Positions 1-58,384 of a stretch of DNA of 58,384 nt are shown here, piece after piece. The notes below the pieces were generated by a model. The model saw only the letters and a program-made list of their open reading frames with translations, did no database searches and had not been told where the DNA came from. Position 1 is the first letter of the stretch, and every line of letters begins with the position of its first letter. A program made the position numbers and the translations under genes. The stretch is from assembly GCF_020055635.1 (NCBI RefSeq), contig NZ_JAIPUT010000026.1, positions 1-58,384 on the forward strand. The letters are read 5' to 3'. Source of the stretch: Marivita sp. Lineage in GTDB: Bacteria > Pseudomonadota > Alphaproteobacteria > Rhodobacterales > Rhodobacteraceae.

Positions 1-514
1 CGAAACAAACCAAACCGCCCGCATATCTCTTCAGATATTAGCAATGTCAAAGAGCAACCCAGAAGACAAACAACCAGACCAGTGCGCCCTATACTATCGG
101 CGCGCCCGCCCTGATATACCCCTGAATTATCCACCTCGTCTGCGACCAGTCTTCCAACCAACCGCCCCGTCTGGCGTCCCGTCCCGCGCCTCAGCGCCGC
201 CGGTGAAGGGGTATTTAGAGTCGGGACCGCAGGACCGCAAGCAGAAATCTTGGGAATTTCATAAAAAAGTTAAACTCTCTCGCAACCCATTGCTTTGGAA
301 CGCTTATTCTTACCCAAATCGCTGACCTGCGGGGAGGCGCGGAACACCAGATCGATGTCCTGTGACATGCCTTCGACCTTATCCACAGGCTTACCCACAC
401 CTGCCCCTGCGGAAGCTTCGGGACTCGGTCCGAGTCACGCCCCCGGACGACCGGATCCCGCGCTCCGCTTGTCCGAGTCGGATGCGGCTTTCCCCCAAAA
501 TCTCGCCAAGGTCA
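1..514. other. Region without a convincing gene, with DnaA-box-like 9-mers
   Basis: No recognisable protein is encoded here. A 93-codon open frame at 44-325 is proline- and arginine-rich, resembles no family I know, and is probably chance. Two DnaA-box-like 9-mers are visible on the plus strand, TTATCCACC at 127-135 and TTATCCACA at 379-387, with a weaker TTACCCACA at 390-398. The stretch around 245-300 is visibly AT-richer than the rest of the window. The region lies downstream of the carnitine dehydrogenase gene. Confidence 0.4.
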
Positions 515-1927
515 TCAATCCGCGGCGGCGTGTGCAGCCGCCAGGCGCTCCACGGCTTCGGCGACATGCGGCAGCGGCGGACAGGACCGGCGGGTTTCCA
601 GCGACACGTGCAGCAGGAACTGGTTGCAGGTCGCCAGCACCGCCCCATCCGCCGCACGGTGCATCTCGTGCCAGAGGCGGAGCTTCCTGCCCTGCCCGGC
701 GGTCACACGGGTCGTCACGGTGATGGTCTCGCCCGCGTGGGTCTCGGCCAGATACTTGATCGTGGTTTCGGCGGTGAAATAGCTGTGGCCCGCAGCGACA
801 TAGGCGCGGTCCGCGCCGATATGGGTCATCAACTCCTCCGAAGCATCGCTGAACACCTGGCCGTAGCGACCCTCGTTCATATGTCCGTTGATGTCGGTCC
901 AGTCCACCGGCACCACGCGCCGCACCGTGACCAGCGGGGCCTCGTCTCGAAGCGGCCCCCGCAGCGCGATGTCATGATCGAGGATCAGCTTGCCCGCCGC
1001 CGCCCCCTGTTGTTTCAGCGCGCGCAGGATGGCGACAAGGTTGTCGTCGCGCAGGCGTTCCAGGTCGCGGATGCCCAGATGGCCGGACTGGGCGTCGGAC
1101 TGGTCGGCGATCAGGTCGACCAGGGCATCGGTGAACTCCGGCACATCGGTCAGCCTGGTCCAGGGCCATTGCAGGCAGGGCCCGAACTGCGCCAGGAAAT
1201 GCCGCATGCCCGCTTCGCCCCCCGCCACCCGATATGTCTCGAACAGGCCCATCTGCGCCCAACGCAGACCGAACCCGTAACGGATGGCGTTGTCGATCTC
1301 TTCGGTCGTGGCGATGCCATCCCTGACCAGCCACAGCGCCTCGCGCCAGACGGCTTCGAGCAGGCGGTCGGCGATATGCGCGTCTATTTCCGCGCGGACA
1401 TGGAGAGGATACATGCCGATCTCGGTGAGGATCTGCCTGGCGCGGGCAATGATGTCGGCATCCGACGCGGCACTTGGGACCAGCTCCACGAGCGGCAACA
1501 GGTAGACCGGGTTGAAGGGATGCGCGACCATGATCTGGCTGGGGCGGGCAGCGCCCTGCTGCAACTCGGACGGTTTGAACCCCGAGGTCGAAGAGGCCAG
1601 AACCGCATCCCCGGGACAAGTCGCCTGTATCTCGGCAATGACCCTGTGCTTGAGATCGCGCCGTTCCGGCACGCTTTCCTGTATCCACTCGGCCCCCGAC
1701 ACCGCTTCGGCCAGCGTCGTCACGCAGGTGATCGCGCCGCGCCTTGGCATCGGGGCCTCATAGAGCATCGGCAACACCCGCGCGGCATTGGTCATGACCT
1801 CGGCGATCTTGCGCTCTGCGTCGGGGTCCGGGTCGAAGACGCGCACCTCCCAGCCCATCAGGGCAAACCGCGCAGCCCAGCCAGCGCCTATCACGCCGCC
1901 CCCGATGATCGCCGCGATCCGCGTCAT
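515..1927 (-). CDS. lcdH: L-carnitine dehydrogenase fused to betainyl-CoA thioesterase
   Basis: A 470-aa bifunctional cytoplasmic enzyme. The N-terminal two thirds is a 3-hydroxyacyl-CoA-dehydrogenase-type NAD enzyme: the Rossmann motif GGGVIGAGW starts at about residue 9 and HPFNPVYLLPLVE follows. It should oxidise L-carnitine to 3-dehydrocarnitine. The last ~140 residues (VDWTDINGHMNEGRYG) form a 4-hydroxybenzoyl-CoA-thioesterase-like hot-dog domain, which in known fusions of this type hydrolyses betainyl-CoA to glycine betaine. I chose the ATG at 1927 rather than an upstream one because the protein then begins MTRIAAIIGGG and the start overlaps the stop of the preceding GDSL gene by 4 nt (ATGA), indicating translational coupling. 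It is the last gene of a three-gene operon with the BKACE enzyme. Confidence 0.88.
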   Translation of the reverse strand: MTRIAAIIGGGVIGAGWAARFALMGWEVRVFDPDPDAERKIAEVMTNAARVLPMLYEAPMPRRGAITCVTTLAEAVSGAEWIQESVPERRDLKHRVIAEIQATCPGDAVLASSTSGFKPSELQQGAARPSQIMVAHPFNPVYLLPLVELVPSAASDADIIARARQILTEIGMYPLHVRAEIDAHIADRLLEAVWREALWLVRDGIATTEEIDNAIRYGFGLRWAQMGLFETYRVAGGEAGMRHFLAQFGPCLQWPWTRLTDVPEFTDALVDLIADQSDAQSGHLGIRDLERLRDDNLVAILRALKQQGAAAGKLILDHDIALRGPLRDEAPLVTVRRVVPVDWTDINGHMNEGRYGQVFSDASEELMTHIGADRAYVAAGHSYFTAETTIKYLAETHAGETITVTTRVTAGQGRKLRLWHEMHRAADGAVLATCNQFLLHVSLETRRSCPPLPHVAEAVERLAAAHAAAD

Positions 1928-2550
1928 GCGAGCCGCGCCAGAACGTCTTTGGCCATCGCCGCCCCCAAGGCGTGGTGCGCGCTTGCCTCCCAATGCACGC
2001 CGTCATCGGGCGAAACCCGTGCCGCCGAACCAGCATCGAAAAATCCGACGCCTTGCCGTCCGGCCGCCGCCGCGACGTGATCCGCCAACCCCTGCTGGCG
2101 CGCCTCGGCCCCGGCGAAGACGTCCCTGAGAATGCCCGCCTCCTGAACCGGCACCGGTGAGACCAGCAGGATGTCTGCCACCACGGACTCGGCGCGTGTG
2201 ACCTGCACCAGGCGTTCCAGTGACCGGGCGATCTCGAACGCCGTGACTGAAAAGCGGTGTTTCAGGTCGTTTGTCCCAAGCATCAGGATCATCAGGTCGA
2301 TCGGGGTGTGGCTGTGCAGGATCGCCGGCAGCACGGTGAGACCGTTGCGCATCCCCCCTTCCACCGGGTCGTCATGTACCGTCGTGCGGCCAGGCAACCC
2401 TTCCGAAAGCACCGTGTGATCGGGGCCCAGGGCATTGGCCATCACGTCGGGCCAACGATCCCCCGGCGCGTGACGCGCAAACGCGCCCAGTTGCGTGAGC
2501 GGCTTGGTGCCATGCGTGTTGCTGTCGCCATAACAAAGAATGACCGCCAT
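1924..2550 (-). CDS. GDSL/SGNH-family hydrolase in the carnitine operon
   Basis: A 208-aa SGNH-fold esterase/lipase. Block I is GDSNTHG with the nucleophile Ser10, and the C-terminal DGVH motif (Asp183, His186) supplies the rest of the triad. The Asn of LGTND fits another SGNH block. There is no signal peptide, so it is probably cytoplasmic. It sits 3 nt after the BKACE gene and overlaps the dehydrogenase-thioesterase gene by 4 nt, so it is co-translated with carnitine catabolism. The substrate is not evident. Its position suggests it hydrolyses an acylcarnitine or another ester to feed the pathway, but that is inference from context only. Confidence 0.8.
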   Translation of the reverse strand: MAVILCYGDSNTHGTKPLTQLGAFARHAPGDRWPDVMANALGPDHTVLSEGLPGRTTVHDDPVEGGMRNGLTVLPAILHSHTPIDLMILMLGTNDLKHRFSVTAFEIARSLERLVQVTRAESVVADILLVSPVPVQEAGILRDVFAGAEARQQGLADHVAAAAGRQGVGFFDAGSAARVSPDDGVHWEASAHHALGAAMAKDVLARLA

Positions 2551-2553
2551 GGT

Positions 2554-3468
2554 TCACCCCCCCGGTGCGCGTTTGGTCAGGCCCAGCATGTCGCGCACGG
2601 CTTGCGGCCCCATGACCCTGGCGCCCATGCCCTCGACGATGCCGACGGCCCGCTCGACCAGTTGCGCGTTGGTCGCCAGAACGCCCTTCTCGAGCCAGAG
2701 GTTGTCTTCCAGCCCGACGCGCACATGGCCCCCGGCCAGCACGGCGGCCGCCACATAGGGCATCTGGTTGCGGCCCAGCGAAAAGGCGCTGAAGGTCCAG
2801 TGCTCGGGAAGGTTGTTGACCAATGCCATCAAGGTGTTGAGGTCATTCGGCGCGCCCCAGGGGACTCCCATGCAAAGCTGGACCAGGGCCGGATCGTCGA
2901 GGATGCCCTCCTTCACCAGTTCCCTGGCGAACCAGAGGTGGCCGGTGTCGAAAATCTCGATCTCGGGCTTTACACCAAGCTCGGTCATCATCCGGCCCAT
3001 CGCCCGGAGCGTGCCGGGGGTGTTGGTCATGACATAATCGTCTTCGGCGAAATTCATCGTGCCGCAATCGAGCGTGCAGATCTCGGGGAGGCATTCGGCG
3101 ATGTGGGCGACGCGCTCTGTGGCACCCACCAGATCGGTGCCGTCGGGGTCCACGGGAAGCGGTTTCTCGGTCGGACCGAAGGTGATGCCGCCGCCCATTC
3201 CGGCGGTGAGGTTGAGCACGACATCCACCTCGGCATCGCGGATGCGATCCGTAACCTCCCGATAATATTCAACTTTTCGCGATGGCGCACCGGTTTCGGG
3301 ATCGCGTACATGACAGTGCACGATGGCCGCGCCGGCTTTTGCGGCGTCTATTGCGGACTCAGCGATCTGTTTGGGGGATCGCGGAACATGCGGGCTGCGA
3401 TCCTGCGTGTTGGCCGAGCCGGTGATGGCGCAGGTGATGAAGACCTCTCGGGTCATGGTCAATGGCAT
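2554..3468 (-). CDS. BKACE-family beta-keto acid cleavage enzyme (3-dehydrocarnitine cleavage)
   Basis: A 304-aa member of the 3-keto-5-aminohexanoate cleavage (DUF849/BKACE) family. Family hallmarks are IVHCHVRDP (His51 and His53 as metal ligands), LNLTAGMGGG and VGLEDNLWL near the C terminus. These zinc TIM-barrel enzymes condense a beta-keto acid with acetyl-CoA and cleave it. Next to a carnitine dehydrogenase-thioesterase, the expected reaction is 3-dehydrocarnitine plus acetyl-CoA to betainyl-CoA plus acetoacetate. A purine-rich GGGGGG lies about 4 nt upstream of the ATG at 3468; an alternative in-frame ATG lies at codon 5. It is the first gene of the leftward operon. Confidence 0.85.
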   Translation of the reverse strand: MPLTMTREVFITCAITGSANTQDRSPHVPRSPKQIAESAIDAAKAGAAIVHCHVRDPETGAPSRKVEYYREVTDRIRDAEVDVVLNLTAGMGGGITFGPTEKPLPVDPDGTDLVGATERVAHIAECLPEICTLDCGTMNFAEDDYVMTNTPGTLRAMGRMMTELGVKPEIEIFDTGHLWFARELVKEGILDDPALVQLCMGVPWGAPNDLNTLMALVNNLPEHWTFSAFSLGRNQMPYVAAAVLAGGHVRVGLEDNLWLEKGVLATNAQLVERAVGIVEGMGARVMGPQAVRDMLGLTKRAPGG

Positions 3469-3639
3469 GGCGTCCCCCCTGTCCTTGACGCGAGACTGGG
3501 CGCAAACCGGGCCGAGTGCAACGGTTTTCCGATCCGCGGCACGGAAATGAACCCCAGCCTAACCGCCCAGAAACAAACATGAATCCGCCACATTGCGCGG
3601 CTATGCACGAGATCATGTCAGACCGCCTGGGGAGGCTTC

Positions 3640-3843
3640 ATGCGACATTATCCAGACCTGAAGGCCGCCGCGCCGCGTTGGCAGAGGCTGTTCGAACTGC
3701 ACCGCCAGCACAATGTCCAGACGCTCTTGCGCGATGCAGGAGAGATGCCGGACGCCCTGCCCCATGACGTGGCCCTGCACCTGCGGGACCGTGCGGTTCG
3801 GTCGCTTCGTACGGTCGAACCGTACATTTCAACCGTACGATAG
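3640..3843 (+). CDS. Small hypothetical protein ending in a repeat cluster
   Basis: A 67-aa soluble protein, rich in Arg, His and Leu, with no motif I recognise. A good Shine-Dalgarno (GGGGAGG) stands about 6 nt before the ATG. Its last ~20 codons are encoded by the CGTACGGT repeat cluster, so the C terminus may have been reshaped by that repeat. It is divergent from the BKACE operon and convergent with rlmE. It could be a genuine small protein or a decayed gene. Confidence 0.5.
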   Translation: MRHYPDLKAAAPRWQRLFELHRQHNVQTLLRDAGEMPDALPHDVALHLRDRAVRSLRTVEPYISTVR

Positions 3844-3874
3844 GGCCGTTCCCGTACGGTTCATCCGTACGGTT
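3809..3874. repeat. Cluster of CGTACGGT / ACCGTACG inverted repeats
   Basis: Five copies of a CCGTACGGTT-like word in both orientations lie within 66 bp. GTACGGT (3809-3815) pairs with ACCGTAC (3819-3825) across a 3-nt loop. AACCGTACG (3831-3839) pairs with CGTACGGTT (3853-3861). A further CCGTACGGTT (3865-3874) overlaps the rlmE stop codon. A degenerate copy, CCGTGCGGTT, starts at 3789. It lies between convergent genes and could act as a bidirectional terminator, though there is no T-run. It could also be a protein-binding array. Confidence 0.7.
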
Positions 3875-4604
3875 ACCCCTTGAAGCCGGTCGCGACGACG
3901 AATTTCTCGGAACTGTCGGATCTCGACGCCGGCGGCTTGACGTTCACCACCTTGGTGAAGCGCTGCTTGAGCAGCTTCTGCAACTCGCCCTCTGCCCCGC
4001 CGGCGAGGACCTTGGCAACAAATGTGCCGCCCTCTTCGAGAACGTCGAAGGCGAAATGGGCGGCGGTTTCACACAGGTTGATGATGCGCAAATGGTCGGT
4101 CTGCTTGTGGCCCGAGCTTGACGCGGCCATGTCGGACATGACGACATCGGCGGCACCGCCAAGCCACTCCTTGACCTGATCGTCGGCGCCCTCGTCTAGG
4201 AAGTCGAGCTGGTGCAGTTCGCAGCCGGCAATCGGCTCCATCTCCTGCAGGTCGATGCCGAGGACGGTGCCGATCTTCTTGCCCGGCTTCTCGCCAAGCG
4301 CGTTCACCCGTTTGACGGCGACCTGGCACCAGCCACCGGGGGCCGCGCCCAGATCGACCACACGGGCGCCGGGGACGAGGAAGCGGTACTTTTCGTCCAG
4401 TTCAAGAATCTTGTAGGCGGCGCGGCCCCGGTAGCCCTCGGCATGGGCGCGCTTGACATACGGGTCGTTCAACTGCCGCTGGAGCCAGCGGGTCGAGGAC
4501 AGCTTGCGGCCCCGGGCGGACTTGACCTTGACCTTGAGGTCACGCTGTCCGCGCCCGGAGGTGTTCTTGCCGTCTGGGGTCTTGCCGGTCGGGGTCTTGG
4601 CCAT
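3873..4604 (-). CDS. rlmE: 23S rRNA (uridine2552-2'-O)-methyltransferase RlmE
   Basis: A 243-aa FtsJ/RrmJ-type SAM-dependent methyltransferase acting on U2552 of 23S rRNA in the large subunit. The SAM site is [11 protein letters not shown] (about residues 82-92). The K-D-K-E catalytic tetrad is visible as Lys65 (AAYKILE), Asp158 (VVMSDMAA), Lys198 (FVAKVLAGG) and Glu233 ([10 protein letters not shown]). An N-terminal extension of about 30 residues is basic and low in complexity. The ATG at 4604 is preferred because it has AAGGG 8 nt upstream; a longer upstream frame lacks such a site. The stop codon lies inside the CGTACGGT repeat cluster. Confidence 0.93.
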
Positions 4605-4680
4605 TGGGATGCCCTTTGGTGGTGGTTTGAAGGGCGGTGTAGCACGGGTTTGGGGGAAGGTCATGGGGGATGATGGTGAC

Positions 4681-4736
4681 GGTGCGTGCGAGCATGCACC
4701 CTACAGGACGGGTGTAGGGTGCGTGATTTCACGCAC
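4681..4736. repeat. REP-like inverted pair left of the RAYT gene
   Basis: Two imperfect hairpins face each other. The first is GGTGCGTGCGAGCATGCACC (4681-4700) followed by CTAC. The second is GTAG followed by GGTGCGTGATTTCACGCACC (4717-4736). Read outward, each unit is a GTAG tetranucleotide 5' of a hairpin, the established architecture of REP sequences mobilised or maintained by RAYT transposases. A matching pair lies on the other side of the adjacent gene. Confidence 0.85.
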
Positions 4737-4779
4737 CACCTTCACCACATATTAAACCATGCACCGACATGGTTCGGCC

Positions 4780-5253
4780 ATGCCCAACTACCGTCGCCCG
4801 AAACTCACCAATGTCCCGATCTTCTTTACCGTGACCTTGGCGGATCGAAACAGCGACCTGCTCATCCGGGAAATCGACCTTCTGCGGCAAGCAGTCCGTC
4901 AGACGAAAACCGAAAGACCTTTCGAAATAGATGCCTGGGTTGTCCTGCCCGATCACATGCATTGCATCTGGCGATTGCCCGGCGGTGATACGGACTATCC
5001 GACGCGGTGGCGCTTGATCAAGTCGCGGTTTTCACGCGGGGTTCCCATGGGTGCATTGCGTGCAAGCCATGTCAGACGACAGGAGCGCGGTGTGTGGCAA
5101 CGCCGGTTTTGGGAGCATCACATACGGGATGAGGCGGATTTTGCAGCCCATTTGCGGTATTGTTGGGTGAACCCGGTGAAACATGGATTGGTGGAGAGAC
5201 CGGAGGATTGGGCGTTTTCGAGTGTGCGCCGGGATTGTTTGGTTGAGGGGTGA
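4780..5253 (+). CDS. REP-associated tyrosine transposase (RAYT, IS200/IS605-like Y1)
   Basis: A 157-aa HUH/Y1-type single-strand transposase. The DHMHCIWRLP segment carries the His-x-His (HUH-like) metal motif; PFEIDAWVVLPDH precedes it, and WQRRFWEH and YCWVNPVKHGLV are typical RAYT blocks. The family usually starts MPNYRR, so I place the start at 4780; an ATG at 4759 would add 7 residues, and neither has a clear Shine-Dalgarno. Inverted pairs of REP hairpins with the GTAG tetranucleotide flank the gene at 4681-4736 and 5256-5317. RAYTs are domesticated, usually single-copy enzymes that act on REPs. The length and motifs look intact, so it is probably functional. Confidence 0.9.
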   Translation: MPNYRRPKLTNVPIFFTVTLADRNSDLLIREIDLLRQAVRQTKTERPFEIDAWVVLPDHMHCIWRLPGGDTDYPTRWRLIKSRFSRGVPMGALRASHVRRQERGVWQRRFWEHHIRDEADFAAHLRYCWVNPVKHGLVERPEDWAFSSVRRDCLVEG

Positions 5254-5255
5254 AT

Positions 5256-5317
5256 GGTGCGTGCGAGCACGCACCCTACGGAATCTATCCTGTGTAGCGT
5301 GCGTGACATCACGCACC
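5256..5317. repeat. REP-like inverted pair right of the RAYT gene
   Basis: The perfect hairpin GGTGCGTGCGAGCACGCACC (5256-5275) is followed by CTAC. After a 14-nt spacer comes GTAG (5294-5297) and the hairpin CGTGCGTGACATCACGCACC (5298-5317). The layout matches the pair at 4681-4736, so the transposase gene sits between two REP pairs (a BIME-like unit). Confidence 0.85.
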
Positions 5318-5324
5318 GCACATT

Positions 5325-6074
5325 TCAAACCCGCCGCCACACGCTCGACCGCCGCTCCCATTGTTGCACCAGCCCGTACTCGATGCTCAGCATCACACCG
5401 GTGAAGGCCAGCGCGTAGGCCATGACGGTCGCGGTGTCGAAGAGCTGAAAATAGAGGTGGATCTGGAAGCCGACGCCGTTGGAGCGGCCCAGGAACTCGA
5501 CCACCAGCACGATTTTCCAGATCACGGCCAGTCCGTTGCGGGTGCTGGTGGCGACGAAGGGTCCAAGCTGGGGCCAGATCACGTGGCGCAGGCGGGTCAT
5601 GGGGCTCAGGCGGTAGACCTGTGCCATGTCGCCCACGCCCCGGTCCAGCGTGCGGACGCCTTCGCGGATCGTGACGGTAACCATCGCGGTCTTGTTGAGG
5701 GCGACGGCAATGATGGCCGCGACCTCGTTCAACCCGATCCAGAGGTAGCAGAGCACGATGATGACCAGCGCGGGCAGGTTCAGGAAGACGGTGACCCACG
5801 GGTCGCACCACATGTTGAGCCGCTCGGACCGGCCCAGGAGGATGCCGAGCGTGGTGCCCACGGCCATCGCCAGCGCAAAGGCCAGGGCGACGCGGCGCAG
5901 GGTGTTGGCCATGTGGTGCCAGAGGTCTCCGGAGGCGCTTTCGGCCGCGATCACCTGCCAGACCGCGACGGGTGTCGGCAGGATGTCGGCATCCTGTGCG
6001 ATGGCGGCCCCCAGCGTCCAGAGCAGACCGAGGGCGACCAGCGAGATCAGGGTGACGTGAACGGGTGCGCGCAT
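5325..6074 (-). CDS. ABC transporter permease, TauC/SsuC type (orphan)
   Basis: A 249-aa inner-membrane permease of the nitrate/sulfonate/taurine importer family. It has about six hydrophobic segments and the family-type sequences LGILLGRSERLN and the EAA-like loop in GVGDMAQVYRLSPMTRL. No ATPase or binding protein is adjacent. A TauA-like binding protein and matching ATPase, themselves lacking a permease, lie at 27.2-28.8 kb and are plausible partners. I chose the ATG at 6074 because the longer frame to 6164 would run through the inverted repeat at 6111-6126 and overlap the divergent gene. No strong Shine-Dalgarno is visible, so the start is uncertain. Confidence 0.8.
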   Translation of the reverse strand: MRAPVHVTLISLVALGLLWTLGAAIAQDADILPTPVAVWQVIAAESASGDLWHHMANTLRRVALAFALAMAVGTTLGILLGRSERLNMWCDPWVTVFLNLPALVIIVLCYLWIGLNEVAAIIAVALNKTAMVTVTIREGVRTLDRGVGDMAQVYRLSPMTRLRHVIWPQLGPFVATSTRNGLAVIWKIVLVVEFLGRSNGVGFQIHLYFQLFDTATVMAYALAFTGVMLSIEYGLVQQWERRSSVWRRV

Positions 6075-6110
6075 GGGCAGAGCATAGGGGATCGCGGGGG
6101 CGCGTGGCTC

Positions 6111-6126
6111 TTGGACCAAGGTCCAA
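6111..6126. promoter_or_regulatory. Candidate operator TTGGACC-AA-GGTCCAA
   Basis: A 7-bp perfect inverted repeat with a 2-nt centre lies between the divergent permease and NosR-like genes, 37 nt from the chosen NosR-like start. It is followed by TAGGGCC. The same half-site plus GGCC (GGTCCATTCGGCC) appears at 15406-15418 in the pedF promoter region. It is a good dimer-binding site candidate, but no regulator is assigned. Confidence 0.5.
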
Positions 6127-6162
6127 TAGGGCCGGGCTTTGCGCGCTTCTATGGTCGCGGAC

Positions 6163-8274
6163 ATGCGAGGCTTTCGAGCGATATGTGCCGCGGTGCTGTG
6201 GTGTCTGAGTGCGGTTTGCGCGCTTGGCGCCGTCTTGACCGAGGAGGAGATCGCGGCGCGGATCTATGCGCCGATGAGCCTTGGGGCGCAGATTTCCGAG
6301 GACGGGGTGTACGAGCTGCTGAACTCGGGCGGCGCGCCTGCGGGATATGTGTTCCAGACCGAACCGATGGCCCCCCTGCCCGGCTTTTCCGGCGCGCCGG
6401 TGAACGTGCTGGTGGTGCTCGATCTGGACGGGCGGTTTCTGGATGTGCAGCTGCTGACCCATAACGAGCCGATCTTCGTGAGCGGATTGGGCGAGGCGCC
6501 GTTTCACGCCTTTTTCGAGCAGTATCGCGGCCATTCGATCAGTGACTCTCTGGTGGTCGGCACGCCCTATGGCGGGTCTTCGGGGGGCGGAGGGCTGATC
6601 TATCTGGATGGCGTGACCAAGGCCACGGCCTCGGTGCGGATCGCGCACGAGTCGGTATTGGCGGCCGCGTTGCAGGTGGCGCGCGAGAAGATGCAGGGAA
6701 TCGCGTCGGGGCCGCCGGCCTATCCCGACCCGGACCATGTCGAGGTGCTGACATGGGACGACCTGCTGACGCAGGGCCTGATCACCCGGCGGGTGGCGAC
6801 CAATGCCGAGGTGCAGGCGCTGTTTGACGGCACGGTCTGGGAGGATGACGACGCCGAGGCGCTGGACGCGCCTGATGCGCCTTACCTTGACCTGTGGATC
6901 GCGGATGTCGGGCCGAAATCCATCGCACGGGTGCTGCTGGACGCGGACACGCTCGAGGAGCTCGACCGGTTCATGTCGATCTCGACCTATGACGAGCCGA
7001 TCCTGGTGATCGAGACCGGGCGGCACGGGCTGGTGTCGGAAGAGTTCGTGCGCAACACCTCGCCCGACTGGATCGGCGCGGAACAGGACGGCTTCCCGGT
7101 GGCGCTGCGCGATGCGGATCTCTTCGTGGAGCTGAGCGATGCGGTGCCGGATGCGTTGCACGATGGAGTGGCGATGATCCTGCGCACCGACCGGCGGCTG
7201 GGCTTCGATCCGACGCGCGAGTGGACGATGACCGTCGAGGCGGTGCGCGAACACGGGATGTTCCAGCCCGAGATCGGGTCGGTGCAGCTGGCCGCGACCC
7301 ATGTCACCGATGACAGGTTCTATGCCAGACCGGCGGTGGTGCAAAAGCTGCCGCCCTGGAAAGAGGCGATCTTCAACCGGCAGACCGACTTGATCGTTCT
7401 GGCAGTGTGCCTGGCCGGGCTCGTGGCGGTGCTGCTGGGCGCGCAAAGCTGGCTGGCGGGGCTGGCGGCGTTCACCCCGGTGCGTCTGGCGATCCTTGCG
7501 GGGGTTCTGGGCTTCGTCGGCTGGTGGGGCCAGGGGCAGTTGTCCATCGTCACGCCGCTGGCGACGCTGCAAGGCGCACTGGCGGGCGGGTCATTTGCCT
7601 TCCTGCTCTACGATCCGTTCTCGCTCTTGATCTGGGGGGTGACGATCCTCGGCTTCGTGCTCTGGGGGCGCGGCCTCTTCTGCGGCTGGCTCTGTCCGTT
7701 CGGCGCGCTTCAGGAATTTGCGCATCACCTCGGGCGGCTGCTGCGCCTGCCCCGGATCGAGCCGAACGCGCGCTGGGACGCGCGGCTGAAACTGCTGAAA
7801 TACGCAGCCCTGGCCGGGCTGGTCGGCGTCACGCTGTTTGCGCCCTCCCACATGGACAAGGCGGCCGAGATCGAGCCGTTCAAGACGGCGATCACCACTT
7901 TCTTCCTGCGCGAATGGTATTACGTCGCCTACGCCGCGCTGTGGCTGGTGCTGGGTCTGTTCGTGTTCAAGGGATTCTGCCGCTATCTCTGCCCGCTGGG
8001 GGCGCTCATGGCCATCGGTGGTGCAATTCGGCTACGGCGCTGGATTCCACGGCGCATCGAATGCGGTGCGCCCTGTCAATTGTGCAAGGTGAAGTGTAAA
8101 TACGGGTCCATCGCCCGGGACGGAGCGATCCAGTATTCCGAATGTTTCCAGTGCCTTGATTGCGTGACGATTCACGACGACGCGGATCAATGCGTGCCCC
8201 TGATCCTCAGGGGCCGGACCGCGCGCCGCGCGTCGCGTGACCTGGGCCATCCCAATACGGTGCCAGCCGAATGA
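6163..8274 (+). CDS. NosR/NirI-family flavo-iron-sulfur membrane protein
   Basis: About 703 aa. An N-terminal signal/anchor segment is followed by a periplasmic FMN-binding domain (about residues 90-180) with the flavinylation-type motif DGVTKATAS, where a Thr would carry FMN covalently. Several transmembrane helices follow (about 415-500 and 555-630), with Cys motifs CGWLCPFG and CRYLCPLG. The cytoplasmic C terminus has polyferredoxin-like Cys clusters (CGAPCQLCKVKC and CFQCLDC). Such proteins move electrons across the membrane. NosR supports NosZ, but no nos genes are present here. The next gene is an ApbE flavin transferase overlapping by 4 nt, which fits maturation of this protein. Alternative starts exist at 6139 (TTG) and 6151 (ATG). 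Confidence 0.85.
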   Translation: MRGFRAICAAVLWCLSAVCALGAVLTEEEIAARIYAPMSLGAQISEDGVYELLNSGGAPAGYVFQTEPMAPLPGFSGAPVNVLVVLDLDGRFLDVQLLTHNEPIFVSGLGEAPFHAFFEQYRGHSISDSLVVGTPYGGSSGGGGLIYLDGVTKATASVRIAHESVLAAALQVAREKMQGIASGPPAYPDPDHVEVLTWDDLLTQGLITRRVATNAEVQALFDGTVWEDDDAEALDAPDAPYLDLWIADVGPKSIARVLLDADTLEELDRFMSISTYDEPILVIETGRHGLVSEEFVRNTSPDWIGAEQDGFPVALRDADLFVELSDAVPDALHDGVAMILRTDRRLGFDPTREWTMTVEAVREHGMFQPEIGSVQLAATHVTDDRFYARPAVVQKLPPWKEAIFNRQTDLIVLAVCLAGLVAVLLGAQSWLAGLAAFTPVRLAILAGVLGFVGWWGQGQLSIVTPLATLQGALAGGSFAFLLYDPFSLLIWGVTILGFVLWGRGLFCGWLCPFGALQEFAHHLGRLLRLPRIEPNARWDARLKLLKYAALAGLVGVTLFAPSHMDKAAEIEPFKTAITTFFLREWYYVAYAALWLVLGLFVFKGFCRYLCPLGALMAIGGAIRLRRWIPRRIECGAPCQLCKVKCKYGSIARDGAIQYSECFQCLDCVTIHDDADQCVPLILRGRTARRASRDLGHPNTVPAE

Positions 8275-9143
8275 ACCGCCGCAGATTCCTTTCCCTTTCC
8301 GCCGCCTTTGCCTGCGCCCCGGCGCTTGCACATGCCGACACATGGTCGGGCCGCGCCCTTGGCGCGGATGTGTCGATCACCCTGCATGGCCCCCGCGACC
8401 TGACGCAGCGGGCACTGGCGGACGTGCCGAACATGCTGACCAATATCGAAAACACCTTCAGCCTGTTCAAACCGATGTCGCACCTGTCGCGGCTCAACAT
8501 GATGGGGCGCCTGCGCGCGCCGACCGGGCTGATGTACCGTCTGCTGTCCCGCGCGGACGAGGCGCATCGCCTGACCGACGGGCTGTTCGATCCGACGGTG
8601 CAGCCGGTCTGGCAGGCACTTGCCCTGGGGCATGATGTCGAGATCGCCCGCCGGGCGCTGGGCTGGCACCGGGTGCGCTATTCCAAGCGGATGGTCGAAT
8701 TGCAGAGCGGTCAGGCGCTGACCCTGAACGGCATCGCGCAGGGCTTCGCCACCGATGTGATGTCGCTTCTTCTCAAGCGGCACGGTGCCGAGACGGCGCT
8801 GGTGAATATCGGCGAACAGGTGGCGCTTGGCGGACCGTTCACGCTGGGTCTCGCCGATCCGGACCATGGCCATCTTGGCACCCGTCAGCTGCGCAACATG
8901 GCGATTGCCACCTCGAGCCCGGGGGCGCTGCAACTGGGGGACCAGGGGCATATCCTCGGACCCCGGAACGAGATCCCGCTCTGGTCGACCATCAGCATCG
9001 AAGCGCCGTCGGCCACCATGGCGGATGCGCTGTCGACGGCGGCCGTGTTCATGAACCGCGACGCGCTGCGACGGTTGAAGGTTCGGGCGAAACTGCACCG
9101 CATCACGATGGTCGATGCGGACGGAAACGTGCAGACACTCTGA
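8271..9143 (+). CDS. apbE: FAD:protein FMN transferase (ApbE/NosX-like)
   Basis: A 290-aa protein with a twin-arginine-like N terminus (MNRRRFLSLSAAFACAP), so probably exported to the periplasm. ApbE signatures include NIENTFSLFKP, the SRLN segment, LNGIAQGFATD and the C-terminal SATMADALSTA metal/FAD-binding region. It transfers FMN from FAD to a Thr/Ser of target proteins. The obvious target is the NosR-like protein encoded immediately upstream; the genes overlap by 4 nt (ATGA). Confidence 0.9.
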   Translation: MNRRRFLSLSAAFACAPALAHADTWSGRALGADVSITLHGPRDLTQRALADVPNMLTNIENTFSLFKPMSHLSRLNMMGRLRAPTGLMYRLLSRADEAHRLTDGLFDPTVQPVWQALALGHDVEIARRALGWHRVRYSKRMVELQSGQALTLNGIAQGFATDVMSLLLKRHGAETALVNIGEQVALGGPFTLGLADPDHGHLGTRQLRNMAIATSSPGALQLGDQGHILGPRNEIPLWSTISIEAPSATMADALSTAAVFMNRDALRRLKVRAKLHRITMVDADGNVQTL

Positions 9144-9153
9144 TCCTCTCCGG

Positions 9154-9254
9154 TTCGAAAATATCCCGGGGGTCTGGGGGCAGAGCCCCCAGGATTTTCC
9201 ATCGATGGAAAATCGCCAGCGCGTCGACGCGTTCCGGACGATGCGTCGACGCAG
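9154..9254. repeat. Intergenic palindrome element, copy 1
   Basis: An ordered array of palindromes: AAAATATCCCGGGGG, a CTGGGGGC/GCCCCCAG hairpin (9175-9191), a perfect 22-bp AT-flanked palindrome centred on ATCGAT (9193-9214), then GCGTCGACGC-type palindromes (about 9220-9233 and 9241-9252). The same modules occur in opposite orientation at 18261-18351 and in part at 16691-16718. This is a repeated element of unknown function lying between the convergent apbE and coxM genes. Confidence 0.75.
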
Positions 9255-9270
9255 CCTGTTCATCCCATGA

Positions 9271-9298
9271 AAAACCCCGGTCGATGGACCGGGGTTTT
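9271..9298. terminator. Bidirectional intrinsic terminator between apbE and coxM
   Basis: AAAACCCCGGTC (9271-9282) pairs perfectly with GACCGGGGTTTT (9287-9298) across a 4-nt loop. The flanking A and T runs make it symmetric, suiting termination of both converging transcripts. Confidence 0.85.
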
Positions 9299-9320
9299 CC
9301 TGTCATCCGCCTGGACCGGA

Positions 9321-10109
9321 TCAGCTTGCGGCAGCAACCGCCCGCTTGGTCATCACGCCGACCAGATGCGCCCGGTAGGCGCCGGAGCCATGCAGGTCCG
9401 AGATCATGCCATCGCCGGACACCGACAGGCCGTCCACGGCCTCCGGTGCAAAATTCGCCGACAGCGCCTCTTCCGCCTCGGTCCAGCGGAACACGCCGTC
9501 TTCCGACGCGCCGGTCACGGCGACCCGCACGCCATCGGCGTATTTGGCGACGAACACGCCGACCAGCGCAAAGCGCGAGGCGGGTTGTTCGAACTTCATG
9601 TAGCAGGATTTCTCGGGCACCGGGAAGCGGACCTCGGTGACGATCTCACCCTCGTCGAGCGCGGTGGCGAACATCCCCTGGAAGTAGTCGTCCGCCGCGA
9701 TGGACCGGTTGTTGGTCACGACAGTCGCGCCCGAGGCCAGAACCGCCGCCGGATAGCAGGCGGACGGGTCGTTGTTGGCCACGCTGCCGCCGATGGTGCC
9801 GCGATTGCGGACCGCCGGATCACCGATATTGCCCGCCAAAGCCGCAAGGCCCGGATAGGAGGAGGCCTCTCTGGCCACGGTGGCATGGGTCGTTCCACCC
9901 CCGATGCAAAGCGCGCCATCGTCGGCGGTGCAGACGCCCTTGATGTCCGCGATGCCGGTCAGGCTGACCAGCACGGACGGCGCCGAGAGGCGCTGTTTCA
10001 GCGTCGGGATCAGGGTCTGACCGCCGCCCAGCGGCAGCGCCTCGTCGGTGCCCAGGGCCGCCACGGCGTCGGCGACCGATGTGGGCCGTTGAATGTCAAA
10101 GCTATACAT
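9321..10109 (-). CDS. coxM: CO dehydrogenase-like medium (FAD) subunit
   Basis: A 262-aa FAD-binding subunit of the xanthine dehydrogenase/CO dehydrogenase family. The FAD-binding signature IGGSVANNDPSACYPA and an N-terminal LGGGQTLIP-type loop are present. It passes electrons from the molybdenum subunit via the 2Fe-2S subunit. It is the last gene of the leftward coxG-S-L-M operon, 14 nt from coxL. A strong Shine-Dalgarno (GGAGGG) precedes the ATG. Confidence 0.88.
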   Translation of the reverse strand: MYSFDIQRPTSVADAVAALGTDEALPLGGGQTLIPTLKQRLSAPSVLVSLTGIADIKGVCTADDGALCIGGGTTHATVAREASSYPGLAALAGNIGDPAVRNRGTIGGSVANNDPSACYPAAVLASGATVVTNNRSIAADDYFQGMFATALDEGEIVTEVRFPVPEKSCYMKFEQPASRFALVGVFVAKYADGVRVAVTGASEDGVFRWTEAEEALSANFAPEAVDGLSVSGDGMISDLHGSGAYRAHLVGVMTKRAVAAAS

Positions 10110-10123
10110 GTGCTCAGCCCTCC

Positions 10124-12499
10124 TTATTGGCCGTTCATCGCTGCCCAGACGCGCGAGGGCGACACGGGCATGTCAATGTGGGAAACGTGGGTGTGACCCC
10201 CCGAGTGCAGCGCGTCGATCACCGCGTTCACCACCGTGGGTGGTGAGCCGATGGCCCCGGCCTCGCCGCAGCCTTTGACGCCCAGCGGGTTGTGCGTGCA
10301 GGGTGTCTGGCAGGAATGGTCGACCACGTAATGCGCCATGTGCGGGATGTCGTCCGCACGCGGCATGGCGTAATCCATGTAGGACGCGCTCAGCAGCTGG
10401 CCGTTTTCGTCATAGGCGCAGTTCTCCAGAAGCGCCTGACCGATGCCCTGTGCGATGCCGCCATGAACCTGGCCTTCGACGATCATCGGGTTGACCACGT
10501 TGCCGAAATCATCCGCCGAGACGAATTTTTCGATGGTGACCTTGCCGGTCTCGGGATCGACCTCGACCTCGCAGGCATAGGCGCCTGCCGGGTAGGTGAA
10601 GTTCGCCGGATCGTAGAAGGCGGTTTCCTCGAGCCCTGGTTCGATCTCTTCCAGCGGGTAGTTGTGCGGCACGTAGGCCGCGAGGGTCACATCCCCCCAG
10701 GCGACCGACTTGTCGGTGCCAGCCACGCTGAACATGCCGTCCTTGAGCTCGATATCGCTGTCGGAGGCCTCCAACAGGTGGCCGGCGATCTTCTTGGCCT
10801 TGTTGATGATCTTCTCGGTCGCGCGCACCATCGCCGATCCGCAGACCGCGAGGCTGCGCGAGCCGTAGGTGCCCATGCCGAAGGGGATCTTCGACGTGTC
10901 GCCATGCACGATGTCGATCATGCTTTCGTCGATGCCGAGCATTTCGGCCACGACCTGCGGGAACACGGTTTCATGCCCCTGCCCGTGGCTGTGTGCGCCG
11001 ACCATCACCGAGATCGAGCCGGTGGCGTTTACCCGGACGGTTGCGGCGTCATAAAGACCGGCGCGGGCGCCCAGTTGTCCCACGAGGTTCGACGGTGCGA
11101 TGCCGCAGGCCTCGATGAAGCAGTTGACGCCGAGGCCGCGCAGCATGCCTTTCTTCTCGGACTCGGCGCGGCGTGCGGCAAAGCCCGGGATGTCCATCAG
11201 CTCTTCCATCTTGGCCATGGTCGCTTCGTAATCGCCGGTGTCGTATTCGACGGCGACGGGCGTGGCATAGGGGAATTGCGTGATGAAGTTCTGGCGGCGC
11301 AGGGCGATCGGATCGACGCCCAGTTCGCGGGCGGCCTGATCGATCACGCGCTCCAGCTGGAACGTCGCTTCGGGGCGGCCGGCCCCGCGATAGGCGTCAA
11401 CCGGCACGGTGTTGGTGAAGACCGCCTTGACGTTCACCTGAACGGCGGGGGTCTTGTAGTTGCCGGCCATCAGCGTGCCGTGCAGCCATGTCGGCACCGA
11501 GGACGAGAAGGTGGACAGGTAGGCGCCCATGTTGGCCTTGGTGTCGGTGCGCACGCCGATGAAGTTGTTGTCCTTGTCCAGCGCCAGTTCGATCCTGGTC
11601 ACGTGGTCGCGGCCATGCGCGTCGGACATGAACGCCTCGGAGCGGGTCGAGGTCCATTTGACCGGGCGGTTGCAGGCCTTGGCGGCGAAGGTGCAGAACG
11701 CTTCTTCGGCGTAGTGGAAGATCTTGGTGCCGAAACCGCCCCCCACGTCAGGGGCCACGACGCGCAGCTTGTGTTCGGGGATGCCCAGAACAAAGGCGCC
11801 CATCAGCAGGCGGATCACGTGCGGGTTCTGGCTTGTGGTGTAGAGCGTGTAATCGTCACCCGCGCGGGAATAGTCCCCGACTGCGACGCGCGGCTCCATC
11901 GGGTTGGCGACCAGCCGGTTGTTCACCAGTTCCAGCGTCGTCACATGCGCGGCGCTCTTGAACGCGGCATCGGTGGTTTCGGTGTCGGTGCCGAACTGCC
12001 AGTCATAGCAAAGGTTGTCGTCCAGATCGTCATGCACCTTGGTGGCGCCGGCTTCGAGCGCCTTGCCCATGTCGACCACAGCCGGAAGCTCTTCGATATC
12101 GACGACAATCGCCTCGGCCGCGGTGCGGGCCTCTTCGAGGCTGTCGGCGACAACGGCGGCGATCGGATCGCCCACGTGGCGCACTTTGCCCTGACACAGG
12201 ACCGGGTGCGCCGGTTCCTTCATCGGCTCGCCGTGCTTGTCGGTCACCTGCCAGCCGCAGGGCAGACCGCCGACGCCTTCGAAATCGGCGCCGGTAAAGA
12301 TGCGCACGACACCGGGCATGCCTTCCGCGGCGCTGGTGTCGATCTTGCTGATCTTGCCATGCGCCACATCGGAGCGCAGGAAATGCACATAGGCCTGGCC
12401 ATGCACGTTGATGTCGTCGGTATAATTGCCGGCGCCGGTCAGAAAGCGGACGTCTTCACGCCGCTTCGGGCTTGCGCCAATGCCATGATCCTTCGGCAT
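10124..12499 (-). CDS. coxL: CO dehydrogenase-like large (molybdenum) subunit, form II
   Basis: A 791-aa molybdopterin-cytosine-dinucleotide enzyme of the xanthine oxidase family. The active-site loop reads AYRGAGR (about residues 369-375), the form II signature. Form I bona fide CO oxidisers have AYXCSFR instead. The conserved catalytic Glu lies in [15 protein letters not shown] near the C terminus. Form II enzymes may oxidise CO poorly or act on other substrates such as aldehydes, so the physiological reaction is uncertain. The ATG at 12499 follows GGAGGAATACCGAT. A REP-like hairpin lies in the gap to coxS. Confidence 0.88.
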
Positions 12500-12521
12500 A
12501 TCGGTATTCCTCCCTGGGAGC

Positions 12522-12541
12522 GGTGCGTGCGGGCACACACC
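12522..12541. repeat. Degenerate REP-like hairpin between coxS and coxL
   Basis: GGTGCGTGCGGGCACACACC resembles the RAYT-flanking REPs but has mismatches in the stem and lacks the CTAC/GTAG tetranucleotide. It may be a decayed REP. Inside an operon such a hairpin could also influence transcript processing. Confidence 0.45.
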
Positions 12542-12550
12542 TTTTATGAA

Positions 12551-13036
<486 letters not shown>

Positions 13037-13089
13037 CAAGTCCTCCCGTCGGTATTCAATATCGTTTGTGTTTCAGAAGTTTTCGCCGA

Positions 13090-13626
13090 TCAAGTAACGA
13101 GTTTCTTGAACCAGCCTTTTTTCGGTTCGCCGCCTTCGGCGTCGCTTTCCAGCGCGCCTGCCTCGGCCTCGGCCTCGGCCTTGCCCGGGCCTTCGACAGC
13201 GTTCTGGAAATTGGTGAAGAACTGGTCGGCCATCTTCTTGGCAAAGCCGTCGATGATGCGGCTGCCCAGCTGGGCCAGCTTGCCGCCGACCTTGGCATCG
13301 ACCTCGTAATGCAGTTCGGTTCCGCCCTCGACCTGCTTGAGGGTGACATCGGCCCCCCCCTTGGCAAAGCCGGCAGCCCCGCCCTTGCCTTCACCGCTCA
13401 GCGTGAGCGACTGGTTCGGGATCATCTCGGACAGCGTGACGTGACCCTTGAAGGTGGCTTTGACCGGGCCGACCTTCTGGACCACCGTCGCTTCGAACCC
13501 GTCTTCGGGCGAGCCGTGCATTTCCTGGCACCCCGGAACGCACTGCTTGAGCACCTCGGGATCGAGGATGGCCGCCCAGACCTGTTCGGGGGGCGCGGCG
13601 ATGGTGCGGGAATCGGACATGTGCAT
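13090..13626 (-). CDS. coxG: CoxG-like SRPBCC protein
   Basis: A 178-aa START/SRPBCC-fold protein of the carbon monoxide dehydrogenase subunit G family (PPEQVWAAILDPEVLKQCVPGC at the N terminus). The C-terminal ~35 residues are an acidic linker ending in a basic patch, consistent with peripheral membrane association. CoxG in other CODH operons helps anchor the enzyme to the membrane. It is first in the operon, with AAGGA 8-9 nt before the ATG. Confidence 0.85.
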   Translation of the reverse strand: MHMSDSRTIAAPPEQVWAAILDPEVLKQCVPGCQEMHGSPEDGFEATVVQKVGPVKATFKGHVTLSEMIPNQSLTLSGEGKGGAAGFAKGGADVTLKQVEGGTELHYEVDAKVGGKLAQLGSRIIDGFAKKMADQFFTNFQNAVEGPGKAEAEAEAGALESDAEGGEPKKGWFKKLVT

Positions 13627-13710
13627 CTGTGTGATCCTTCTCTGAGGGTCAGCCTAGGGGGTTGGACCCCGGCGGCATATAAGACCAATGGCTTAACGTC
13701 TGGGTGACAG

Positions 13711-14607
13711 CTACCTCTCGGGCGGCTGGTGCGTCAGCCCGTAGCTTTCGAAGATTTCGGCGATCCGCCCGTCGGACAGGGCGGCGAAGATGGCGTCGTC
13801 GACCGAGTAGCTGAGCCCGCGATAGGCGAAGTGACTGCCTGTCCCGAGCGTCCACCGGGACTTGGCGAAACCGGGCAACGGCGGCTGATGGATCGCAATC
13901 CCGTCGACCGCACCGTATTCAAGCTGCGCCAGGGGTCCCATCGCTGCCATCACCTCTCCCTCCGCAAGAGCCTGCATCGCGGCCTGCATCGTCGGGTAGC
14001 GTCGCACACCCCGGGCCAGTTGCCCACCGGCAAAGCTGGTCAGGTAGAAATCGGCGATGGAATCGTTCTCGACCGCCACCGTGTCGATGCGGAAATAGGC
14101 CGGAACCGGCCCGCCATCGGGATAGTCGGCCTCGGAATAGGCGATGGCGATGCTTTCGGTCATGTACTGGCCGGTGAACACCACCTGTTCGACCCGGCAA
14201 TTGAAGGCGCTGTCATAGGGCACGCGAAGCATCACGTTCGACACCGCCCCGCCGACCACCGGCCCCTGCCAGATGTTGTTGCGCAGATCGGCATCGAGGT
14301 TTTCGCCCGCCGTGACGAACTTGAACCGCGGCGCCACACCAAGATCCTCGGCGATGATCCGCGCGATATCGATATCTATGCCGCGCGGCTTGCCCGCCTC
14401 CTCCCAGCTGTAGGGCGGGTAGTCCTCGTAGACCGCGAAGGTCATGAACCCCCGGTCCATGATCTGGTCGATGTCCTGGCCGACGATGTCGCGGCTGGCG
14501 TTCTGCGGCTTGGGCTGCGGGATGAAATCGGCGCAGGGGTCGCTGGCCATGGCGGGGGTCGCGAGGGCCAGCAGGGCCGCTGTGAAGGTGGCGCGCAGAC
14601 GCATCAT
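13711..14607 (-). CDS. Quinoprotein-dehydrogenase-associated binding protein (MoxJ/XoxJ-like)
   Basis: A 298-aa secreted protein with a clear signal peptide (cleavage near AMAS-DPC). It has a solute-binding fold of the amino-acid-binding type: FMTFAVYEDYPPYSWEE and GIDIDIARIIAEDLG are characteristic of the family annotated near PQQ dehydrogenases. MoxJ/XoxJ proteins interact with methanol dehydrogenase in the periplasm and may help its activation rather than transport. It starts 4 nt after pedF, so the two are co-transcribed. No dehydrogenase gene is adjacent; the PQQ enzyme lies 15 kb away. Confidence 0.82.
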   Translation of the reverse strand: MMRLRATFTAALLALATPAMASDPCADFIPQPKPQNASRDIVGQDIDQIMDRGFMTFAVYEDYPPYSWEEAGKPRGIDIDIARIIAEDLGVAPRFKFVTAGENLDADLRNNIWQGPVVGGAVSNVMLRVPYDSAFNCRVEQVVFTGQYMTESIAIAYSEADYPDGGPVPAYFRIDTVAVENDSIADFYLTSFAGGQLARGVRRYPTMQAAMQALAEGEVMAAMGPLAQLEYGAVDGIAIHQPPLPGFAKSRWTLGTGSHFAYRGLSYSVDDAIFAALSDGRIAEIFESYGLTHQPPER

Positions 14608-14611
14608 GGGA

Positions 14612-15310
14612 TCAGTGTGCCGCCGACAGACCGATCGTCAAGGCCTCGGCGGCGCGGGCATAGGCCTCTTGCGTGCCGTCGATCAGGTTTGCCGCGCGAT
14701 AGGCCGCGCTGTCGGCGACGGGGGCGCCGGACACGGTCTCGATATCGGCCGCGATTTCGGCAAGCCGGGTCTTGAGCGCATCGGCATCGGCAGAAGACGC
14801 ATCGTCGGCATATCCGACGATCTGGTCGCGCAGCGCCTTGAGCTCATCCGCCACCTCTTCCATCGACGCGTCATCGGGGCGCGTCTCGATATAGGTGCGG
14901 ATCGCCCAGGCGGCATCCTGCCCCAGCAATTCGCCGAATTCCGGCATCTTGGTGGTGCCGTTCTGGGTATACCCGAAGCGGAAGCGTTCGATATACCATT
15001 CATCGCCGTATTCCTCGGCTTCGAGGAACCGCACATCTGGGGCCAGGCCGCCCGAAATCGCCTCGAGGCCATGGCAGCGGGCGCAGTTCTGGTTGTAGCC
15101 CGACGCGCCGATCTCGACCGCGCGGGCCCAGACCTCTTCGCCGACGGCTTCGGCGCGGTACGGGTTCTCGGTCAGCCATTCGTCGCCGGTTTCCGGCAAG
15201 CCAGCCGTATCGACCGCCTGCGGGGCCACATCGCCATGCGCCTGCACAAGCGTGGCGACGGCACTCAGCGCCAGTGCGGCGCATGCGGATTTGAGAGTGA
15301 AAGCGGTCAT
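14612..15310 (-). CDS. pedF: Cytochrome c-550 PedF-like
   Basis: A 232-aa secreted mono-haem cytochrome c. A signal peptide (MTAFTLKSACAALALSAVA) is followed by the haem motif CARCHG and a likely Met ligand in TTKMPEFGELLG. The C-terminal ~90 residues are an alpha-helical extension. PedF-type cytochromes accept electrons from PQQ-dependent ethanol dehydrogenases. I chose the ATG at 15310 because it gives a normal signal peptide and has a GGAGGA Shine-Dalgarno. The divergent region to the lutA-like gene contains a motif also found before the cytochrome gene at 28992. Confidence 0.85.
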   Translation of the reverse strand: MTAFTLKSACAALALSAVATLVQAHGDVAPQAVDTAGLPETGDEWLTENPYRAEAVGEEVWARAVEIGASGYNQNCARCHGLEAISGGLAPDVRFLEAEEYGDEWYIERFRFGYTQNGTTKMPEFGELLGQDAAWAIRTYIETRPDDASMEEVADELKALRDQIVGYADDASSADADALKTRLAEIAADIETVSGAPVADSAAYRAANLIDGTQEAYARAAEALTIGLSAAH

Positions 15311-15413
15311 GGGGTCCTCCTCAGGCACAACTGTGTCTTGCCGGATATGTACCGAGGCCCCATCGATGCGGATATTGGACTTTCGTGGCGCGACAGGGCG
15401 ATTCCGGTCCATT

Positions 15414-15439
15414 CGGCCCGAGACAATGGTCGTATTTCC
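15414..15439 (-). promoter_or_regulatory. Shared motif GGAAATACGACCA-N8-GGCCG, copy A
   Basis: On the minus strand, facing pedF, GGAAATACGACCA is followed after 8 nt by GGCCG. The identical 13-mer with identical spacing to GGCCG occurs at 28884-28909, facing the cytochrome c gene at 28992. It lies 104-129 nt upstream of the pedF start codon. It is a probable activator site common to the quinoprotein regulon. Confidence 0.65.
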
Positions 15440-15485
15440 TCTTTTTGCATCCTCGGCCTACCGTTCTGGCGGGAGGACCAGATCA

Positions 15486-16664
15486 ATGCGAAACACGTCT
15501 GTTGCGTGCGCCGTCGCCTGTGCGATGGGCCTTGGGCTCGGCTCGGCCTCAAGCGCCCAGGTCGAGGTGGCGGTCCACTATCTCAAGCAGGTCGTGGAGG
15601 CGCCGCCAACCCTGTCGAACCTCGATCCGATCCCGGACGACCTGGGCCTGCGGGGGGCCGAGCTCGGGCTGGAAGACAACATCACCACCGGGCGCTTCCT
15701 GGGGCAGACCTACACGCTCGCCGTGACCGAGGTGGCCCCCGACGGAGATTTCGCAGGGGCCGCCCGCGCGGCACTGGCAGAGGGCGATCTGCTGGTGCTG
15801 GATGCGCCGGCCGACATGGTGACCGCGGTGGCCGATCTTCCCGAGGCGGCGGCAGCGCTGCTGTTCAATGCCGGGGCTGCGGATGTCGCGCTGCGCGGCG
15901 ACCGGTGCCGGGCGAACCTGCTGCACACCCTGCCCTCCTACGCGATGAAGGCCGATGCGCTGATGCAGTTCTTCGTGCAGCGCCGCTGGGACGACATCGC
16001 GCTGATCGCGGGCGACCGCCCCGACGACCAGGCCTGGGCCGACACGCTGGAGGCCTCGGCGCGCAAGTTCGGGCTGTCCTTCGGCGCGCGCAAGACCTGG
16101 GCCTTCGACGCCGACATGCGCCGCAACGCGTCCCAGGAAGTGCCGCTCTTCACCCAGGACCTGGGCGAGTACGACGTGCTGCTGGTGGCCGACGCAGCCG
16201 ATGATTTCGCGCGCTACATCTCGTTCAACACCTGGCGGCCCCGGCCTGTTGCAGGCTCCGAAGGGCTGCGCCCGGTCACATGGCACCGCGTGGTCGAGGC
16301 CTGGGGGGCCGCGCAGCTTCAGTCGCGGTTCGAAGACCTGGCCGAGCGCCCGATGCAGGACCGCGATTATGCCACATGGGCGGCGCTGCGCGCCATCGGA
16401 GAGGCCGTCACCCGCACGGGCGCGGCAGACGCCGGAACCCTGCGCGGCTACATGCTGTCCGAGGACTTCGAACTGGCCGGCTTCAAGGGCCGCCCGCTGA
16501 CCTTCCGCAGCTGGAACGGCCAACTGCGCCAGCCGATCCCGCTGGTGCATGAACGCGCGCTGGTGGCGCAGGCCCCGCTCGAAGGCTTCCTGCACCAGCG
16601 CACCGAACTGGACACGCTGGGCCTCGATCTGCCCGAAAGCGGCTGCACCGCCTTCGAAAACTGA
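15486..16664 (+). CDS. PQQ-system ABC transporter substrate-binding protein (LutA-like)
   Basis: A 392-aa periplasmic protein with a signal peptide (cleavage near SSAQ). It belongs to the branched-chain-amino-acid-receptor-like family found in PQQ-dependent alcohol dehydrogenase ABC systems. The order binding protein, YVTN propeller, small protein, ATPase, ABC-2 permease resembles the set named lut in Methylorubrum, which is implicated in lanthanide handling (from memory, not a search). The ATG at 15486 has GGGAGGA upstream. It is divergent from pedF and the first gene of a five- or six-gene plus-strand operon. Confidence 0.78.
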   Translation: MRNTSVACAVACAMGLGLGSASSAQVEVAVHYLKQVVEAPPTLSNLDPIPDDLGLRGAELGLEDNITTGRFLGQTYTLAVTEVAPDGDFAGAARAALAEGDLLVLDAPADMVTAVADLPEAAAALLFNAGAADVALRGDRCRANLLHTLPSYAMKADALMQFFVQRRWDDIALIAGDRPDDQAWADTLEASARKFGLSFGARKTWAFDADMRRNASQEVPLFTQDLGEYDVLLVADAADDFARYISFNTWRPRPVAGSEGLRPVTWHRVVEAWGAAQLQSRFEDLAERPMQDRDYATWAALRAIGEAVTRTGAADAGTLRGYMLSEDFELAGFKGRPLTFRSWNGQLRQPIPLVHERALVAQAPLEGFLHQRTELDTLGLDLPESGCTAFEN

Positions 16665-16690
16665 GGGCATCTTCATCTTGCCTGGTAAAC

Positions 16691-16718
16691 TCCGGGGGTC
16701 CGGGGGCAGCGCCCCCGG
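16691..16718. repeat. Intergenic palindrome element, partial copy 3
   Basis: TCCGGGGGTCCGGGGGC pairs in part with GCCCCCGG (hairpin about 16700-16718). This matches the central module of the elements at 9154 and 18261 without the AT-rich and GCGTCGACGC modules. It lies inside the operon between the binding-protein and propeller genes, where it could be an RNA processing or stability hairpin. Confidence 0.55.
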
Positions 16719-16748
16719 TCCGCCAGCAACCCAAAAGGACCGACTCCG

Positions 16749-17717
16749 ATGAAACTGCCGATCCTCACCACCCTGACCGCCGCCCTGCTGTCGAGCACGG
16801 CCCTGGCGGACGAGATCTGGGTGACCAATGAGAAAGACGACACGATCAGCGTGATCGACATCGAGACGCTTGAAGTCGTGCGCACGATCGAAACCGGCGA
16901 ACGCCCGCGCGGGATCACCTTTTCCAAGGATTTCTCGGTGGTCTACATCTGCGCCTCGGACAGCGATTCGGTGCAGGTGATGGACCCGGACACCGGCGAG
17001 ATCCTGCATGACCTGCCCTCGGGAGAAGACCCCGAACAGTTCGTGCTGGCTCCGGACAACCGCCATCTCTACATCGCCAACGAGGACGATGCGATCACCA
17101 CCGTGGTCGACACCGTCACGCGCACCGTCGTGGCGCAGATCGACGTCGGCATCGAACCCGAAGGCATGGCGGTCAGCCCCGATGGCAAGATCGCCATCAC
17201 CACCTCGGAAACCACCAACATGGCGCATTGGATCGACACCGAAACCCAGCAGTTGTTCGCCAACACTCTGGTGGATTCGCGCCCCCGTCATGCCGAATTC
17301 GTCAAGGACGGCACCGAGCTCTGGGTGAGTTCCGAAATCGGCGGCACCATCACCGTGTTCGACGTGGCGACCCAGACCGAAAAGGCCAAGATCGAATTCG
17401 AGGTGGCCAACATTCACCCCGACCGCGTGCAGCCTGTGGGCTTTGAATTCACCGCCGGGGACACACATGCCTTTGTCGCCCTGGGACCGTCGAACCACGT
17501 GGCGGTCGTCAATTCGGACAGCTACGAGGTCGAGGATTACATCCTTGTCGGCCGCCGGGTCTGGCACATGGATTTCAACGCCGACCGGACGCAGCTTTTC
17601 ACCACCAACGGCGTGTCCGGCGACGTCACCGTGGTCGATGTGGCCAGCCGCAAGGCGATCAAGAGCATCAAGGTGGGCCGTTTCCCCTGGGGGGCCGCGT
17701 TCCGGCCGACCGAGTGA
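16749..17717 (+). CDS. PQQ-dependent catabolism-associated YVTN beta-propeller protein
   Basis: A 322-aa periplasmic protein with a signal peptide (cleavage near ALADE). Repeats of the type VTNEKDDTISVIDIETLEVV and GKIAITTSETTNMAHWID mark a seven-bladed YVTN-type propeller. It belongs to the propeller family that accompanies ABC transporters in PQQ alcohol oxidation loci. The role is not proven; a ligand- or metal-binding periplasmic component is the usual proposal. A possible interaction with lanthanide or PQQ is inference. Confidence 0.82.
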   Translation: MKLPILTTLTAALLSSTALADEIWVTNEKDDTISVIDIETLEVVRTIETGERPRGITFSKDFSVVYICASDSDSVQVMDPDTGEILHDLPSGEDPEQFVLAPDNRHLYIANEDDAITTVVDTVTRTVVAQIDVGIEPEGMAVSPDGKIAITTSETTNMAHWIDTETQQLFANTLVDSRPRHAEFVKDGTELWVSSEIGGTITVFDVATQTEKAKIEFEVANIHPDRVQPVGFEFTAGDTHAFVALGPSNHVAVVNSDSYEVEDYILVGRRVWHMDFNADRTQLFTTNGVSGDVTVVDVASRKAIKSIKVGRFPWGAAFRPTE

Positions 17718-17791
17718 GCAGTCGCACCGGACCATCCCAATTCTGTTTGTCACCTGACAGCAATCGCGTTTCACACATGACGGAGTTTTCA

Positions 17792-18238
17792 ATGAAACAG
17801 ACCCTTGCCGCCCTTGGCCTTGCCCTCCTCACCCCCGCGCTTGTCCTTGCCGATGGCGCCCCGCGCGAAGACTGGGGCCGCGCCGGCATCCTGTCCTCGG
17901 CCAACAAGGCCGATCTGCCGCCGATCACGCTCAGTTCCGGCATGCCTCTGGCGGACGCGCCCTGGGTGCTGACCTCGGGCACCTACTACGAGTTCGAGAT
18001 CGAGGGCGACGGATCGGCCGAACTGGCGCTGGAGGGATCGGAATTCTTTCGCGCCATCTGGATCGACGAGATCGTGGTGAACGATCTGGAAATCCGGCCC
18101 ATCGGAGTGAATTCCATCGAATTCGACGATGCCGGCTCCATGGAAATCGGTTTCGTGGCGATCAAACCCGGTGAATATTTCCTGCGCATTCCCGGCTCGA
18201 CCGGCGAGACGCAGCGGTTGGGGATCACCATCGAATAG
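17792..18238 (+). CDS. Secreted beta-rich protein of the PQQ/lut-like operon
   Basis: A 148-aa protein with a signal peptide (MKQTLAALGLALLTPALVLA). The mature part is acidic and beta-strand-like, ending GEYFLRIPGSTGETQ, reminiscent of a cupredoxin fold but with no Cys and no obvious copper ligand set. It takes the place where other PQQ loci often encode a CxxCW protein. The ATG at 17792 has GGAG 7 nt upstream; an alternative start lies 5 codons earlier. It lies between the propeller and ATPase genes, so it is probably a functional component. I do not recognise a named family. Confidence 0.65.
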   Translation: MKQTLAALGLALLTPALVLADGAPREDWGRAGILSSANKADLPPITLSSGMPLADAPWVLTSGTYYEFEIEGDGSAELALEGSEFFRAIWIDEIVVNDLEIRPIGVNSIEFDDAGSMEIGFVAIKPGEYFLRIPGSTGETQRLGITIE

Positions 18239-18260
18239 GCGGGCCGGGGATTTGGCGCGA

Positions 18261-18351
18261 ACGATGCGTCGACGCATCGTTGATTTTCCGTTACCGGAAA
18301 ATTGGGGGCTCCGCCCCCGCGCCTTCGGCGCTCCCCCGGGATATTTTTGAA
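18261..18351. repeat. Intergenic palindrome element, copy 2 (inverted)
   Basis: A perfect palindrome, ACGATGCGTCGACGCATCGT (18261-18280), is followed by a GATTTTCCG/CGGAAAAT stem, a GGGGGC/GCCCCC hairpin (18304-18318), a CGCGCC/GGCGC hairpin and CCCCCGGGATATTTTTGAA. It has the same modules as 9154-9254 in reverse order and orientation. It lies between genes of one operon, upstream of the ATPase gene. Confidence 0.75.
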
Positions 18352-18378
18352 CCAGAGAAGACAGGACGGACAGCGCGG

Positions 18379-19095
18379 ATGAGTTTGCAGGTTGCCGGAC
18401 TGTCGTTCTCCTATGGCGGCAAGATCGCGTTGGAAGACGTGACCTTCGAGGTCGATGCCGGGCGCTTTGCGGCGCTGCTGGGGCCGAACGGGGCGGGCAA
18501 GTCCACGTTGTTTTCCCTGATGACGCGGTTGTTCGGCACGCAGGGTGGTTCGATTTCCATCGCCGGGCATGATCTGGCGGTCGCGCCTCTGGCGGCGATG
18601 GCGGATCTGGGGGTGGTCTTTCAGCAGACGACGCTCGACCTGGATCTGACGGTGCGGCAGAACCTGCGCTATTTCGCGGCCCTGCACGGTCTTTCGGGAC
18701 GCGAGGCGGACCGGCGAAGTGACGCGGCGCTGGAGCGCTTGGGGATGGCGGAACGGGCGGGCGAGAAGGCGCGGGCCCTGAACGGCGGGCATCGGCGGCG
18801 GACCGAGATTGCGCGGGCCTTGTTGCATGATCCCAAGGTATTGCTGCTGGACGAGCCGACGGTCGGTCTGGACGCCACGACGCGGGCGGCGTTGACGCGT
18901 CATATCCACGATCTGTGTGGTGATACCGGCGTGACGGTACTTTGGGCCACGCATCTGACCGACGAGGTGTCGGAGGATGACCAGGTGATCCTGCTGCATC
19001 GCGGGCGGGTGCTGGCGGATGGGCGTTGCGGGGCATTGCGCGGCGCGGCGTCGCTGCCCGCCTATTTCGCGCAGATGACGGGCGCGGCTGCATGA
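18379..19095 (+). CDS. PQQ-system ABC transporter ATPase (LutE-like)
   Basis: A 238-aa ABC ATPase. Walker A is GPNGAGKST (residues 35-43), the Q-loop lies in VVFQQTTLD, and Walker B is VLLLDEPT with a switch His in ATHL. The signature motif is LNGGHRRR instead of LSGGQ; I recall this variant as typical of the ATPases of PQQ-dependent alcohol dehydrogenase loci. It overlaps the permease gene by 4 nt (ATGA). Confidence 0.85.
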   Translation: MSLQVAGLSFSYGGKIALEDVTFEVDAGRFAALLGPNGAGKSTLFSLMTRLFGTQGGSISIAGHDLAVAPLAAMADLGVVFQQTTLDLDLTVRQNLRYFAALHGLSGREADRRSDAALERLGMAERAGEKARALNGGHRRRTEIARALLHDPKVLLLDEPTVGLDATTRAALTRHIHDLCGDTGVTVLWATHLTDEVSEDDQVILLHRGRVLADGRCGALRGAASLPAYFAQMTGAAA

Positions 19096-19892
19096 GCGGT
19101 GTCCGCCATGCCCTGGTCGCGATGCGGGCGATCGTGATCCGCGAGGCGCTGCGCTTCGTGCATCAGCGCGAGCGCTTCGTGGCGGCGCTGGTGCGGCCCT
19201 TGGTGTGGTTGCTGGTTTTTGCCGCCGGGTTTCGGGCGGCATTGGGGTTGTCGATCAGCCCGCCCTACCAGACCTATATCACCTACGAGACCTATATCGT
19301 GCCGGGGCTGTGCGGGATGATCCTGCTGTTCAACGGGATGCAATCGTCGCTGAGCCTTGTCTATGACCGCGAGATGGGCTCGATGCGGTTGTTGCTGACG
19401 GCGCCGCTGTCGCGGGCGTGGCTCTTGTTCAGCAAGCTCCTGGGGAGCACGATCATCTCGATCCTGCAGGTCTATGCGTTCCTCTTGGTGGCGTGGCTGT
19501 TCGATATCACGTTGCCCGGCTGGGGCTATGTCGCCGCCCTGCCCGCGCTGGTGCTGGCGGGGTTGATGCTGGGGGCGTTGGGGCTGGCATTGTCGAGTTT
19601 CATCAAGCAGCTGGAGAATTTCGCAGGGGTGATGAATTTCGTCATCTTCCCGATGTTCTTTCTCTCCTCCGCGCTCTACCCGCTGTGGAAGATGGCGGAG
19701 AGTTCGGAGCTGTTGCACGATATCTGCGCGGCCAATCCGTTCACCCACGCGGTCGAGCTGATCCGGTTCGCGCTTTATGTCGAGGTGAACCCGATGGCGC
19801 TTTTGTGGACGCTGCTGGCGACTGTGGCCTTCATGGCCCTTGCAGTATGGGGATATGACCCGGCGCGCGGGATGATGACGCGCAAGGGGTGA
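19092..19892 (+). CDS. ABC-2 type permease of the PQQ/lut-like system
   Basis: A 266-aa integral membrane protein with about six hydrophobic segments and the ABC-2 family pattern (SLVYDREMGSMRLLLTAPLSR before the central helices, NPFTHAVELIRFAL near the end). ABC-2 permeases are commonly exporters, so the direction of transport by this system, which also has a periplasmic binding protein, is not obvious. The start at 19092 is set by the 4-nt overlap with the ATPase gene. Confidence 0.83.
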   Translation: MSGVRHALVAMRAIVIREALRFVHQRERFVAALVRPLVWLLVFAAGFRAALGLSISPPYQTYITYETYIVPGLCGMILLFNGMQSSLSLVYDREMGSMRLLLTAPLSRAWLLFSKLLGSTIISILQVYAFLLVAWLFDITLPGWGYVAALPALVLAGLMLGALGLALSSFIKQLENFAGVMNFVIFPMFFLSSALYPLWKMAESSELLHDICAANPFTHAVELIRFALYVEVNPMALLWTLLATVAFMALAVWGYDPARGMMTRKG

Positions 19893-19945
19893 TCTACGAC
19901 CATAGAAAGGGTGATCGAAAGCGTGGATTGCGATAGGATTGCGAC

Positions 19946-20500
19946 ATGAGACATATCCTGATCCCGTTGAGCTGCGCGCTTGCGCTGAGTGCCCCCGCCC
20001 TTTGGGCCGAACCCGAGGACGATGATCCGGGGGGTGTGCTGAACCCCGACGAGATGACCTGGCAATCCATGCTGGACCGTGCCGAGAAAGGCGAGACCGG
20101 CATGGTGCTCTGTTCGACCGGGTACATGATGACCAAGTCCGGGGATCACGCGACGGCGCGGGCGCTGTTCGAGAATTGTGCCAATGCCGGCTATACCGGG
20201 GCGATGACCTGGATGAGCCAGCTCGACAACAACGGGCTGGGCGGGGAGTATGACCCCGATGCCAGTGCCGCCTGGGACCGGCAGGCGGCGGAACTGGGCG
20301 ACCCGGTGGGCAAGTTCAACCACGGGCTGAACCTGATGCGCGGGCACGGCATCGCCAGGGACGAGGCGCTGGGGCGGCGCTTTGTCGATGAGGCCGCCGC
20401 GGAAGGACTGCCGGTGGCCCGGCGGTTGCAGGGCGCGGGCTATGATCTGGACGAGGTCACGCCGGATGCCGACAACTGGAAATACGCGCCGGTGTTCTAG
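19946..20500 (+). CDS. Secreted Sel1-repeat-like protein
   Basis: A 184-aa protein with a signal peptide (cleavage near LWAEP). Short helical repeats such as ATARALFENCANAGYTGAMTWMSQL and GRRFVDEAAAEGLPVARRLQ resemble Sel1/TPR-like repeats, which are protein-interaction modules. It follows the ABC-2 permease after 53 nt and is probably the tail of the same operon. No enzymatic motif is present, and a role in the quinoprotein system is inference from position. Confidence 0.68.
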   Translation: MRHILIPLSCALALSAPALWAEPEDDDPGGVLNPDEMTWQSMLDRAEKGETGMVLCSTGYMMTKSGDHATARALFENCANAGYTGAMTWMSQLDNNGLGGEYDPDASAAWDRQAAELGDPVGKFNHGLNLMRGHGIARDEALGRRFVDEAAAEGLPVARRLQGAGYDLDEVTPDADNWKYAPVF

Positions 20501-20575
20501 GCGCAGGCCCGTTGGAACCGGAAGACCGCTGCGCGTTCCGCGCCCTACCCGGATCGGTCGTTTCCGACAAACGGG

Positions 20576-21274
20576 TCACGCGCCCGCCAGGGATTTGGCG
20601 ACAAGGAACGCCCCCTTGAGGATCGCGAACAGCAGGCCCGACAGGGCGAAAACCCCGGCTGCTCCGATCAGTGTTCCGACAATCGCCGCCACCCCGTCCC
20701 GTTCGAGGACCGCCAGTGCCAGGATCGCGATGGCAAGGGCGGGTATGCTGTTGCCGAAGGGGATCGGCAGGAACAGGATCATGGCGAGAACCAGGGCCAG
20801 ACAGCCGATTACCTGCTCTGCCGGTCCGGTTGTCATCCAGGTCAGCCGTGGTCCGACCATGCGCTCGACCCGTCGTATCGATGGCAGCACCCGCTGAAGC
20901 ATCCTGCTGAAATCGATGCGCTGAAGCGATCTGCTGCGAATGATCTCGGGCAGCCATGGCTGGTCCCGGCCCCGCATCAGTTGCCAGGACAGGAAAAGCA
21001 GAGGTGCGCCAAGCACAGCGGAAATCCCCGGGATCGCGATGGGCAAGGCGACCGGCACCGCGAACAGAAAGAGCAGCGCACCGAAGGCGCGGTTTCCGAA
21101 ACCGTCGATCAGCTGTCCAAGCGAAAGGCGTTCGTCAGGCAAGGCTGCTGCCTCGGCAACCGCCTGAAGAATGTTCGACAAGCGCTGCGGCTGGCCACCA
21201 ACGTCAGGATCGAACGGGCCCTGGACCGGGGCGGGATCGGGTGCACCGGGATGCGAAGGCATGATCTGTCTCAT
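20576..21274 (-). CDS. exoD: ExoD-family membrane protein
   Basis: A 232-aa protein of the exopolysaccharide synthesis ExoD family. A cytoplasmic N-terminal ~60 residues (SLGQLIDGFGNRAFGALLFLFAVP is the family hallmark) is followed by four or so membrane segments. Its biochemical role is unclear. In rhizobia exoD affects alkali tolerance and exopolysaccharide. It is the last gene of the CaCA-small protein-SecDF leftward cluster, 65 nt after secDF. Confidence 0.82.
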   Translation of the reverse strand: MRQIMPSHPGAPDPAPVQGPFDPDVGGQPQRLSNILQAVAEAAALPDERLSLGQLIDGFGNRAFGALLFLFAVPVALPIAIPGISAVLGAPLLFLSWQLMRGRDQPWLPEIIRSRSLQRIDFSRMLQRVLPSIRRVERMVGPRLTWMTTGPAEQVIGCLALVLAMILFLPIPFGNSIPALAIAILALAVLERDGVAAIVGTLIGAAGVFALSGLLFAILKGAFLVAKSLAGA

Positions 21275-21339
21275 GGATGTAATCCGGATATGTCGTGTGA
21301 CGTGGCGCCGGGAACGCCCTGCCCCCGGCGCGCCTGGTT

Positions 21340-23814
21340 CTATCCCAGTTGCCGACCCGGTTGCCCGAAGGAGGCGCTGGTCATGCCGTCCGGGCTGTGC
21401 GCCGCGAGCCAGGCCAGGATCGGCCCGGACACGAAAAGCGAGGAACCCGTTGCGATGATCACGCCCGCGATCAGGGGCCAGGCGAATCCGCCAACCGCAG
21501 ACCCGCCCCAGAGCGCCATCGGGAGCAAGGCCCCCAGCGTCGTGCCGGAGGTCAGGATGCAGCGGCCCAGAACCTGGTTGAGACTGCGGTCGATCACCTC
21601 GGAGAGCGGGGCTGCACCGCCCCTGCGCAGGTGTTCGCGGATGCGGTCATAGACCACCACCTTGTCGTTCACCGAATAGCCGATCAGCGTCAGCAGCGCG
21701 ACCAGCGTTGTCAGGTTCACCTCCCACCCGGTCACCACGATGACACCCAGGGTCTTGGTCAGATCGAGCAGCAGCACCAGGATCGCGCCCGCCGCGAAAT
21801 GCCACTCGAACCGCACCCAGATATAGGCAAACATCGCAAGGAGCGCGAGGCCGAGGGCGATCATTCCTGTGCTGGCCAGTTCCGCGCTGATCGTGGGGCC
21901 GACGAGGTCGATCTGGTCGAACATCGCGCCTGGCACTGCCTGATGTGCGGCGGCTTCCACTGCGGCGACCATTGCGGGCCCCGCGTCGCCCTGCACCCGG
22001 ATCAACGCCTCGGTCGCGTCACCGAAGGCCTGAAGGCTTGCGTCCCCGGGCACACCTGCGTCGAGGGCCGCGCGCAGGTCCGCAAGGGGCAGCAATGTGT
22101 CCGAACGCAGGATCATCTGAACCCCGCCGGTGAAGTCTATGCCGAAATTCGGCCCCGGAAGCACCAGAGCCACCAACGATCCCAGCGACAGGACTGCCGA
22201 CAGGGCAAGCGCCAGCCTGCCCCGCCGCATGAACGCGACCACACCGGGCACCGGAACGCCACCTGTGAGCGGGGCAATCGCAAGCCGCGCGGGTTTGCGG
22301 CGACGCACCAGCGCCTCCATCATCATCCGCATCAGCACCACGGCGGTGAACATCGAGATCAGGATGCCGAGACTCATGGTGACGGCAAATCCGCGGATCG
22401 CGCCCGCGCCGAACAGGAACAGCACGACCATCGCCAGCAGCGTCGTGATGTTGGCGTCGAGGATCGTTGCCCAGGCACGGGCGTAGCCCTGGGTCAGCGC
22501 GGTGATGGCATTTGCCCCTCTGGCAGTTTCTTCGCGGATCCGGCTGAAGATCAGGATGTTGCTGTCCACCGCGATGCCCAGACACAGGATGATCCCCGCG
22601 ATGCCCGGCAGTGTCAGCGTGGCCCCGATCAGCCCGAGCGCCGTCAGAGTCAGCATCACGTTGATCCCGAGAATGGCGCTCGCCAGAAGCCCCCAGCCGC
22701 CGTAAAGCGCGACCATGATCGCCACCACCAGCGCGAGACCCACAGCGCCCGCGACGAGGCCCGACGCGATGGAATCCGCGCCAAGCGCCGCGCCGACGCT
22801 GCGCTCTTCGATCACCTCGAGCGAGGCGGGCAACGCGCCCGAACTCAGCAGCACCGCCAGCGTCTGGGCCTCTTGCAGCGTGAAATCGCCGGTGATCTGG
22901 CCCTGCCCGCCCGAAATCACGGTCTGGATCACCGGCGCGGTCAGGATGTCGCCGTCAAGCACGACGGCAAACCGCTGGCCGATATGGGCGGCGGTGATGT
23001 CGGAAAACGCGATCGCGCCCTGCCGGTCGAAGGCAAAGGTCACCATCGGCTGCCCGGTGTCCGGGTCGAAGGCCGAGGCCGCGCGGTCCAGCCGGTCGCC
23101 GGACAGCGCGATGTGGTCTTCGACCGGGAGGCTGCCGCTGCCATCGCGCATCGGCAGCACCGAAACGCCGGCGCCGGGTCGGGCCGCCACCATCTGAAAG
23201 CTCATCTTCGCGGTGGACCCCAGAAGGGCACGAAGCTGCGCCGGGTTCTCGACGCCGGGCATCTGCACGAGGATGCGATCCTTGCCCACCCGGCTGATCA
23301 TGGGTTCGGACACGCCGACCTGATCGACCCTGTGGCGGATCACCTCGAGACTGCTGTCTGCCGCCCGGCTCGCGGCGCGGTCCAGACCCGCACCGGTCAG
23401 GGTCAGGCGCAGGAGGCCGTCGGACAGGTCCACGGTAAAGTCCGGAGGGCTGCCCGGCGTGGCGGTTGCACTGGCCGCGCGCTGCATGGCGGCCATCAGC
23501 GTGTCATCCGCGGGAACGAGAAGCGCCAGATTTTCACTCCGGATCGTCTTCGGGTCGAGAGCCTGGGCCTGCATCTCGGCCACAAGGCTGTTGCGCAGGT
23601 CTTGCAGACGCGATTGGGAGAGGTCGTCGCGGTCCACGGCAAGCAGCAGGTGGGCGCCGCCCTGAAGGTCGAGCCCCAGCGAAACCGTCTGGCTGGTCGC
23701 CCAGTCCGGCAAGCTGTTTCGCAAGGTCGCGGGAAGAAAGTTGGGAAGAGCGGTCGCAACTGCCAGAAGCAGAAGGACAGCATAGGTCATCACGACCCAT
23801 TTCGGTCGGCGCAT
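21340..23814 (-). CDS. secDF: Fused protein translocase subunit SecDF
   Basis: An 824-aa single-chain SecD-SecF. Residues 1 to about 520 are SecD: N-terminal helix, GLDLQGGAHLLL, a large periplasmic P1 domain, six helices with GIAVDSNILIFSR. The SecF half starts at about 540 (FGIDFTGGVQ, then GYSVNDKVVVYDRIREHLRR). Acidic residues used for proton-driven export (in LDLQGG, VDSN and VNDK motifs) are present. Many Rhodobacteraceae carry separate secD and secF, so this fused copy in an accessory operon may be a second system. It lies 46 nt after a small secreted-protein gene. Confidence 0.9.
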   Translation of the reverse strand: MRRPKWVVMTYAVLLLLAVATALPNFLPATLRNSLPDWATSQTVSLGLDLQGGAHLLLAVDRDDLSQSRLQDLRNSLVAEMQAQALDPKTIRSENLALLVPADDTLMAAMQRAASATATPGSPPDFTVDLSDGLLRLTLTGAGLDRAASRAADSSLEVIRHRVDQVGVSEPMISRVGKDRILVQMPGVENPAQLRALLGSTAKMSFQMVAARPGAGVSVLPMRDGSGSLPVEDHIALSGDRLDRAASAFDPDTGQPMVTFAFDRQGAIAFSDITAAHIGQRFAVVLDGDILTAPVIQTVISGGQGQITGDFTLQEAQTLAVLLSSGALPASLEVIEERSVGAALGADSIASGLVAGAVGLALVVAIMVALYGGWGLLASAILGINVMLTLTALGLIGATLTLPGIAGIILCLGIAVDSNILIFSRIREETARGANAITALTQGYARAWATILDANITTLLAMVVLFLFGAGAIRGFAVTMSLGILISMFTAVVLMRMMMEALVRRRKPARLAIAPLTGGVPVPGVVAFMRRGRLALALSAVLSLGSLVALVLPGPNFGIDFTGGVQMILRSDTLLPLADLRAALDAGVPGDASLQAFGDATEALIRVQGDAGPAMVAAVEAAAHQAVPGAMFDQIDLVGPTISAELASTGMIALGLALLAMFAYIWVRFEWHFAAGAILVLLLDLTKTLGVIVVTGWEVNLTTLVALLTLIGYSVNDKVVVYDRIREHLRRGGAAPLSEVIDRSLNQVLGRCILTSGTTLGALLPMALWGGSAVGGFAWPLIAGVIIATGSSLFVSGPILAWLAAHSPDGMTSASFGQPGRQLG

Positions 23815-23860
23815 GTGCGGGATCCATTACCTGAGAGACAAGACTGACGAAACGAAGGCG

Positions 23861-24235
23861 TCAGGTCTCGGGCGGCGCCCTGCCCTGCGGATGATGAAGG
23901 ATGGTGCCCGCGACCACGGCGCGGGGCCGGTCCGGCCACAGCCGCGACCAGGTGATCGGGGGCCGGACCGCGACCGTCGACCAGCGCGCCAGGGCGGGCG
24001 ACGCGGTGTCGTCCCCCGGATGCGCGCGGGCCAGGTGCCGCTGAACGTTCAGGAGGCCATCGGACGACCCGGCCTGAACCTGCGCAACTGGCGCGGCATG
24101 ATCCATTGTTGCGAGGGGTTGGCCCTGCGGCGCTCCGAACAGGAGCAGCGCCAGCACCGCGAGAAACCGCAGCAGGACCCCGCCCGGCCGCATCGGGGCC
24201 GGACGCAAGTGCCCGCAGGTTGGCGCGGGTGTCAT
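23861..24235 (-). CDS. Small hypothetical protein with signal-like N terminus
   Basis: A 124-aa protein with one hydrophobic segment (VLLRFLAVLALLLFG) and a Pro/Arg/His-rich remainder without recognisable domain. The ATG at 24235 overlaps the CaCA antiporter stop by 4 nt (ATGA), which argues for real translation, and secDF follows 46 nt later. It may be a secreted or membrane-anchored accessory factor of this operon; the function is unknown. Confidence 0.55.
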   Translation of the reverse strand: MTPAPTCGHLRPAPMRPGGVLLRFLAVLALLLFGAPQGQPLATMDHAAPVAQVQAGSSDGLLNVQRHLARAHPGDDTASPALARWSTVAVRPPITWSRLWPDRPRAVVAGTILHHPQGRAPPET

Positions 24236-25152
24236 CCCTGTGCGGCCCAGACATAGGCGACGTAGCCCGACAGCATCACCACACCCACGACGCGTCCGAC
24301 CTGAGGTCGGGTCAGCAGAAGCAGCATCAGGACCCCGGAAACGCCGATCATGACCGGCAGGTCGAAGGTCAGGAACCGCGACGCCACCGGGATCGGCGCG
24401 ATCAGGGCGGTCATTCCCAGAATGCCCAGCACGTTGAAGATGTTCGAGCCGATGATGTTGCCGATGGCGATCTCCGATTGTTTCCGGATGGCCGCGATCA
24501 CCGAGGTCGCCAGTTCGGGCAGCGACGTGCCGACCGCGACGATTGTCAGGCCGATGAAGGCCTCGGATATGCCGAAGCCGCGCGCGATGGACACGGCCCC
24601 GTCGACGAGGAACCGGGCGCCGAACATCAGGGCGACAAGCCCGCCGATGACCCAAAGGACCGACAGGATTGCAGAGGCCGGAGCGCCCACGCTCTCGTCC
24701 TCGGCCACTGTCGCGCCGGGTTGCCGGTAGGCCCAGACAAGGTATCCCGCAAGGCCCGCCACAAGCACGAGCCCCGACAGCCGGCCGACCTGGCCCATGG
24801 CGAAGATCGGCACCAGCACGAGGGCCGCCGCGATCATCACCGCCGTGTCCCGCCGCAGGGTCGCCCCCGACACGCGAATGGGCCAGACAAGGGCTGTCAG
24901 GCCGACGATCAGCAGAACGTTGGCGATGTTCGAGCCGACGATATTGCCAAGCGCGATATCCGGAACGCCGCGCCATGCCGCCTGCACCGACACCAGAAGC
25001 TCGGGTGTCGACGTGCCGAAGCCGACCACGGTCAGGCCGATCAGCAGCGGCGGAATCGCCATGCGCCGCGCGATACCGACGCTGCCGCGCACCAGCGCTT
25101 CGCCCCCGAAAAACAGGCCGACCAAGCCAATGACAAGATAGAGATAGTCCAC
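24232..25152 (-). CDS. Calcium/sodium antiporter, CaCA family (YrbG-like)
   Basis: A 306-aa inner-membrane cation exchanger with about ten helices. The two inverted alpha repeats are clear: GTSTPELLVS with GNIVGSNIANVLLI, and GTSLPELATS with GNIIGSNIFNVLGI. The acidic residues in the two PEL motifs bind the cation. I prefer the GTG start at 25152, which lies 8 nt after AAAGGG; a GTG two codons earlier would be too close to it. It is first in the leftward CaCA-small protein-secDF-exoD cluster. Confidence 0.87.
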   Translation of the reverse strand: MDYLYLVIGLVGLFFGGEALVRGSVGIARRMAIPPLLIGLTVVGFGTSTPELLVSVQAAWRGVPDIALGNIVGSNIANVLLIVGLTALVWPIRVSGATLRRDTAVMIAAALVLVPIFAMGQVGRLSGLVLVAGLAGYLVWAYRQPGATVAEDESVGAPASAILSVLWVIGGLVALMFGARFLVDGAVSIARGFGISEAFIGLTIVAVGTSLPELATSVIAAIRKQSEIAIGNIIGSNIFNVLGILGMTALIAPIPVASRFLTFDLPVMIGVSGVLMLLLLTRPQVGRVVGVVMLSGYVAYVWAAQG

Positions 25153-25412
25153 GTCCACTGCCCTTTCGGGCAGGTGATCTGCCCCTTCGGCATCAAGTGT
25201 GCGCGACCGGGATCGCCTGCAAGCCATCCCTGAAAATTTTCCGCCGAAACTGTCGCAGGCCGCTGTGGCGGTGCCGCATCCCGCAAGGGTCAGCGCCGAT
25301 GTCGTCTGGGCGCCCTTGGTGTCTGATGCTGTCAGGGCTGTTTGCCGTATCTGCTTTCCAAACGCAGCCAGCCGGAGTAGGCATCCCAACTTCTGAGCGA
25401 CAGGACAGCACC

Positions 25413-25958
25413 ATGGCGCAAAATGCCACCATTCATAAAGTCGAACTCTCGGTCTCCGACATGGATCGTCACTATTACGAGACCCACAAGCTGACCATTG
25501 CCAAGCACCCCTCCGAGACGGATGAGCGGCTGATGGTGCGCCTGCTTGCGTTCGCGTTGAATGCCCATGAGCATCTGGAGATGACCAAGGGCCTGTCCAC
25601 GGATGATGAACCGGACATCTGGCAGAAAAGCCTGAGCGGCGAGCTTGATGTATGGGTGGCGCTCGGGCTTCCCAGCGAGAAGGTGGTGCGGCAATCCTGT
25701 GCCAAGGCAGGCAAGGTGATCGTCTATTCCTATGGCGGCAGGCCAGCCGAAATCTGGTGGGACAAGATCAAGAACAGCACCACCCGGTTCGACAATCTAC
25801 GGGTGGTGAATTTTTCCGAAACCGACACAAGCGCCCTGTCGGAACTGGCCGCGCGCGCGATGAAGCTTCAGGTCAACATTCAGGACGGCGACGTGATGGT
25901 CAGTGCGGAAGACGCCATCGTCTACGTGACCCCGGTGACGTGGAAAGACGCGGGATAG
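25413..25958 (+). CDS. yaeQ: YaeQ family protein
   Basis: A 181-aa protein with family hallmarks ATIHKVELSVSDMDRHYYE, HPSETDERLMVRLLAFAL and VYSYGGRPAEIWW. YaeQ proteins have a PD-(D/E)XK nuclease-like fold with a conserved core, but the cellular role is poorly defined. It is transcribed divergently from the CaCA gene across about 260 nt. The start at 25413 has CAGGACAG upstream. Confidence 0.88.
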   Translation: MAQNATIHKVELSVSDMDRHYYETHKLTIAKHPSETDERLMVRLLAFALNAHEHLEMTKGLSTDDEPDIWQKSLSGELDVWVALGLPSEKVVRQSCAKAGKVIVYSYGGRPAEIWWDKIKNSTTRFDNLRVVNFSETDTSALSELAARAMKLQVNIQDGDVMVSAEDAIVYVTPVTWKDAG

Positions 25959-26021
25959 CGCCTTCTTGCGCGCCACCGGAAGTCCGGTCCGCGAGACCGA
26001 CCGCAGCAAAAGGCCCCCGGC

Positions 26022-27029
26022 TCAGGCAGCCACGGCGTTTTCCGACAGATCGGCCAGAACCTCGGCCGCGATTTCGAAAGAGCGGATGCGTGCCGCGGGG
26101 TCGTGGATCATGCCGGTCACGATCAGTTCGTCCGGCTGAAAGCTGTCGATCAACGCCCCGAGCCGGTCCCTGACCGTGGCCGCCGAGCCGGTGGCAGAAC
26201 AGGACAGGGCCTGCTCCACCGAGGCCATCACCGGTGCCGGGATCTCGTCGTCGACATGATGGGTTGGTAGTGGCAGCTTGCCCGGCCTGCCGGTTCTCAA
26301 CCGGGCGAAGGCCAGAAGCTGCGAGGAGCGCAGGAACGCCGCCTCCGCATCGGTCTGGGCCGCACAGACCCCGGCCGCCATCATCACGTAGGGGTCTTTC
26401 AGACGGGCCGACGGCTGGAACGTGCTGCGATAGATCGACAGCGCCTGTTCCAGCATGGCCGGCGCGAAATGCGACGCAAAGGCATAGGGCAGCCCGAGCC
26501 AGGCGGCCAGCTGGGCCCCGTAAAGACTTGAGCCGAGGATCCAGACCGGAACCCTGGTGCCCGCTCCGGGTATCGCACGCACCGGCGTGTCGTCTGAGCT
26601 GTCGTCGAAATAGCCGATCAGTTCCTGCACGTCCTGCGGAAAGCTGTCCTCGGGTGCCATGTGCCGGCGCAGCGCCCTTGCCGTGGCCATGTCGGTGCCG
26701 GGGGCCCGGCCCAGCCCCAGATCGATCCGGCCCGGATATAGCGTGGCAAGGGTGCCGAACTGTTCGGCAATGACAAGCGGTGCATGGTTGGGCAGCATGA
26801 TGCCACCCGCACCGATCCGCATGGTCGAGGTTGCCGAGGCCACGTGCCCGATCACCACGGCGGTGGCCGCGCTTGCTATGCCGGGCATGTTGTGATGCTC
26901 GGCAAGCCAATAGCGGTGATAGCCGAACCGCTCGGCGGCACGGGCAAGGTCGACTGTCGCGGCCAGCGCGTCAGCGGCGGTCTTGCCTTCGGGGATGGGC
27001 GACAGGTCGAGAAGCGAGAATTTCTGCAT
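26022..27029 (-). CDS. Luciferase-like flavin-dependent monooxygenase (LLM class)
   Basis: A 335-aa FMN-dependent TIM-barrel oxidoreductase of the bacterial-luciferase superfamily, MsnO8/YhbW-like. Characteristic segments are [43 protein letters not shown] and [14 protein letters not shown]. The substrate is unknown. The ATG at 27029 has GGAGG 5 nt upstream; a longer frame offers no better site. It lies downstream of the TauAB-like genes on the same strand but 156 nt away, with a GC-rich CCCCGC/GCGGGG hairpin between. Confidence 0.85.
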
Positions 27030-27185
27030 GGCAGCCTCCGTTGACCGAAAGCTAATCATTCGGGGCGGCCGGTCCAAGCCCCTGTCGCGTCATCCCCGCA
27101 TCGCGGGGCAGCCGTGGCGGAATCAGTCAGTCGAGCCGTCCGGCGGGCTGATGCCTGGCATTCCCCCGATGCCGAAAGCACATAT

Positions 27186-27857
27186 CTAGGCGCGGCGCGG
27201 TCTGAGCCGTGCGGGCTGACCCGACAATTCGAGAATTCGGGTGGCAAGACGCTCGGCCTCGGGAATGGCGTGGGTGACCAGAAGCGTGGCGACAGGGTGG
27301 CTGTCGCGCAGGCGTTCGAAGAGCGACATCATCTCGTCAGAGAGGTCCGCATCGAGGCTGACGAAGGGTTCGTCCATCAGCAGGACATCGGGTTTGCCGG
27401 CAAAGGCGCGGGCAAGCGACAGGCGGCGTTGCTGGCCCAGGGACAATTGGTCCGGAAACGCGTCTCCGCGACCTGCGAGGCCCACCTCGTCCAGCGCCTT
27501 GTCGATCCCGGCCGGACCGAGGCCCAGCGTGATCCGCAGGTTTTCGGCCACACTGCGCCAGCGCATCAGGGTCGGCTCCTGAAACACCATGGCCAGCCTG
27601 TCGGGGCGTCGGACATGGCCTTGGTAGCGCGTTTCGAGTCCGGCGATGATCCGCATCAGCGTCGTCTTGCCCACACCCGAGGGTCCGGTGATCGCAACGG
27701 TTTCGCGCGGCGCGAGGTCGAGATCGACAGCCCCCAGCACGGACTTGTCGTCGAACCGCATGCTTTCGATCGCGACGCGGAGAACCGGTGAAGGCGCCTT
27801 CGCCGGGTCCTGGGTGCTGCCGGAGCCCACCAGCCGGAGTGTCGGGGCCGTTGCCAA
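27186..27857 (-). CDS. ABC transporter ATPase, TauB/SsuB type
   Basis: A 223-aa ABC ATPase of the nitrate/sulfonate/taurine importer class. Walker A is GPSGVGKTT, the Q-loop VFQEPTLMRW, the signature LSLGQQRR, Walker B VLLMDEPF and the switch TLLVTHA. No ATG precedes the conserved N terminus; a TTG at 27857, located 2 nt after the binding-protein stop and 7 nt after GGAAG, is the likely start. No permease is adjacent; the orphan permease at 5325-6074 is of the matching class. Confidence 0.8.
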   Translation of the reverse strand: MATAPTLRLVGSGSTQDPAKAPSPVLRVAIESMRFDDKSVLGAVDLDLAPRETVAITGPSGVGKTTLMRIIAGLETRYQGHVRRPDRLAMVFQEPTLMRWRSVAENLRITLGLGPAGIDKALDEVGLAGRGDAFPDQLSLGQQRRLSLARAFAGKPDVLLMDEPFVSLDADLSDEMMSLFERLRDSHPVATLLVTHAIPEAERLATRILELSGQPARLRPRRA

Positions 27858-27859
27858 GA

Positions 27860-28837
27860 TCAGCTTCCGGGCTGCACGAAGACACCTTCGGGCAGCGTCG
27901 TGGCCGCGCCGATCAGCTTTTCGCCGCCCAGTTCGCCCATCAGCGCCAGCATGCGCGCGGCGGCGGCTTCGTCGACCGGTTGATCGACGGGAATGCCCGC
28001 GATGAACCCGGCCTTGAGCGCCTCGAACTCGGCATCGGACTTGGCGTTCATGCGTGGGCGCAAACGGTCCCATTCGGCATCCGAACCGAGGAGCAGGTCT
28101 TTCGTCGCGCGGCTGGCGGCGGCCAGCCCCTTGACCAGTTCGGGATGGTCGCGCAGCATCTCGCCGCGCAGCACATAGCCCAGAAGCGGCGTCTCGGGAT
28201 CGAGACCCAGTTCACGCGCGGCTTCATCCACGGTGATGATCGGTGTCATGCCGCCTGCCTCCATCTTGGCGAGGAAGTGCCAGAAGTTGATCGCGCCATC
28301 CAGTTCGCCCTGAAGTCCGGTCTTGAAGATCAGCGGCGGCGCGCCGAAGACCTGTTCGGTCTCGGTCACGAGGTCCATGCCGTGCTTCTGTTGGGCATAG
28401 GCGCGCAGGATCAGCCAGCTCTTGTCGAGCGGCCCCCCGGCGATGCCGATCTTGCCGCCCCTCAGGTCGGCCAGCGACGTGGCGGTGCTGCCCTCGGGCA
28501 CCAGAAGCGCGCCCACGGCCTTGGAATAGGGCACGAAGATGTAATCGCGACCCTCGGCCCGCTGACGCGCGACCCAGAGCCAGTCGGACACGATCACGTC
28601 CGCCTCGCCGCCCTGAAACGCGACCTGCGCGGCCGAGCCTCCGGCGACGCCCTGCACCACCAGATCAAAGCCGTTGGCGGTGTCGAAGCCGTTATGCTGG
28701 ATGCTGTCGAGCTCCCAGTTCACGGTCCCGAATTCCAGCACGGCGGCCCGCAGAACCGGCGTTTCGGCACTGGCGGCGCCGGCGCAGAGCACAAGCGCGG
28801 CAGTGGTCGCGCGGATAGTGGCGAAAAAGCTCATCAT
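27860..28837 (-). CDS. ABC substrate-binding protein, TauA/NMT1-like
   Basis: A 325-aa periplasmic binding protein with a signal peptide (cleavage near ASAE). The family pattern of sulfonate/nitrate-type receptors is seen in GEADVIVSDWLWVARQR, LRGGKIGIAGGPLDKSWL and GELDGAINFWHFLAKME. The ligand is not deducible. It is divergent from a cytochrome c gene and next to a PQQ alcohol dehydrogenase; homologous importer genes near quinoproteins are usually of unknown ligand. The start is one of two consecutive ATGs (28837 or 28834) after GGGAGGAC. Confidence 0.82.
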   Translation of the reverse strand: MMSFFATIRATTAALVLCAGAASAETPVLRAAVLEFGTVNWELDSIQHNGFDTANGFDLVVQGVAGGSAAQVAFQGGEADVIVSDWLWVARQRAEGRDYIFVPYSKAVGALLVPEGSTATSLADLRGGKIGIAGGPLDKSWLILRAYAQQKHGMDLVTETEQVFGAPPLIFKTGLQGELDGAINFWHFLAKMEAGGMTPIITVDEAARELGLDPETPLLGYVLRGEMLRDHPELVKGLAAASRATKDLLLGSDAEWDRLRPRMNAKSDAEFEALKAGFIAGIPVDQPVDEAAAARMLALMGELGGEKLIGAATTLPEGVFVQPGS

Positions 28838-28883
28838 GTCCTCCCAGAATGATCCCCGACACAGTAACAGCGGCTTTTCTTGC

Positions 28884-28909
28884 GGAAATACGACCAAAGG
28901 ATGTGGCCG
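28884..28909 (+). promoter_or_regulatory. Shared motif GGAAATACGACCA-N8-GGCCG, copy B
   Basis: GGAAATACGACCA (28884-28896), 8 nt, GGCCG (28905-28909), pointing at the cytochrome c gene whose ATG is 83 nt downstream. It is identical in both blocks and in spacing to copy A in the pedF promoter (15414-15439). Confidence 0.65.
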
Positions 28910-28991
28910 CTCCTCCAATCTGTTGATGTGGATCATATTGGCGAGCAAGGCGCATTCTTACGTTGGGGCATCTTTTTGAAGGAGACCACCC

Positions 28992-29402
28992 ATGACACGC
29001 TTCGCCCTGATTGCCGCAGCCAGTTTCTGCGCCCTGCCCGCCCTTGCCAGCGAAACCACCTTCGAGCAGGTCAAGATCGACGCCGGAAAAGCCCTGTTCG
29101 AGACGGAGTGCCGACGCTGTCATGCAGTGGAGCCGACGGACGCCTCATACGGTCCGCCGCTCGAGAACATCGTCGGACGCGGGGCGGGAACATACGAGAA
29201 TTACGACTATTCCATCGCCTTGGAAGCCTCGGGCATCGTCTGGACCCCGGCAGCGTTGCGGGCGTGGATGGAGGACAATGACGGCTTCATGCCCGGCACC
29301 AAGATGCGCCATGTCGGCATCGAGGACCGGACGGTTCAGGATTTCATCCTGGCCTATCTCGTGTCGATCACCACGCAGGACAATTCGGCGATCTCGGAGT
29401 GA
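28992..29402 (+). CDS. c-type cytochrome next to the PQQ alcohol dehydrogenase
   Basis: A 136-aa secreted mono-haem cytochrome c of the c2/c550 class. A signal peptide (cleavage near ALASE) precedes the haem motif CRRCHAVEP, and the likely axial Met lies in FMPGTKM. It is a plausible electron acceptor for the dehydrogenase encoded 468 nt downstream on the same strand. A good Shine-Dalgarno (AAGGAG) precedes the ATG. It is divergent from the TauA-like gene, with motif copy B between them. Confidence 0.87.
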   Translation: MTRFALIAAASFCALPALASETTFEQVKIDAGKALFETECRRCHAVEPTDASYGPPLENIVGRGAGTYENYDYSIALEASGIVWTPAALRAWMEDNDGFMPGTKMRHVGIEDRTVQDFILAYLVSITTQDNSAISE

Positions 29403-29869
29403 AATGAGGCTGGTAGGCGGCACCGGCGGTGCCGCTTATGGCTTGTGTGGTCGTTGCTGAATCATGTGTAGGCTGTGTGCTTGCACGCCTCGTATTTCTC
29501 CGGGTTGGTGCGTGAAATCACGCACCCTACGCTTGCTGTAGAAATCGGGTGAAGTGACCACCTTACCCAAATGGCGCAAAACCAATGACTCTCCCGTGTC
29601 AAAAACCTGGGGCAGAACGCGAAGGCTTTTGACAGGTTTTCCGACGCAGCGGCGCGACCAAAGCAACGGCCGCAGGCTTGCATGTGCGACACGCTTACCA
29701 CCTTGACCGATTCGCTCGACGACGTGAACGCCCCTGTCAACCTCCCAAAGGTCTTACGACCCAAGTCGCGTACAACAAAATTTCGTCGCCCCTATACTGA
29801 CCGGCAATCGTCCTTATGCGCCCCCGTGCATCTGGATATCCGCAACTGAAGTTCATGGGAGGAATACGA
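29403..29869 (+). promoter_or_regulatory. 467-nt leader/promoter region of the PQQ alcohol dehydrogenase
   Basis: No gene is supported. It contains a REP-like inverted pair (29468-29530) and, at 29655-29672, CGACCAAAGCAAC followed by GGCCG, which resembles the shared quinoprotein motif with 7 instead of 8 nt spacing and no GGAAATA half. A Shine-Dalgarno (GGGAGGAA) precedes the dehydrogenase ATG. The long non-coding interval before a highly regulated gene suggests promoter and leader control. Confidence 0.45.
29468..29530. repeat. Stand-alone REP-like inverted pair
   Basis: GTAG (29468-29471) is followed by an imperfect GCTGTGTGC/GCACGCC stem. Then, in the opposite orientation, comes the perfect hairpin GGTGCGTGAAATCACGCACC (29507-29526) followed by CTAC. 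The second unit closely matches a REP beside the RAYT gene at 4713-4736. It shows spread of the REP 24 kb from its transposase. Confidence 0.8.
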
Positions 29870-31639
29870 ATGAACAGATTTGTTGCCGCCGTCACAGCCA
29901 GCATACTCGCCGCGACCGGCGCGCTTGCCCAAGGTGTGACAGAGGACATGCTGGCCAATGACCAGACGATGACCCATCAGGTTGTCACCAACGGGATGGG
30001 GCGGCATTTGCAGCGCTATTCGCCGCTGGACACGCTGAACAAGGACAACGTCAAGAACCTTGTTCCCGCCTGGGCGTTCAGCCTCGGGGGTGAAAAGCAG
30101 CGTGGTCAGGAGACCCAGCCGCTGATCTATGATGGCATCATGTACATCACCGGATCGTATTCGCGGCTTTACGCGATCGACGTGAACACCGGCGAAGAGC
30201 TCTGGCAGTACGACGCGCGTCTGCCCGAAGGCATCCTGCCCTGCTGTGACGTGATCAACCGGGGCGCGGCGCTCGCGGGTGACAAGGTGATCTTCGGCAC
30301 GCTGGATGCGCGCATCGTGGCACTGGACGCCAAGACCGGCGACGTGGTCTGGCGCGATCAGATCGACGATTACAAGGCAGGCTATTCCTATACGGCAGCG
30401 CCTCTGGTCGTTGGGGATCTGGTGATCACCGGCAATTCGGGTGGCGAATTCGGCATCGTCGGATCGGTTCAGGCCCGCAATGTCGAAAACGGCGATCTGG
30501 TCTGGGAACGCCCGGTGATCGAAGGCCATATGGGAACGCTCAATGGCGAAGAAAGCACCATGACCGGCACGCTCAACGCGTCATGGCCGGGCGACATGTG
30601 GAAGACGGGTGGCGGGGCCACATGGCTTGGCGGGTCTTATGACGAAGATACCGACACGCTGGTCTTCGGAACGGGCAACCCGGCGCCGTGGAACAGCCAC
30701 CTGCGCAACGCGGGTACCCCGACCGACGGCAATACCGGCGACAACCTCTATGCCGCCAGCCGTCTGGGCCTTGATCCCGCGACAGGCGAGATCAAGTGGC
30801 ATTACCAGACCACGCCGCGCGAAGGCTGGGATTACGACGGTGTGAACGAGGTGGTCTCGTATACCGACCGCGCCGGGAACATGCGCTATGCGACCGCCGA
30901 CCGGAACGGGTTCTTCTATGTCCTGAACCGCGAGGACGGCGCGTTTGTCGATGCCTATCCGTTCGTCAAGGACATCTCGTGGGCCAGCGATATTGGCGAT
31001 GACGGGCGTCCGATCTTTGTCGAGGACAACCGCCCCGGCGATCCGACCGCGTCGGCGGATGGCAAGAAGGGCGACGTCGTGTTCTCCTCCCCCGGCTTCC
31101 TTGGGGGCAAGAACTGGATGCCGATGGCCTTCTCGCAGCGGACCGGCAACTTCTACGTGCCCTCCAACGAATGGGGCATGGACATCTGGAACGAGCCGAT
31201 CACCTACAAGAAGGGCGCGGCGTATCTGGGCTCCGGCTTTACCATCAAGCCGAATTACGAAGACCATATCGGCTCGCTCAAGGCGATCGACCCCGACACC
31301 GGCGAATGGAAGTGGGAATACAAGAACGACGCCCCGCTCTGGTCGGGCGTCATGACAACCGCGGGCGGCCTGGTGTTCTTCGGCACACCCGAGGGCAAGT
31401 TCCTTGCGCTGGATGACGAAACCGGCGACGTGCTCTGGTCGTTCCAGACCGGGTCCGGCATCGTGGGTCAGCCAATCACCTGGGACCAGGATGGCGAGCA
31501 ATATGTCTCGATCATCTCGGGCTGGGGTGGTGCGGTTCCGCTCTGGGGCGGGGAAGTGGCCAAGAAGGTCAACTACCTGAACCAGGGGGGCACGCTCTGG
31601 ACCTTCCGCCTGCCGAAGGAACTCGCTTCGGCGAACTGA
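29870..31639 (+). CDS. PQQ-dependent alcohol dehydrogenase, predicted lanthanide type (ExaF/PedH/XoxF-like)
   Basis: A 589-aa periplasmic quinoprotein with a signal peptide (cleavage near ALAQ) and an eight-bladed propeller with W-motifs. The vicinal disulfide Cys125-Cys126 ([10 protein letters not shown]) is present. Metal and catalytic residues align as Glu193 (GGEFGIVG), Asn270 (GTGNPAPWN) and Asp321 in WDYDGVNE. The extra Asp323 two residues after the catalytic Asp is the established marker of lanthanide-dependent enzymes; calcium enzymes have Ala, Ser or Thr there. The overall sequence is closer to ExaF/PedH-type ethanol dehydrogenases than to XoxF5, judged by eye. Substrate: a primary alcohol or aldehyde. 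It ends before a strong terminator. Confidence 0.9.
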
Positions 31640-31661
31640 CCGCGCAGGGACAGTGATTGGG

Positions 31662-31696
31662 AACGGCGCGCCTTCGGGTGCGCCGTTTTCGTTTTT
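31662..31696 (+). terminator. Intrinsic terminator after the PQQ alcohol dehydrogenase
   Basis: AACGGCGC (31662-31669) pairs with GCGCCGTT (31680-31687), and a TTCGTTTTT tract follows. It lies 23 nt after the stop codon. Confidence 0.85.
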
Positions 31697-31848
31697 GGGC
31701 GAGCCGTGGATGCAGTATCGCGCACAATCTGACGGTCACGAGGATCACGACGCGCAGGAGACCCGATGGCCCATCACCTGCGGTCAGCACGGCCACGGGC
31801 GCGCGGGACGACGTGCCTCAATGACGGTTGAACAAGGCGCGTTCCGGC

Positions 31849-33048
31849 TCACGTCGGGACTTCGTGGTCGATCCTGGGAAGGAACCAGGCCAACAACCCC
31901 GCAAGGGGCAGAAAAGAGCAGATCCGGTAGACCGTCTCGACGCCGTAACTTTCCGCCAGCACACCAAGGCCCGCCGCGGCTATCCCGCCCAGCCCGAAGT
32001 TCAGGCCGTAGAACAGGCCTCCGATCAGACCGATCCGGTCGGGCAAGAGGTCCATCGCGTAGATCAGGATCGAGGCAAAGGCGCTGGCCATGATCAGGTT
32101 GATCATGATTGTCAGCACGCCGGTCCAGAACAGGTCGACATAGGGCAACATCAGCGTCAGCGGCAGCGGTCCGAGCATGGAGAACCAGATGATCCGGTAC
32201 CGCCCGATCCGATCGCCGACGATGCCACCGACCAGGACCCCGACCGCCGCTGCCATCAGAAAGACGAACAGCATCATCTGTGACGCCGGGATCGACAGGT
32301 CGAACTTCTCGATGAGATAGAATGTGTAGAAGGATCGGAAGCTCTCGCTGTAGGCATTCTTGATGAACATCAGCAGGGTCAACACGACCAAGCCGATGCC
32401 GATCGTCAGAGGCGCATGTCTGAGGGCGTCGCCACTCTGTGTCCGCTGTGCACGGTTTGCGGCGAATTCGGCGCTGATCAGTCTTTGCTTGCTGCCGATC
32501 CACGTCAGCAGCGCCATCGCCAGAAGCGCAGTGACCGCGAACCAGGCAAGGCTTGGCTGGCCCCAGGGCACGACGATCAGGGCGGCGAAGACCGGCCCCA
32601 GGGCACCGCCCGCCTGCCCGCCAACCTGGAACATTCCCTGGGCAAGCCCCTGGCGGCCGCCAGCCGCATACCGCGCCATGCGCGTCGCCTCGGGATGAAA
32701 GATCGAGGATCCGATGCCGATCAGCGCGACCGAGATCAGGATCACGGGATAGCTCGGGGCGAAGGCAAGACAAACCAGTCCCGACAGCGTGAACATCATC
32801 CCCACCACCGGCGAATAGGGCGCGGGGTGCCGGTCCGTGATCATACCGATGACAGGCTGCAGCATGGCTCCGGCAACCTGAAAGGTCAGAGTGATCATCC
32901 CGATCTGCACGAAATCCAGCGCGTAAGCCTCTTTCAGGATCGGATAGGCGGCCGGGATCAGTGACTGCATCAGGTCGTTCAGAAGATGCGTCAGACCCAG
33001 CATGGCAAGGACGGTAAGGTATGTTCCGGAACGGACGGTCGTTGTCAT
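31849..33048 (-). CDS. MFS transporter, fosmidomycin-resistance (Fsr)-like
   Basis: A 399-aa twelve-helix major facilitator. The N-terminal THLLNDLMQSLIPAAYPILK and IGIGSSIFHPEATRMAR are characteristic of the Fsr family of drug or metabolite exporters. It is an inner-membrane proton-coupled exporter by family; the substrate is not deducible. It is convergent with the PQQ dehydrogenase and divergent from nap. Confidence 0.86.
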   Translation of the reverse strand: MTTTVRSGTYLTVLAMLGLTHLLNDLMQSLIPAAYPILKEAYALDFVQIGMITLTFQVAGAMLQPVIGMITDRHPAPYSPVVGMMFTLSGLVCLAFAPSYPVILISVALIGIGSSIFHPEATRMARYAAGGRQGLAQGMFQVGGQAGGALGPVFAALIVVPWGQPSLAWFAVTALLAMALLTWIGSKQRLISAEFAANRAQRTQSGDALRHAPLTIGIGLVVLTLLMFIKNAYSESFRSFYTFYLIEKFDLSIPASQMMLFVFLMAAAVGVLVGGIVGDRIGRYRIIWFSMLGPLPLTLMLPYVDLFWTGVLTIMINLIMASAFASILIYAMDLLPDRIGLIGGLFYGLNFGLGGIAAAGLGVLAESYGVETVYRICSFLPLAGLLAWFLPRIDHEVPT

Positions 33049-33353
33049 GAATGAAGTCTTGCCTGATTTTGGTCCAGTTGCTCACGTCTTGCCGGCATCT
33101 GCAAGTGGGTGGAAACCATGGGGGTTTTCGGGCCAAGGACGCGGTGTCGGTGGCGGGTGCTGCCGAACAGGCCGAAGCCTGGTCAAGGCAGCCAGGGCGT
33201 CTATCCGCTGCCTCCTGGGACAGCTGTTGACATGAATCCCACCAAGATGTGAGAAAACGTGAAAATGGAGGAAACTCCTGCGCAGCGCGCGCGTTGCGAC
33301 AGTGACAGCCAAAGCCCAGAACCGAACGGGACATCCCGGAAGGAGGCAAGCCA
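33049..33353 (+). promoter_or_regulatory. Intergenic control region between the MFS gene and nap
   Basis: A 305-nt stretch without a gene. A possible sigma-70 promoter for nap has -35 TTGACA (33227-33232) and, 17 nt on, TGAGAA (33250-33255) as a weak -10. I see no clear FNR box (TTGAT-N4-ATCAA). The NapE start at 33354 has GGAGG upstream. Confidence 0.4.
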
Positions 33354-33545
33354 ATGGCCCCTGCAAACGCCCCCGCACATGGCGAGGCACCACAACCGAA
33401 ACCTCCCGAGAAGCGCCACGAGACCATCGCGTTCGTGTTCCTTTCGGTGGTCCTGTTCCCGCTTCTGAGCATCATCCTGGTGGGCGGATTCGGATTCATC
33501 ATCTGGATGCAGCACCTGCTCCTCGGACCGCCGGGGAGTCCGTGA
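33354..33545 (+). CDS. napE: Periplasmic nitrate reductase subunit NapE
   Basis: A 63-aa small inner-membrane protein. A proline-rich N terminus is followed by the family segment KRHETIAFVFLSVVLFPLLS and one transmembrane helix. The role of NapE is undefined, but it is typical of alphaproteobacterial nap operons. It overlaps napF by one nucleotide (TGATG). Confidence 0.87.
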   Translation: MAPANAPAHGEAPQPKPPEKRHETIAFVFLSVVLFPLLSIILVGGFGFIIWMQHLLLGPPGSP

Positions 33546-34045
33546 TGCCACGCGATCGTTCCTTGCCGCCGCGCAGGTTTCTCGGAACGCGGCCAGAGGC
33601 CGTGTCGCTTCCCTGGACCGATGCCGCGCGCATGCTGGAACAGTGCACGGCCTGCGGAGCCTGCGTCGATGCATGTCCGCAGGACATTCTGCAGATCGTC
33701 GGGGGAACCCATCCCGAAGTCACCTTTACGGATGCCTGCACCTTCTGTGCCGCCTGTGCGGAAATCTGCCCGGAAGACGTCTTCGACATTGAACGCGATC
33801 CGCCTTGGGATGCGGTCGCGCAGATCGGCTCCGGGTGTCTAGAACACCAAGGCGTGAGTTGCCGGGCTTGCGAGGATTCCTGCGAAGCGCGGGCCTTGCG
33901 GGCCCGTCCGCAGATCGGCGGAACATCGGTCATGGCACTGGACACGGAGGCCTGCACCGGATGCGGCGCCTGCGTTTCCGTCTGTCCGGTCGACGCCGTC
34001 ACCCTCCAGCGCCCCCAGCCACAAAGGAGCGAAGATGCCGCGTGA
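33545..34045 (+). CDS. napF: Ferredoxin-type protein NapF
   Basis: A 166-aa cytoplasmic iron-sulfur protein. Clusters CTACGACVDACP, CTFCAACAEICP and CTGCGACVSVCP are clear 4Fe-4S motifs, and a further Cys set lies between (CRACEDSC). NapF assists maturation of NapA before export. It overlaps napE by 1 nt and napD by 11 nt, a tightly coupled operon. Confidence 0.93.
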   Translation: MPRDRSLPPRRFLGTRPEAVSLPWTDAARMLEQCTACGACVDACPQDILQIVGGTHPEVTFTDACTFCAACAEICPEDVFDIERDPPWDAVAQIGSGCLEHQGVSCRACEDSCEARALRARPQIGGTSVMALDTEACTGCGACVSVCPVDAVTLQRPQPQRSEDAA

Positions 34046-34331
34046 GGTGCACATCGCCAGCATGATCGTCCATGCCCGGCCCGAGCGTCTGACAGAGGTC
34101 AGCCGGAAAATCTCGGAGATGGGGCTGGAGATTCATCAGACCAACCCGGACGGAAAACTCATCGTCACACAGGAAACGCACAGCACCGGCGCATTGGGCG
34201 AAACCCTGACCGCGCTGCAACTGCTCGATGGCGTGCTGGCGGCCACGATGGTGTTTCACCACTACGAACCCGCGGAGGAGTTTTCCGAGGCCTCCGGATC
34301 AGAACCAGAACCAAGGGAGGTCCAGCCATGA
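34035..34331 (+). CDS. napD: NapA signal-peptide-binding chaperone NapD
   Basis: A 98-aa small ferredoxin-fold chaperone that binds the Tat signal of NapA and holds back export until cofactor loading. [15 protein letters not shown] and [14 protein letters not shown] are family hallmarks. The C terminus is acidic. It overlaps napF by 11 nt and napA by 4 nt. Confidence 0.92.
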
Positions 34332-36829
34332 CAGTGAAGATGACCAGGCGCGAAGCCCTCAAGGCCAAGGCGGTTGCCGCGGCGTCGGCCGCCGCCGGGA
34401 TATCGACCGGGGCGGAAGCACAGAACCTTGTCACCGATCGGGAAATCACCGAGTTGAAATGGTCCAAGGCGCCCTGCCGGTTCTGCGGCACCGGCTGTTC
34501 GGTCATGGTCGGCACCAAGAGTGGCCGTGTCGTGGCCACCCATGGGGATGCGAAAGCACCGGTCAATCGCGGGCTCAACTGCGTGAAGGGCTATTTCCTG
34601 TCGAAGATCATGTATGGCGGGGATCGGCTGACACAGCCATTGCTGCGCAAACGCGACGGGGAGTTCCACAAGGATGGTGAGTTCGAGCCGGTCAGCTGGG
34701 ACGAAGCCTTCGACATCATGGCCGAGAAGTTCAAGGCCACACTGACAGAAAAGGGACCGGACGGCGTCGGCATGTTCGGATCGGGCCAGTGGACGGTCTG
34801 GGAAGGCTACGCGGCGGCCAAGCTCTTCAAGGCCGGGTTCCGGTCGAACAACATCGACCCCAACGCGCGGCACTGCATGGCCAGCGCGGTCGCCGGGTTC
34901 ATGCGCACTTTCGGGATCGACGAGCCGATGGGCTGTTACGACGATTTCGAACATGCCGACGCCTTCGTGCTTTGGGGGTCGAACATGGCGGAAATGCATC
35001 CGATCCTCTGGACACGCCTCACGGACCGGCGCCTGTCCTACCCGGACACGCAGGTTGCTGTCCTGTCGACCTATGAGCATCGCAGCTTCGACCTTGCCGA
35101 TATCCCGATCGTGTTCACGCCGCATACCGACCTGGCGATTCTCAACTACATCGCGAATTACATCATCCAGAGCGGACGCGTGAACGAGGAGTTCCTGCGC
35201 GAGAATGTCAGGTTCCAGCGCGGCCGCACCGATATCGGCTATGGGCTGCGACCGGATCATCCGCTCGAGGTGGCTTCGGTCAATTCGGCCGAAGCAAACG
35301 AGTCGGACGAGATCAGTTTCGACAATTACGCGGCCTTCGTCGCCGATTACGACGTGGACACGGTCAGCGAACTGTCGGGCGTCTCGAAATCCAAGCTCGA
35401 GGCGCTGGCCGAGCTTTACGCGGACCCCGACAAAAAGGTCATGTCGCTCTGGACCATGGGGTTCAACCAGCATGTGCGCGGCGTCTGGTGCAACAACCTC
35501 GTCTACAACCTGCATCTGCTGACCGGCAAGATCGCCACGCCGGGCAATTCGCCCTTTTCGCTGACCGGCCAGCCTTCGGCCTGCGGAACCGCGCGTGAAG
35601 TCGGGACTTTTGCGCATCGCCTGCCCGCCGATCTGGTGGTGACCGACCCCGAACACCGGGCGACGGCTGAACAGATCTGGAAACTGCCCGCCGGAACCGT
35701 TCCGGAAAAGGTCGGCGCGCATGCAGTGCTGCAAAACCGTCATCTGAAGGACGGCATCATCAATGCGTATTGGGTCCAGGTGAACAACAACATGCAGGCC
35801 GCGCCCAACATGATGGAGGAGACGCTGCCGGGATACCGCAATCCCGAGAATTTCATCGTGGTCTCGGACGCCTATCCCACCGTGACCTGCGAGGCCGCAG
35901 ACCTGATCCTGCCCACGGCGATGTGGGTCGAGAAGGAAGGCGCCTACGGCAATGCCGAACGGCGCACACAGTTCTGGCACCAGCTGGTCGATGCACCGGG
36001 CGAGTCGCGCTCCGACCTGTGGCAGCTCATGGAATTTTCCAAGCGCTTCACCACGGACGAAGTCTGGCCGGAGGAGATCCTGGCCGAGAACCCCGACTAT
36101 CGCGGCAGGACGCTTTACGAGGTGCTGTTCGAGAACGGGCAAGTGAACGCCTACCCGCTCGAAGACATCGATGACGACTATGCCAATGACGAGGCGCAGC
36201 ATTTCGGGTTTTACGTGCAGAAGGGCCTGTTCGAGGAATACGCGCGGTTCGGTCGCGATCACGGCCATGACCTCGCGCCGTTCGACACCTATCACGAAGT
36301 GCGCGGGTTGCGCTGGCCGGTGGTGGACGGACAGGAAACGCCGTGGCGCTACAATGCCGATTACGACCCCTACGTGTCCGAGGGGCGCAAGATCGACTTC
36401 TATGGCAAACCGGGCGGCCGCGCGAACATCTTCGAACTGCCCTACGAACCGCCGGCGGAAGCCCCGGACGACGAATATCCGTTCTGGCTCTCGACCGGGC
36501 GCGTGCTGGAACACTGGCATTCCGGCTCCATGACGCAACGGGTGCCGGAACTGCACAAGGCGGTGCCCAACGCTCTGGTCTACATGCATCCGCTGGATGC
36601 TCGGGAGATGGGCTTCAACCGGGGGTCAGAAATCCGCGTCATTTCGCGACGGGGAGCGATCCGCAGCCGGGTCGAAACGGCAGGCCGCAACCGGGTGCCG
36701 CGCGGGCTGGTGTTCGTGCCCTGGTTCGATGCAACGCAGCTCATCAACAAGGTGACCCTCGACGCGACCGACCCGATCTCCAAACAGACCGACTTCAAGA
36801 AATGCGCAGTCCGACTGGAGGCCGTCTGA
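34328..36829 (+). CDS. napA: Periplasmic nitrate reductase catalytic subunit NapA
   Basis: An 833-aa molybdenum bis-MGD enzyme reducing nitrate to nitrite in the periplasm. It has a Tat signal ([17 protein letters not shown]), a 4Fe-4S cluster from Cys50, Cys53, Cys57 and Cys85, and the Mo ligand Cys183 in NARHCMASA. The length is normal for NapA, and no defect is visible. Electrons come from NapC via NapB. It overlaps napD by 4 nt and napB by 1 nt. Confidence 0.96.
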
Positions 36830-37305
36830 TGCGACAGTCAACCCTTGCCCTGAACGCCGTCGCGATCCTCGTGCTCAGCGCCGGCATCGCTGCAACCCAG
36901 TCCGACGTGGCACAGCTCCGGTCCGCGCCCCTGGCCGAAAACGCCGAGGCACCGCCCATGAGGGCCCAGATGGACACCGATCTCCGACAGGTGCGCAACT
37001 ATCCCGAGCAACCGCCGGTGATCCCGCATGCGATCGAGAACTACCAGGTCGATCTGAACGCCAACAAGTGCCTGACCTGCCACGCGCGGGCGCGCACCGG
37101 TCAGAGCCAGGCACCGATGGTGTCGGTCACCCACTATACCGATCGCGACGGCCAGGTTCTCGGGGCGATTTCGGCACGGCGCTATTTCTGCACCCAATGC
37201 CATGTCCCGCAGCACCCGGATGACCCTGCCGTGACGAACACCTTCGTGGATATCGACACGCTGCTGGCCGAGGAAGCGGCACGCGGCGCGCAGGCCGACG
37301 ACTAG
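36829..37305 (+). CDS. napB: Nitrate reductase di-haem cytochrome subunit NapB
   Basis: A 158-aa periplasmic dihaem cytochrome c with a signal peptide and haem motifs CLTCH and [25 protein letters not shown] is the family hallmark. It transfers electrons from NapC to NapA. It starts in the napA stop codon (TGATG). Confidence 0.95.
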
Positions 37306-37315
37306 GGAGGGCGCC

Positions 37316-37987
37316 ATGAAGACATTCCTGAAAAAGTTCTGGGCGGCCATGCGCCTGCCGAGCACGCATTTCTCGCTTGGCTTTCTCACCTTGGGTGGTT
37401 TCATCTGCGGCGTGCTGTTCTGGGGTGGTTTCAACACTGCACTCGAGGCCACCAACACCGAAGCGTTCTGTGTCGGCTGCCACGAGATGGAGGCCAACGT
37501 CTACGCTGACCTGCAGACGACGGTGCACTGGAACAATTCGTCCGGCGTGCGCGCGGGATGTCCCGACTGCCACGTGCCGCACAACTGGACCGACAAGATC
37601 GCCCGCAAGGTCGCGGCGTCCAAAGAGGTCTATGGCTGGCTCTTCGGCACGATCGACACCGAAGAGGAATTTGAAGCGCATCGGCTGACGATGGCCCGTC
37701 GCGAATGGGCGCGGTTCCGGGCGAATGACAGCCTCGAATGCCGCAACTGCCATTCCTATGCGGCGATGGACTTCGCTGAGCAAAGCCAGCGAGCATCGGA
37801 TCAACACGAGCGTTTCCTTGCAACCGGCGAAAGGACCTGCATCGACTGCCACGCAGGGATTGCGCACCGACTGCCCGACCTGAGCGAGCAGGCCCGTGGC
37901 CCCGCATCTTTCGATGACAGGATGCCTTTCACGCGCAGGGACGGCATTCCCGGGACGCGCCTCCAGGTCTATCTCGACGGTCATTAA
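37316..37987 (+). CDS. napC: Membrane tetrahaem quinol dehydrogenase NapC
   Basis: A 223-aa NapC/NirT-type protein. One N-terminal transmembrane helix ([16 protein letters not shown]) anchors a periplasmic domain with four CxxCH motifs (CVGCH, CPDCH, CRNCH, CIDCH). It oxidises quinol and reduces NapB. It is the last gene of napEFDABC, 10 nt after napB. Confidence 0.95.
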
Positions 37988-38224
37988 CCGGGTCAGCGTT
38001 GCAAGAAGAATGGGCTGTCCGAGTGGCGCGCCGCAACCTTGATACGGGTTTCGGCTCAAGGGCTTGGTGGCGCACCCCATGACGACGTGTTCGGGCTCCG
38101 CATCCCGTGACCGCGACGGACCCACCGTTTTCAAAGAACCTTTCCGCTTGAAAACCCTCCGGGGGAACTCCCCTGACGGGCAACCGTTGGCGAGGGAAGT
38201 ACAGCGGTGCGCGAGGTTTGCCCG

Positions 38225-39523
38225 ATGCCGATCACCAGACGAGATCTCTTCATGGCTGCGGCAAGCATGGGTACCGCTCTCGCCACTCCGCCGGGATTGC
38301 ACCAGGCACGGGCACAAGGGGCCTATGACGACTGGGGTGCCGTTCGGGAGCTTTTTCCGCTGTCCCCGGACAAGGTTCACATGAGCGCGATGCTCATCAC
38401 CTCGCATCCTGCATCGGTGCGCGACGCAATCGAACGCCATCGCGGCGGTCTCGATGCCGATCCCGTCGGTTATTTGGAAACCAACGGCGACAAGCTGACC
38501 GAGGCGAGCCGCAATGCGGCGGCCGACTATCTGGGCATGCATCCGGCGCATGTTGCGCTCACCGACAGCACCACGATGGGGATCGGGCTCATGTATACGT
38601 CGCTGGGCCTCGGAGAAGGCGACGAGGTGCTGACCACGGAAGAGGACTACTACGTCACCCACACCGCACTGGACCACCTGTCTCAACGAACCGGCGCGAC
38701 GATCCGGCGGATTGCCCTGTTCGAGGACGCACGCGGGGCAAGCCGCGAAGGTATCGTCGATCGCATCCGGACCGAGATCCGACCCGAGACGCGGCTTCTG
38801 GCGCTGACCTGGGTGCATTCGAACACGGGTCTGAAGCTGCCCGTCGCCGAGGTCGCCGGCGTCGTGCGAGAGGCAAATGCCGACCGCGACGAGGATCGGC
38901 AGATCCTGTTCGGTCTGGACGCGGTGCATGGCTTCGGGGTGGAGACGGAGAACTTCTTCGAGCTTGGAGTCGATTTCTACGCAGCCGGTTGCCACAAGTG
39001 GCTGTTCGGACCCCGCGGGACCGGCATCGCGGCGATCAGCGAACGGGGGATGACGCTCGCCCGGCCCACGATCCCGACCTTCGATGACAGCACCGTCTTT
39101 TCCGCCTGGTATCGACGAGAAGCGCCTCCGGCAGGCAACAACGGCTTGCGGATGACGCCCGGCGGCTTCAAGCCGTTCGAGCACCGCTGGGCCCTGCCCG
39201 AAGCGTTCGGCCTTCACGACGCGATCGGGCGCGCGCGGATCTCGGCGCGCACACATGACCTCGCAACCATGCTCAAGGAAGCCCTGACCTCCGTCCAGGG
39301 CGTCCGCGTTCACACCCCGACGGGTCCGGACATGTCGTCGGGCATCGTCGCCTTCGATGTGGATGGCCGGAGTTCCGACGAGGTGGTCGCCCTGCTCCGG
39401 GACCGGTCCATCATCGCATCGGTCGCCCCGTATCCTTCGGCGCTGGTCCGACTTGCGCCGAGCATCCGAAACACGGAGTCGGAGGTCGAACGAGCAGCAT
39501 CAGCCGTCCGCGAATTCGCCTGA
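38225..39523 (+). CDS. Tat-exported PLP-dependent class V aminotransferase-like enzyme
   Basis: A 432-aa fold-type I PLP enzyme of the aminotransferase class V/isopenicillin N epimerase-like family. Lys258 (GCHKWLFGP) is the expected Schiff-base residue and Asp232 (GLDAVHG) contacts the pyridine nitrogen. The N terminus is a twin-arginine signal (ITRRDLFMAAASMGTALA), so the folded holoenzyme should be exported. Periplasmic PLP enzymes are rare; PvdN of Pseudomonas is the known precedent. It follows nap after 237 nt, without an obvious functional link. The substrate is unknown. Confidence 0.8.
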   Translation: MPITRRDLFMAAASMGTALATPPGLHQARAQGAYDDWGAVRELFPLSPDKVHMSAMLITSHPASVRDAIERHRGGLDADPVGYLETNGDKLTEASRNAAADYLGMHPAHVALTDSTTMGIGLMYTSLGLGEGDEVLTTEEDYYVTHTALDHLSQRTGATIRRIALFEDARGASREGIVDRIRTEIRPETRLLALTWVHSNTGLKLPVAEVAGVVREANADRDEDRQILFGLDAVHGFGVETENFFELGVDFYAAGCHKWLFGPRGTGIAAISERGMTLARPTIPTFDDSTVFSAWYRREAPPAGNNGLRMTPGGFKPFEHRWALPEAFGLHDAIGRARISARTHDLATMLKEALTSVQGVRVHTPTGPDMSSGIVAFDVDGRSSDEVVALLRDRSIIASVAPYPSALVRLAPSIRNTESEVERAASAVREFA

Positions 39524-39570
39524 ACCGTAATGTCCGCTGCGAGGCCATGATGATCGATACAGCGCAGGAG

Positions 39571-40029
39571 CTAAACGATCCGTGGTTCAAGCTCTGCTCG
39601 ATCATCCACATCAACGTGCCAGAAGGCGACTGCTTCATCGGGTAGTTGCTTCAGCACGCGCTCAAAGTCCGTTTTATTTGTACAGCGACGTATCGCCCAA
39701 GCCGTTGCCTCGATCGCATTGTCCGGCGTCAAATTATGGTGCACCCGTACTTGCTTGGTTTCGGCAATCAAGGCGGAGCGTTCGGAAAATGGAACCGGTA
39801 GAGCCGTTACATCCCAACCGTTAACAAAAGTTGCGCGGAGAACGCTTGGAAGCACTCCTGCAACGTTCAATCCTTGCTGTGCAGTCAAGCGGCGCCGGAA
39901 AGTCTGAAAAACCGCATCAACAGCGGTGTACGCCATATTGTCAGATGCCAATGACATGCGCTCTTTCACGTCATCGAGAAATGCGCGCCATTCCCTGGAG
40001 GCATGCCTGTACGTCCATGGCATCGGCAT
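39571..40029 (-). CDS. DUF2267 family protein
   Basis: A 152-aa soluble protein. PWTYRHASREWRAFLDDV, TAVDAVFQTFRRRL and LPSVLRATFVNGWD are typical of DUF2267, an all-helical family of unknown function. The last ~65 residues (HHNLTPDNAIEATAWAIRR) look like a second, diverged repeat. The start at 40029 has GGAGAG 8 nt upstream; an open frame continues upstream but lacks such a site. Confidence 0.75.
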   Translation of the reverse strand: MPMPWTYRHASREWRAFLDDVKERMSLASDNMAYTAVDAVFQTFRRRLTAQQGLNVAGVLPSVLRATFVNGWDVTALPVPFSERSALIAETKQVRVHHNLTPDNAIEATAWAIRRCTNKTDFERVLKQLPDEAVAFWHVDVDDRAELEPRIV

Positions 40030-40276
40030 TGTGGGAACTCTCCACATTGGTTTCCATGGCCATTTCATTACTTCTTGAATGGCAGCAAAGTCCGCTGAGC
40101 CCGTATTCGGCATGCACTGCACCCGCAGACCTCTTCGGGAGCCGTTTACGACACTGCTCCACGGTTACAAGCGTTTCCGCTGAACAATTCATCACCAGAT
40201 GCAAAGCGCGGTCGCATGAGGGTGCCTTGTTCTCTCCAACATGATACTTCTGTCCGTGTCATCACAACAAGGATCT

Positions 40277-40858
40277 TCACGGCCGATTGACGTCGCGCAT
40301 ACGCGGGGCATGGACATGCGCGCGTATCAAGATGGCCGCAGCGGCGCCTGCAATGGCGCCGAACAGGTGTGCCTCCCAGGAAACGCCGGGTTGACCGGGC
40401 AGCACACCCCAAATGATCGAGCCATAGAACACCAGCACCAGAACCGACGCGCCAAGCGTCACAGGCGATCGGTCCACCAGACCTCGCGTGATGAGAAAGC
40501 CGAACCATCCAAAAACCAGTCCGGATGCGCCGATGTGAATGGCTGAACTGCCAAGAAGCCAGACCAATGCACCCCCCAAGCCGACCACCACACCGTTCAT
40601 GGCCACCAGGGCTCGGGTTGCGGTTGCCGCCAGCAGCGTGCCCAACAAGAGCAAGGGCGCTGTATTCGCAATCAAATGTTCGAAACTGCCATGCAGGAAC
40701 GGCATGCCGACAACACCGTCAAGGCCGCTGACCTGCCTCGGGATCAGCCCGAACGCGGCGTTGAGAGCATAGCCCGTCGCCCAATTGACAGCCTGGATTA
40801 TCCACAACGCGGCGACGAACCCGATAAGGGCGGTGACCCGCCGCAAGAATACGCGCAT
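40277..40858 (-). CDS. Rhomboid family intramembrane serine protease
   Basis: A 193-aa six-helix membrane protein. The nucleophile lies in GASG (Ser112) and the catalytic His is His164 (WEAHLFGAIAG). HGSFEHLIAN at 56-65 is the conserved N-terminal rhomboid motif. It should cleave transmembrane substrates within the inner membrane. The start at 40858 has AAGGG close upstream; a start at 40873 is possible. Confidence 0.85.
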   Translation of the reverse strand: MRVFLRRVTALIGFVAALWIIQAVNWATGYALNAAFGLIPRQVSGLDGVVGMPFLHGSFEHLIANTAPLLLLGTLLAATATRALVAMNGVVVGLGGALVWLLGSSAIHIGASGLVFGWFGFLITRGLVDRSPVTLGASVLVLVFYGSIIWGVLPGQPGVSWEAHLFGAIAGAAAAILIRAHVHAPRMRDVNRP

Positions 40859-41225
40859 GTGACCCTTGCCCATCATGTCTCGGACAATACGTGCCGGCAG
40901 AAAATGATCAAGGTCGCGCCAAGGCGATCGACGGCAACTTGCCCTCGAACCGATCACGCCGCTCCGAGTTCAAGCGTTGCACGTCTGGTATGCCGGGCTG
41001 CGCCCCAGCATCACGATGGACAGCAGCTGTCGGCAGGCTCTTTCTGCGACAGGAGGCCGCCAGTACCCAGGATCGTGCCGCATCCGGGATCGTCATCGAC
41101 AAGGCTTTCGGATGCGGGCAAAGCGCGCATTGCCGACCTCGCTTGACAGGAACCCGCGTCGGACGATTTCTCAGGGGCCGCGCGGCCAGTGGCTTTGACC
41201 CGCGTTGCGCGCTAATTGATCCCGC

Positions 41226-41891
41226 ATGCGACGCTACCTTCCGACCTTGCTTCTCTTGGTGCTGGCTCTGAATACGGGCTGGTTCGTGGTCTATTCCGGC
41301 GATCTGGGGCTGCGCGGGCTGCTGTCCCGGAACCCGGCCGAGGTATCGCGTGTCTTCCACAACGATGGCATTCTGGCCAATGTCGGGATTGCCCTGCACA
41401 TGATCGCGGGCGCTGTTCTGACCTTCGGCGCACCGCTTCAGGCCCTGCCGATCGTCCGGCGCCGATGGCCCGGGCTTCACCGGCGGTTCGGCTATGGCCT
41501 GTTCGTGCTGGCCGTCGCCACGGGGTCTGGCGGGCTGGTGTATATCACGGTGAGCGGCACGATTGGCGGCTGGTGGATGAGCCTCTGGTTTGCCATTTAC
41601 GGCGCTGCGATGATCTGGACGGCCGTCAACACGGTCTATTTCGCGTTGGCCAAGGATCTGCGTCGTCATTTTGCCTGGGCTGTGCGCCTGGTCGTCCTTG
41701 CGGTCGGATCATGGATCTACCGCATGCATTACGCCATCTGGTTTGCGGCAACCGGCGGCGTCGCCTCGAACGAGGAATTCACAGGGCTGTTCGACCAGGT
41801 CCAGGTCGTCGCGTTTTTCGTGCCCTATCTGCTGATCGCCGAGATCGTGCTGCGATGGCGCGCCGGGCGACCGCGCCCCACACCGGCGTGA
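41226..41891 (+). CDS. DUF2306-like membrane protein
   Basis: A 221-aa integral membrane protein with about six helices. HNDGILANVGIALHMIAGAV and HRRFGYGLFVLAVATGSGGL suit the DUF2306 family, with conserved His residues that may bind haem or metal. No function is established. It is convergent with the next gene. Confidence 0.7.
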   Translation: MRRYLPTLLLLVLALNTGWFVVYSGDLGLRGLLSRNPAEVSRVFHNDGILANVGIALHMIAGAVLTFGAPLQALPIVRRRWPGLHRRFGYGLFVLAVATGSGGLVYITVSGTIGGWWMSLWFAIYGAAMIWTAVNTVYFALAKDLRRHFAWAVRLVVLAVGSWIYRMHYAIWFAATGGVASNEEFTGLFDQVQVVAFFVPYLLIAEIVLRWRAGRPRPTPA

Positions 41892-41963
41892 CGCCCTGTC
41901 CGCACGGTCCGGTAACACGCGAAACGGGCCTTGCCGGCATTGCAGAGCGGCTTTCGGAAACCG

Positions 41964-42476
41964 TCAGCCCCGGTCAAGGCGCCGCGTCACCAAGGCCCCC
42001 AGCGCGAGGCCGACCGCCAAGGATCCGAATGTCATAGCCACCGAGCGAGGCGGCACGGCGTGCTCCCATCCCGGCGAAAGGCGGCGCGGTACGAGGCCGT
42101 AATCGACCGCCCCGGCGACCGTGGCGGTTGTCGCGGCTGCCAGCGCGATCCGGGAGGCCGATCGGTTCCGGGTCTGGGAAAGCCACCAGGTGAAAGGCAG
42201 CGCCCAGAAGATCGAAGCCCCATGATTGATCACGGAGCCGACGCCGGTGTGGGAGATGTCGATGTCCTCGACCACACCGGCTCGGTCGCCGTAAAGAACG
42301 TGGCTGGTGGCGTTGATCGGAGCCACGGCGCTGCGCGCCTCGCGTCGACCAAGCACGCCGAGCGCGCCGAAAACGCACAGGCTCGCTACCGTTCCGATGG
42401 ATACCGCGCGCAGCGCGATTTTCGGGGCGTCCGACTGCAGCGCATCGAGGCGCGGAAAATCCTGCGGTTTGTCCAT
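41964..42476 (-). CDS. Hypothetical membrane protein
   Basis: A 170-aa protein with about four hydrophobic segments. NATSHVLYGDRAG followed by HTGVGSVINHGASIFWALPF is a pattern I have seen in unannotated proteobacterial membrane proteins, but I cannot name a family. The ATG at 42476 has GAGGGAG upstream; an upstream ATG (42497) would add 7 residues. It is divergent from the truncated Slam cargo. Confidence 0.65.
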   Translation of the reverse strand: MDKPQDFPRLDALQSDAPKIALRAVSIGTVASLCVFGALGVLGRREARSAVAPINATSHVLYGDRAGVVEDIDISHTGVGSVINHGASIFWALPFTWWLSQTRNRSASRIALAAATTATVAGAVDYGLVPRRLSPGWEHAVPPRSVAMTFGSLAVGLALGALVTRRLDRG

Positions 42477-42593
42477 GGCTCCCTCTTCTCGTGTCATTCA
42501 AATCTATGAAAGCCCAACCAGAGCGGCGCAGCTTCGTTCCGGCTCTGGCACCCGTGTCGCCGCGCACCTGTCACCAATGATGCGCCTGCAGCA

Positions 42594-42902
42594 TTGACAG
42601 GATCAGACATCTCTGTCGAAGCTGATTTTGACAACTCCAGCGTTGCCATGGCGTCCACAGACACTGTGTTTGTCGATATCGACAGCGGTAACTTCTTGAG
42701 TGCCGCGCCGGAGCTCGATTTCGCCGGAAATGGCAACATTGACGGCAGCAGCTTCGATGTAGAAATCGGTTCATTCCTCAATGAGTTGAGCGGCACTGCA
42801 AACGGTCAGTTCTATGGCCCGAATGCCGAGGAAGTCGGTGGAACATATGTGACCGGCGACGGCTCAACATCCTACACCGGCTCGTTCGGCGCCACACAGT
42901 AA
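42594..42902 (+). pseudogene. 5'-truncated TbpB-like surface lipoprotein (Slam cargo) remnant
   Basis: The frame encodes about 100 residues matching only the C-terminal eight-stranded barrel of transferrin-binding-protein-B-like lipoproteins, including FYGPNAEEVGG near the end. Intact Slam substrates carry a signal peptide with a lipobox Cys and an N-terminal handle domain. Neither exists here: the open frame begins at 42510 after a stop, has no signal peptide, and the only start codons are weak (TTG at 42594). The gene for the divergent membrane protein begins just 118 bp to the left, so the 5' part was deleted. The Slam gene follows 5 nt after the stop. Confidence 0.75.
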
Positions 42903-42907
42903 TCCAT

Positions 42908-44167
42908 ATGTCATTTAAAGACATTTTCATGGCGGTCGCTTTGTCGGGCGCCATGATTTCTGCAATGCCCTGCGTGGTCAGCGCACAGGGCACTGCTGCC
43001 GCATCCTCTTGGCAGATGATCGAGGCTTCCTTCGAACAAGGACTCCTCGAGATGACAGCAGGAAATCCTGAAATCGCGGTCCGCAGGTTCCCCCGTCTCC
43101 TGGCGGACAATCCCAATCTTGTCCGTGTGCGTCTGGAGCTCGCGCGCGCGTTATTTTTTGCAGACGAACTGGCAGCCGCCAAACGCGAATTCCGGATCGT
43201 TCTGTCCGAGCATGATCTTCCTGAGTCCGTTCGCGAGAAGGTTCTGCGTTTCATGCGCGCTATCGATGAAAGCCGCGGTCTTCAAACGAGCTTCCAGTTC
43301 CGTCTGCGTGCTCCCGAGGGCGCAGGGCGCTCCTATTCCACGGATGAGCTCGATGTGGATTTCAACGGCACACCTTTGACCTTCAAGATGGATCGCCCTG
43401 ACCTTCCGGAAACAGGTGTCGAGATGACAGGCGACATCCGCAAGCAATGGACTCTTTGGCAGTCAACCCAACGGGCTCGAGTGCAGGGATACCTCGGAGG
43501 AGACGCCTCTCTTTATGAAACGGACGGAGAAACGTTCGATCAGCGGCAATTCGAGATTGAGGCGGGATTGCAAATGACCTGGCCCCGACAAAGCGTCTAT
43601 CTCGAACTGCTACGAGGGGCAAATTATCGTGCAGGAGAGAAGGCTGAGGACTGGACCGGTATCGGCACCGGGCTTCAATGGCGTACAACATCGGGCATCA
43701 CAACGATTCTTCAGTTCCAAGCCAAGAATGTGGATATTGGATCCGAACAGATCGAAAAAGCTGACCGGTACCTGATGTCGGCCAAGCTTGTAATGCCATT
43801 CGGCGGCCGCGGGGAAACTTCCCTGAACTTGGCATTGCAGCACCAGGATGCATCGAGCCGGGATGATCTGGATTTTAACTGGGGAGAACTACGATTGGGG
43901 CACAGCTTGGAGATCGCAGGCAGCTGGCGAATCGAGCCGTCGATTTTTAGTAAGTGTTTTCATCAACTAGCGGCATCACCCGGACTGGGAACAGCCCGGG
44001 AGGAGACAGAATACGGTATTGATCTTCGCGTCCAGAAAACCGACACGTTCATCCTCGGCCGACTGTCGCCTTTCATTGAGTTTGGATACTCGAACCGGGC
44101 AGCAAACATCGAAGTCTACAGCTACGAGGACAAATATCTGAACCTTGGTCTCACGAGCGCCTTCTGA
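42908..44167 (+). CDS. Slam: surface lipoprotein assembly modifier
   Basis: A 419-aa outer-membrane protein. The signal peptide ends near VSAQG. A periplasmic TPR-like domain spans about residues 30-115 (GLLEMTAGNPEIAVRRFPRLL, VRLELARALFFADELAAAKREFR). The rest is the DUF560-type barrel, ending in a terminal Phe (LNLGLTSAF) as expected for outer-membrane barrels. Slam proteins translocate TbpB-like lipoproteins to the cell surface. The gene directly follows a truncated cargo gene, so it is either a relic or now serves a cargo elsewhere. Codon use looks less GC-biased than that of neighbours, hinting at transfer. An IS5-type element lies 65 nt downstream. Confidence 0.88.
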   Translation: MSFKDIFMAVALSGAMISAMPCVVSAQGTAAASSWQMIEASFEQGLLEMTAGNPEIAVRRFPRLLADNPNLVRVRLELARALFFADELAAAKREFRIVLSEHDLPESVREKVLRFMRAIDESRGLQTSFQFRLRAPEGAGRSYSTDELDVDFNGTPLTFKMDRPDLPETGVEMTGDIRKQWTLWQSTQRARVQGYLGGDASLYETDGETFDQRQFEIEAGLQMTWPRQSVYLELLRGANYRAGEKAEDWTGIGTGLQWRTTSGITTILQFQAKNVDIGSEQIEKADRYLMSAKLVMPFGGRGETSLNLALQHQDASSRDDLDFNWGELRLGHSLEIAGSWRIEPSIFSKCFHQLAASPGLGTAREETEYGIDLRVQKTDTFILGRLSPFIEFGYSNRAANIEVYSYEDKYLNLGLTSAF

Positions 44168-44232
44168 TACCGGACACCGGCGCACGCACCCTTCCGGACA
44201 TATTCAACGCAAACGCCGAGATCTGCAACCTC

Positions 44233-45078
44233 TAGGCTCCAGACTAATTGAGTTTCAAAGCCAGAAGAGGATCGTTGCTGCGAGAGCTATTGCGGAGAGG
44301 AAGGTCTCGGGGCATCGGTCGTATCGTGTTGCGACGCGTCGCCAGTCCTTGAGGCGGCCGAACATGATCTCGATCCGGTTGCGCCGTTTGTACCGCCGCT
44401 TGTCATATTTCACGGTTTTCTTGCGGGACTTTCGACCGGGGATGCAAACCTTTATCCCTTTGTCTTTCAAGGCTTCTCGCAGCCAGTCGGCATCGTATCC
44501 ACGATCCCCCAAGAGCCAATCCGCCTTCGGCAGGCTACTCAGCAGCGCCGCTGCGCCAGTGTAATCGCTGACCTGTCCAGCCGACATGAAGAACCGGATC
44601 GGGCGGCCCTTCGCATCAGTGACGGCATGTAACTTCGTGTTCATGCCGCCCTTCGTGCGTCCGATCTGGCGAGCACGCCCCCCTTTTTTACCCGCAGGCT
44701 GGAGGCCGTGCGGTGCGCTTTCAAATAGGTCGCGTCGATCATGATGGTCTTGTGTTCGGCGCCTTCTGCGGCCAGGCCCGCCATGATCCGGGCGAAGACC
44801 CCCTTTTCACTCCAGCGTTTCCAGCGGTTGTAGAGTGTTTTGCCCGGACCATACTCCCCAGGTGCATCGCACCACCGCAAACCATTGCGATTGATGAAAA
44901 TTATGCCACTCAGAACCCTTCGATCATCAACCCGGGGCTTGCCATGGCTCTTGGGAAAAAAACGGTTTCAGGCGTTCAATTTGCGCCCCGGTCAGCCAGT
45001 AAAGATTGCTCATAGATCAGGTCTCCTTGCGGAGCCTGAATCACGACAACGGAATGAAATCAATGGGTCTGGAGCCTA
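44233..45078 (-). mobile_element. IS5-family insertion sequence (IS427/IS1031-like), with TA duplication
   Basis: The termini are GGCTCCAGAC (44235-44244) and its exact complement GTCTGGAGCC (45067-45076), with further similarity inward. Each end is flanked by TA, consistent with a 2-bp target duplication. The element is about 842 bp without the TA, a normal size. It carries one transposase gene on the minus strand, and it inserted between the Slam gene and the epimerase-VKOR fusion gene without disrupting either. Confidence 0.88.
44255..45013 (-). pseudogene. IS5-family DDE transposase, frameshifted
   Basis: The protein starts MSNLYWLTGAQIERLKPFF at 45013. A run of seven T on the coding strand (44956-44962), where six are needed, shifts the frame near codon 20 and leads to an early stop. 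Downstream, the parts GLRWCDAPGEYGPGKTLYNRW and MIDATYLKAHRTASSL, then the C-terminal LLGDRGYDADWLREAL and the KRRNRIEIMFGRLKDWRRVATRYDR block, carry the DDE residues. A second junction at A6G6 (44678-44689) is the programmed frameshift site usual for this group. The T7 lesion could be a mutation, a phase switch or a sequencing error. Confidence 0.82.
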
Positions 45079-45261
45079 ACGCGATGGCCTTCAGGCGTCG
45101 TGGGAACAAATCCTCCGCTCCAACAATTTACCAACAAATGAAATACTTCGGTGCGGGTGCAGCGCGCATACGAGGCAGTCCGTGCCGATCGCCTTCAAGC
45201 CGCCCGCTCCCGAAAATCAAGGCAGACTCGCATTGCCCCACTTGCACAGCTTGCAGATCGA

Positions 45262-47754
45262 ATGGTGACAGGATCTCCGGAAAACACGGCGAACAAGCCT
45301 CTTGTCCTGGTCACAGGTGCTGCCGGCAAGATCGGTACTGCTGTGGTTCGGGCGATCGAAAAGGATTACCGCGTGGTCGGCATGGACGTCTCGAAGCAAG
45401 GGGCAGCCTGCGACGTGATCGAAACGGACCTCACCTCGCCGGACGCGATCAAGCTTGCGATGGGGGAACTGGTCGACACGCATGGAGAGGAAATCGCTTC
45501 CGTCATCCATTTGGCCGCGTATTTTGACTTTTCCGGCGAAAATTCGCCCGCCTACGACAAGGTCAATGTCGAAGGGACACGCAACCTGCTCAGAGAGCTT
45601 CGCGCCTGCCGGGTCGGGCAATTCATCTATTCAGGCACGATGCTGGTCCATCGCCCCGGCGCACCCGGCGTGCCGATCACCGAAAGCACCCGGATCGACC
45701 CGAAATGGGCCTATCCGCAGTCCAAGGCCCGCACGGAAAAGGTCATCCGCGAAGAACGCGGCGACATCCCATGTGTGCTGCTGCACCTCGCCGGGCTTTA
45801 TGACGAGACGACCGGCGTGCCGACGCTCATGCAACAGATCCGGCGGATCTACGAACGCGATCCCAAGGCCTATGCGTACTCGGGCGATCTCGAAACCGGA
45901 CAGTCTTTTCTGCACCAGAGCGATATGGTCGATGCCTTCAAGCGCACCCTGGATCGCCGGTCCGACTTGCCCGGGGAAACGACCATCCTGATCGGCGAAC
46001 CGGAGGCCGTCAGCTATGGTGAGTTGCAGGAAACACTGGCGAAGCTGATTCACGACGATGACGATTGGCAAACGGTGTCTGTGCCGGAACCGCTTGCCGC
46101 GGCGGGGGCATGGCTCGAAACCAGGACCGAACCGGTCGTGCCCGACGCCCTGGACTATGGCGAGACGCCATTCGTGAAACCCTTCATGGTCGAGATGGCC
46201 AACGACCATTACGAGCTCGATATCTCGCGCGCGCGGGCACTGTTGGGCTGGCAACCGCGCCACCGCCTGAGGGACACCCTGCCCAAGATGGTGGAGGCGC
46301 TGAAGGCGGACCCGCTTGGCTGGTACAAGGCCAACGGCCTGACCGTGCCGCATTGGCTCGAGACGAGCTCCGAGCGCACGGACGACCCCGATGCGCTGCG
46401 CAGCAGGGCAGAAGCGAAACAGCGCAAGGACCACGACAGGTTCCGCTGGGCCCATTTCGTGAATATCGGGCTTGGAAGCTGGCTGGTGACAAGCCCCCCA
46501 ATCCTTGGCTACGACAGCATGGCGATGACCGTCAGCGACGTCGTCGCGGGACTCGTCATCATGGCGCTGAGCTTTGTCGCGCTGTCATGGCGTCTTGCCA
46601 TGGTGCGATGGCTGATCGCCGCCGTCGGCCTGTGGGTGATGTTCGCCCCGCTGGCCTTCTGGGCTCCGACGGCGCAGGCCTATCTCAACGGGACGCTCGT
46701 GGGCGCGCTGGTCTTCGGGCTAGCCTCTGCGTCGCGTCCGGCCCCCGGCGTGGGCCGGGTTGCGGCGACGACCGGGCCCACGGTCCCGCCCGGATGGGAT
46801 TATTCGCCTTCGGACTGGTTCCAGCGCCTGCCGATCATCATTCTTGCCGTTCTCGGCCTCTATGTCTCGCGCTACCTGACGGCCTATCAGCTGGGCCATA
46901 TCGACGCCGTTTGGGAACCCTTCTTCACCGTCGGCAACACGGCGACCGACGCGAAGAACGGCACCGAGGAGATCATCACCTCCTCGGTTTCCGAAGCATG
47001 GCCGGTGCCCGATGCGGGGCTGGGCGCGCTGACATACATGCTCGAGATCCTGATCGGTCTGATCGGTTCGGCCCGTCGGTGGCGGACCATGCCCTGGCTG
47101 GTGCTGATCTTCGGGATCATGATCATCCCGCTCGGGATCGTATCGATCACCTTCATCGTGATCCAGCCGATCGTCCTGGGAACATGGTGTACGCTCTGTC
47201 TCATCACCGCCGCTGCCATGCTGATCCAGATCCCGTACTCCATGGACGAGGTGATCGCGACCTGTCAGTTCCTTGCGCGCCGGCGCCGTAAAGGCCGTCC
47301 CTTGCTGCGGGTCATTCTGTTCGGCGACACCGACGACGGCCCCGACGCCTCGGCCCGCTACGATTTCGAACGTCGGCCCGGTCGGCTCGTGCACGAGATG
47401 CTGGCGGGGGGAATCAGCCTTCCCTGGACCCTGCTGGCGACGATGGGGCTGGGGCTTTGGCTGATGTGCACGCGCATGACACTGGGCACGGAGGGGCTGC
47501 TGGCCGACGCCGATCACCTGATCGGGGCGCTCGTGCTCACGGTGGCCGTGACAGCAACAGCCGAGTCCGTGCGACCCGCGCGGCTTCTCAACATCCTGCT
47601 GGGTGCAGCGCTGGTCATCACTGCTCTTGTGGCCTCCTCTACCCCACTCCAGAGCCTTGCTGATGTGGCTGTGGGGCTGGCACTTGTGGCGCTGAGCATT
47701 CCCCGCGGGCATATCCGCCACAACTACGGCAACTGGTCGCGGTTTATCGTCTGA
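45262..47754 (+). CDS. Fusion: NAD-dependent epimerase + SPW repeat + VKOR-like + SPW repeat
   Basis: An 830-aa multidomain membrane protein. Residues 1 to about 330 are an extended SDR/NAD-sugar-epimerase fold (GAAGKIG at 19-25, catalytic Tyr151-x3-Lys155 in WAYPQSK). About 395-500 is a membrane SPW-type module (NIGLGSWLVTSPPILGY). About 530-690 is a VKOR-like four-helix domain with the redox pair Cys643-Cys646 (TWCTLC). About 740-830 is a second SPW-like module. The VKOR loop cysteines that normally accept disulfide electrons are not evident. It may couple NAD(P) chemistry to quinone redox at the membrane; this is inference. The ATG at 45262 lacks a strong Shine-Dalgarno. Confidence 0.8.
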   Translation: MVTGSPENTANKPLVLVTGAAGKIGTAVVRAIEKDYRVVGMDVSKQGAACDVIETDLTSPDAIKLAMGELVDTHGEEIASVIHLAAYFDFSGENSPAYDKVNVEGTRNLLRELRACRVGQFIYSGTMLVHRPGAPGVPITESTRIDPKWAYPQSKARTEKVIREERGDIPCVLLHLAGLYDETTGVPTLMQQIRRIYERDPKAYAYSGDLETGQSFLHQSDMVDAFKRTLDRRSDLPGETTILIGEPEAVSYGELQETLAKLIHDDDDWQTVSVPEPLAAAGAWLETRTEPVVPDALDYGETPFVKPFMVEMANDHYELDISRARALLGWQPRHRLRDTLPKMVEALKADPLGWYKANGLTVPHWLETSSERTDDPDALRSRAEAKQRKDHDRFRWAHFVNIGLGSWLVTSPPILGYDSMAMTVSDVVAGLVIMALSFVALSWRLAMVRWLIAAVGLWVMFAPLAFWAPTAQAYLNGTLVGALVFGLASASRPAPGVGRVAATTGPTVPPGWDYSPSDWFQRLPIIILAVLGLYVSRYLTAYQLGHIDAVWEPFFTVGNTATDAKNGTEEIITSSVSEAWPVPDAGLGALTYMLEILIGLIGSARRWRTMPWLVLIFGIMIIPLGIVSITFIVIQPIVLGTWCTLCLITAAAMLIQIPYSMDEVIATCQFLARRRRKGRPLLRVILFGDTDDGPDASARYDFERRPGRLVHEMLAGGISLPWTLLATMGLGLWLMCTRMTLGTEGLLADADHLIGALVLTVAVTATAESVRPARLLNILLGAALVITALVASSTPLQSLADVAVGLALVALSIPRGHIRHNYGNWSRFIV

Positions 47755-47902
47755 GCAAATATTGAAATTCCGATGCCCCCAAGAGGTGATGACGAACCGT
47801 GCAGCTCATGGGTCCACGGACCGTGTGCACCACCCTCGACACTACGGCCCGGTCGCCAGATGCGAAGGCGCTGGCCCGCCGCACATAAAGGTCGCTCCGA
47901 AA

Positions 47903-48967
47903 TCAGGTCGCCTCGAAATATCCCTGCGCTTGTCTCAACTGGTTGGACCAATCCAGCCTGATGCCACCCCAAAGGCTACCAGCAATTCCATTGTTGGAGA
48001 CGACCGCGCAGGCCTCTGCCTTTTCGGGGCAAATGTAGAGTGCGCAGGTCGACCCCGCCGTTCCGCCGCTGCAGTGGAGAATACGAGAACCGGGCTTGGC
48101 CGGCTTCATCGAAAGCCAGCCCGAGCATTGCGCGGCGGGATCGGTGCAACCGCGTCGTCCCAATCCGAAAACGGGTTCTGCCGAACGGCAGATCGCGCGA
48201 TCCAACGAGTTCTCCGGGGTGTTCAGCGCCTGGATCACACGCGTCGAGAAGCGCGCGAGGTCATGCGCCGAGGACCGCAAGCATCCGGCGGCTGCCAAGG
48301 CTTCGAACCGCCAAGGCGGAACTGGTCGCCCGCTGATATGTCTCGGATGCGCAAATCGTCCCTGTTGATCCGCGTCAAGGCGGTGTGTCGTGTTTCTCAG
48401 CCCAAGTGGACCAACGATCCTTTCCGCGAGCATGTCAACGAAGGGCGCGCCCTGCTGCATGGCCATGGCTTCACCAAGAAGGCCGACGCCAAGGTTCGAA
48501 TAGGCGTGGCCGCGCCGGGGCTCGGACGCCCGTCCGCGCCACGTGTGAAGCCATGCCAGCAGATCGGAGCGGCGGAACCCGGCGTAGGGGCCGTCGGGCG
48601 CAGGCCGCAACAGCGCCCGCCAGAGGGGCATGTAAAAATTGGGAAGGCCGCCTGTATGCGAAATCAGGCGTTCCGGAGTGATCCAGTCCGGAACGCTTGC
48701 GAGGTCGCCCGACATGTGGCGCAGGGGCGCATGGGGATCGACCTTGCCTTCCTCGACCAGCAGACAAAGCAGGATGCCCGTGAACACCTTGGTTATCGAG
48801 CCGATCTCAAAGATCATGTCCCCGACCGACATATTCGAGACGGGTGTTCCCGAGCTGATGAACCGGGCTTCACAGTCGCGGACGCCGGTCGCGACAACCG
48901 TGTGGCGGGGGCTGGCATAGGCCCGCATCATGCCGCGGAGGCGGTCTTCTTTCGGATCGATGTTCAA
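47903..48967 (-). CDS. Serine hydrolase, class C beta-lactamase-like
   Basis: A 354-aa penicillin-binding-protein-like hydrolase. The SxxK motif is Ser57-Ile-Thr-Lys60 (EIGSITKVF), the YxN motif Tyr156-Ser-Asn158, and a C-terminal HCSGGTAG takes the place of KTG. No signal peptide is visible. The best start is the TTG at 48967, which overlaps the stop of an upstream 37-aa membrane peptide (TTGA). It may be an esterase or D-Ala-type peptidase rather than a true beta-lactamase. Confidence 0.78.
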   Translation of the reverse strand: MNIDPKEDRLRGMMRAYASPRHTVVATGVRDCEARFISSGTPVSNMSVGDMIFEIGSITKVFTGILLCLLVEEGKVDPHAPLRHMSGDLASVPDWITPERLISHTGGLPNFYMPLWRALLRPAPDGPYAGFRRSDLLAWLHTWRGRASEPRRGHAYSNLGVGLLGEAMAMQQGAPFVDMLAERIVGPLGLRNTTHRLDADQQGRFAHPRHISGRPVPPWRFEALAAAGCLRSSAHDLARFSTRVIQALNTPENSLDRAICRSAEPVFGLGRRGCTDPAAQCSGWLSMKPAKPGSRILHCSGGTAGSTCALYICPEKAEACAVVSNNGIAGSLWGGIRLDWSNQLRQAQGYFEAT

Positions 48968-49077
48968 GGCGCGTCGATCCCGGTGGCTGGCACCCGCGTG
49001 AGCCACAAGAGCGTCGCGAAGGCCAGGGCGGAGAAAACGAGAAGAGCCGTGATCGGCTCAAACATTTGGTGCAGCAT
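48964..49077 (-). CDS. 37-aa single-pass membrane peptide upstream of the serine hydrolase
   Basis: The peptide starts MLHQMFEPITALLVFSALAF and has one strong transmembrane segment of about 18 residues followed by a short polar tail. A GAGGA Shine-Dalgarno stands 8 nt before the ATG, and its stop overlaps the TTG start of the hydrolase gene, indicating translational coupling. It could anchor or regulate the hydrolase. No homologue is known to me. Confidence 0.55.
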   Translation of the reverse strand: MLHQMFEPITALLVFSALAFATLLWLTRVPATGIDAP

Positions 49078-49177
49078 CGGGGTTGTCCTCACGTCACGTC
49101 TCAGAACAAACTGCCCGGGATGGGTCTGAAATGGCATGACCGGGCGCATCAAGATCTTGACCCGAGGAGACTGCCGC

Positions 49178-50191
49178 ATGTCCGATCAGACCATGGCCGC
49201 CGGTTTTGCGACCGCCTTCCTTGACTATGCGGTGGCCGAGGGCGCGCCTCGCGGCAGCTTGCTGGCGGCGTCGAGGCTGACGGACGAGGATCTGGCCGAT
49301 CAGGACACGCGCATCGCGGTCGCGTCCTATCAGGCCCTCATCGCCGCCGGGGTCGAGGCGACAGGCGACACCTCCCTGCTCTTGCGCCATGTTCTGGAGA
49401 CCAAGCTCGAGACGATGTCGATCGTCGGCCAGATCGTGCATGCCTCCACCTCGTTCCCGCACAGTCTGGATCAGCTGAACCGATATGCGCGCCTGATGGC
49501 CGATGTGCCGATCCCCGGCGGACGCGACCGGTTTGCGCTGGAACGCGACGGCGACGCGGTCTGGCTGGTGGATCACCGCCCGTGCGACGGCAGCTGGATG
49601 GCGACCGAGGCAAGTTTCGCGCGGTTCATCTCGGAATTCCGCCGTTCCGCTCCGGAATTCCCGTTCGAGCGGGCGCTGGAGGTGACCTACGCGCCGCCGC
49701 CGCATGCCAACCGCTACCCGGAATTTTTCCGCGTGCCGGTGACGTTCCGCGCGGCGCGCAACGCGCTCCGGATCAATCCGGTCTGGCTCGACGAGGCGTT
49801 CGACGGCGGCAAGGACTATGTCTTCGGCATCTTTACGCGCCACGCGGACGCGCTTCTGGACGACCTCGCGACGCGTGACACGGTGCGCTCGGCTGTCGAG
49901 GCGCGGATGCTCGCGGACCTGCACGAAGGAACGCTGTCGATGGACCGCATCGCGCGCGACCTCGGCATGAGCCGGCAGACGCTCTATCGCCGGATGAAGG
50001 ACGAAGGCATCACCTTCGCGCAGGTCCATGACGACCTGCGCCGCCGAATGGCGATGGATTACCTGAGCGCGCGCAAGGTCTCCGTCGGGGAAACGGCCTA
50101 TCTCCTGGGCTTTTCGGAGGCCTCGGCTTTCGTGCGGGCCTTCCGCCGCTGGACCGGGGCGAGCCCGACCGCCTGGTTGGCGCAGGACTGA
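49178..50191 (+). CDS. AraC-family transcriptional regulator (arabinose-binding-like N domain)
   Basis: A 337-aa regulator. An N-terminal ligand domain of the type found in OruR/ArgR-like AraC regulators spans about residues 20-200. The C-terminal double HTH includes MDRIARDLGMSRQTLYRRMK and VGETAYLLGFSEASAFVRAFRRWTG. The ATG at 49178 has GAGGAG 8 nt upstream. It is transcribed away from the small membrane peptide-hydrolase pair across 100 bp, so those genes are its likely targets. Confidence 0.87.
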   Translation: MSDQTMAAGFATAFLDYAVAEGAPRGSLLAASRLTDEDLADQDTRIAVASYQALIAAGVEATGDTSLLLRHVLETKLETMSIVGQIVHASTSFPHSLDQLNRYARLMADVPIPGGRDRFALERDGDAVWLVDHRPCDGSWMATEASFARFISEFRRSAPEFPFERALEVTYAPPPHANRYPEFFRVPVTFRAARNALRINPVWLDEAFDGGKDYVFGIFTRHADALLDDLATRDTVRSAVEARMLADLHEGTLSMDRIARDLGMSRQTLYRRMKDEGITFAQVHDDLRRRMAMDYLSARKVSVGETAYLLGFSEASAFVRAFRRWTGASPTAWLAQD

Positions 50192-50297
50192 ACGATTGAT
50201 GCCGCAGGTCAATCCACTGATCCCTGCGGTCATGCCGTCACCCGGCGGGGGCGTATAGGCACCCTTCGACACGTTTGACAGTCGAAGGAGACACGAC

Positions 50298-50663
50298 ATG
50301 AAACCGATACTGATCGCCCCCCTGTGCCTGACAGTTCTGCTGGGGGCCTGCGCCGACATGGGCGCGGATGTGGACCCGATCCTGGACGGCGCCCCCAGCG
50401 CGCAGTTCCAGAGCGACCTCGCCGCCTGCCGGAGCCTTGCCCGAAGCCAGTCGCAGCTGGACCACGAAACGATGGCCGCAGCGGCCATCGGCGCCGGGAT
50501 CGGCGGGATACTGGGCGAGGCCGATGAAGACGGCGACGCGCTCGGCGGGGCCATGGTCGGCGCGTTGACGGGTGCCGCGGCCGGGGCGTCCGAGGCGAGC
50601 GACACGCGCAAGGCCATCGTCCTCAACTGCCTGCGCGGTCGCGGCCACGCGGTCGTGAACTGA
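50298..50663 (+). CDS. Glycine-zipper lipoprotein
   Basis: A 121-aa exported protein with a lipobox (LLGAC, Cys18). A glycine-rich helix pair (AIGAGIGGILGE, GGAMVGALTGAAAGA) forms a glycine zipper expected to insert into or oligomerise at a membrane. A Shine-Dalgarno (GAAGGAG) precedes the ATG. It probably resides in the outer membrane; its role is unknown. Confidence 0.78.
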   Translation: MKPILIAPLCLTVLLGACADMGADVDPILDGAPSAQFQSDLAACRSLARSQSQLDHETMAAAAIGAGIGGILGEADEDGDALGGAMVGALTGAAAGASEASDTRKAIVLNCLRGRGHAVVN

Positions 50664-50674
50664 GGGAGAGTGCC

Positions 50675-50851
50675 ATGCATGATGTCCATGCCCGCATGAC
50701 GGATCTGCACCATCTGCTGACCGGGGGGGCCGGTCGCCCGAAATGGCGTTGTGAGTATCCGCCCCGGCACCTCTGGGGCGACAGTGGCCAGCTTGCGGTA
50801 AGGCCACGCGGGGCGCGGCGATCCCTTGCGGCGCGCCTGCTCCGGTGGTGA
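50675..50851 (+). CDS. Small basic hypothetical protein (58 aa)
   Basis: A His/Arg-rich 58-aa protein starting MHDVHARMTDLHHLLTGG. A strong Shine-Dalgarno (GAGGGAGAG) lies just before the ATG, and it fits snugly between its neighbours (11 nt after the lipoprotein, 10 nt before the next gene). No recognised domain. Confidence 0.55.
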   Translation: MHDVHARMTDLHHLLTGGAGRPKWRCEYPPRHLWGDSGQLAVRPRGARRSLAARLLRW

Positions 50852-50861
50852 GGGTCCGGCC

Positions 50862-51230
50862 ATGATCCAGGCTCTCGCCTTTGCCTATGCCGGGCTGGCC
50901 GCCTTGCCTGTGCTGATGCACCTTGCCGTCGCCGCCGGTGCCCCGCTGGGCCGCTTCACGGTCGGCGGTCGCTTCCCCGGCCGTCTGCCGCCCCTCTGGC
51001 GGGGGCTGGCGCTGGTCCAGGCCGCGCTGCTCGGAACGATGGCCGGGGCGGTGATGGCACGGGCCGGCATCGGTCCGGCCCTGCTGGCGCCGCTGTTCTG
51101 GCCCACCGTTGCGCTCACGCTGCTGTCGCTTGCCGCGAATGCCGCAAGCCCGTCGCGCCCGGAGCGCCTGCTCTGGACACCTGTCCTCGCCCTCATGTCC
51201 GCCGTCGCGCTTGGCGTCGGTGTCTCATAA
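50862..51230 (+). CDS. Hypothetical membrane protein (122 aa)
   Basis: A 122-aa protein with four hydrophobic segments and an intervening RFPGRLPPLWRG loop. It lies in a run of closely spaced plus-strand genes ahead of an SDR and a DUF4386-like protein and is probably co-transcribed with them. I cannot assign a family. Confidence 0.65.
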   Translation: MIQALAFAYAGLAALPVLMHLAVAAGAPLGRFTVGGRFPGRLPPLWRGLALVQAALLGTMAGAVMARAGIGPALLAPLFWPTVALTLLSLAANAASPSRPERLLWTPVLALMSAVALGVGVS

Positions 51231-51245
51231 ACCCGGAGATGATCC

Positions 51246-52112
51246 ATGAATGTTCTTGTTGCCGGCGCGACCGGCTACCTCGGGCGCTACCTCTGCGCCG
51301 AATATGCGCGGCGCGGGCACCACGTCACGGCGCTGGTCCGCGACACCGCGCGGGCCGAGGGCATCGCCGATCTGTTGATCGAAGCGGAGGCCACCCGGCC
51401 CGATACGCTCACAGGGATCATGGATGGCGTTGACCTCGTCGTCTCGTCGCTCGGCATCACGCGGCAGGCAGACGGGCTCGGCTACCGAGAGGTGGACTTC
51501 CAGGCGAACCTGAACCTGCTGCGCGAGGCCGAAACAGCAGGCGTCGGGCGCTTTGCCTATGTGCATGTCCTGAACGCCGATGCCATGGCGGGCGTGCCGC
51601 TCGTCGATGCCAAGGTTGCCTTCGTGGAGGCGCTTCACGCCTCCGACGTGCCTGCGACCGTGATCGCGCCCACCGGCTACTTTTCGGACATGGGCGAGAT
51701 CCTGGCGATGGCGCGCAAGGGGCGTGTCTGGCTGTTCGGAGACGGAACGCAGCGCCTCAACCCCATTCATGGCGCCGACCTGGCGGTTGCCGTCGCTGAC
51801 GCGACGGACGCAGAGCGGGGCTGGGCAGAGATCGGCGGTCCCGACGTGATGAGCCAGGACGAGATCGCCCACGCCGCCTTCGCCGCGCTCGGGACCGCGC
51901 CCCGCATCACGCGCCTGCCGGATGTGCTCCGCCGCGCAGCCCTCGCGCTTCTGCCGATCCTGCCCCGGCGGATCAGCGGCCCGGCGCGGTTCTTCCTCAC
52001 CGCGCTTGGGATGGATATGGTCGCGCCCCGCTTCGGAACGCGGCATCTTACGGATCACTTCGCTATCCTCGCCACCGACCAGGCCCAGCATCCCAAAGGA
52101 CCCCGCCCATGA
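51246..52112 (+). CDS. NAD(P)-binding atypical SDR
   Basis: A 288-aa NmrA/atypical SDR-type protein. The nucleotide-binding motif is VAGATGYLGRYL at residues 5-16. The usual YxxxK is replaced by VPLVDAKVAFVEAL, so it may bind NADP without classical catalysis. VIAPTGYFSDMGE and RLNPIHGADLA are shared with NAD(P)H-binding proteins near stress or quinone-reduction genes. It overlaps the next gene by 4 nt (ATGA). Confidence 0.83.
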   Translation: MNVLVAGATGYLGRYLCAEYARRGHHVTALVRDTARAEGIADLLIEAEATRPDTLTGIMDGVDLVVSSLGITRQADGLGYREVDFQANLNLLREAETAGVGRFAYVHVLNADAMAGVPLVDAKVAFVEALHASDVPATVIAPTGYFSDMGEILAMARKGRVWLFGDGTQRLNPIHGADLAVAVADATDAERGWAEIGGPDVMSQDEIAHAAFAALGTAPRITRLPDVLRRAALALLPILPRRISGPARFFLTALGMDMVAPRFGTRHLTDHFAILATDQAQHPKGPRP

Positions 52113-52789
52113 CCCTCCGCAAAGCCGGCGGCCTCGCCGCTCTGACCTGTGCCGCAAGCTATGTCTTCGGTTTCGCCCTTCTTGTCACCGTGCTCGCGCC
52201 GTTGGGCTTTGGGACAAACGAGATCGACTCCGCCGCCGTCGCGGCCTTCATCGCGGAACGGCCCGGCGTGCTGATCGCTTGGAACACCGTAATCTACGTC
52301 GTCAACGCTCTGGCGCTCGTCGTTCTGGTCGTCACGCTCCGCCAGCAGATCGCCCGGTCACGCCCCGATGCCGCCGCCGTCACCGGCGCGATCGGTCTGG
52401 TCTGGGCCACGCTTGTCCTCGGCGCGGGCATGATCGCCAACGTCGCCGTGGAACGGACCCACGCGCTGGCCGACGACCCGGTGGCCGCCGCGTCGCTCTG
52501 GCAGACGCTGCACGCGGTCGAACTGGGCCTTGGCGGCGGCAACGAGATCGCCGGCGGCGCATGGATTCTTGTCGTCAGCCTCGCCGGGCGCGCGAGCGGT
52601 ATTCTCGGTCGCGTCCCATCGGGGATCGGCGCGCTCTGCGGCTTCGCCGGTCTCGCGACGATCCTGCCGGCCCTCGGCGAGGTCGCCGGCGCCGTCTTCG
52701 GCCTTGGCGCCATCGCATGGTTCGTCTCCGTGGGCCTTGTGCTTCTGCGCCAAGGTCAAACCTCTTTCGCAAAGGAGATTTCCGCATGA
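52109..52789 (+). CDS. DUF4386-like membrane protein
   Basis: A 226-aa protein with six hydrophobic segments. KAGGLAALTCAASYVFGFALL at the start and the helical pattern suit the DUF4386 family, with no known function. It is co-translated with the SDR. A C-terminal fragment of a related protein lies at 55853-55990. Confidence 0.68.
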   Translation: MTLRKAGGLAALTCAASYVFGFALLVTVLAPLGFGTNEIDSAAVAAFIAERPGVLIAWNTVIYVVNALALVVLVVTLRQQIARSRPDAAAVTGAIGLVWATLVLGAGMIANVAVERTHALADDPVAAASLWQTLHAVELGLGGGNEIAGGAWILVVSLAGRASGILGRVPSGIGALCGFAGLATILPALGEVAGAVFGLGAIAWFVSVGLVLLRQGQTSFAKEISA

Positions 52790-52965
52790 CATCGCCGTCG
52801 CCGATGCAATTGCACAGCCAGGCCGCCCTCTTTTTCGAATGCGTCGTCAGCGAAACACGCGTTGATGCGCTCACACCGGCCAGCCGCAAGGTCCGCTCGG
52901 CCGACCAACACGCTCTGCGAACACCCCCTACAATTAAGAGAGGTTTCCTCAATGCAGGAAAATGA
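52786..52965 (+). pseudogene. Short frame, probable 5' gene fragment
   Basis: A 59-codon frame starting MTSPSPMQLHSQAALFF begins in the stop of the preceding gene (ATGA overlap), as a coupled gene would. After about 35 codons it runs into sequence of different composition that leads to the kinase gene, overlapping its start by 14 nt. I read it as the remaining 5' end of a gene cut off by the insertion that brought the kinase. Alternatively it is a short real protein. Confidence 0.4.
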
Positions 52966-53464
52966 TACACAACATATTCACCTGATTTGCGGCTCAACGG
53001 GCGCGGGCAAAACAACATATGCCCGAGAGTTGGCCAACAATATCGGCGGTGTCGTCTTCTCTATCGATGAATGGATGGTATCATTGTTTGGGGAGGATGC
53101 TCCAGAAAGCTTGAGCCCGGCATGGATTTTCCCGCGCGTCCATCGTTGCGAGGCGCAAATGTGGGCAATGGCCTTGCAACTCGGCAGGCTGGGGATACCG
53201 TCGATTTTGGACTTTGGCTTTCAGCGGCATGAACATCGTCAAAGGTATGCCGCCTTCGCAAAACAGGCTCAGTTCACGATAAGACTGCATGTCTTGGATG
53301 TCGATGCTTCCGTGCGGTGGAAGCGTATCGAAGCTCGCAACAAGGAAAAAGGTGATACCTTCCATATGGAAATCACACGCGGCATGTTTGATTATATCGA
53401 GACGACATGGGAACTGCCCGGCGATGATGAGTTACATCGCCCCGAAAAACTTCCAAGTGCTTGA
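52952..53464 (+). CDS. P-loop kinase/AAA ATPase (zeta-toxin/phosphotransferase-like)
   Basis: A 170-aa P-loop protein. Walker A is GSTGAGKTT (about residues 13-21), FSIDEWM follows as the substrate/metal loop, and LHVLDVDASVRWKRIEARN contains the lid arginines. It resembles small nucleotide or antibiotic/RNA-end kinases. Its base composition is clearly AT-richer than that of its neighbours, it has its own GAGAGG Shine-Dalgarno, and both sides are gene fragments. This suggests recent insertion. A C-terminal fragment of a paralogue lies at 56150-56458. Confidence 0.75.
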   Translation: MQENDTQHIHLICGSTGAGKTTYARELANNIGGVVFSIDEWMVSLFGEDAPESLSPAWIFPRVHRCEAQMWAMALQLGRLGIPSILDFGFQRHEHRQRYAAFAKQAQFTIRLHVLDVDASVRWKRIEARNKEKGDTFHMEITRGMFDYIETTWELPGDDELHRPEKLPSA

Positions 53465-53673
53465 ATTTGCACAGCCCTTACCGAATGGGCCTGTTCGCGG
53501 GCGGGCCCGACGGCATCCGGATCTATCGCCACGGTGGCTTCTGGGGGCTGCACGCGGCTGTTGCCCCGAATCGGGGCCTCGCAGTTGCCGCCGTCGGTCT
53601 CGAACAGGCATTGACGCGGGAGATCACGCATATAGTGGAGAGCCTCGCCATCAACGTTCATGATGGGCGGTGA
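53461..53673 (+). pseudogene. C-terminal fragment of a beta-lactamase-like serine hydrolase
   Basis: About 70 residues (MGLFAGGPDGIRIYRHGGFW then LAVAAVGLEQA) match only the C-terminal HGGFWG-type block of class C serine hydrolases. The SxxK and YxN parts are absent, and the sequence begins right at the end of the kinase gene. It is a remnant cut by the kinase insertion. Confidence 0.65.
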
Positions 53674-53796
53674 TGGCGAGTGAAACGCGCAGTTGCAGGG
53701 GCGCACGGGCTGTCACTTGGTCCCCGGGGATCAACGCATCGAGCGCCTCGTGACGGGCCGTCATCGCGCCGACCGAAAGCCCCGGGCACGCGGGAC

Positions 53797-54405
53797 CTAC
53801 GCCGACAGCGCCAGCCGCTCTCGTTCCACGACCGCCTTCAGCGCCGGACGTTCCGCGCAGCGCCTGATCCAGGCCTGAACAGAGGGATCTTCCGGCATCG
53901 CGTCCGGAAGCCATTGGAAGGGGCTCGACAGGAGCAGATCGACCGCCGAGAAGCACTCGCCGAGCAGGTAGGGACGGCCGTCCAGCGCCTCCGACAGACG
54001 GGCGAGGACCGCATCCAGACCCCGGAAGGTTGCATGCACCACGGGATGTTCGACCTTCGCCCGGTCGAGGACGAGCACCGGCTCCATGATGCCCTGGTAA
54101 TAGAACAGCCAACTCAGGAAGGCCCCGCGCTGCGAGTGCCCGACGGGACGGCCAAGCCCCGCTTCGGGGAACATGTCCGTCAGGAAGGCAATGATCGCGC
54201 CCCGTTCGCGGACATGATCCGCGCCGTTCGTCAGATAGGGGACCTTGCCCTCGGGATGCGGATTGCGCGGGTCCGGACCGCCGGTGCCGTCGGCACGGGC
54301 GACCGTGACCTCCTGCACGTCGATACGGTCGGCGATGCCCATCTCTTCGATGAGGGCGAGGATGGAGGTCGAGCGGGAGAATGGGGCGTGGTAGAGCGTC
54401 AGCAT
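53797..54405 (-). CDS. Glutathione S-transferase family protein
   Basis: A 202-aa GST. The N-terminal thioredoxin-like domain has LYHAPFSRSTSILALIEEMG and the cis-Pro segment GKVPYL, and the helical C domain ends ERPALKAVVERERL. The Ser in SRS could activate glutathione. It is divergent from the WYL regulator gene, which is likely to control it. Confidence 0.88.
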   Translation of the reverse strand: MLTLYHAPFSRSTSILALIEEMGIADRIDVQEVTVARADGTGGPDPRNPHPEGKVPYLTNGADHVRERGAIIAFLTDMFPEAGLGRPVGHSQRGAFLSWLFYYQGIMEPVLVLDRAKVEHPVVHATFRGLDAVLARLSEALDGRPYLLGECFSAVDLLLSSPFQWLPDAMPEDPSVQAWIRRCAERPALKAVVERERLALSA

Positions 54406-54469
54406 TGGTGTCTCCTGTGGTTGCGTGATGGCTTGTCATACGCTTGGGCTGCTGACAAAATCCGTCAGT

Positions 54470-55162
54470 ATGGCTCGCACCGATCGCCTTATGCGCTTGA
54501 TGGACGCGCTGCGGCGGTTGCCCGCCCCCGTCACCGCCGCGCGGCTGGCATCGGAGACGGACGTATCGCGGCGACAACTCTACCGGGACATCGCCACGCT
54601 GCGAGCGGGCGGCGCGCTGATCGACGGCGAAGCCGGGGTCGGCTACACGCTGACCGAGGACCCGGCGCTGCCACCGCAAAGTTTTTCACGACTGGAAATC
54701 GAGGCGCTTGTCCTTGCGGTGGGCGACCTGCACCAGATAGGCGATGCGGATTTGGAGGCGGCGGGCCGTTCGGCGCTGGCCCGGATCATCGCCACGCTGC
54801 CCGACGGGCAATCCCGCCAGGCCCTGCACACTGTGTTGCGCAGCTTTCATGCGCCGTCGGCGGCGGCCCCCGCCGTCGACACGGCGCTGCTGCGGCGTGC
54901 CTGCTGGGAGGAACTGGCGCTGGACGTCCGCTATCGCGACCTCGGCGGGCGTGTCACGGAGCGCGAAATCTGGCCCCTCGGCATCAGCTATTCGGAGGGC
55001 AGGTTGAAACTGCTGGTCTGGTGTTGCCTGCGGCAGGACTGGCGCATTTTCCACGCCTCGGGCATCGAACGTGCATCCCTCAACGGACGCAGCTTCAGAC
55101 CGCGCCGTGTGTCCTTGTTGCGCGACTACGCGACGAGGCAGATATCAGCAGGACAGGGATAG
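54470..55162 (+). CDS. WYL-domain HTH transcriptional regulator (YafY-like)
   Basis: A 230-aa regulator. An N-terminal winged HTH (MARTDRLMRLMDALRRLPAP, ETDVSRRQLYRDIATLRAGG) is followed by a WYL-type ligand domain (REIWPLGISYSEGRLKLLVWC). The start at 54470 fits the family; an upstream ATG at 54425 would add 15 residues. It is divergent from the GST gene with a 64-bp gap. Confidence 0.88.
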   Translation: MARTDRLMRLMDALRRLPAPVTAARLASETDVSRRQLYRDIATLRAGGALIDGEAGVGYTLTEDPALPPQSFSRLEIEALVLAVGDLHQIGDADLEAAGRSALARIIATLPDGQSRQALHTVLRSFHAPSAAAPAVDTALLRRACWEELALDVRYRDLGGRVTEREIWPLGISYSEGRLKLLVWCCLRQDWRIFHASGIERASLNGRSFRPRRVSLLRDYATRQISAGQG

Positions 55163-55183
55163 CAGCCCCCCGGCAGCAGGAGA

Positions 55184-55830
55184 TCACCCCTGCCCGGTGA
55201 TGGCCGGTGCTTCCCGGATCAGCGTCGGGTCGGTAAGCGCGGCGACCATGAACAGCGCGAAGTCCGTGCGCCGCATGAGGTTGCGCGCCAGCACCGGGTC
55301 GTGGGCATGGCGTGCGCGGACCGGCAGGCCCTCGCTCGGCCCTTCCTCAAGGCCCGAGCCGCGCACCAGGGTCCAGTCCCGCCGGGAGGCAAAGATCAGG
55401 TCTGCCGCGCGCACCTGATCGTCAAGATCGACCAACCGCATCGCCTTCAGGATCGGGGTGCCGAAGCGGACGATGGCGCGGATCTTCCAGCCGTAGCGGT
55501 CCTTTCCGTCGCGGCTGACATGCCAGCCGCAGGAAAAGACCAGCCTCGCATCCGGCGGCGCGAGGTCCAGAACCGCGCGTGCCGTGCCCGAGGCATAGTC
55601 CTGCACGCCCCAGGGCGCCAGGACCACCAGCACGCCATCTCAGCCCTCGGTCGCGGCCTCGACCACCTTGCGATTGTCGGTGCGGCCGGGGAAGACGGTG
55701 ATCCGGCCTTCGAAGCGCGCCAGCTTGCCGACGCTTTCGGGACGGCAGACGCCGGTCACCTCGTAGCCTCGGGCCAGAGCGTGTTCGGTCATGTATTGCC
55801 CGAGATGCCGACGATGCAGATGCGTTTCAT
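55184..55830 (-). pseudogene. NAD(P)-binding SDR pseudogene
   Basis: The 5' end reads MKRICIVGISGN at 55830 and then breaks: TACATG (YMTEHALARGYEVTGVCRPE) continues in another frame, so bases are missing in the nucleotide-binding loop. Further on, a TGA at 55640-55642 interrupts the frame where Cys or Trp is expected. The remainder (LVVLAPWGVQDYASGTARAV to the end) is intact. Two independent lesions make this a pseudogene. Confidence 0.8.
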
Positions 55831-55852
55831 GACAGATCCCCTCCCGAGTGGG

Positions 55853-55990
55853 TCAGACGGCGACGGCGCCGGGATTGGTTTCGCGGGGACCGCGCATCAG
55901 CAGCCAGAGCGCGAAGCCGACCTCGGAGACCGTGACGACCAGAAGCAGCGCGATCTTCACTGCCTCCAGCAGCGCGGCGTCATCCTCGAC
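55853..55990 (-). pseudogene. C-terminal fragment of a DUF4386-like membrane protein
   Basis: About 45 residues (DAALLEAVKIALLLVVTVSE and GFALWLLMRGP) match the last transmembrane helix of DUF4386 proteins. The rest of the gene is missing: homology stops near 55990, where a LysR fragment on the other strand begins. Confidence 0.6.
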
Positions 55991-55999
55991 GACCGGATC

Positions 56000-56146
56000 G
56001 GCGATGCGGACCCATCGGTCGCACGCGCGGTGCCGGATTTCGCGCCCATCGCCTTCCAGGTCTGGATTGTCGCCCACCGGGATATTGCCCGCTCGCGCCG
56101 CCTGCGGGTCGTGTTCGACGCGCTGGTTGAGGGCTTCGGTAGCTGA
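56000..56146 (+). pseudogene. C-terminal fragment of a LysR-family regulator
   Basis: The last 48 codons (GDADPSVARAVPDF, then VWIVAHRDIARSRRLRVVFD) match the C-terminal end of LysR effector domains of the type that ends with a helix of this pattern. No HTH or other part of the gene precedes it. The join to the DUF4386 fragment lies at about 55990-56000. Confidence 0.62.
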
Positions 56147-56149
56147 TAT

Positions 56150-56458
56150 CTATCGGTCCGGGGAACCGTGCAGCCGGATCGTGAAGCCTACTTCCGAAGT
56201 GGGAAGGGCGAAATGGGCCGAGAACTGCCGGAACTTCGCGTCGGTCACCGCAAACCGATGATCTCCAACCGCGTTGCGGGCCTGCAACCGCCTGAGGCAC
56301 TCCGCCTCGGGGACATCGAGCACGCGCAAGACATGTGCGGCACCCGTTCGGTCGAGGACATCCCGCATCCAGCGGCGCAACTCCACGGTCCAAGCATCTG
56401 CGGCCTCCGCCCCGCCCCTTTCTCCAGAACGTCGCCATCGGACCGACACTGCCACCAT
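56150..56458 (-). pseudogene. C-terminal fragment of a P-loop kinase (paralogue of the 52952 gene)
   Basis: A 102-codon frame. HVLRVLDVPEAECLRRLQAR and DHRFAVTDAKFRQFSAHFAL correspond to the C-terminal half of AAA/zeta-toxin-like kinases, and align with LHVLDVDASVRWKRIEARN of the kinase at 52952. The Walker A and SIDEWM part that should lie upstream (above 56458) is not readable in any frame. Confidence 0.6.
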
Positions 56459-56512
56459 GACATACGGCGCCGACGCGAAATTCTGCTCCGATCCAGCAGA
56501 AATTCATCGACG

Positions 56513-57007
56513 TCAATACAAGCGAGTTTCCTGATCGTTCATGTGGATGGCCTGGACCTGCTCCAGGGTTTGTTCCTTGACAACCGTCCCGACGACCCAC
56601 TCCGCGAGCGTCGGTGAGATTTTGCGCTCGGGCCAATGGTCTGGCTGCCAGAGGCGAGACCTAATGAAGGCCTTAGCACAATGCATGAAGACTTCCTGAA
56701 CATCGACCACCAGCGCCAGCAATGGTTGTTTCCTCTTCACTGATAGGCGCTTGCTTATCGTCTCGTCCCTGACAATACGCGACTTCCCCGAAATTCGGAG
56801 GGTATCGCCATGGCCCGGCACAATGAAGAGCAGTCCAGGCAACGCGGTCATCAAGCTGGTGAAAATGCTGCACGATGCACGGATGACCGGTTCGGTGACG
56901 CTGCAATGCAGCTTCTGATCAGACGATGAGTGTCCGGTCTGGGCCGTGCACGACATCCAGCAGAAGGGGCGGTTTCCGGACCTTCTTTGCGAGTGCGAAG
57001 CGAACAC
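56513..57007 (-). pseudogene. PPOX-type FMN flavoprotein, N-terminally broken
   Basis: The C-terminal ~110 residues (LLFIVPGHGDTLRISGKSRI, VVDVQEVFMHCAKAFIRSRL, WPERKISPTLAEW) match the pyridoxamine-phosphate-oxidase-like flavoprotein family of about 200 aa. The expected N-terminal segment is visible in another frame (AKKVRKPPLLLDVVHGPDRT, about 56928-56995) and then hits a stop, so a frameshift or deletion near 56900-56930 separates the halves. The first ~40 residues of the family are missing altogether. Confidence 0.6.
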
Positions 57008-57180
57008 GCCGATGAATCAGAAGCGGACCGTAAGCTCCTCCTGCGAACGGTTATCGAGAGGCGTTTCTGAATGAATGCCCCGAGCCCAATGCGACCTGCT
57101 CTTCGTATTGCCGATTAAGATCTTTCCGGGTCTGATATAGACTGCGATTTATTGGTTCCGCACGGGAAAAGGAGATAAAG

Positions 57181-57669
57181 ATGTCTGCTGGACACGAGGG
57201 CCGCTGTCTTTGCGGCAAAATCAGTTACGACACTGGTGATGATCCGCTTTGGATCACGGTCTGCTATTGCCGGTTCTGCCAGCGCGCGACGGGATCGGAC
57301 CGGATGATCGAGCCGATCTTCGAGCGCTCGTCATTCGTATTCAAGTGCGCCAGTCCTGCTGTCTATGCCCTCCCCTCGGAGGGAAGCGGCAAGGACATCA
57401 ACGTTCATTTCTGCGCTGACTGCGGCACCAAGCTGGCCTTGACCTTCGAGCGCTGGCCCGACCGGATCGGCATCTACGCAGGCACGCTGGATAAGCCTTC
57501 GGCAGTGTCTCCAGTTACAGAAAACACTAAACATATCTTCGTCTCCGAGGCCCAGCCAGGGACGATCTTGCCGGCAGGATTCAAGACCTTCGACCGCCAT
57601 GCTACCGAGAACGACGGCAGTCCGCTCGAACCAATCGTGCATTCGTCGCCTCGCATGGTGGGCGGCTGA
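57181..57669 (+). CDS. GFA-domain (DUF636) zinc protein
   Basis: A 162-aa GFA/CENP-V-type protein, the fold of glutathione-dependent formaldehyde-activating enzymes. Zinc ligands are CLCGK, CYCRFCQRATG and CADCGTKL. Most members have no proven role in formaldehyde metabolism. A strong Shine-Dalgarno (AAAGGAG) precedes the ATG. It looks intact, in contrast to the fragments to its left. Confidence 0.86.
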   Translation: MSAGHEGRCLCGKISYDTGDDPLWITVCYCRFCQRATGSDRMIEPIFERSSFVFKCASPAVYALPSEGSGKDINVHFCADCGTKLALTFERWPDRIGIYAGTLDKPSAVSPVTENTKHIFVSEAQPGTILPAGFKTFDRHATENDGSPLEPIVHSSPRMVGG

Positions 57670-57981
57670 CGCAATTAGGGCCGGCTGTGGATCGGCATGC
57701 AAAATTGACCACTGTCAAAACCGCCGCATGATCTTGTCCATCCCGATGGGCGCACTCCAATACGGGGTCACGATTCAATGCCGATTGACAGATCCGCCAT
57801 GCCCTCCCACAACGACAACCCGACGTTGACGAGGCACCATAACACGAGATTGCTGCGCTGCCTCCGAGGTCGGCTTGGAGCCCAAACCGGAAGTGTTCAA
57901 TTCTCGCTGCCTGCGCATGCAAAAAGTGTCGGACCAAGCAGACCCAAGATCGGTTGCCGCGGTAGATTAGAAAGCGGACGT
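57670..57981. other. 312-nt intergenic region, nothing recognised
   Basis: Convergent interval between the GFA gene and the TetR-like gene. Short open frames exist, but none has a good start site or recognisable sequence. I see no terminator hairpin or repeat. Confidence 0.4.
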
Positions 57982-58384
57982 TCAGTCTTGTCTCGAGGTC
58001 TGGAGACCTGCGTCGGCGCGTTCTTTTATCGAGCGCATTTCTGTCTGCGCCCAATTCCGTATAAGGTCCAAATGCAAGCAGAGCTGATCGCGCAAGACCT
58101 TCTTCGGCCAGATTGACGGGTTGACGATACCGGCCGCACTCAAGCCAAAGAGGCAGGACACGATCGAGAACCGTACCGTGCTGAACACGTCGTCCGACCA
58201 ATCTGCACATTCCGGCCAGGCGGATCGGATTGCGCGTTCATAGGTTTCCATTCCCTCCGCATGGAGCTTACGGTTCAGTTTCTGAAGCTCAGGGTCCGCA
58301 GAGAGCATCCCCCAGAAATTGATCCATACCGCGATATCCGCCCTGTCGTCTTCCGTGGCGGGTATGGCCGGCTCCAGAATGTCA
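57982..58384 (-). CDS. TetR/AcrR-family regulator, C-terminal part (runs off the window)
   Basis: About 133 residues are present, and the frame is open to the window edge. ILEPAIPATEDDRADIAVWI followed by MLSADPELQKLNRKLHAEGM is the ligand/dimer domain pattern of BetI-like TetR proteins (FWG-x-PEL type). The N-terminal HTH lies outside. BetI-type regulators often control choline or betaine genes, but no such genes are next to it here. Confidence 0.65.
   Translation of the reverse strand, partial: DILEPAIPATEDDRADIAVWINFWGMLSADPELQKLNRKLHAEGMETYERAIRSAWPECADWSDDVFSTVRFSIVSCLFGLSAAGIVNPSIWPKKVLRDQLCLHLDLIRNWAQTEMRSIKERADAGLQTSRQD

What the first reader, a model, noticed from the sequence alone, without database searches (positions are those of the whole stretch)
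13711..31639. A dispersed periplasmic quinoprotein system centred on a predicted lanthanide-dependent alcohol dehydrogenase
Seen: the PQQ dehydrogenase at 29870 has WDYD, i.e. an Asp two residues after the catalytic Asp, plus CC, Glu and Asn metal-site residues. Known: that extra Asp marks lanthanide enzymes (XoxF, ExaF/PedH). In the same 18 kb lie pedF, a MoxJ/XoxJ-like protein, another cytochrome c, and an operon of binding protein, YVTN propeller, small secreted protein, LNGGH-type ATPase and ABC-2 permease resembling lut/PQQ ABC clusters. Inference: these blocks form one lanthanide-responsive oxidation and metal-handling regulon, although unrelated operons (SecDF, YaeQ, LLM) separate them.
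Basis: partly seen in the sequence, partly recalled or inferred. Interest (0 to 1): 0.75.

Follow-up and report, generated by a model that had tools for sequence, protein, structure and literature searches.

The report
Lanthanide alcohol oxidation with scavenged PQQ
This marine bacterium carries one conserved gene island for a rare-earth-dependent alcohol-oxidising enzyme, but its genome lacks key genes for making the enzyme's organic cofactor PQQ and instead carries a likely PQQ-capture transporter, a pattern repeated in many of its relatives.

Summary
In detail: 29870-31639 encodes a PedH/ExaF-type dehydrogenase with the extra lanthanide Asp (kept in 80 of 80 relatives), near PedF, PedG-like and PedA1A2BC-type genes. 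"Dispersed" is misleading: relatives lack the separating SecDF/YaeQ/LLM genes (0 of 80 loci); here a 6.7 kb insertion splits one island. A heptamer, TACGACC, lies in four island promoter gaps and is the top 7-mer upstream of exaF and two other island genes in 130 non-Marivita loci. One regulon is well supported; lanthanide response is untested.

New: this near-complete genome lacks pqqC and pqqE, so it probably cannot make PQQ. The unremarked binding protein beside exaF (27860-28837) is a homologue of PqqT, a PQQ-binding protein (PDB 9b1u/9b1v, E=1e-69); its likely permease lies 21 kb away. Of 79 ExaF-bearing Rhodobacteraceae genomes, 37 lack both genes; 35 of these 37 keep the PqqT homologue, against 20 of 42 with the genes. 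A correlated-evolution test gives p=1.5e-4; a stricter paired test is not significant. Best reading: a ped/exaF island in a PQQ non-producer that captures the cofactor with a PqqT-type ABC system. PQQ binding and growth were not tested.

The parts
5325..6164 (-). ABC permease (BPD_transp_1), predicted cognate permease of the PqqT-like system
   Evidence: Pfam PF00528. In the 79 ExaF genomes it occurs with the SBP in 54, both absent in 24 (two of these hold distant pairs at 39-44%), SBP alone in 1. Contiguous SBP-permease-ATPase in L151, L168, L170, L172 and L046.
6151..8274 (+). NosR-like membrane iron-sulfur protein (island neighbour)
   Evidence: NosR model 429 bits, below its cut-off of 1000; Fer4_5; in 28 of 69 long loci
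8271..9143 (+). ApbE-family flavin transferase (island neighbour)
   Evidence: PF02424; in 35 of 69 long loci
9321..13021 (-). Three-subunit molybdenum hydroxylase (FAD 9321-10109, Mo 10124-12499, 2Fe-2S 12551-13021), candidate aldehyde oxidase
   Evidence: glyceraldehyde/CO-dehydrogenase-type models, all below cut-offs; AYRGAGR motif; Mo subunit in 32 of 69 long loci
13090..13626 (-). CoxG-like protein
   Evidence: PF06240; in 35 of 69 long loci
13711..14607 (-). PedG/XoxJ-like periplasmic binding protein
   Evidence: SBP_bac_3; in 59 of 69 long loci
14612..15310 (-). Cytochrome c-550 PedF
   Evidence: TIGR04494 over cut-off; in 57 of 69 long loci
15428..15434 (-). TACGACC site, pedF/pedA1 divergent promoter region
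15525..16664 (+). PedA1-type substrate-binding protein (PQQ_ABC_bind)
   Evidence: TIGR03863 over cut-off
16749..17717 (+). PedA2-type YVTN beta-propeller
   Evidence: TIGR03866 over cut-off
17792..18238 (+). Small secreted protein of the PedABC operon, no known family; Asp-rich N terminus in many homologues
   Evidence: no family at E<=0.001; alignment; in 48 of 69 long loci
18379..19095 (+). PedB-type ATPase
   Evidence: TIGR03864 over cut-off
19092..19892 (+). PedC-type ABC-2 permease
   Evidence: TIGR03861 over cut-off
19895..19901 (+). TACGACC site upstream of the Sel1-like gene
19946..20500 (+). Sel1-repeat-like secreted protein
   Evidence: weak PF08238, below cut-off; in 51 of 69 long loci
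20496..27193 (.). Segment that interrupts the island in this genome (ExoD, SecDF, Na/Ca exchanger, YaeQ, LLM), bounded by a 9-bp direct repeat TCTAGGCGC; not part of the system
   Evidence: M. lacus L005 aligns to window 13727-20501 and 27185-29396 back to back; repeat at 20496 and 27185
27186..27761 (-). ABC ATPase of the PqqT-like system
   Evidence: ABC_tran; in 38 of 69 long loci, like the SBP
27860..28837 (-). PqqT homologue, predicted PQQ-binding periplasmic protein
   Evidence: PDB 9b1u/9b1v, 239 bits, E 1e-69; family profile 287 bits; Lys139 conserved in 77 of 77 rows
28889..28895 (+). TACGACC site between the PqqT homologue and cytochrome c
28992..29402 (+). Cytochrome c (c-550/c2-like)
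   Evidence: PF00034; in 31 of 69 long loci
29755..29761 (+). TACGACC site upstream of exaF
29870..31639 (+). ExaF/PedH-type PQQ alcohol dehydrogenase, predicted lanthanide-dependent
   Evidence: PedH 6zcv 791 bits, ExaA 1flg 649, XoxF 4mae 331; TIGR03075 over cut-off

Best explanation
This is a Rhodobacteraceae (probably Marivita) version of the ped/exaF alcohol-oxidation island in an organism that does not make PQQ. Shown from sequence: a PedH/ExaF-type dehydrogenase with a complete lanthanide site; PedF and a second cytochrome c; a PedG-like protein; a PedA1A2BC-type ABC system; absence of pqqC and pqqE from a near-complete genome; and an ABC system, split over two places, whose binding protein is homologous to PqqT. 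Inferred: external PQQ enters the periplasm (probably by diffusion, as no PqqU-like receptor was seen), PqqT binds and holds it, and it ends up in ExaF, which with a lanthanide oxidises alcohols to aldehydes and passes electrons to PedF or the other cytochrome c; the neighbouring molybdenum hydroxylase may take aldehydes further. The blocks are co-regulated through a TACGACC site, perhaps by the response regulator found beside exaF in many relatives. Why an ABC importer into the cytoplasm serves a periplasmic enzyme is not explained.
For: ExaF identity and site. Contiguity in relatives. No pqqC and no pqqE over cut-off in the own genome; the same models ring strongly in relatives. 37 of 79 ExaF genomes lack both genes; 34 of these 37 are at least 90% complete. 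[quoted passage not shown] PqqT homologue in 35 of 37 genomes without pqqC against 20 of 42 with it, Fisher p=4.5e-6; Pagel test LRT 22.7, p=1.5e-4. Specificity: within the locus SBP and ATPase are in 26 of 31 loci without and 12 of 38 with pqqC (p=2.3e-5), whereas pedG, pedF, pedA1, pedA2, small protein, pedB, pedC, Sel1 and cytc do not differ (p 0.34 or more). SBP in 73 of 121 genomes with ExaF or pqqC against 6 of 273 with neither. Permease present in 54 of the 55 SBP-bearing ExaF genomes. Shared site.
Against: No binding, growth or expression data. Two genomes without pqq genes (G374, G207) lack a close PqqT homologue, though G207 has two distant ones at 39-43% with permeases at 43-44%. 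About half of the genomes with pqqC also carry PqqT, so it is not unique to non-producers. On well-supported branches alone the independent-pairs test is weak (about 4 pairs with, 1 against, median p 0.375). The tree is an ExaF gene tree, not a species tree. Importing a periplasmic cofactor into the cytoplasm is paradoxical. Mo-hydroxylase and NosR-like genes also differ weakly by PQQ status (p about 0.03). The TACGACC site is not found upstream of the permease (1 of 14 loci, 0.6 expected; none in the window). pqqA, B and D were not searched.
Confidence: 0.7

Rival explanations
1. Ordinary ped/exaF lanthanide alcohol-oxidation cluster; PQQ is made by undetected or divergent genes and the SBP system is a general or unrelated importer.
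For: PQQ-ADH plus PedF/PedG/PedABC is a known module (PMC12997753, sections 5 and 11 and part 1 of section 16 read). 20 of 42 genomes with pqqC carry the same SBP.
Against: pqqC and pqqE are missing together in 37 of 37 and present together in 42 of 42 ExaF genomes, so detection works in this family. The SBP is a full-length PqqT homologue and is nearly confined to genomes with ExaF or pqqC.
Confidence: 0.15
2. The PqqT-like ABC system serves lanthanide or PQQ-lanthanide complex handling rather than PQQ supply as such.
For: PqqT with PQQ binds lanthanides, and 9B1V holds PQQ and Gd(III) (PMC12828617 passages). The SBP shares the TACGACC site with exaF.
Against: A pure lanthanide role would not predict the link to absence of PQQ synthesis; the 79 genomes compared hold an ExaF of the same type whether or not they have pqq genes.
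Confidence: 0.12
3. The association of PqqT with missing PQQ genes reflects shared ancestry or joint transfer of an island variant, not function.
For: The island is on a plasmid in one relative looked at; independent pairs on starred branches are few and weak.
Against: 20 changes in pqq and 19 in SBP on the ExaF tree; Pagel test p=1.5e-4; other genes of the same island do not show the association; in 8 of 37 genomes without pqq genes the SBP is not within 6 kb of exaF, though some of these lie on short contigs.
Confidence: 0.12
4. The blocks are separate neighbours and not one regulon.
For: In this window unrelated genes lie between them and operons run in different directions. The site is not upstream of the permease and ranks only 25th upstream of pedA1 outside Marivita.
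Against: Contiguity in relatives and a shared promoter element ranked first of 8192 7-mers upstream of exaF (121 of 129), SBP (44 of 57) and the Sel1-like gene (59 of 89) in non-Marivita loci.
Confidence: 0.05

Closest known systems
Pseudomonas putida ped cluster (PedH, PedF, PedG, PedA1A2BC)
   Same: Same dehydrogenase type, cytochrome c-550 PedF, PAAT-type binding protein, ABC system with SBP, YVTN propeller, ATPase and permease
   Different: P. putida also has the Ca enzyme PedE and a pqq operon (PMC12997753); here ExaF is the only dehydrogenase found with PF13360, pqqC and pqqE are missing, a PqqT-like ABC and a Mo hydroxylase are linked, and no homologue of the relatives' exaF-side regulators is in the window
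Methylobacterium extorquens ExaF and PqqT
   Same: ExaF-type enzyme; PqqT (PDB 9b1u/9b1v) is homologous along its length to the window SBP
   Different: In M. extorquens PqqT is said to supplement endogenous synthesis (PMC12828617 passage); here no synthesis genes are found, and permease and SBP/ATPase genes are 21 kb apart
M. extorquens lut cluster
   Same: Its ABC part is called homologous to PedA1A2BC (PMC6839425 passages)
   Different: No LutH-like TonB receptor seen; lanmodulin was not searched for; lut sequences were not compared directly
PqqU (YncD) PQQ uptake in Gram-negatives
   Same: Same need: a quinoprotein in a PQQ non-producer
   Different: [quoted passage not shown] the two TonB barrels here list only BtuB, colicin I receptor, one other TonB receptor and ShuA among solved structures at E<=1e-8; that PqqU is in that PDB copy was not checked
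XoxF methanol dehydrogenases
   Same: Extra Asp, PQQ, CC motif
   Different: 331 bits against 791 for PedH

Membership tests
ExaF/PedH (PQQ-ADH type 2b, lanthanide) | Asp two residues after the catalytic Asp | tested here: met
   WDYD aligned to PedH WDFD; ExaA has WDFS; 80 of 80 relatives keep it
ExaF/PedH (PQQ-ADH type 2b, lanthanide) | Closer to PedH/ExaA than to XoxF/MxaF | tested here: met
   791 and 649 bits against 331 or less; no tree with XoxF was made
ExaF/PedH (PQQ-ADH type 2b, lanthanide) | Activity with Ln and not Ca | not testable with these tools
   needs purified enzyme
XoxF methanol dehydrogenase | Best match within the XoxF/MxaF group | tested here: not met
PedA1A2BC/Lut-type ABC system | SBP, propeller, ATPase and ABC-2 permease families over curated cut-offs | tested here: met
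   TIGR03863, TIGR03866, TIGR03864, TIGR03861
PedA1A2BC/Lut-type ABC system | LutH TonB receptor (methylotroph version) | tested here: inconclusive
   two TonB barrels only, nearest structures BtuB and ShuA; no LutH sequence compared; P. putida also lacks it (PMC6839425 passages)
PedA1A2BC/Lut-type ABC system | Lanthanide-dependent growth phenotype | not testable with these tools
   needs mutants
PqqT PQQ-binding protein | Full-length homology to PqqT | tested here: met
   residues 29-321 to 5-298 of 9b1u, E 1e-69
PqqT PQQ-binding protein | Lysine 142 | tested here: met
   Window Lys139 aligns with the chain's LDK lysine and is conserved in 77 of 77 rows (window plus 76 loci, some from the same genome). 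That this is K142 follows from numbering (offset 27) and is inferred; K142 is named as a mutated residue in PMC12828617; its role in PQQ binding is recalled.
PqqT PQQ-binding protein | Companion ABC permease and ATPase | tested here: met
   permease in 54 of 55 SBP-bearing ExaF genomes, contiguous operons in L046, L151, L168, L170, L172; that PqqT itself has ABC neighbours is recalled
PqqT PQQ-binding protein | Nanomolar PQQ binding | not testable with these tools
   needs binding assay
MoxJ/XoxJ | Match to a MoxJ/XoxJ model or structure | tested here: not met
   SBP_bac_3 only in Pfam, no MoxJ family, no XoxJ/MxaJ chain listed; PedG is itself said to have low identity to XoxJ (PMC12997753)
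PQQ producer | pqqC and pqqE present | tested here: not met
   pqqA, B and D not searched

The most novel reading that the evidence does not exclude
A large share of Rhodobacteraceae run a lanthanide-dependent alcohol dehydrogenase with PQQ taken from other organisms, using a PqqT-type ABC system in place of both biosynthesis and the outer-membrane importer PqqU; loss of PQQ synthesis in this family happens almost only where PqqT is present. Rare-earth alcohol oxidation in the sea would then depend on PQQ cross-feeding, and the ABC-2 pair PedBC might return cytoplasmic PQQ to the periplasm.
Probability: 0.5. Interest if true: 0.75.

Novelty: new variant of a known kind. Interest (0 to 1): 0.62.

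Why it matters
A 2025 survey (PMC12124388, passages read) inferred that Alphaproteobacteria are likely primarily PQQ producers because PqqU is largely absent from them. Here 37 of 79 ExaF-bearing Rhodobacteraceae genomes lack pqqC and pqqE, and 35 of the 37 keep a PqqT homologue. If right, PqqT has a natural test bed (non-producers that should need it), PQQ is a shared vitamin-like good for marine lanthanide metabolism, and these bacteria need two scarce external factors, a rare earth and PQQ, to burn alcohols. The TACGACC element gives a handle on the whole regulon.

Tried and rejected
Considered that loss of PedBC beside exaF argued against a lanthanide role: rejected, as PedC is present over its cut-off in 19 of the 21 genomes searched whose fetched locus showed no pedC (24 loci given, L024 not held, L005 and L014 were positive controls; the two without are those of L065 and L084; one of the 21, L037, is a truncated locus). 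Considered XoxF identity: rejected. Considered that the SBP/ATPase pair was an importer without permease: rejected after the permease at 5325-6164 was found to co-occur with it. Considered missing pqq genes as assembly loss: unlikely, 34 of 37 genomes without them are at least 90% complete. Considered LutH or PqqU-like receptors: none seen. Structure comparison of the SBP and the small protein could not be made. A profile of the small protein found no solved relative (best E 0.98) and only one weak NCBIfam match in 1 of 32 members. Whether the motif also precedes pqqA in genomes with pqq genes: 8 of 32 regions, 1.4 expected (three pairs of these regions appear to be the same locus reached twice, all without the motif, so 8 of 29), so this holds for a subset. 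Repeats inside the insert were not informative.

Caveats on the motif: it was first noticed in Marivita, so the window count (4 of 6 matches in island promoter gaps) is post hoc; the 130 non-Marivita loci are the independent check, but they are related to each other, and the SBP and exaF upstream stretches can overlap where the genes are close.

Rows dropped or fixed before counts: G164 (in-frame stop in exaF) and G270 (partial exaF) were left out of the tree (77 tips) and the long-locus counts, but are in the 79. G164 counts as pqqC-bearing although its pqqC match is in two pieces below the cut-off; its pqqE is over the cut-off. G280, with a 49-bit pqqC match, was not counted as pqqC-bearing (84 instead of 85 genomes). 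The distant ExaF rows G056 and G421 (52-55%) were used only as outgroup. SBP hits under 50% identity were not counted as homologues. The pqqE search used E<=1e-60, the ExaF search E<=1e-150, the SBP search E<=1e-50. Of the 80 named loci 30 were not searched for pqqC because of the 50-locus limit, and L052 was not held (49 genomes, 31 with and 18 without pqqC). The named set and the family sample overlap in part. PF07995-type glucose dehydrogenases were not searched.

Full report
WHAT IS THERE. The window lies in a 4.94 Mb, 99.99% complete, 4.91% contaminated assembly. Its closest ExaF relatives are Marivita (M. lacus 96% identity); the genome labelled same genus, G425, has a contig of the same length as the M. 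hallyeonensis DSM 29431 record of L010, so the host is taken to be a Marivita. The gene at 29870-31639 belongs to the methanol/ethanol PQQ dehydrogenases (TIGR03075, 744 bits). Against solved structures it scores 791 bits with the lanthanide enzyme PedH, 649 with the calcium enzyme ExaA and 331 with XoxF. Its WDYD aligns with PedH WDFD and ExaA WDFS; the other metal-site residues and the CC pair are present. In 80 relatives the extra Asp is present in 80 of 80 (78 WDYD, 2 WDFD). That this Asp indicates lanthanide use is the assumption also made in PMC11996626 (passages read). A search of the whole genome with PF13360 found this gene and one other protein that I take to be BamB (the label is mine).

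THE ISLAND. NCBIfam names pedF and the four PedA1A2BC-type genes over their cut-offs. The binding protein at 13711 is SBP_bac_3 only in Pfam and best called PedG-like. In 80 named relatives, within 10 kb of exaF and with some loci cut by contig ends, pedA2 is found in 72, pedA1 in 71, pedG in 68, pedF in 67, the Sel1-like gene in 62, pedC in 55, the small protein in 52, cytc in 44, the ATPase in 40 and the SBP in 37; the genes that separate the blocks here are found in none. Where all are present the usual order is pedG< pedF< pedA1> pedA2> small> pedB> pedC> Sel1> ATPase< SBP< cytc> exaF>. The M. lacus locus aligns to window 13727-20501 and 27185-29396 back to back. The intervening 6.7 kb is bounded by a 9-bp direct repeat, TCTAGGCGC, at 20496 and 27185. 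Its SecDF is 42-45% identical to the best match in nine relatives searched, two of which appear to be the same genome, and 76% to one on a Roseicitreum plasmid; its G+C (66.0%) is close to the flanks (64.4 and 62.8%). It is an insertion between two convergent genes. Upstream, a molybdenum hydroxylase with an AYRGAGR motif (form II of the CO-dehydrogenase family, recalled), CoxG, ApbE and NosR-like genes recur in 28 to 35 of 69 long loci. In Tateyamaria omphalii the island is on a 60.5 kb plasmid and has a response regulator, a FIST protein and a PAS-domain protein next to exaF. Homologues of that response regulator (40% identity or more) are in 35 of 62 named loci with full flanks, but not in the window or in the five Marivita loci printed.

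ONE REGULON. Aligning promoter gaps of Marivita loci showed an invariant TACGACC in the pedF-pedA1 and SBP-cytc gaps and a nearly invariant one upstream of exaF. The window has six such heptamers; four are in island promoter gaps (15434-, 19895+, 28889+, 29755+). In 130 distinct non-Marivita loci it ranks first of 8192 7-mers upstream of exaF (121 of 129), SBP (44 of 57) and the Sel1-like gene (59 of 89), and 25th upstream of pedA1 (29 of 104). It is not enriched upstream of pedA2, pedB, pedC, pedG, the small protein, ApbE or the permease. In genomes with pqq genes it precedes pqqA in 8 of 32 regions (1.4 expected). The protein that binds it is unknown; an AgmR-like regulator is a guess from the ped cluster (PMC12997753). 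Nothing here shows a lanthanide response.

NO PQQ SYNTHESIS. pqqC and pqqE (best hit 49 bits against a cut-off of 381) are missing from the own genome. The pqqC model rang in no control genome, so relatives served as controls: 31 of 49 named ExaF relatives have pqqC and 18 do not, among them 7 of the 8 nearest (L005-L012). In a family sample of 394 genomes, about one per genus, 79 hold ExaF at 74% identity or more; 42 of these have pqqC and 42 of the 42 have pqqE; 37 have neither. pqqA, B and D were not searched.

THE PQQT HOMOLOGUE. The SBP at 27860-28837 matches PDB 9b1u/9b1v over residues 29-321 (239 bits, E 1e-69; profile 287 bits). [quoted passage not shown] The aligned lysine is conserved in 77 of 77 rows. 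The primary PqqT paper (Ho and Cotruvo 2019) was seen only as a citation in PMC12124388. The SBP is present at 50% identity or more in 35 of 37 ExaF genomes without pqqC, 20 of 42 with it, 18 of 42 genomes with pqqC but no ExaF, and 6 of 273 with neither. Fisher p for the first contrast is 4.5e-6. Of the 38 genomes with both pqqC and SBP, 7 have them within 9 kb of each other. On the ExaF tree there are 20 changes of pqq and 19 of SBP. The dependent model beats the independent one (LRT 22.7, 4 df, p=1.5e-4), with the fitted rate of pqq loss 5.1 where SBP is present and 0.002 where absent. The stricter independent-pairs test on starred branches is not significant. Other island genes serve as controls and do not follow PQQ status, except weak signals (p about 0.03) for Mo-hydroxylase and NosR-like genes. 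The permease at 5325-6164 occurs with the SBP in 54 of 79 genomes, both are absent in 24 (counting pairs under 45% identity in G207 and G283 as absent), and the SBP is alone in 1; the two genes are within 1.2 kb in 16 genomes, 1.2-30 kb apart in 29, further in 5 and on other contigs in 4.

MECHANISM. Inferred chain: PQQ from neighbours, diffusion across the outer membrane, capture by PqqT, loading of ExaF with a lanthanide, electrons to PedF or the other cytochrome c, aldehyde onward to the molybdenum hydroxylase. Only the gene content is shown. The start of ExaF has no twin-arginine pair, so cofactor loading in the cytoplasm is unlikely, and the role of an inner-membrane importer is an open puzzle; PqqT may mainly hold PQQ in the periplasm, or imported PQQ may be returned by another carrier.

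NOVELTY. The ped/exaF module and PqqT are known. I found no paper that reports PqqT in PQQ non-producers or PQQ-less Rhodobacteraceae with ExaF; searches were in an open-licence library, mostly judged from listings and passages, so this is not proof of absence. PMC12124388 (passages) infers from the absence of PqqU that Alphaproteobacteria are likely primarily producers; the present counts qualify that for this family. In roseobacters, XoxF-dependent growth on methanol and ethanol has been shown in Marinibacterium anthonyi La 6 (PMC5934484, passages).

Noticed in passing
window 20496-27193: 6.7 kb segment (ExoD, SecDF fusion, Na/Ca exchanger, YaeQ, LLM oxidoreductase) inserted between two convergent island genes, bounded by a 9-bp direct repeat; its SecDF is only 42-45% identical to the best match in nine relatives searched.
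   Followed up: partly
window 6151-9143: NosR-like membrane protein and ApbE flavin transferase recur beside the island (28 and 35 of 69 long loci); role in quinoprotein electron transfer unknown.
   Followed up: partly
window 17792-18238: Small secreted protein in the PedABC operon with no known family, many homologues with an Asp-rich N terminus; candidate metal-binding protein.
   Followed up: partly
L189 5570-9716: Response regulator, FIST-domain and PAS-domain proteins beside exaF on a Tateyamaria plasmid, the regulator also in 35 of 62 full named loci, not in the window; candidate regulators of the TACGACC regulon.
   Followed up: partly
L189 (plasmid NZ_CP019316.1): The island with the PqqT homologue is carried on a 60.5 kb plasmid; SBP homologues occur on 176 plasmid records, 74 Sinorhizobium and 40 Pseudosulfitobacter.
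   Followed up: no
L176 (G164): An exaF match with an in-frame stop in a genome whose pqqC match is also in two pieces below the cut-off.
   Followed up: no
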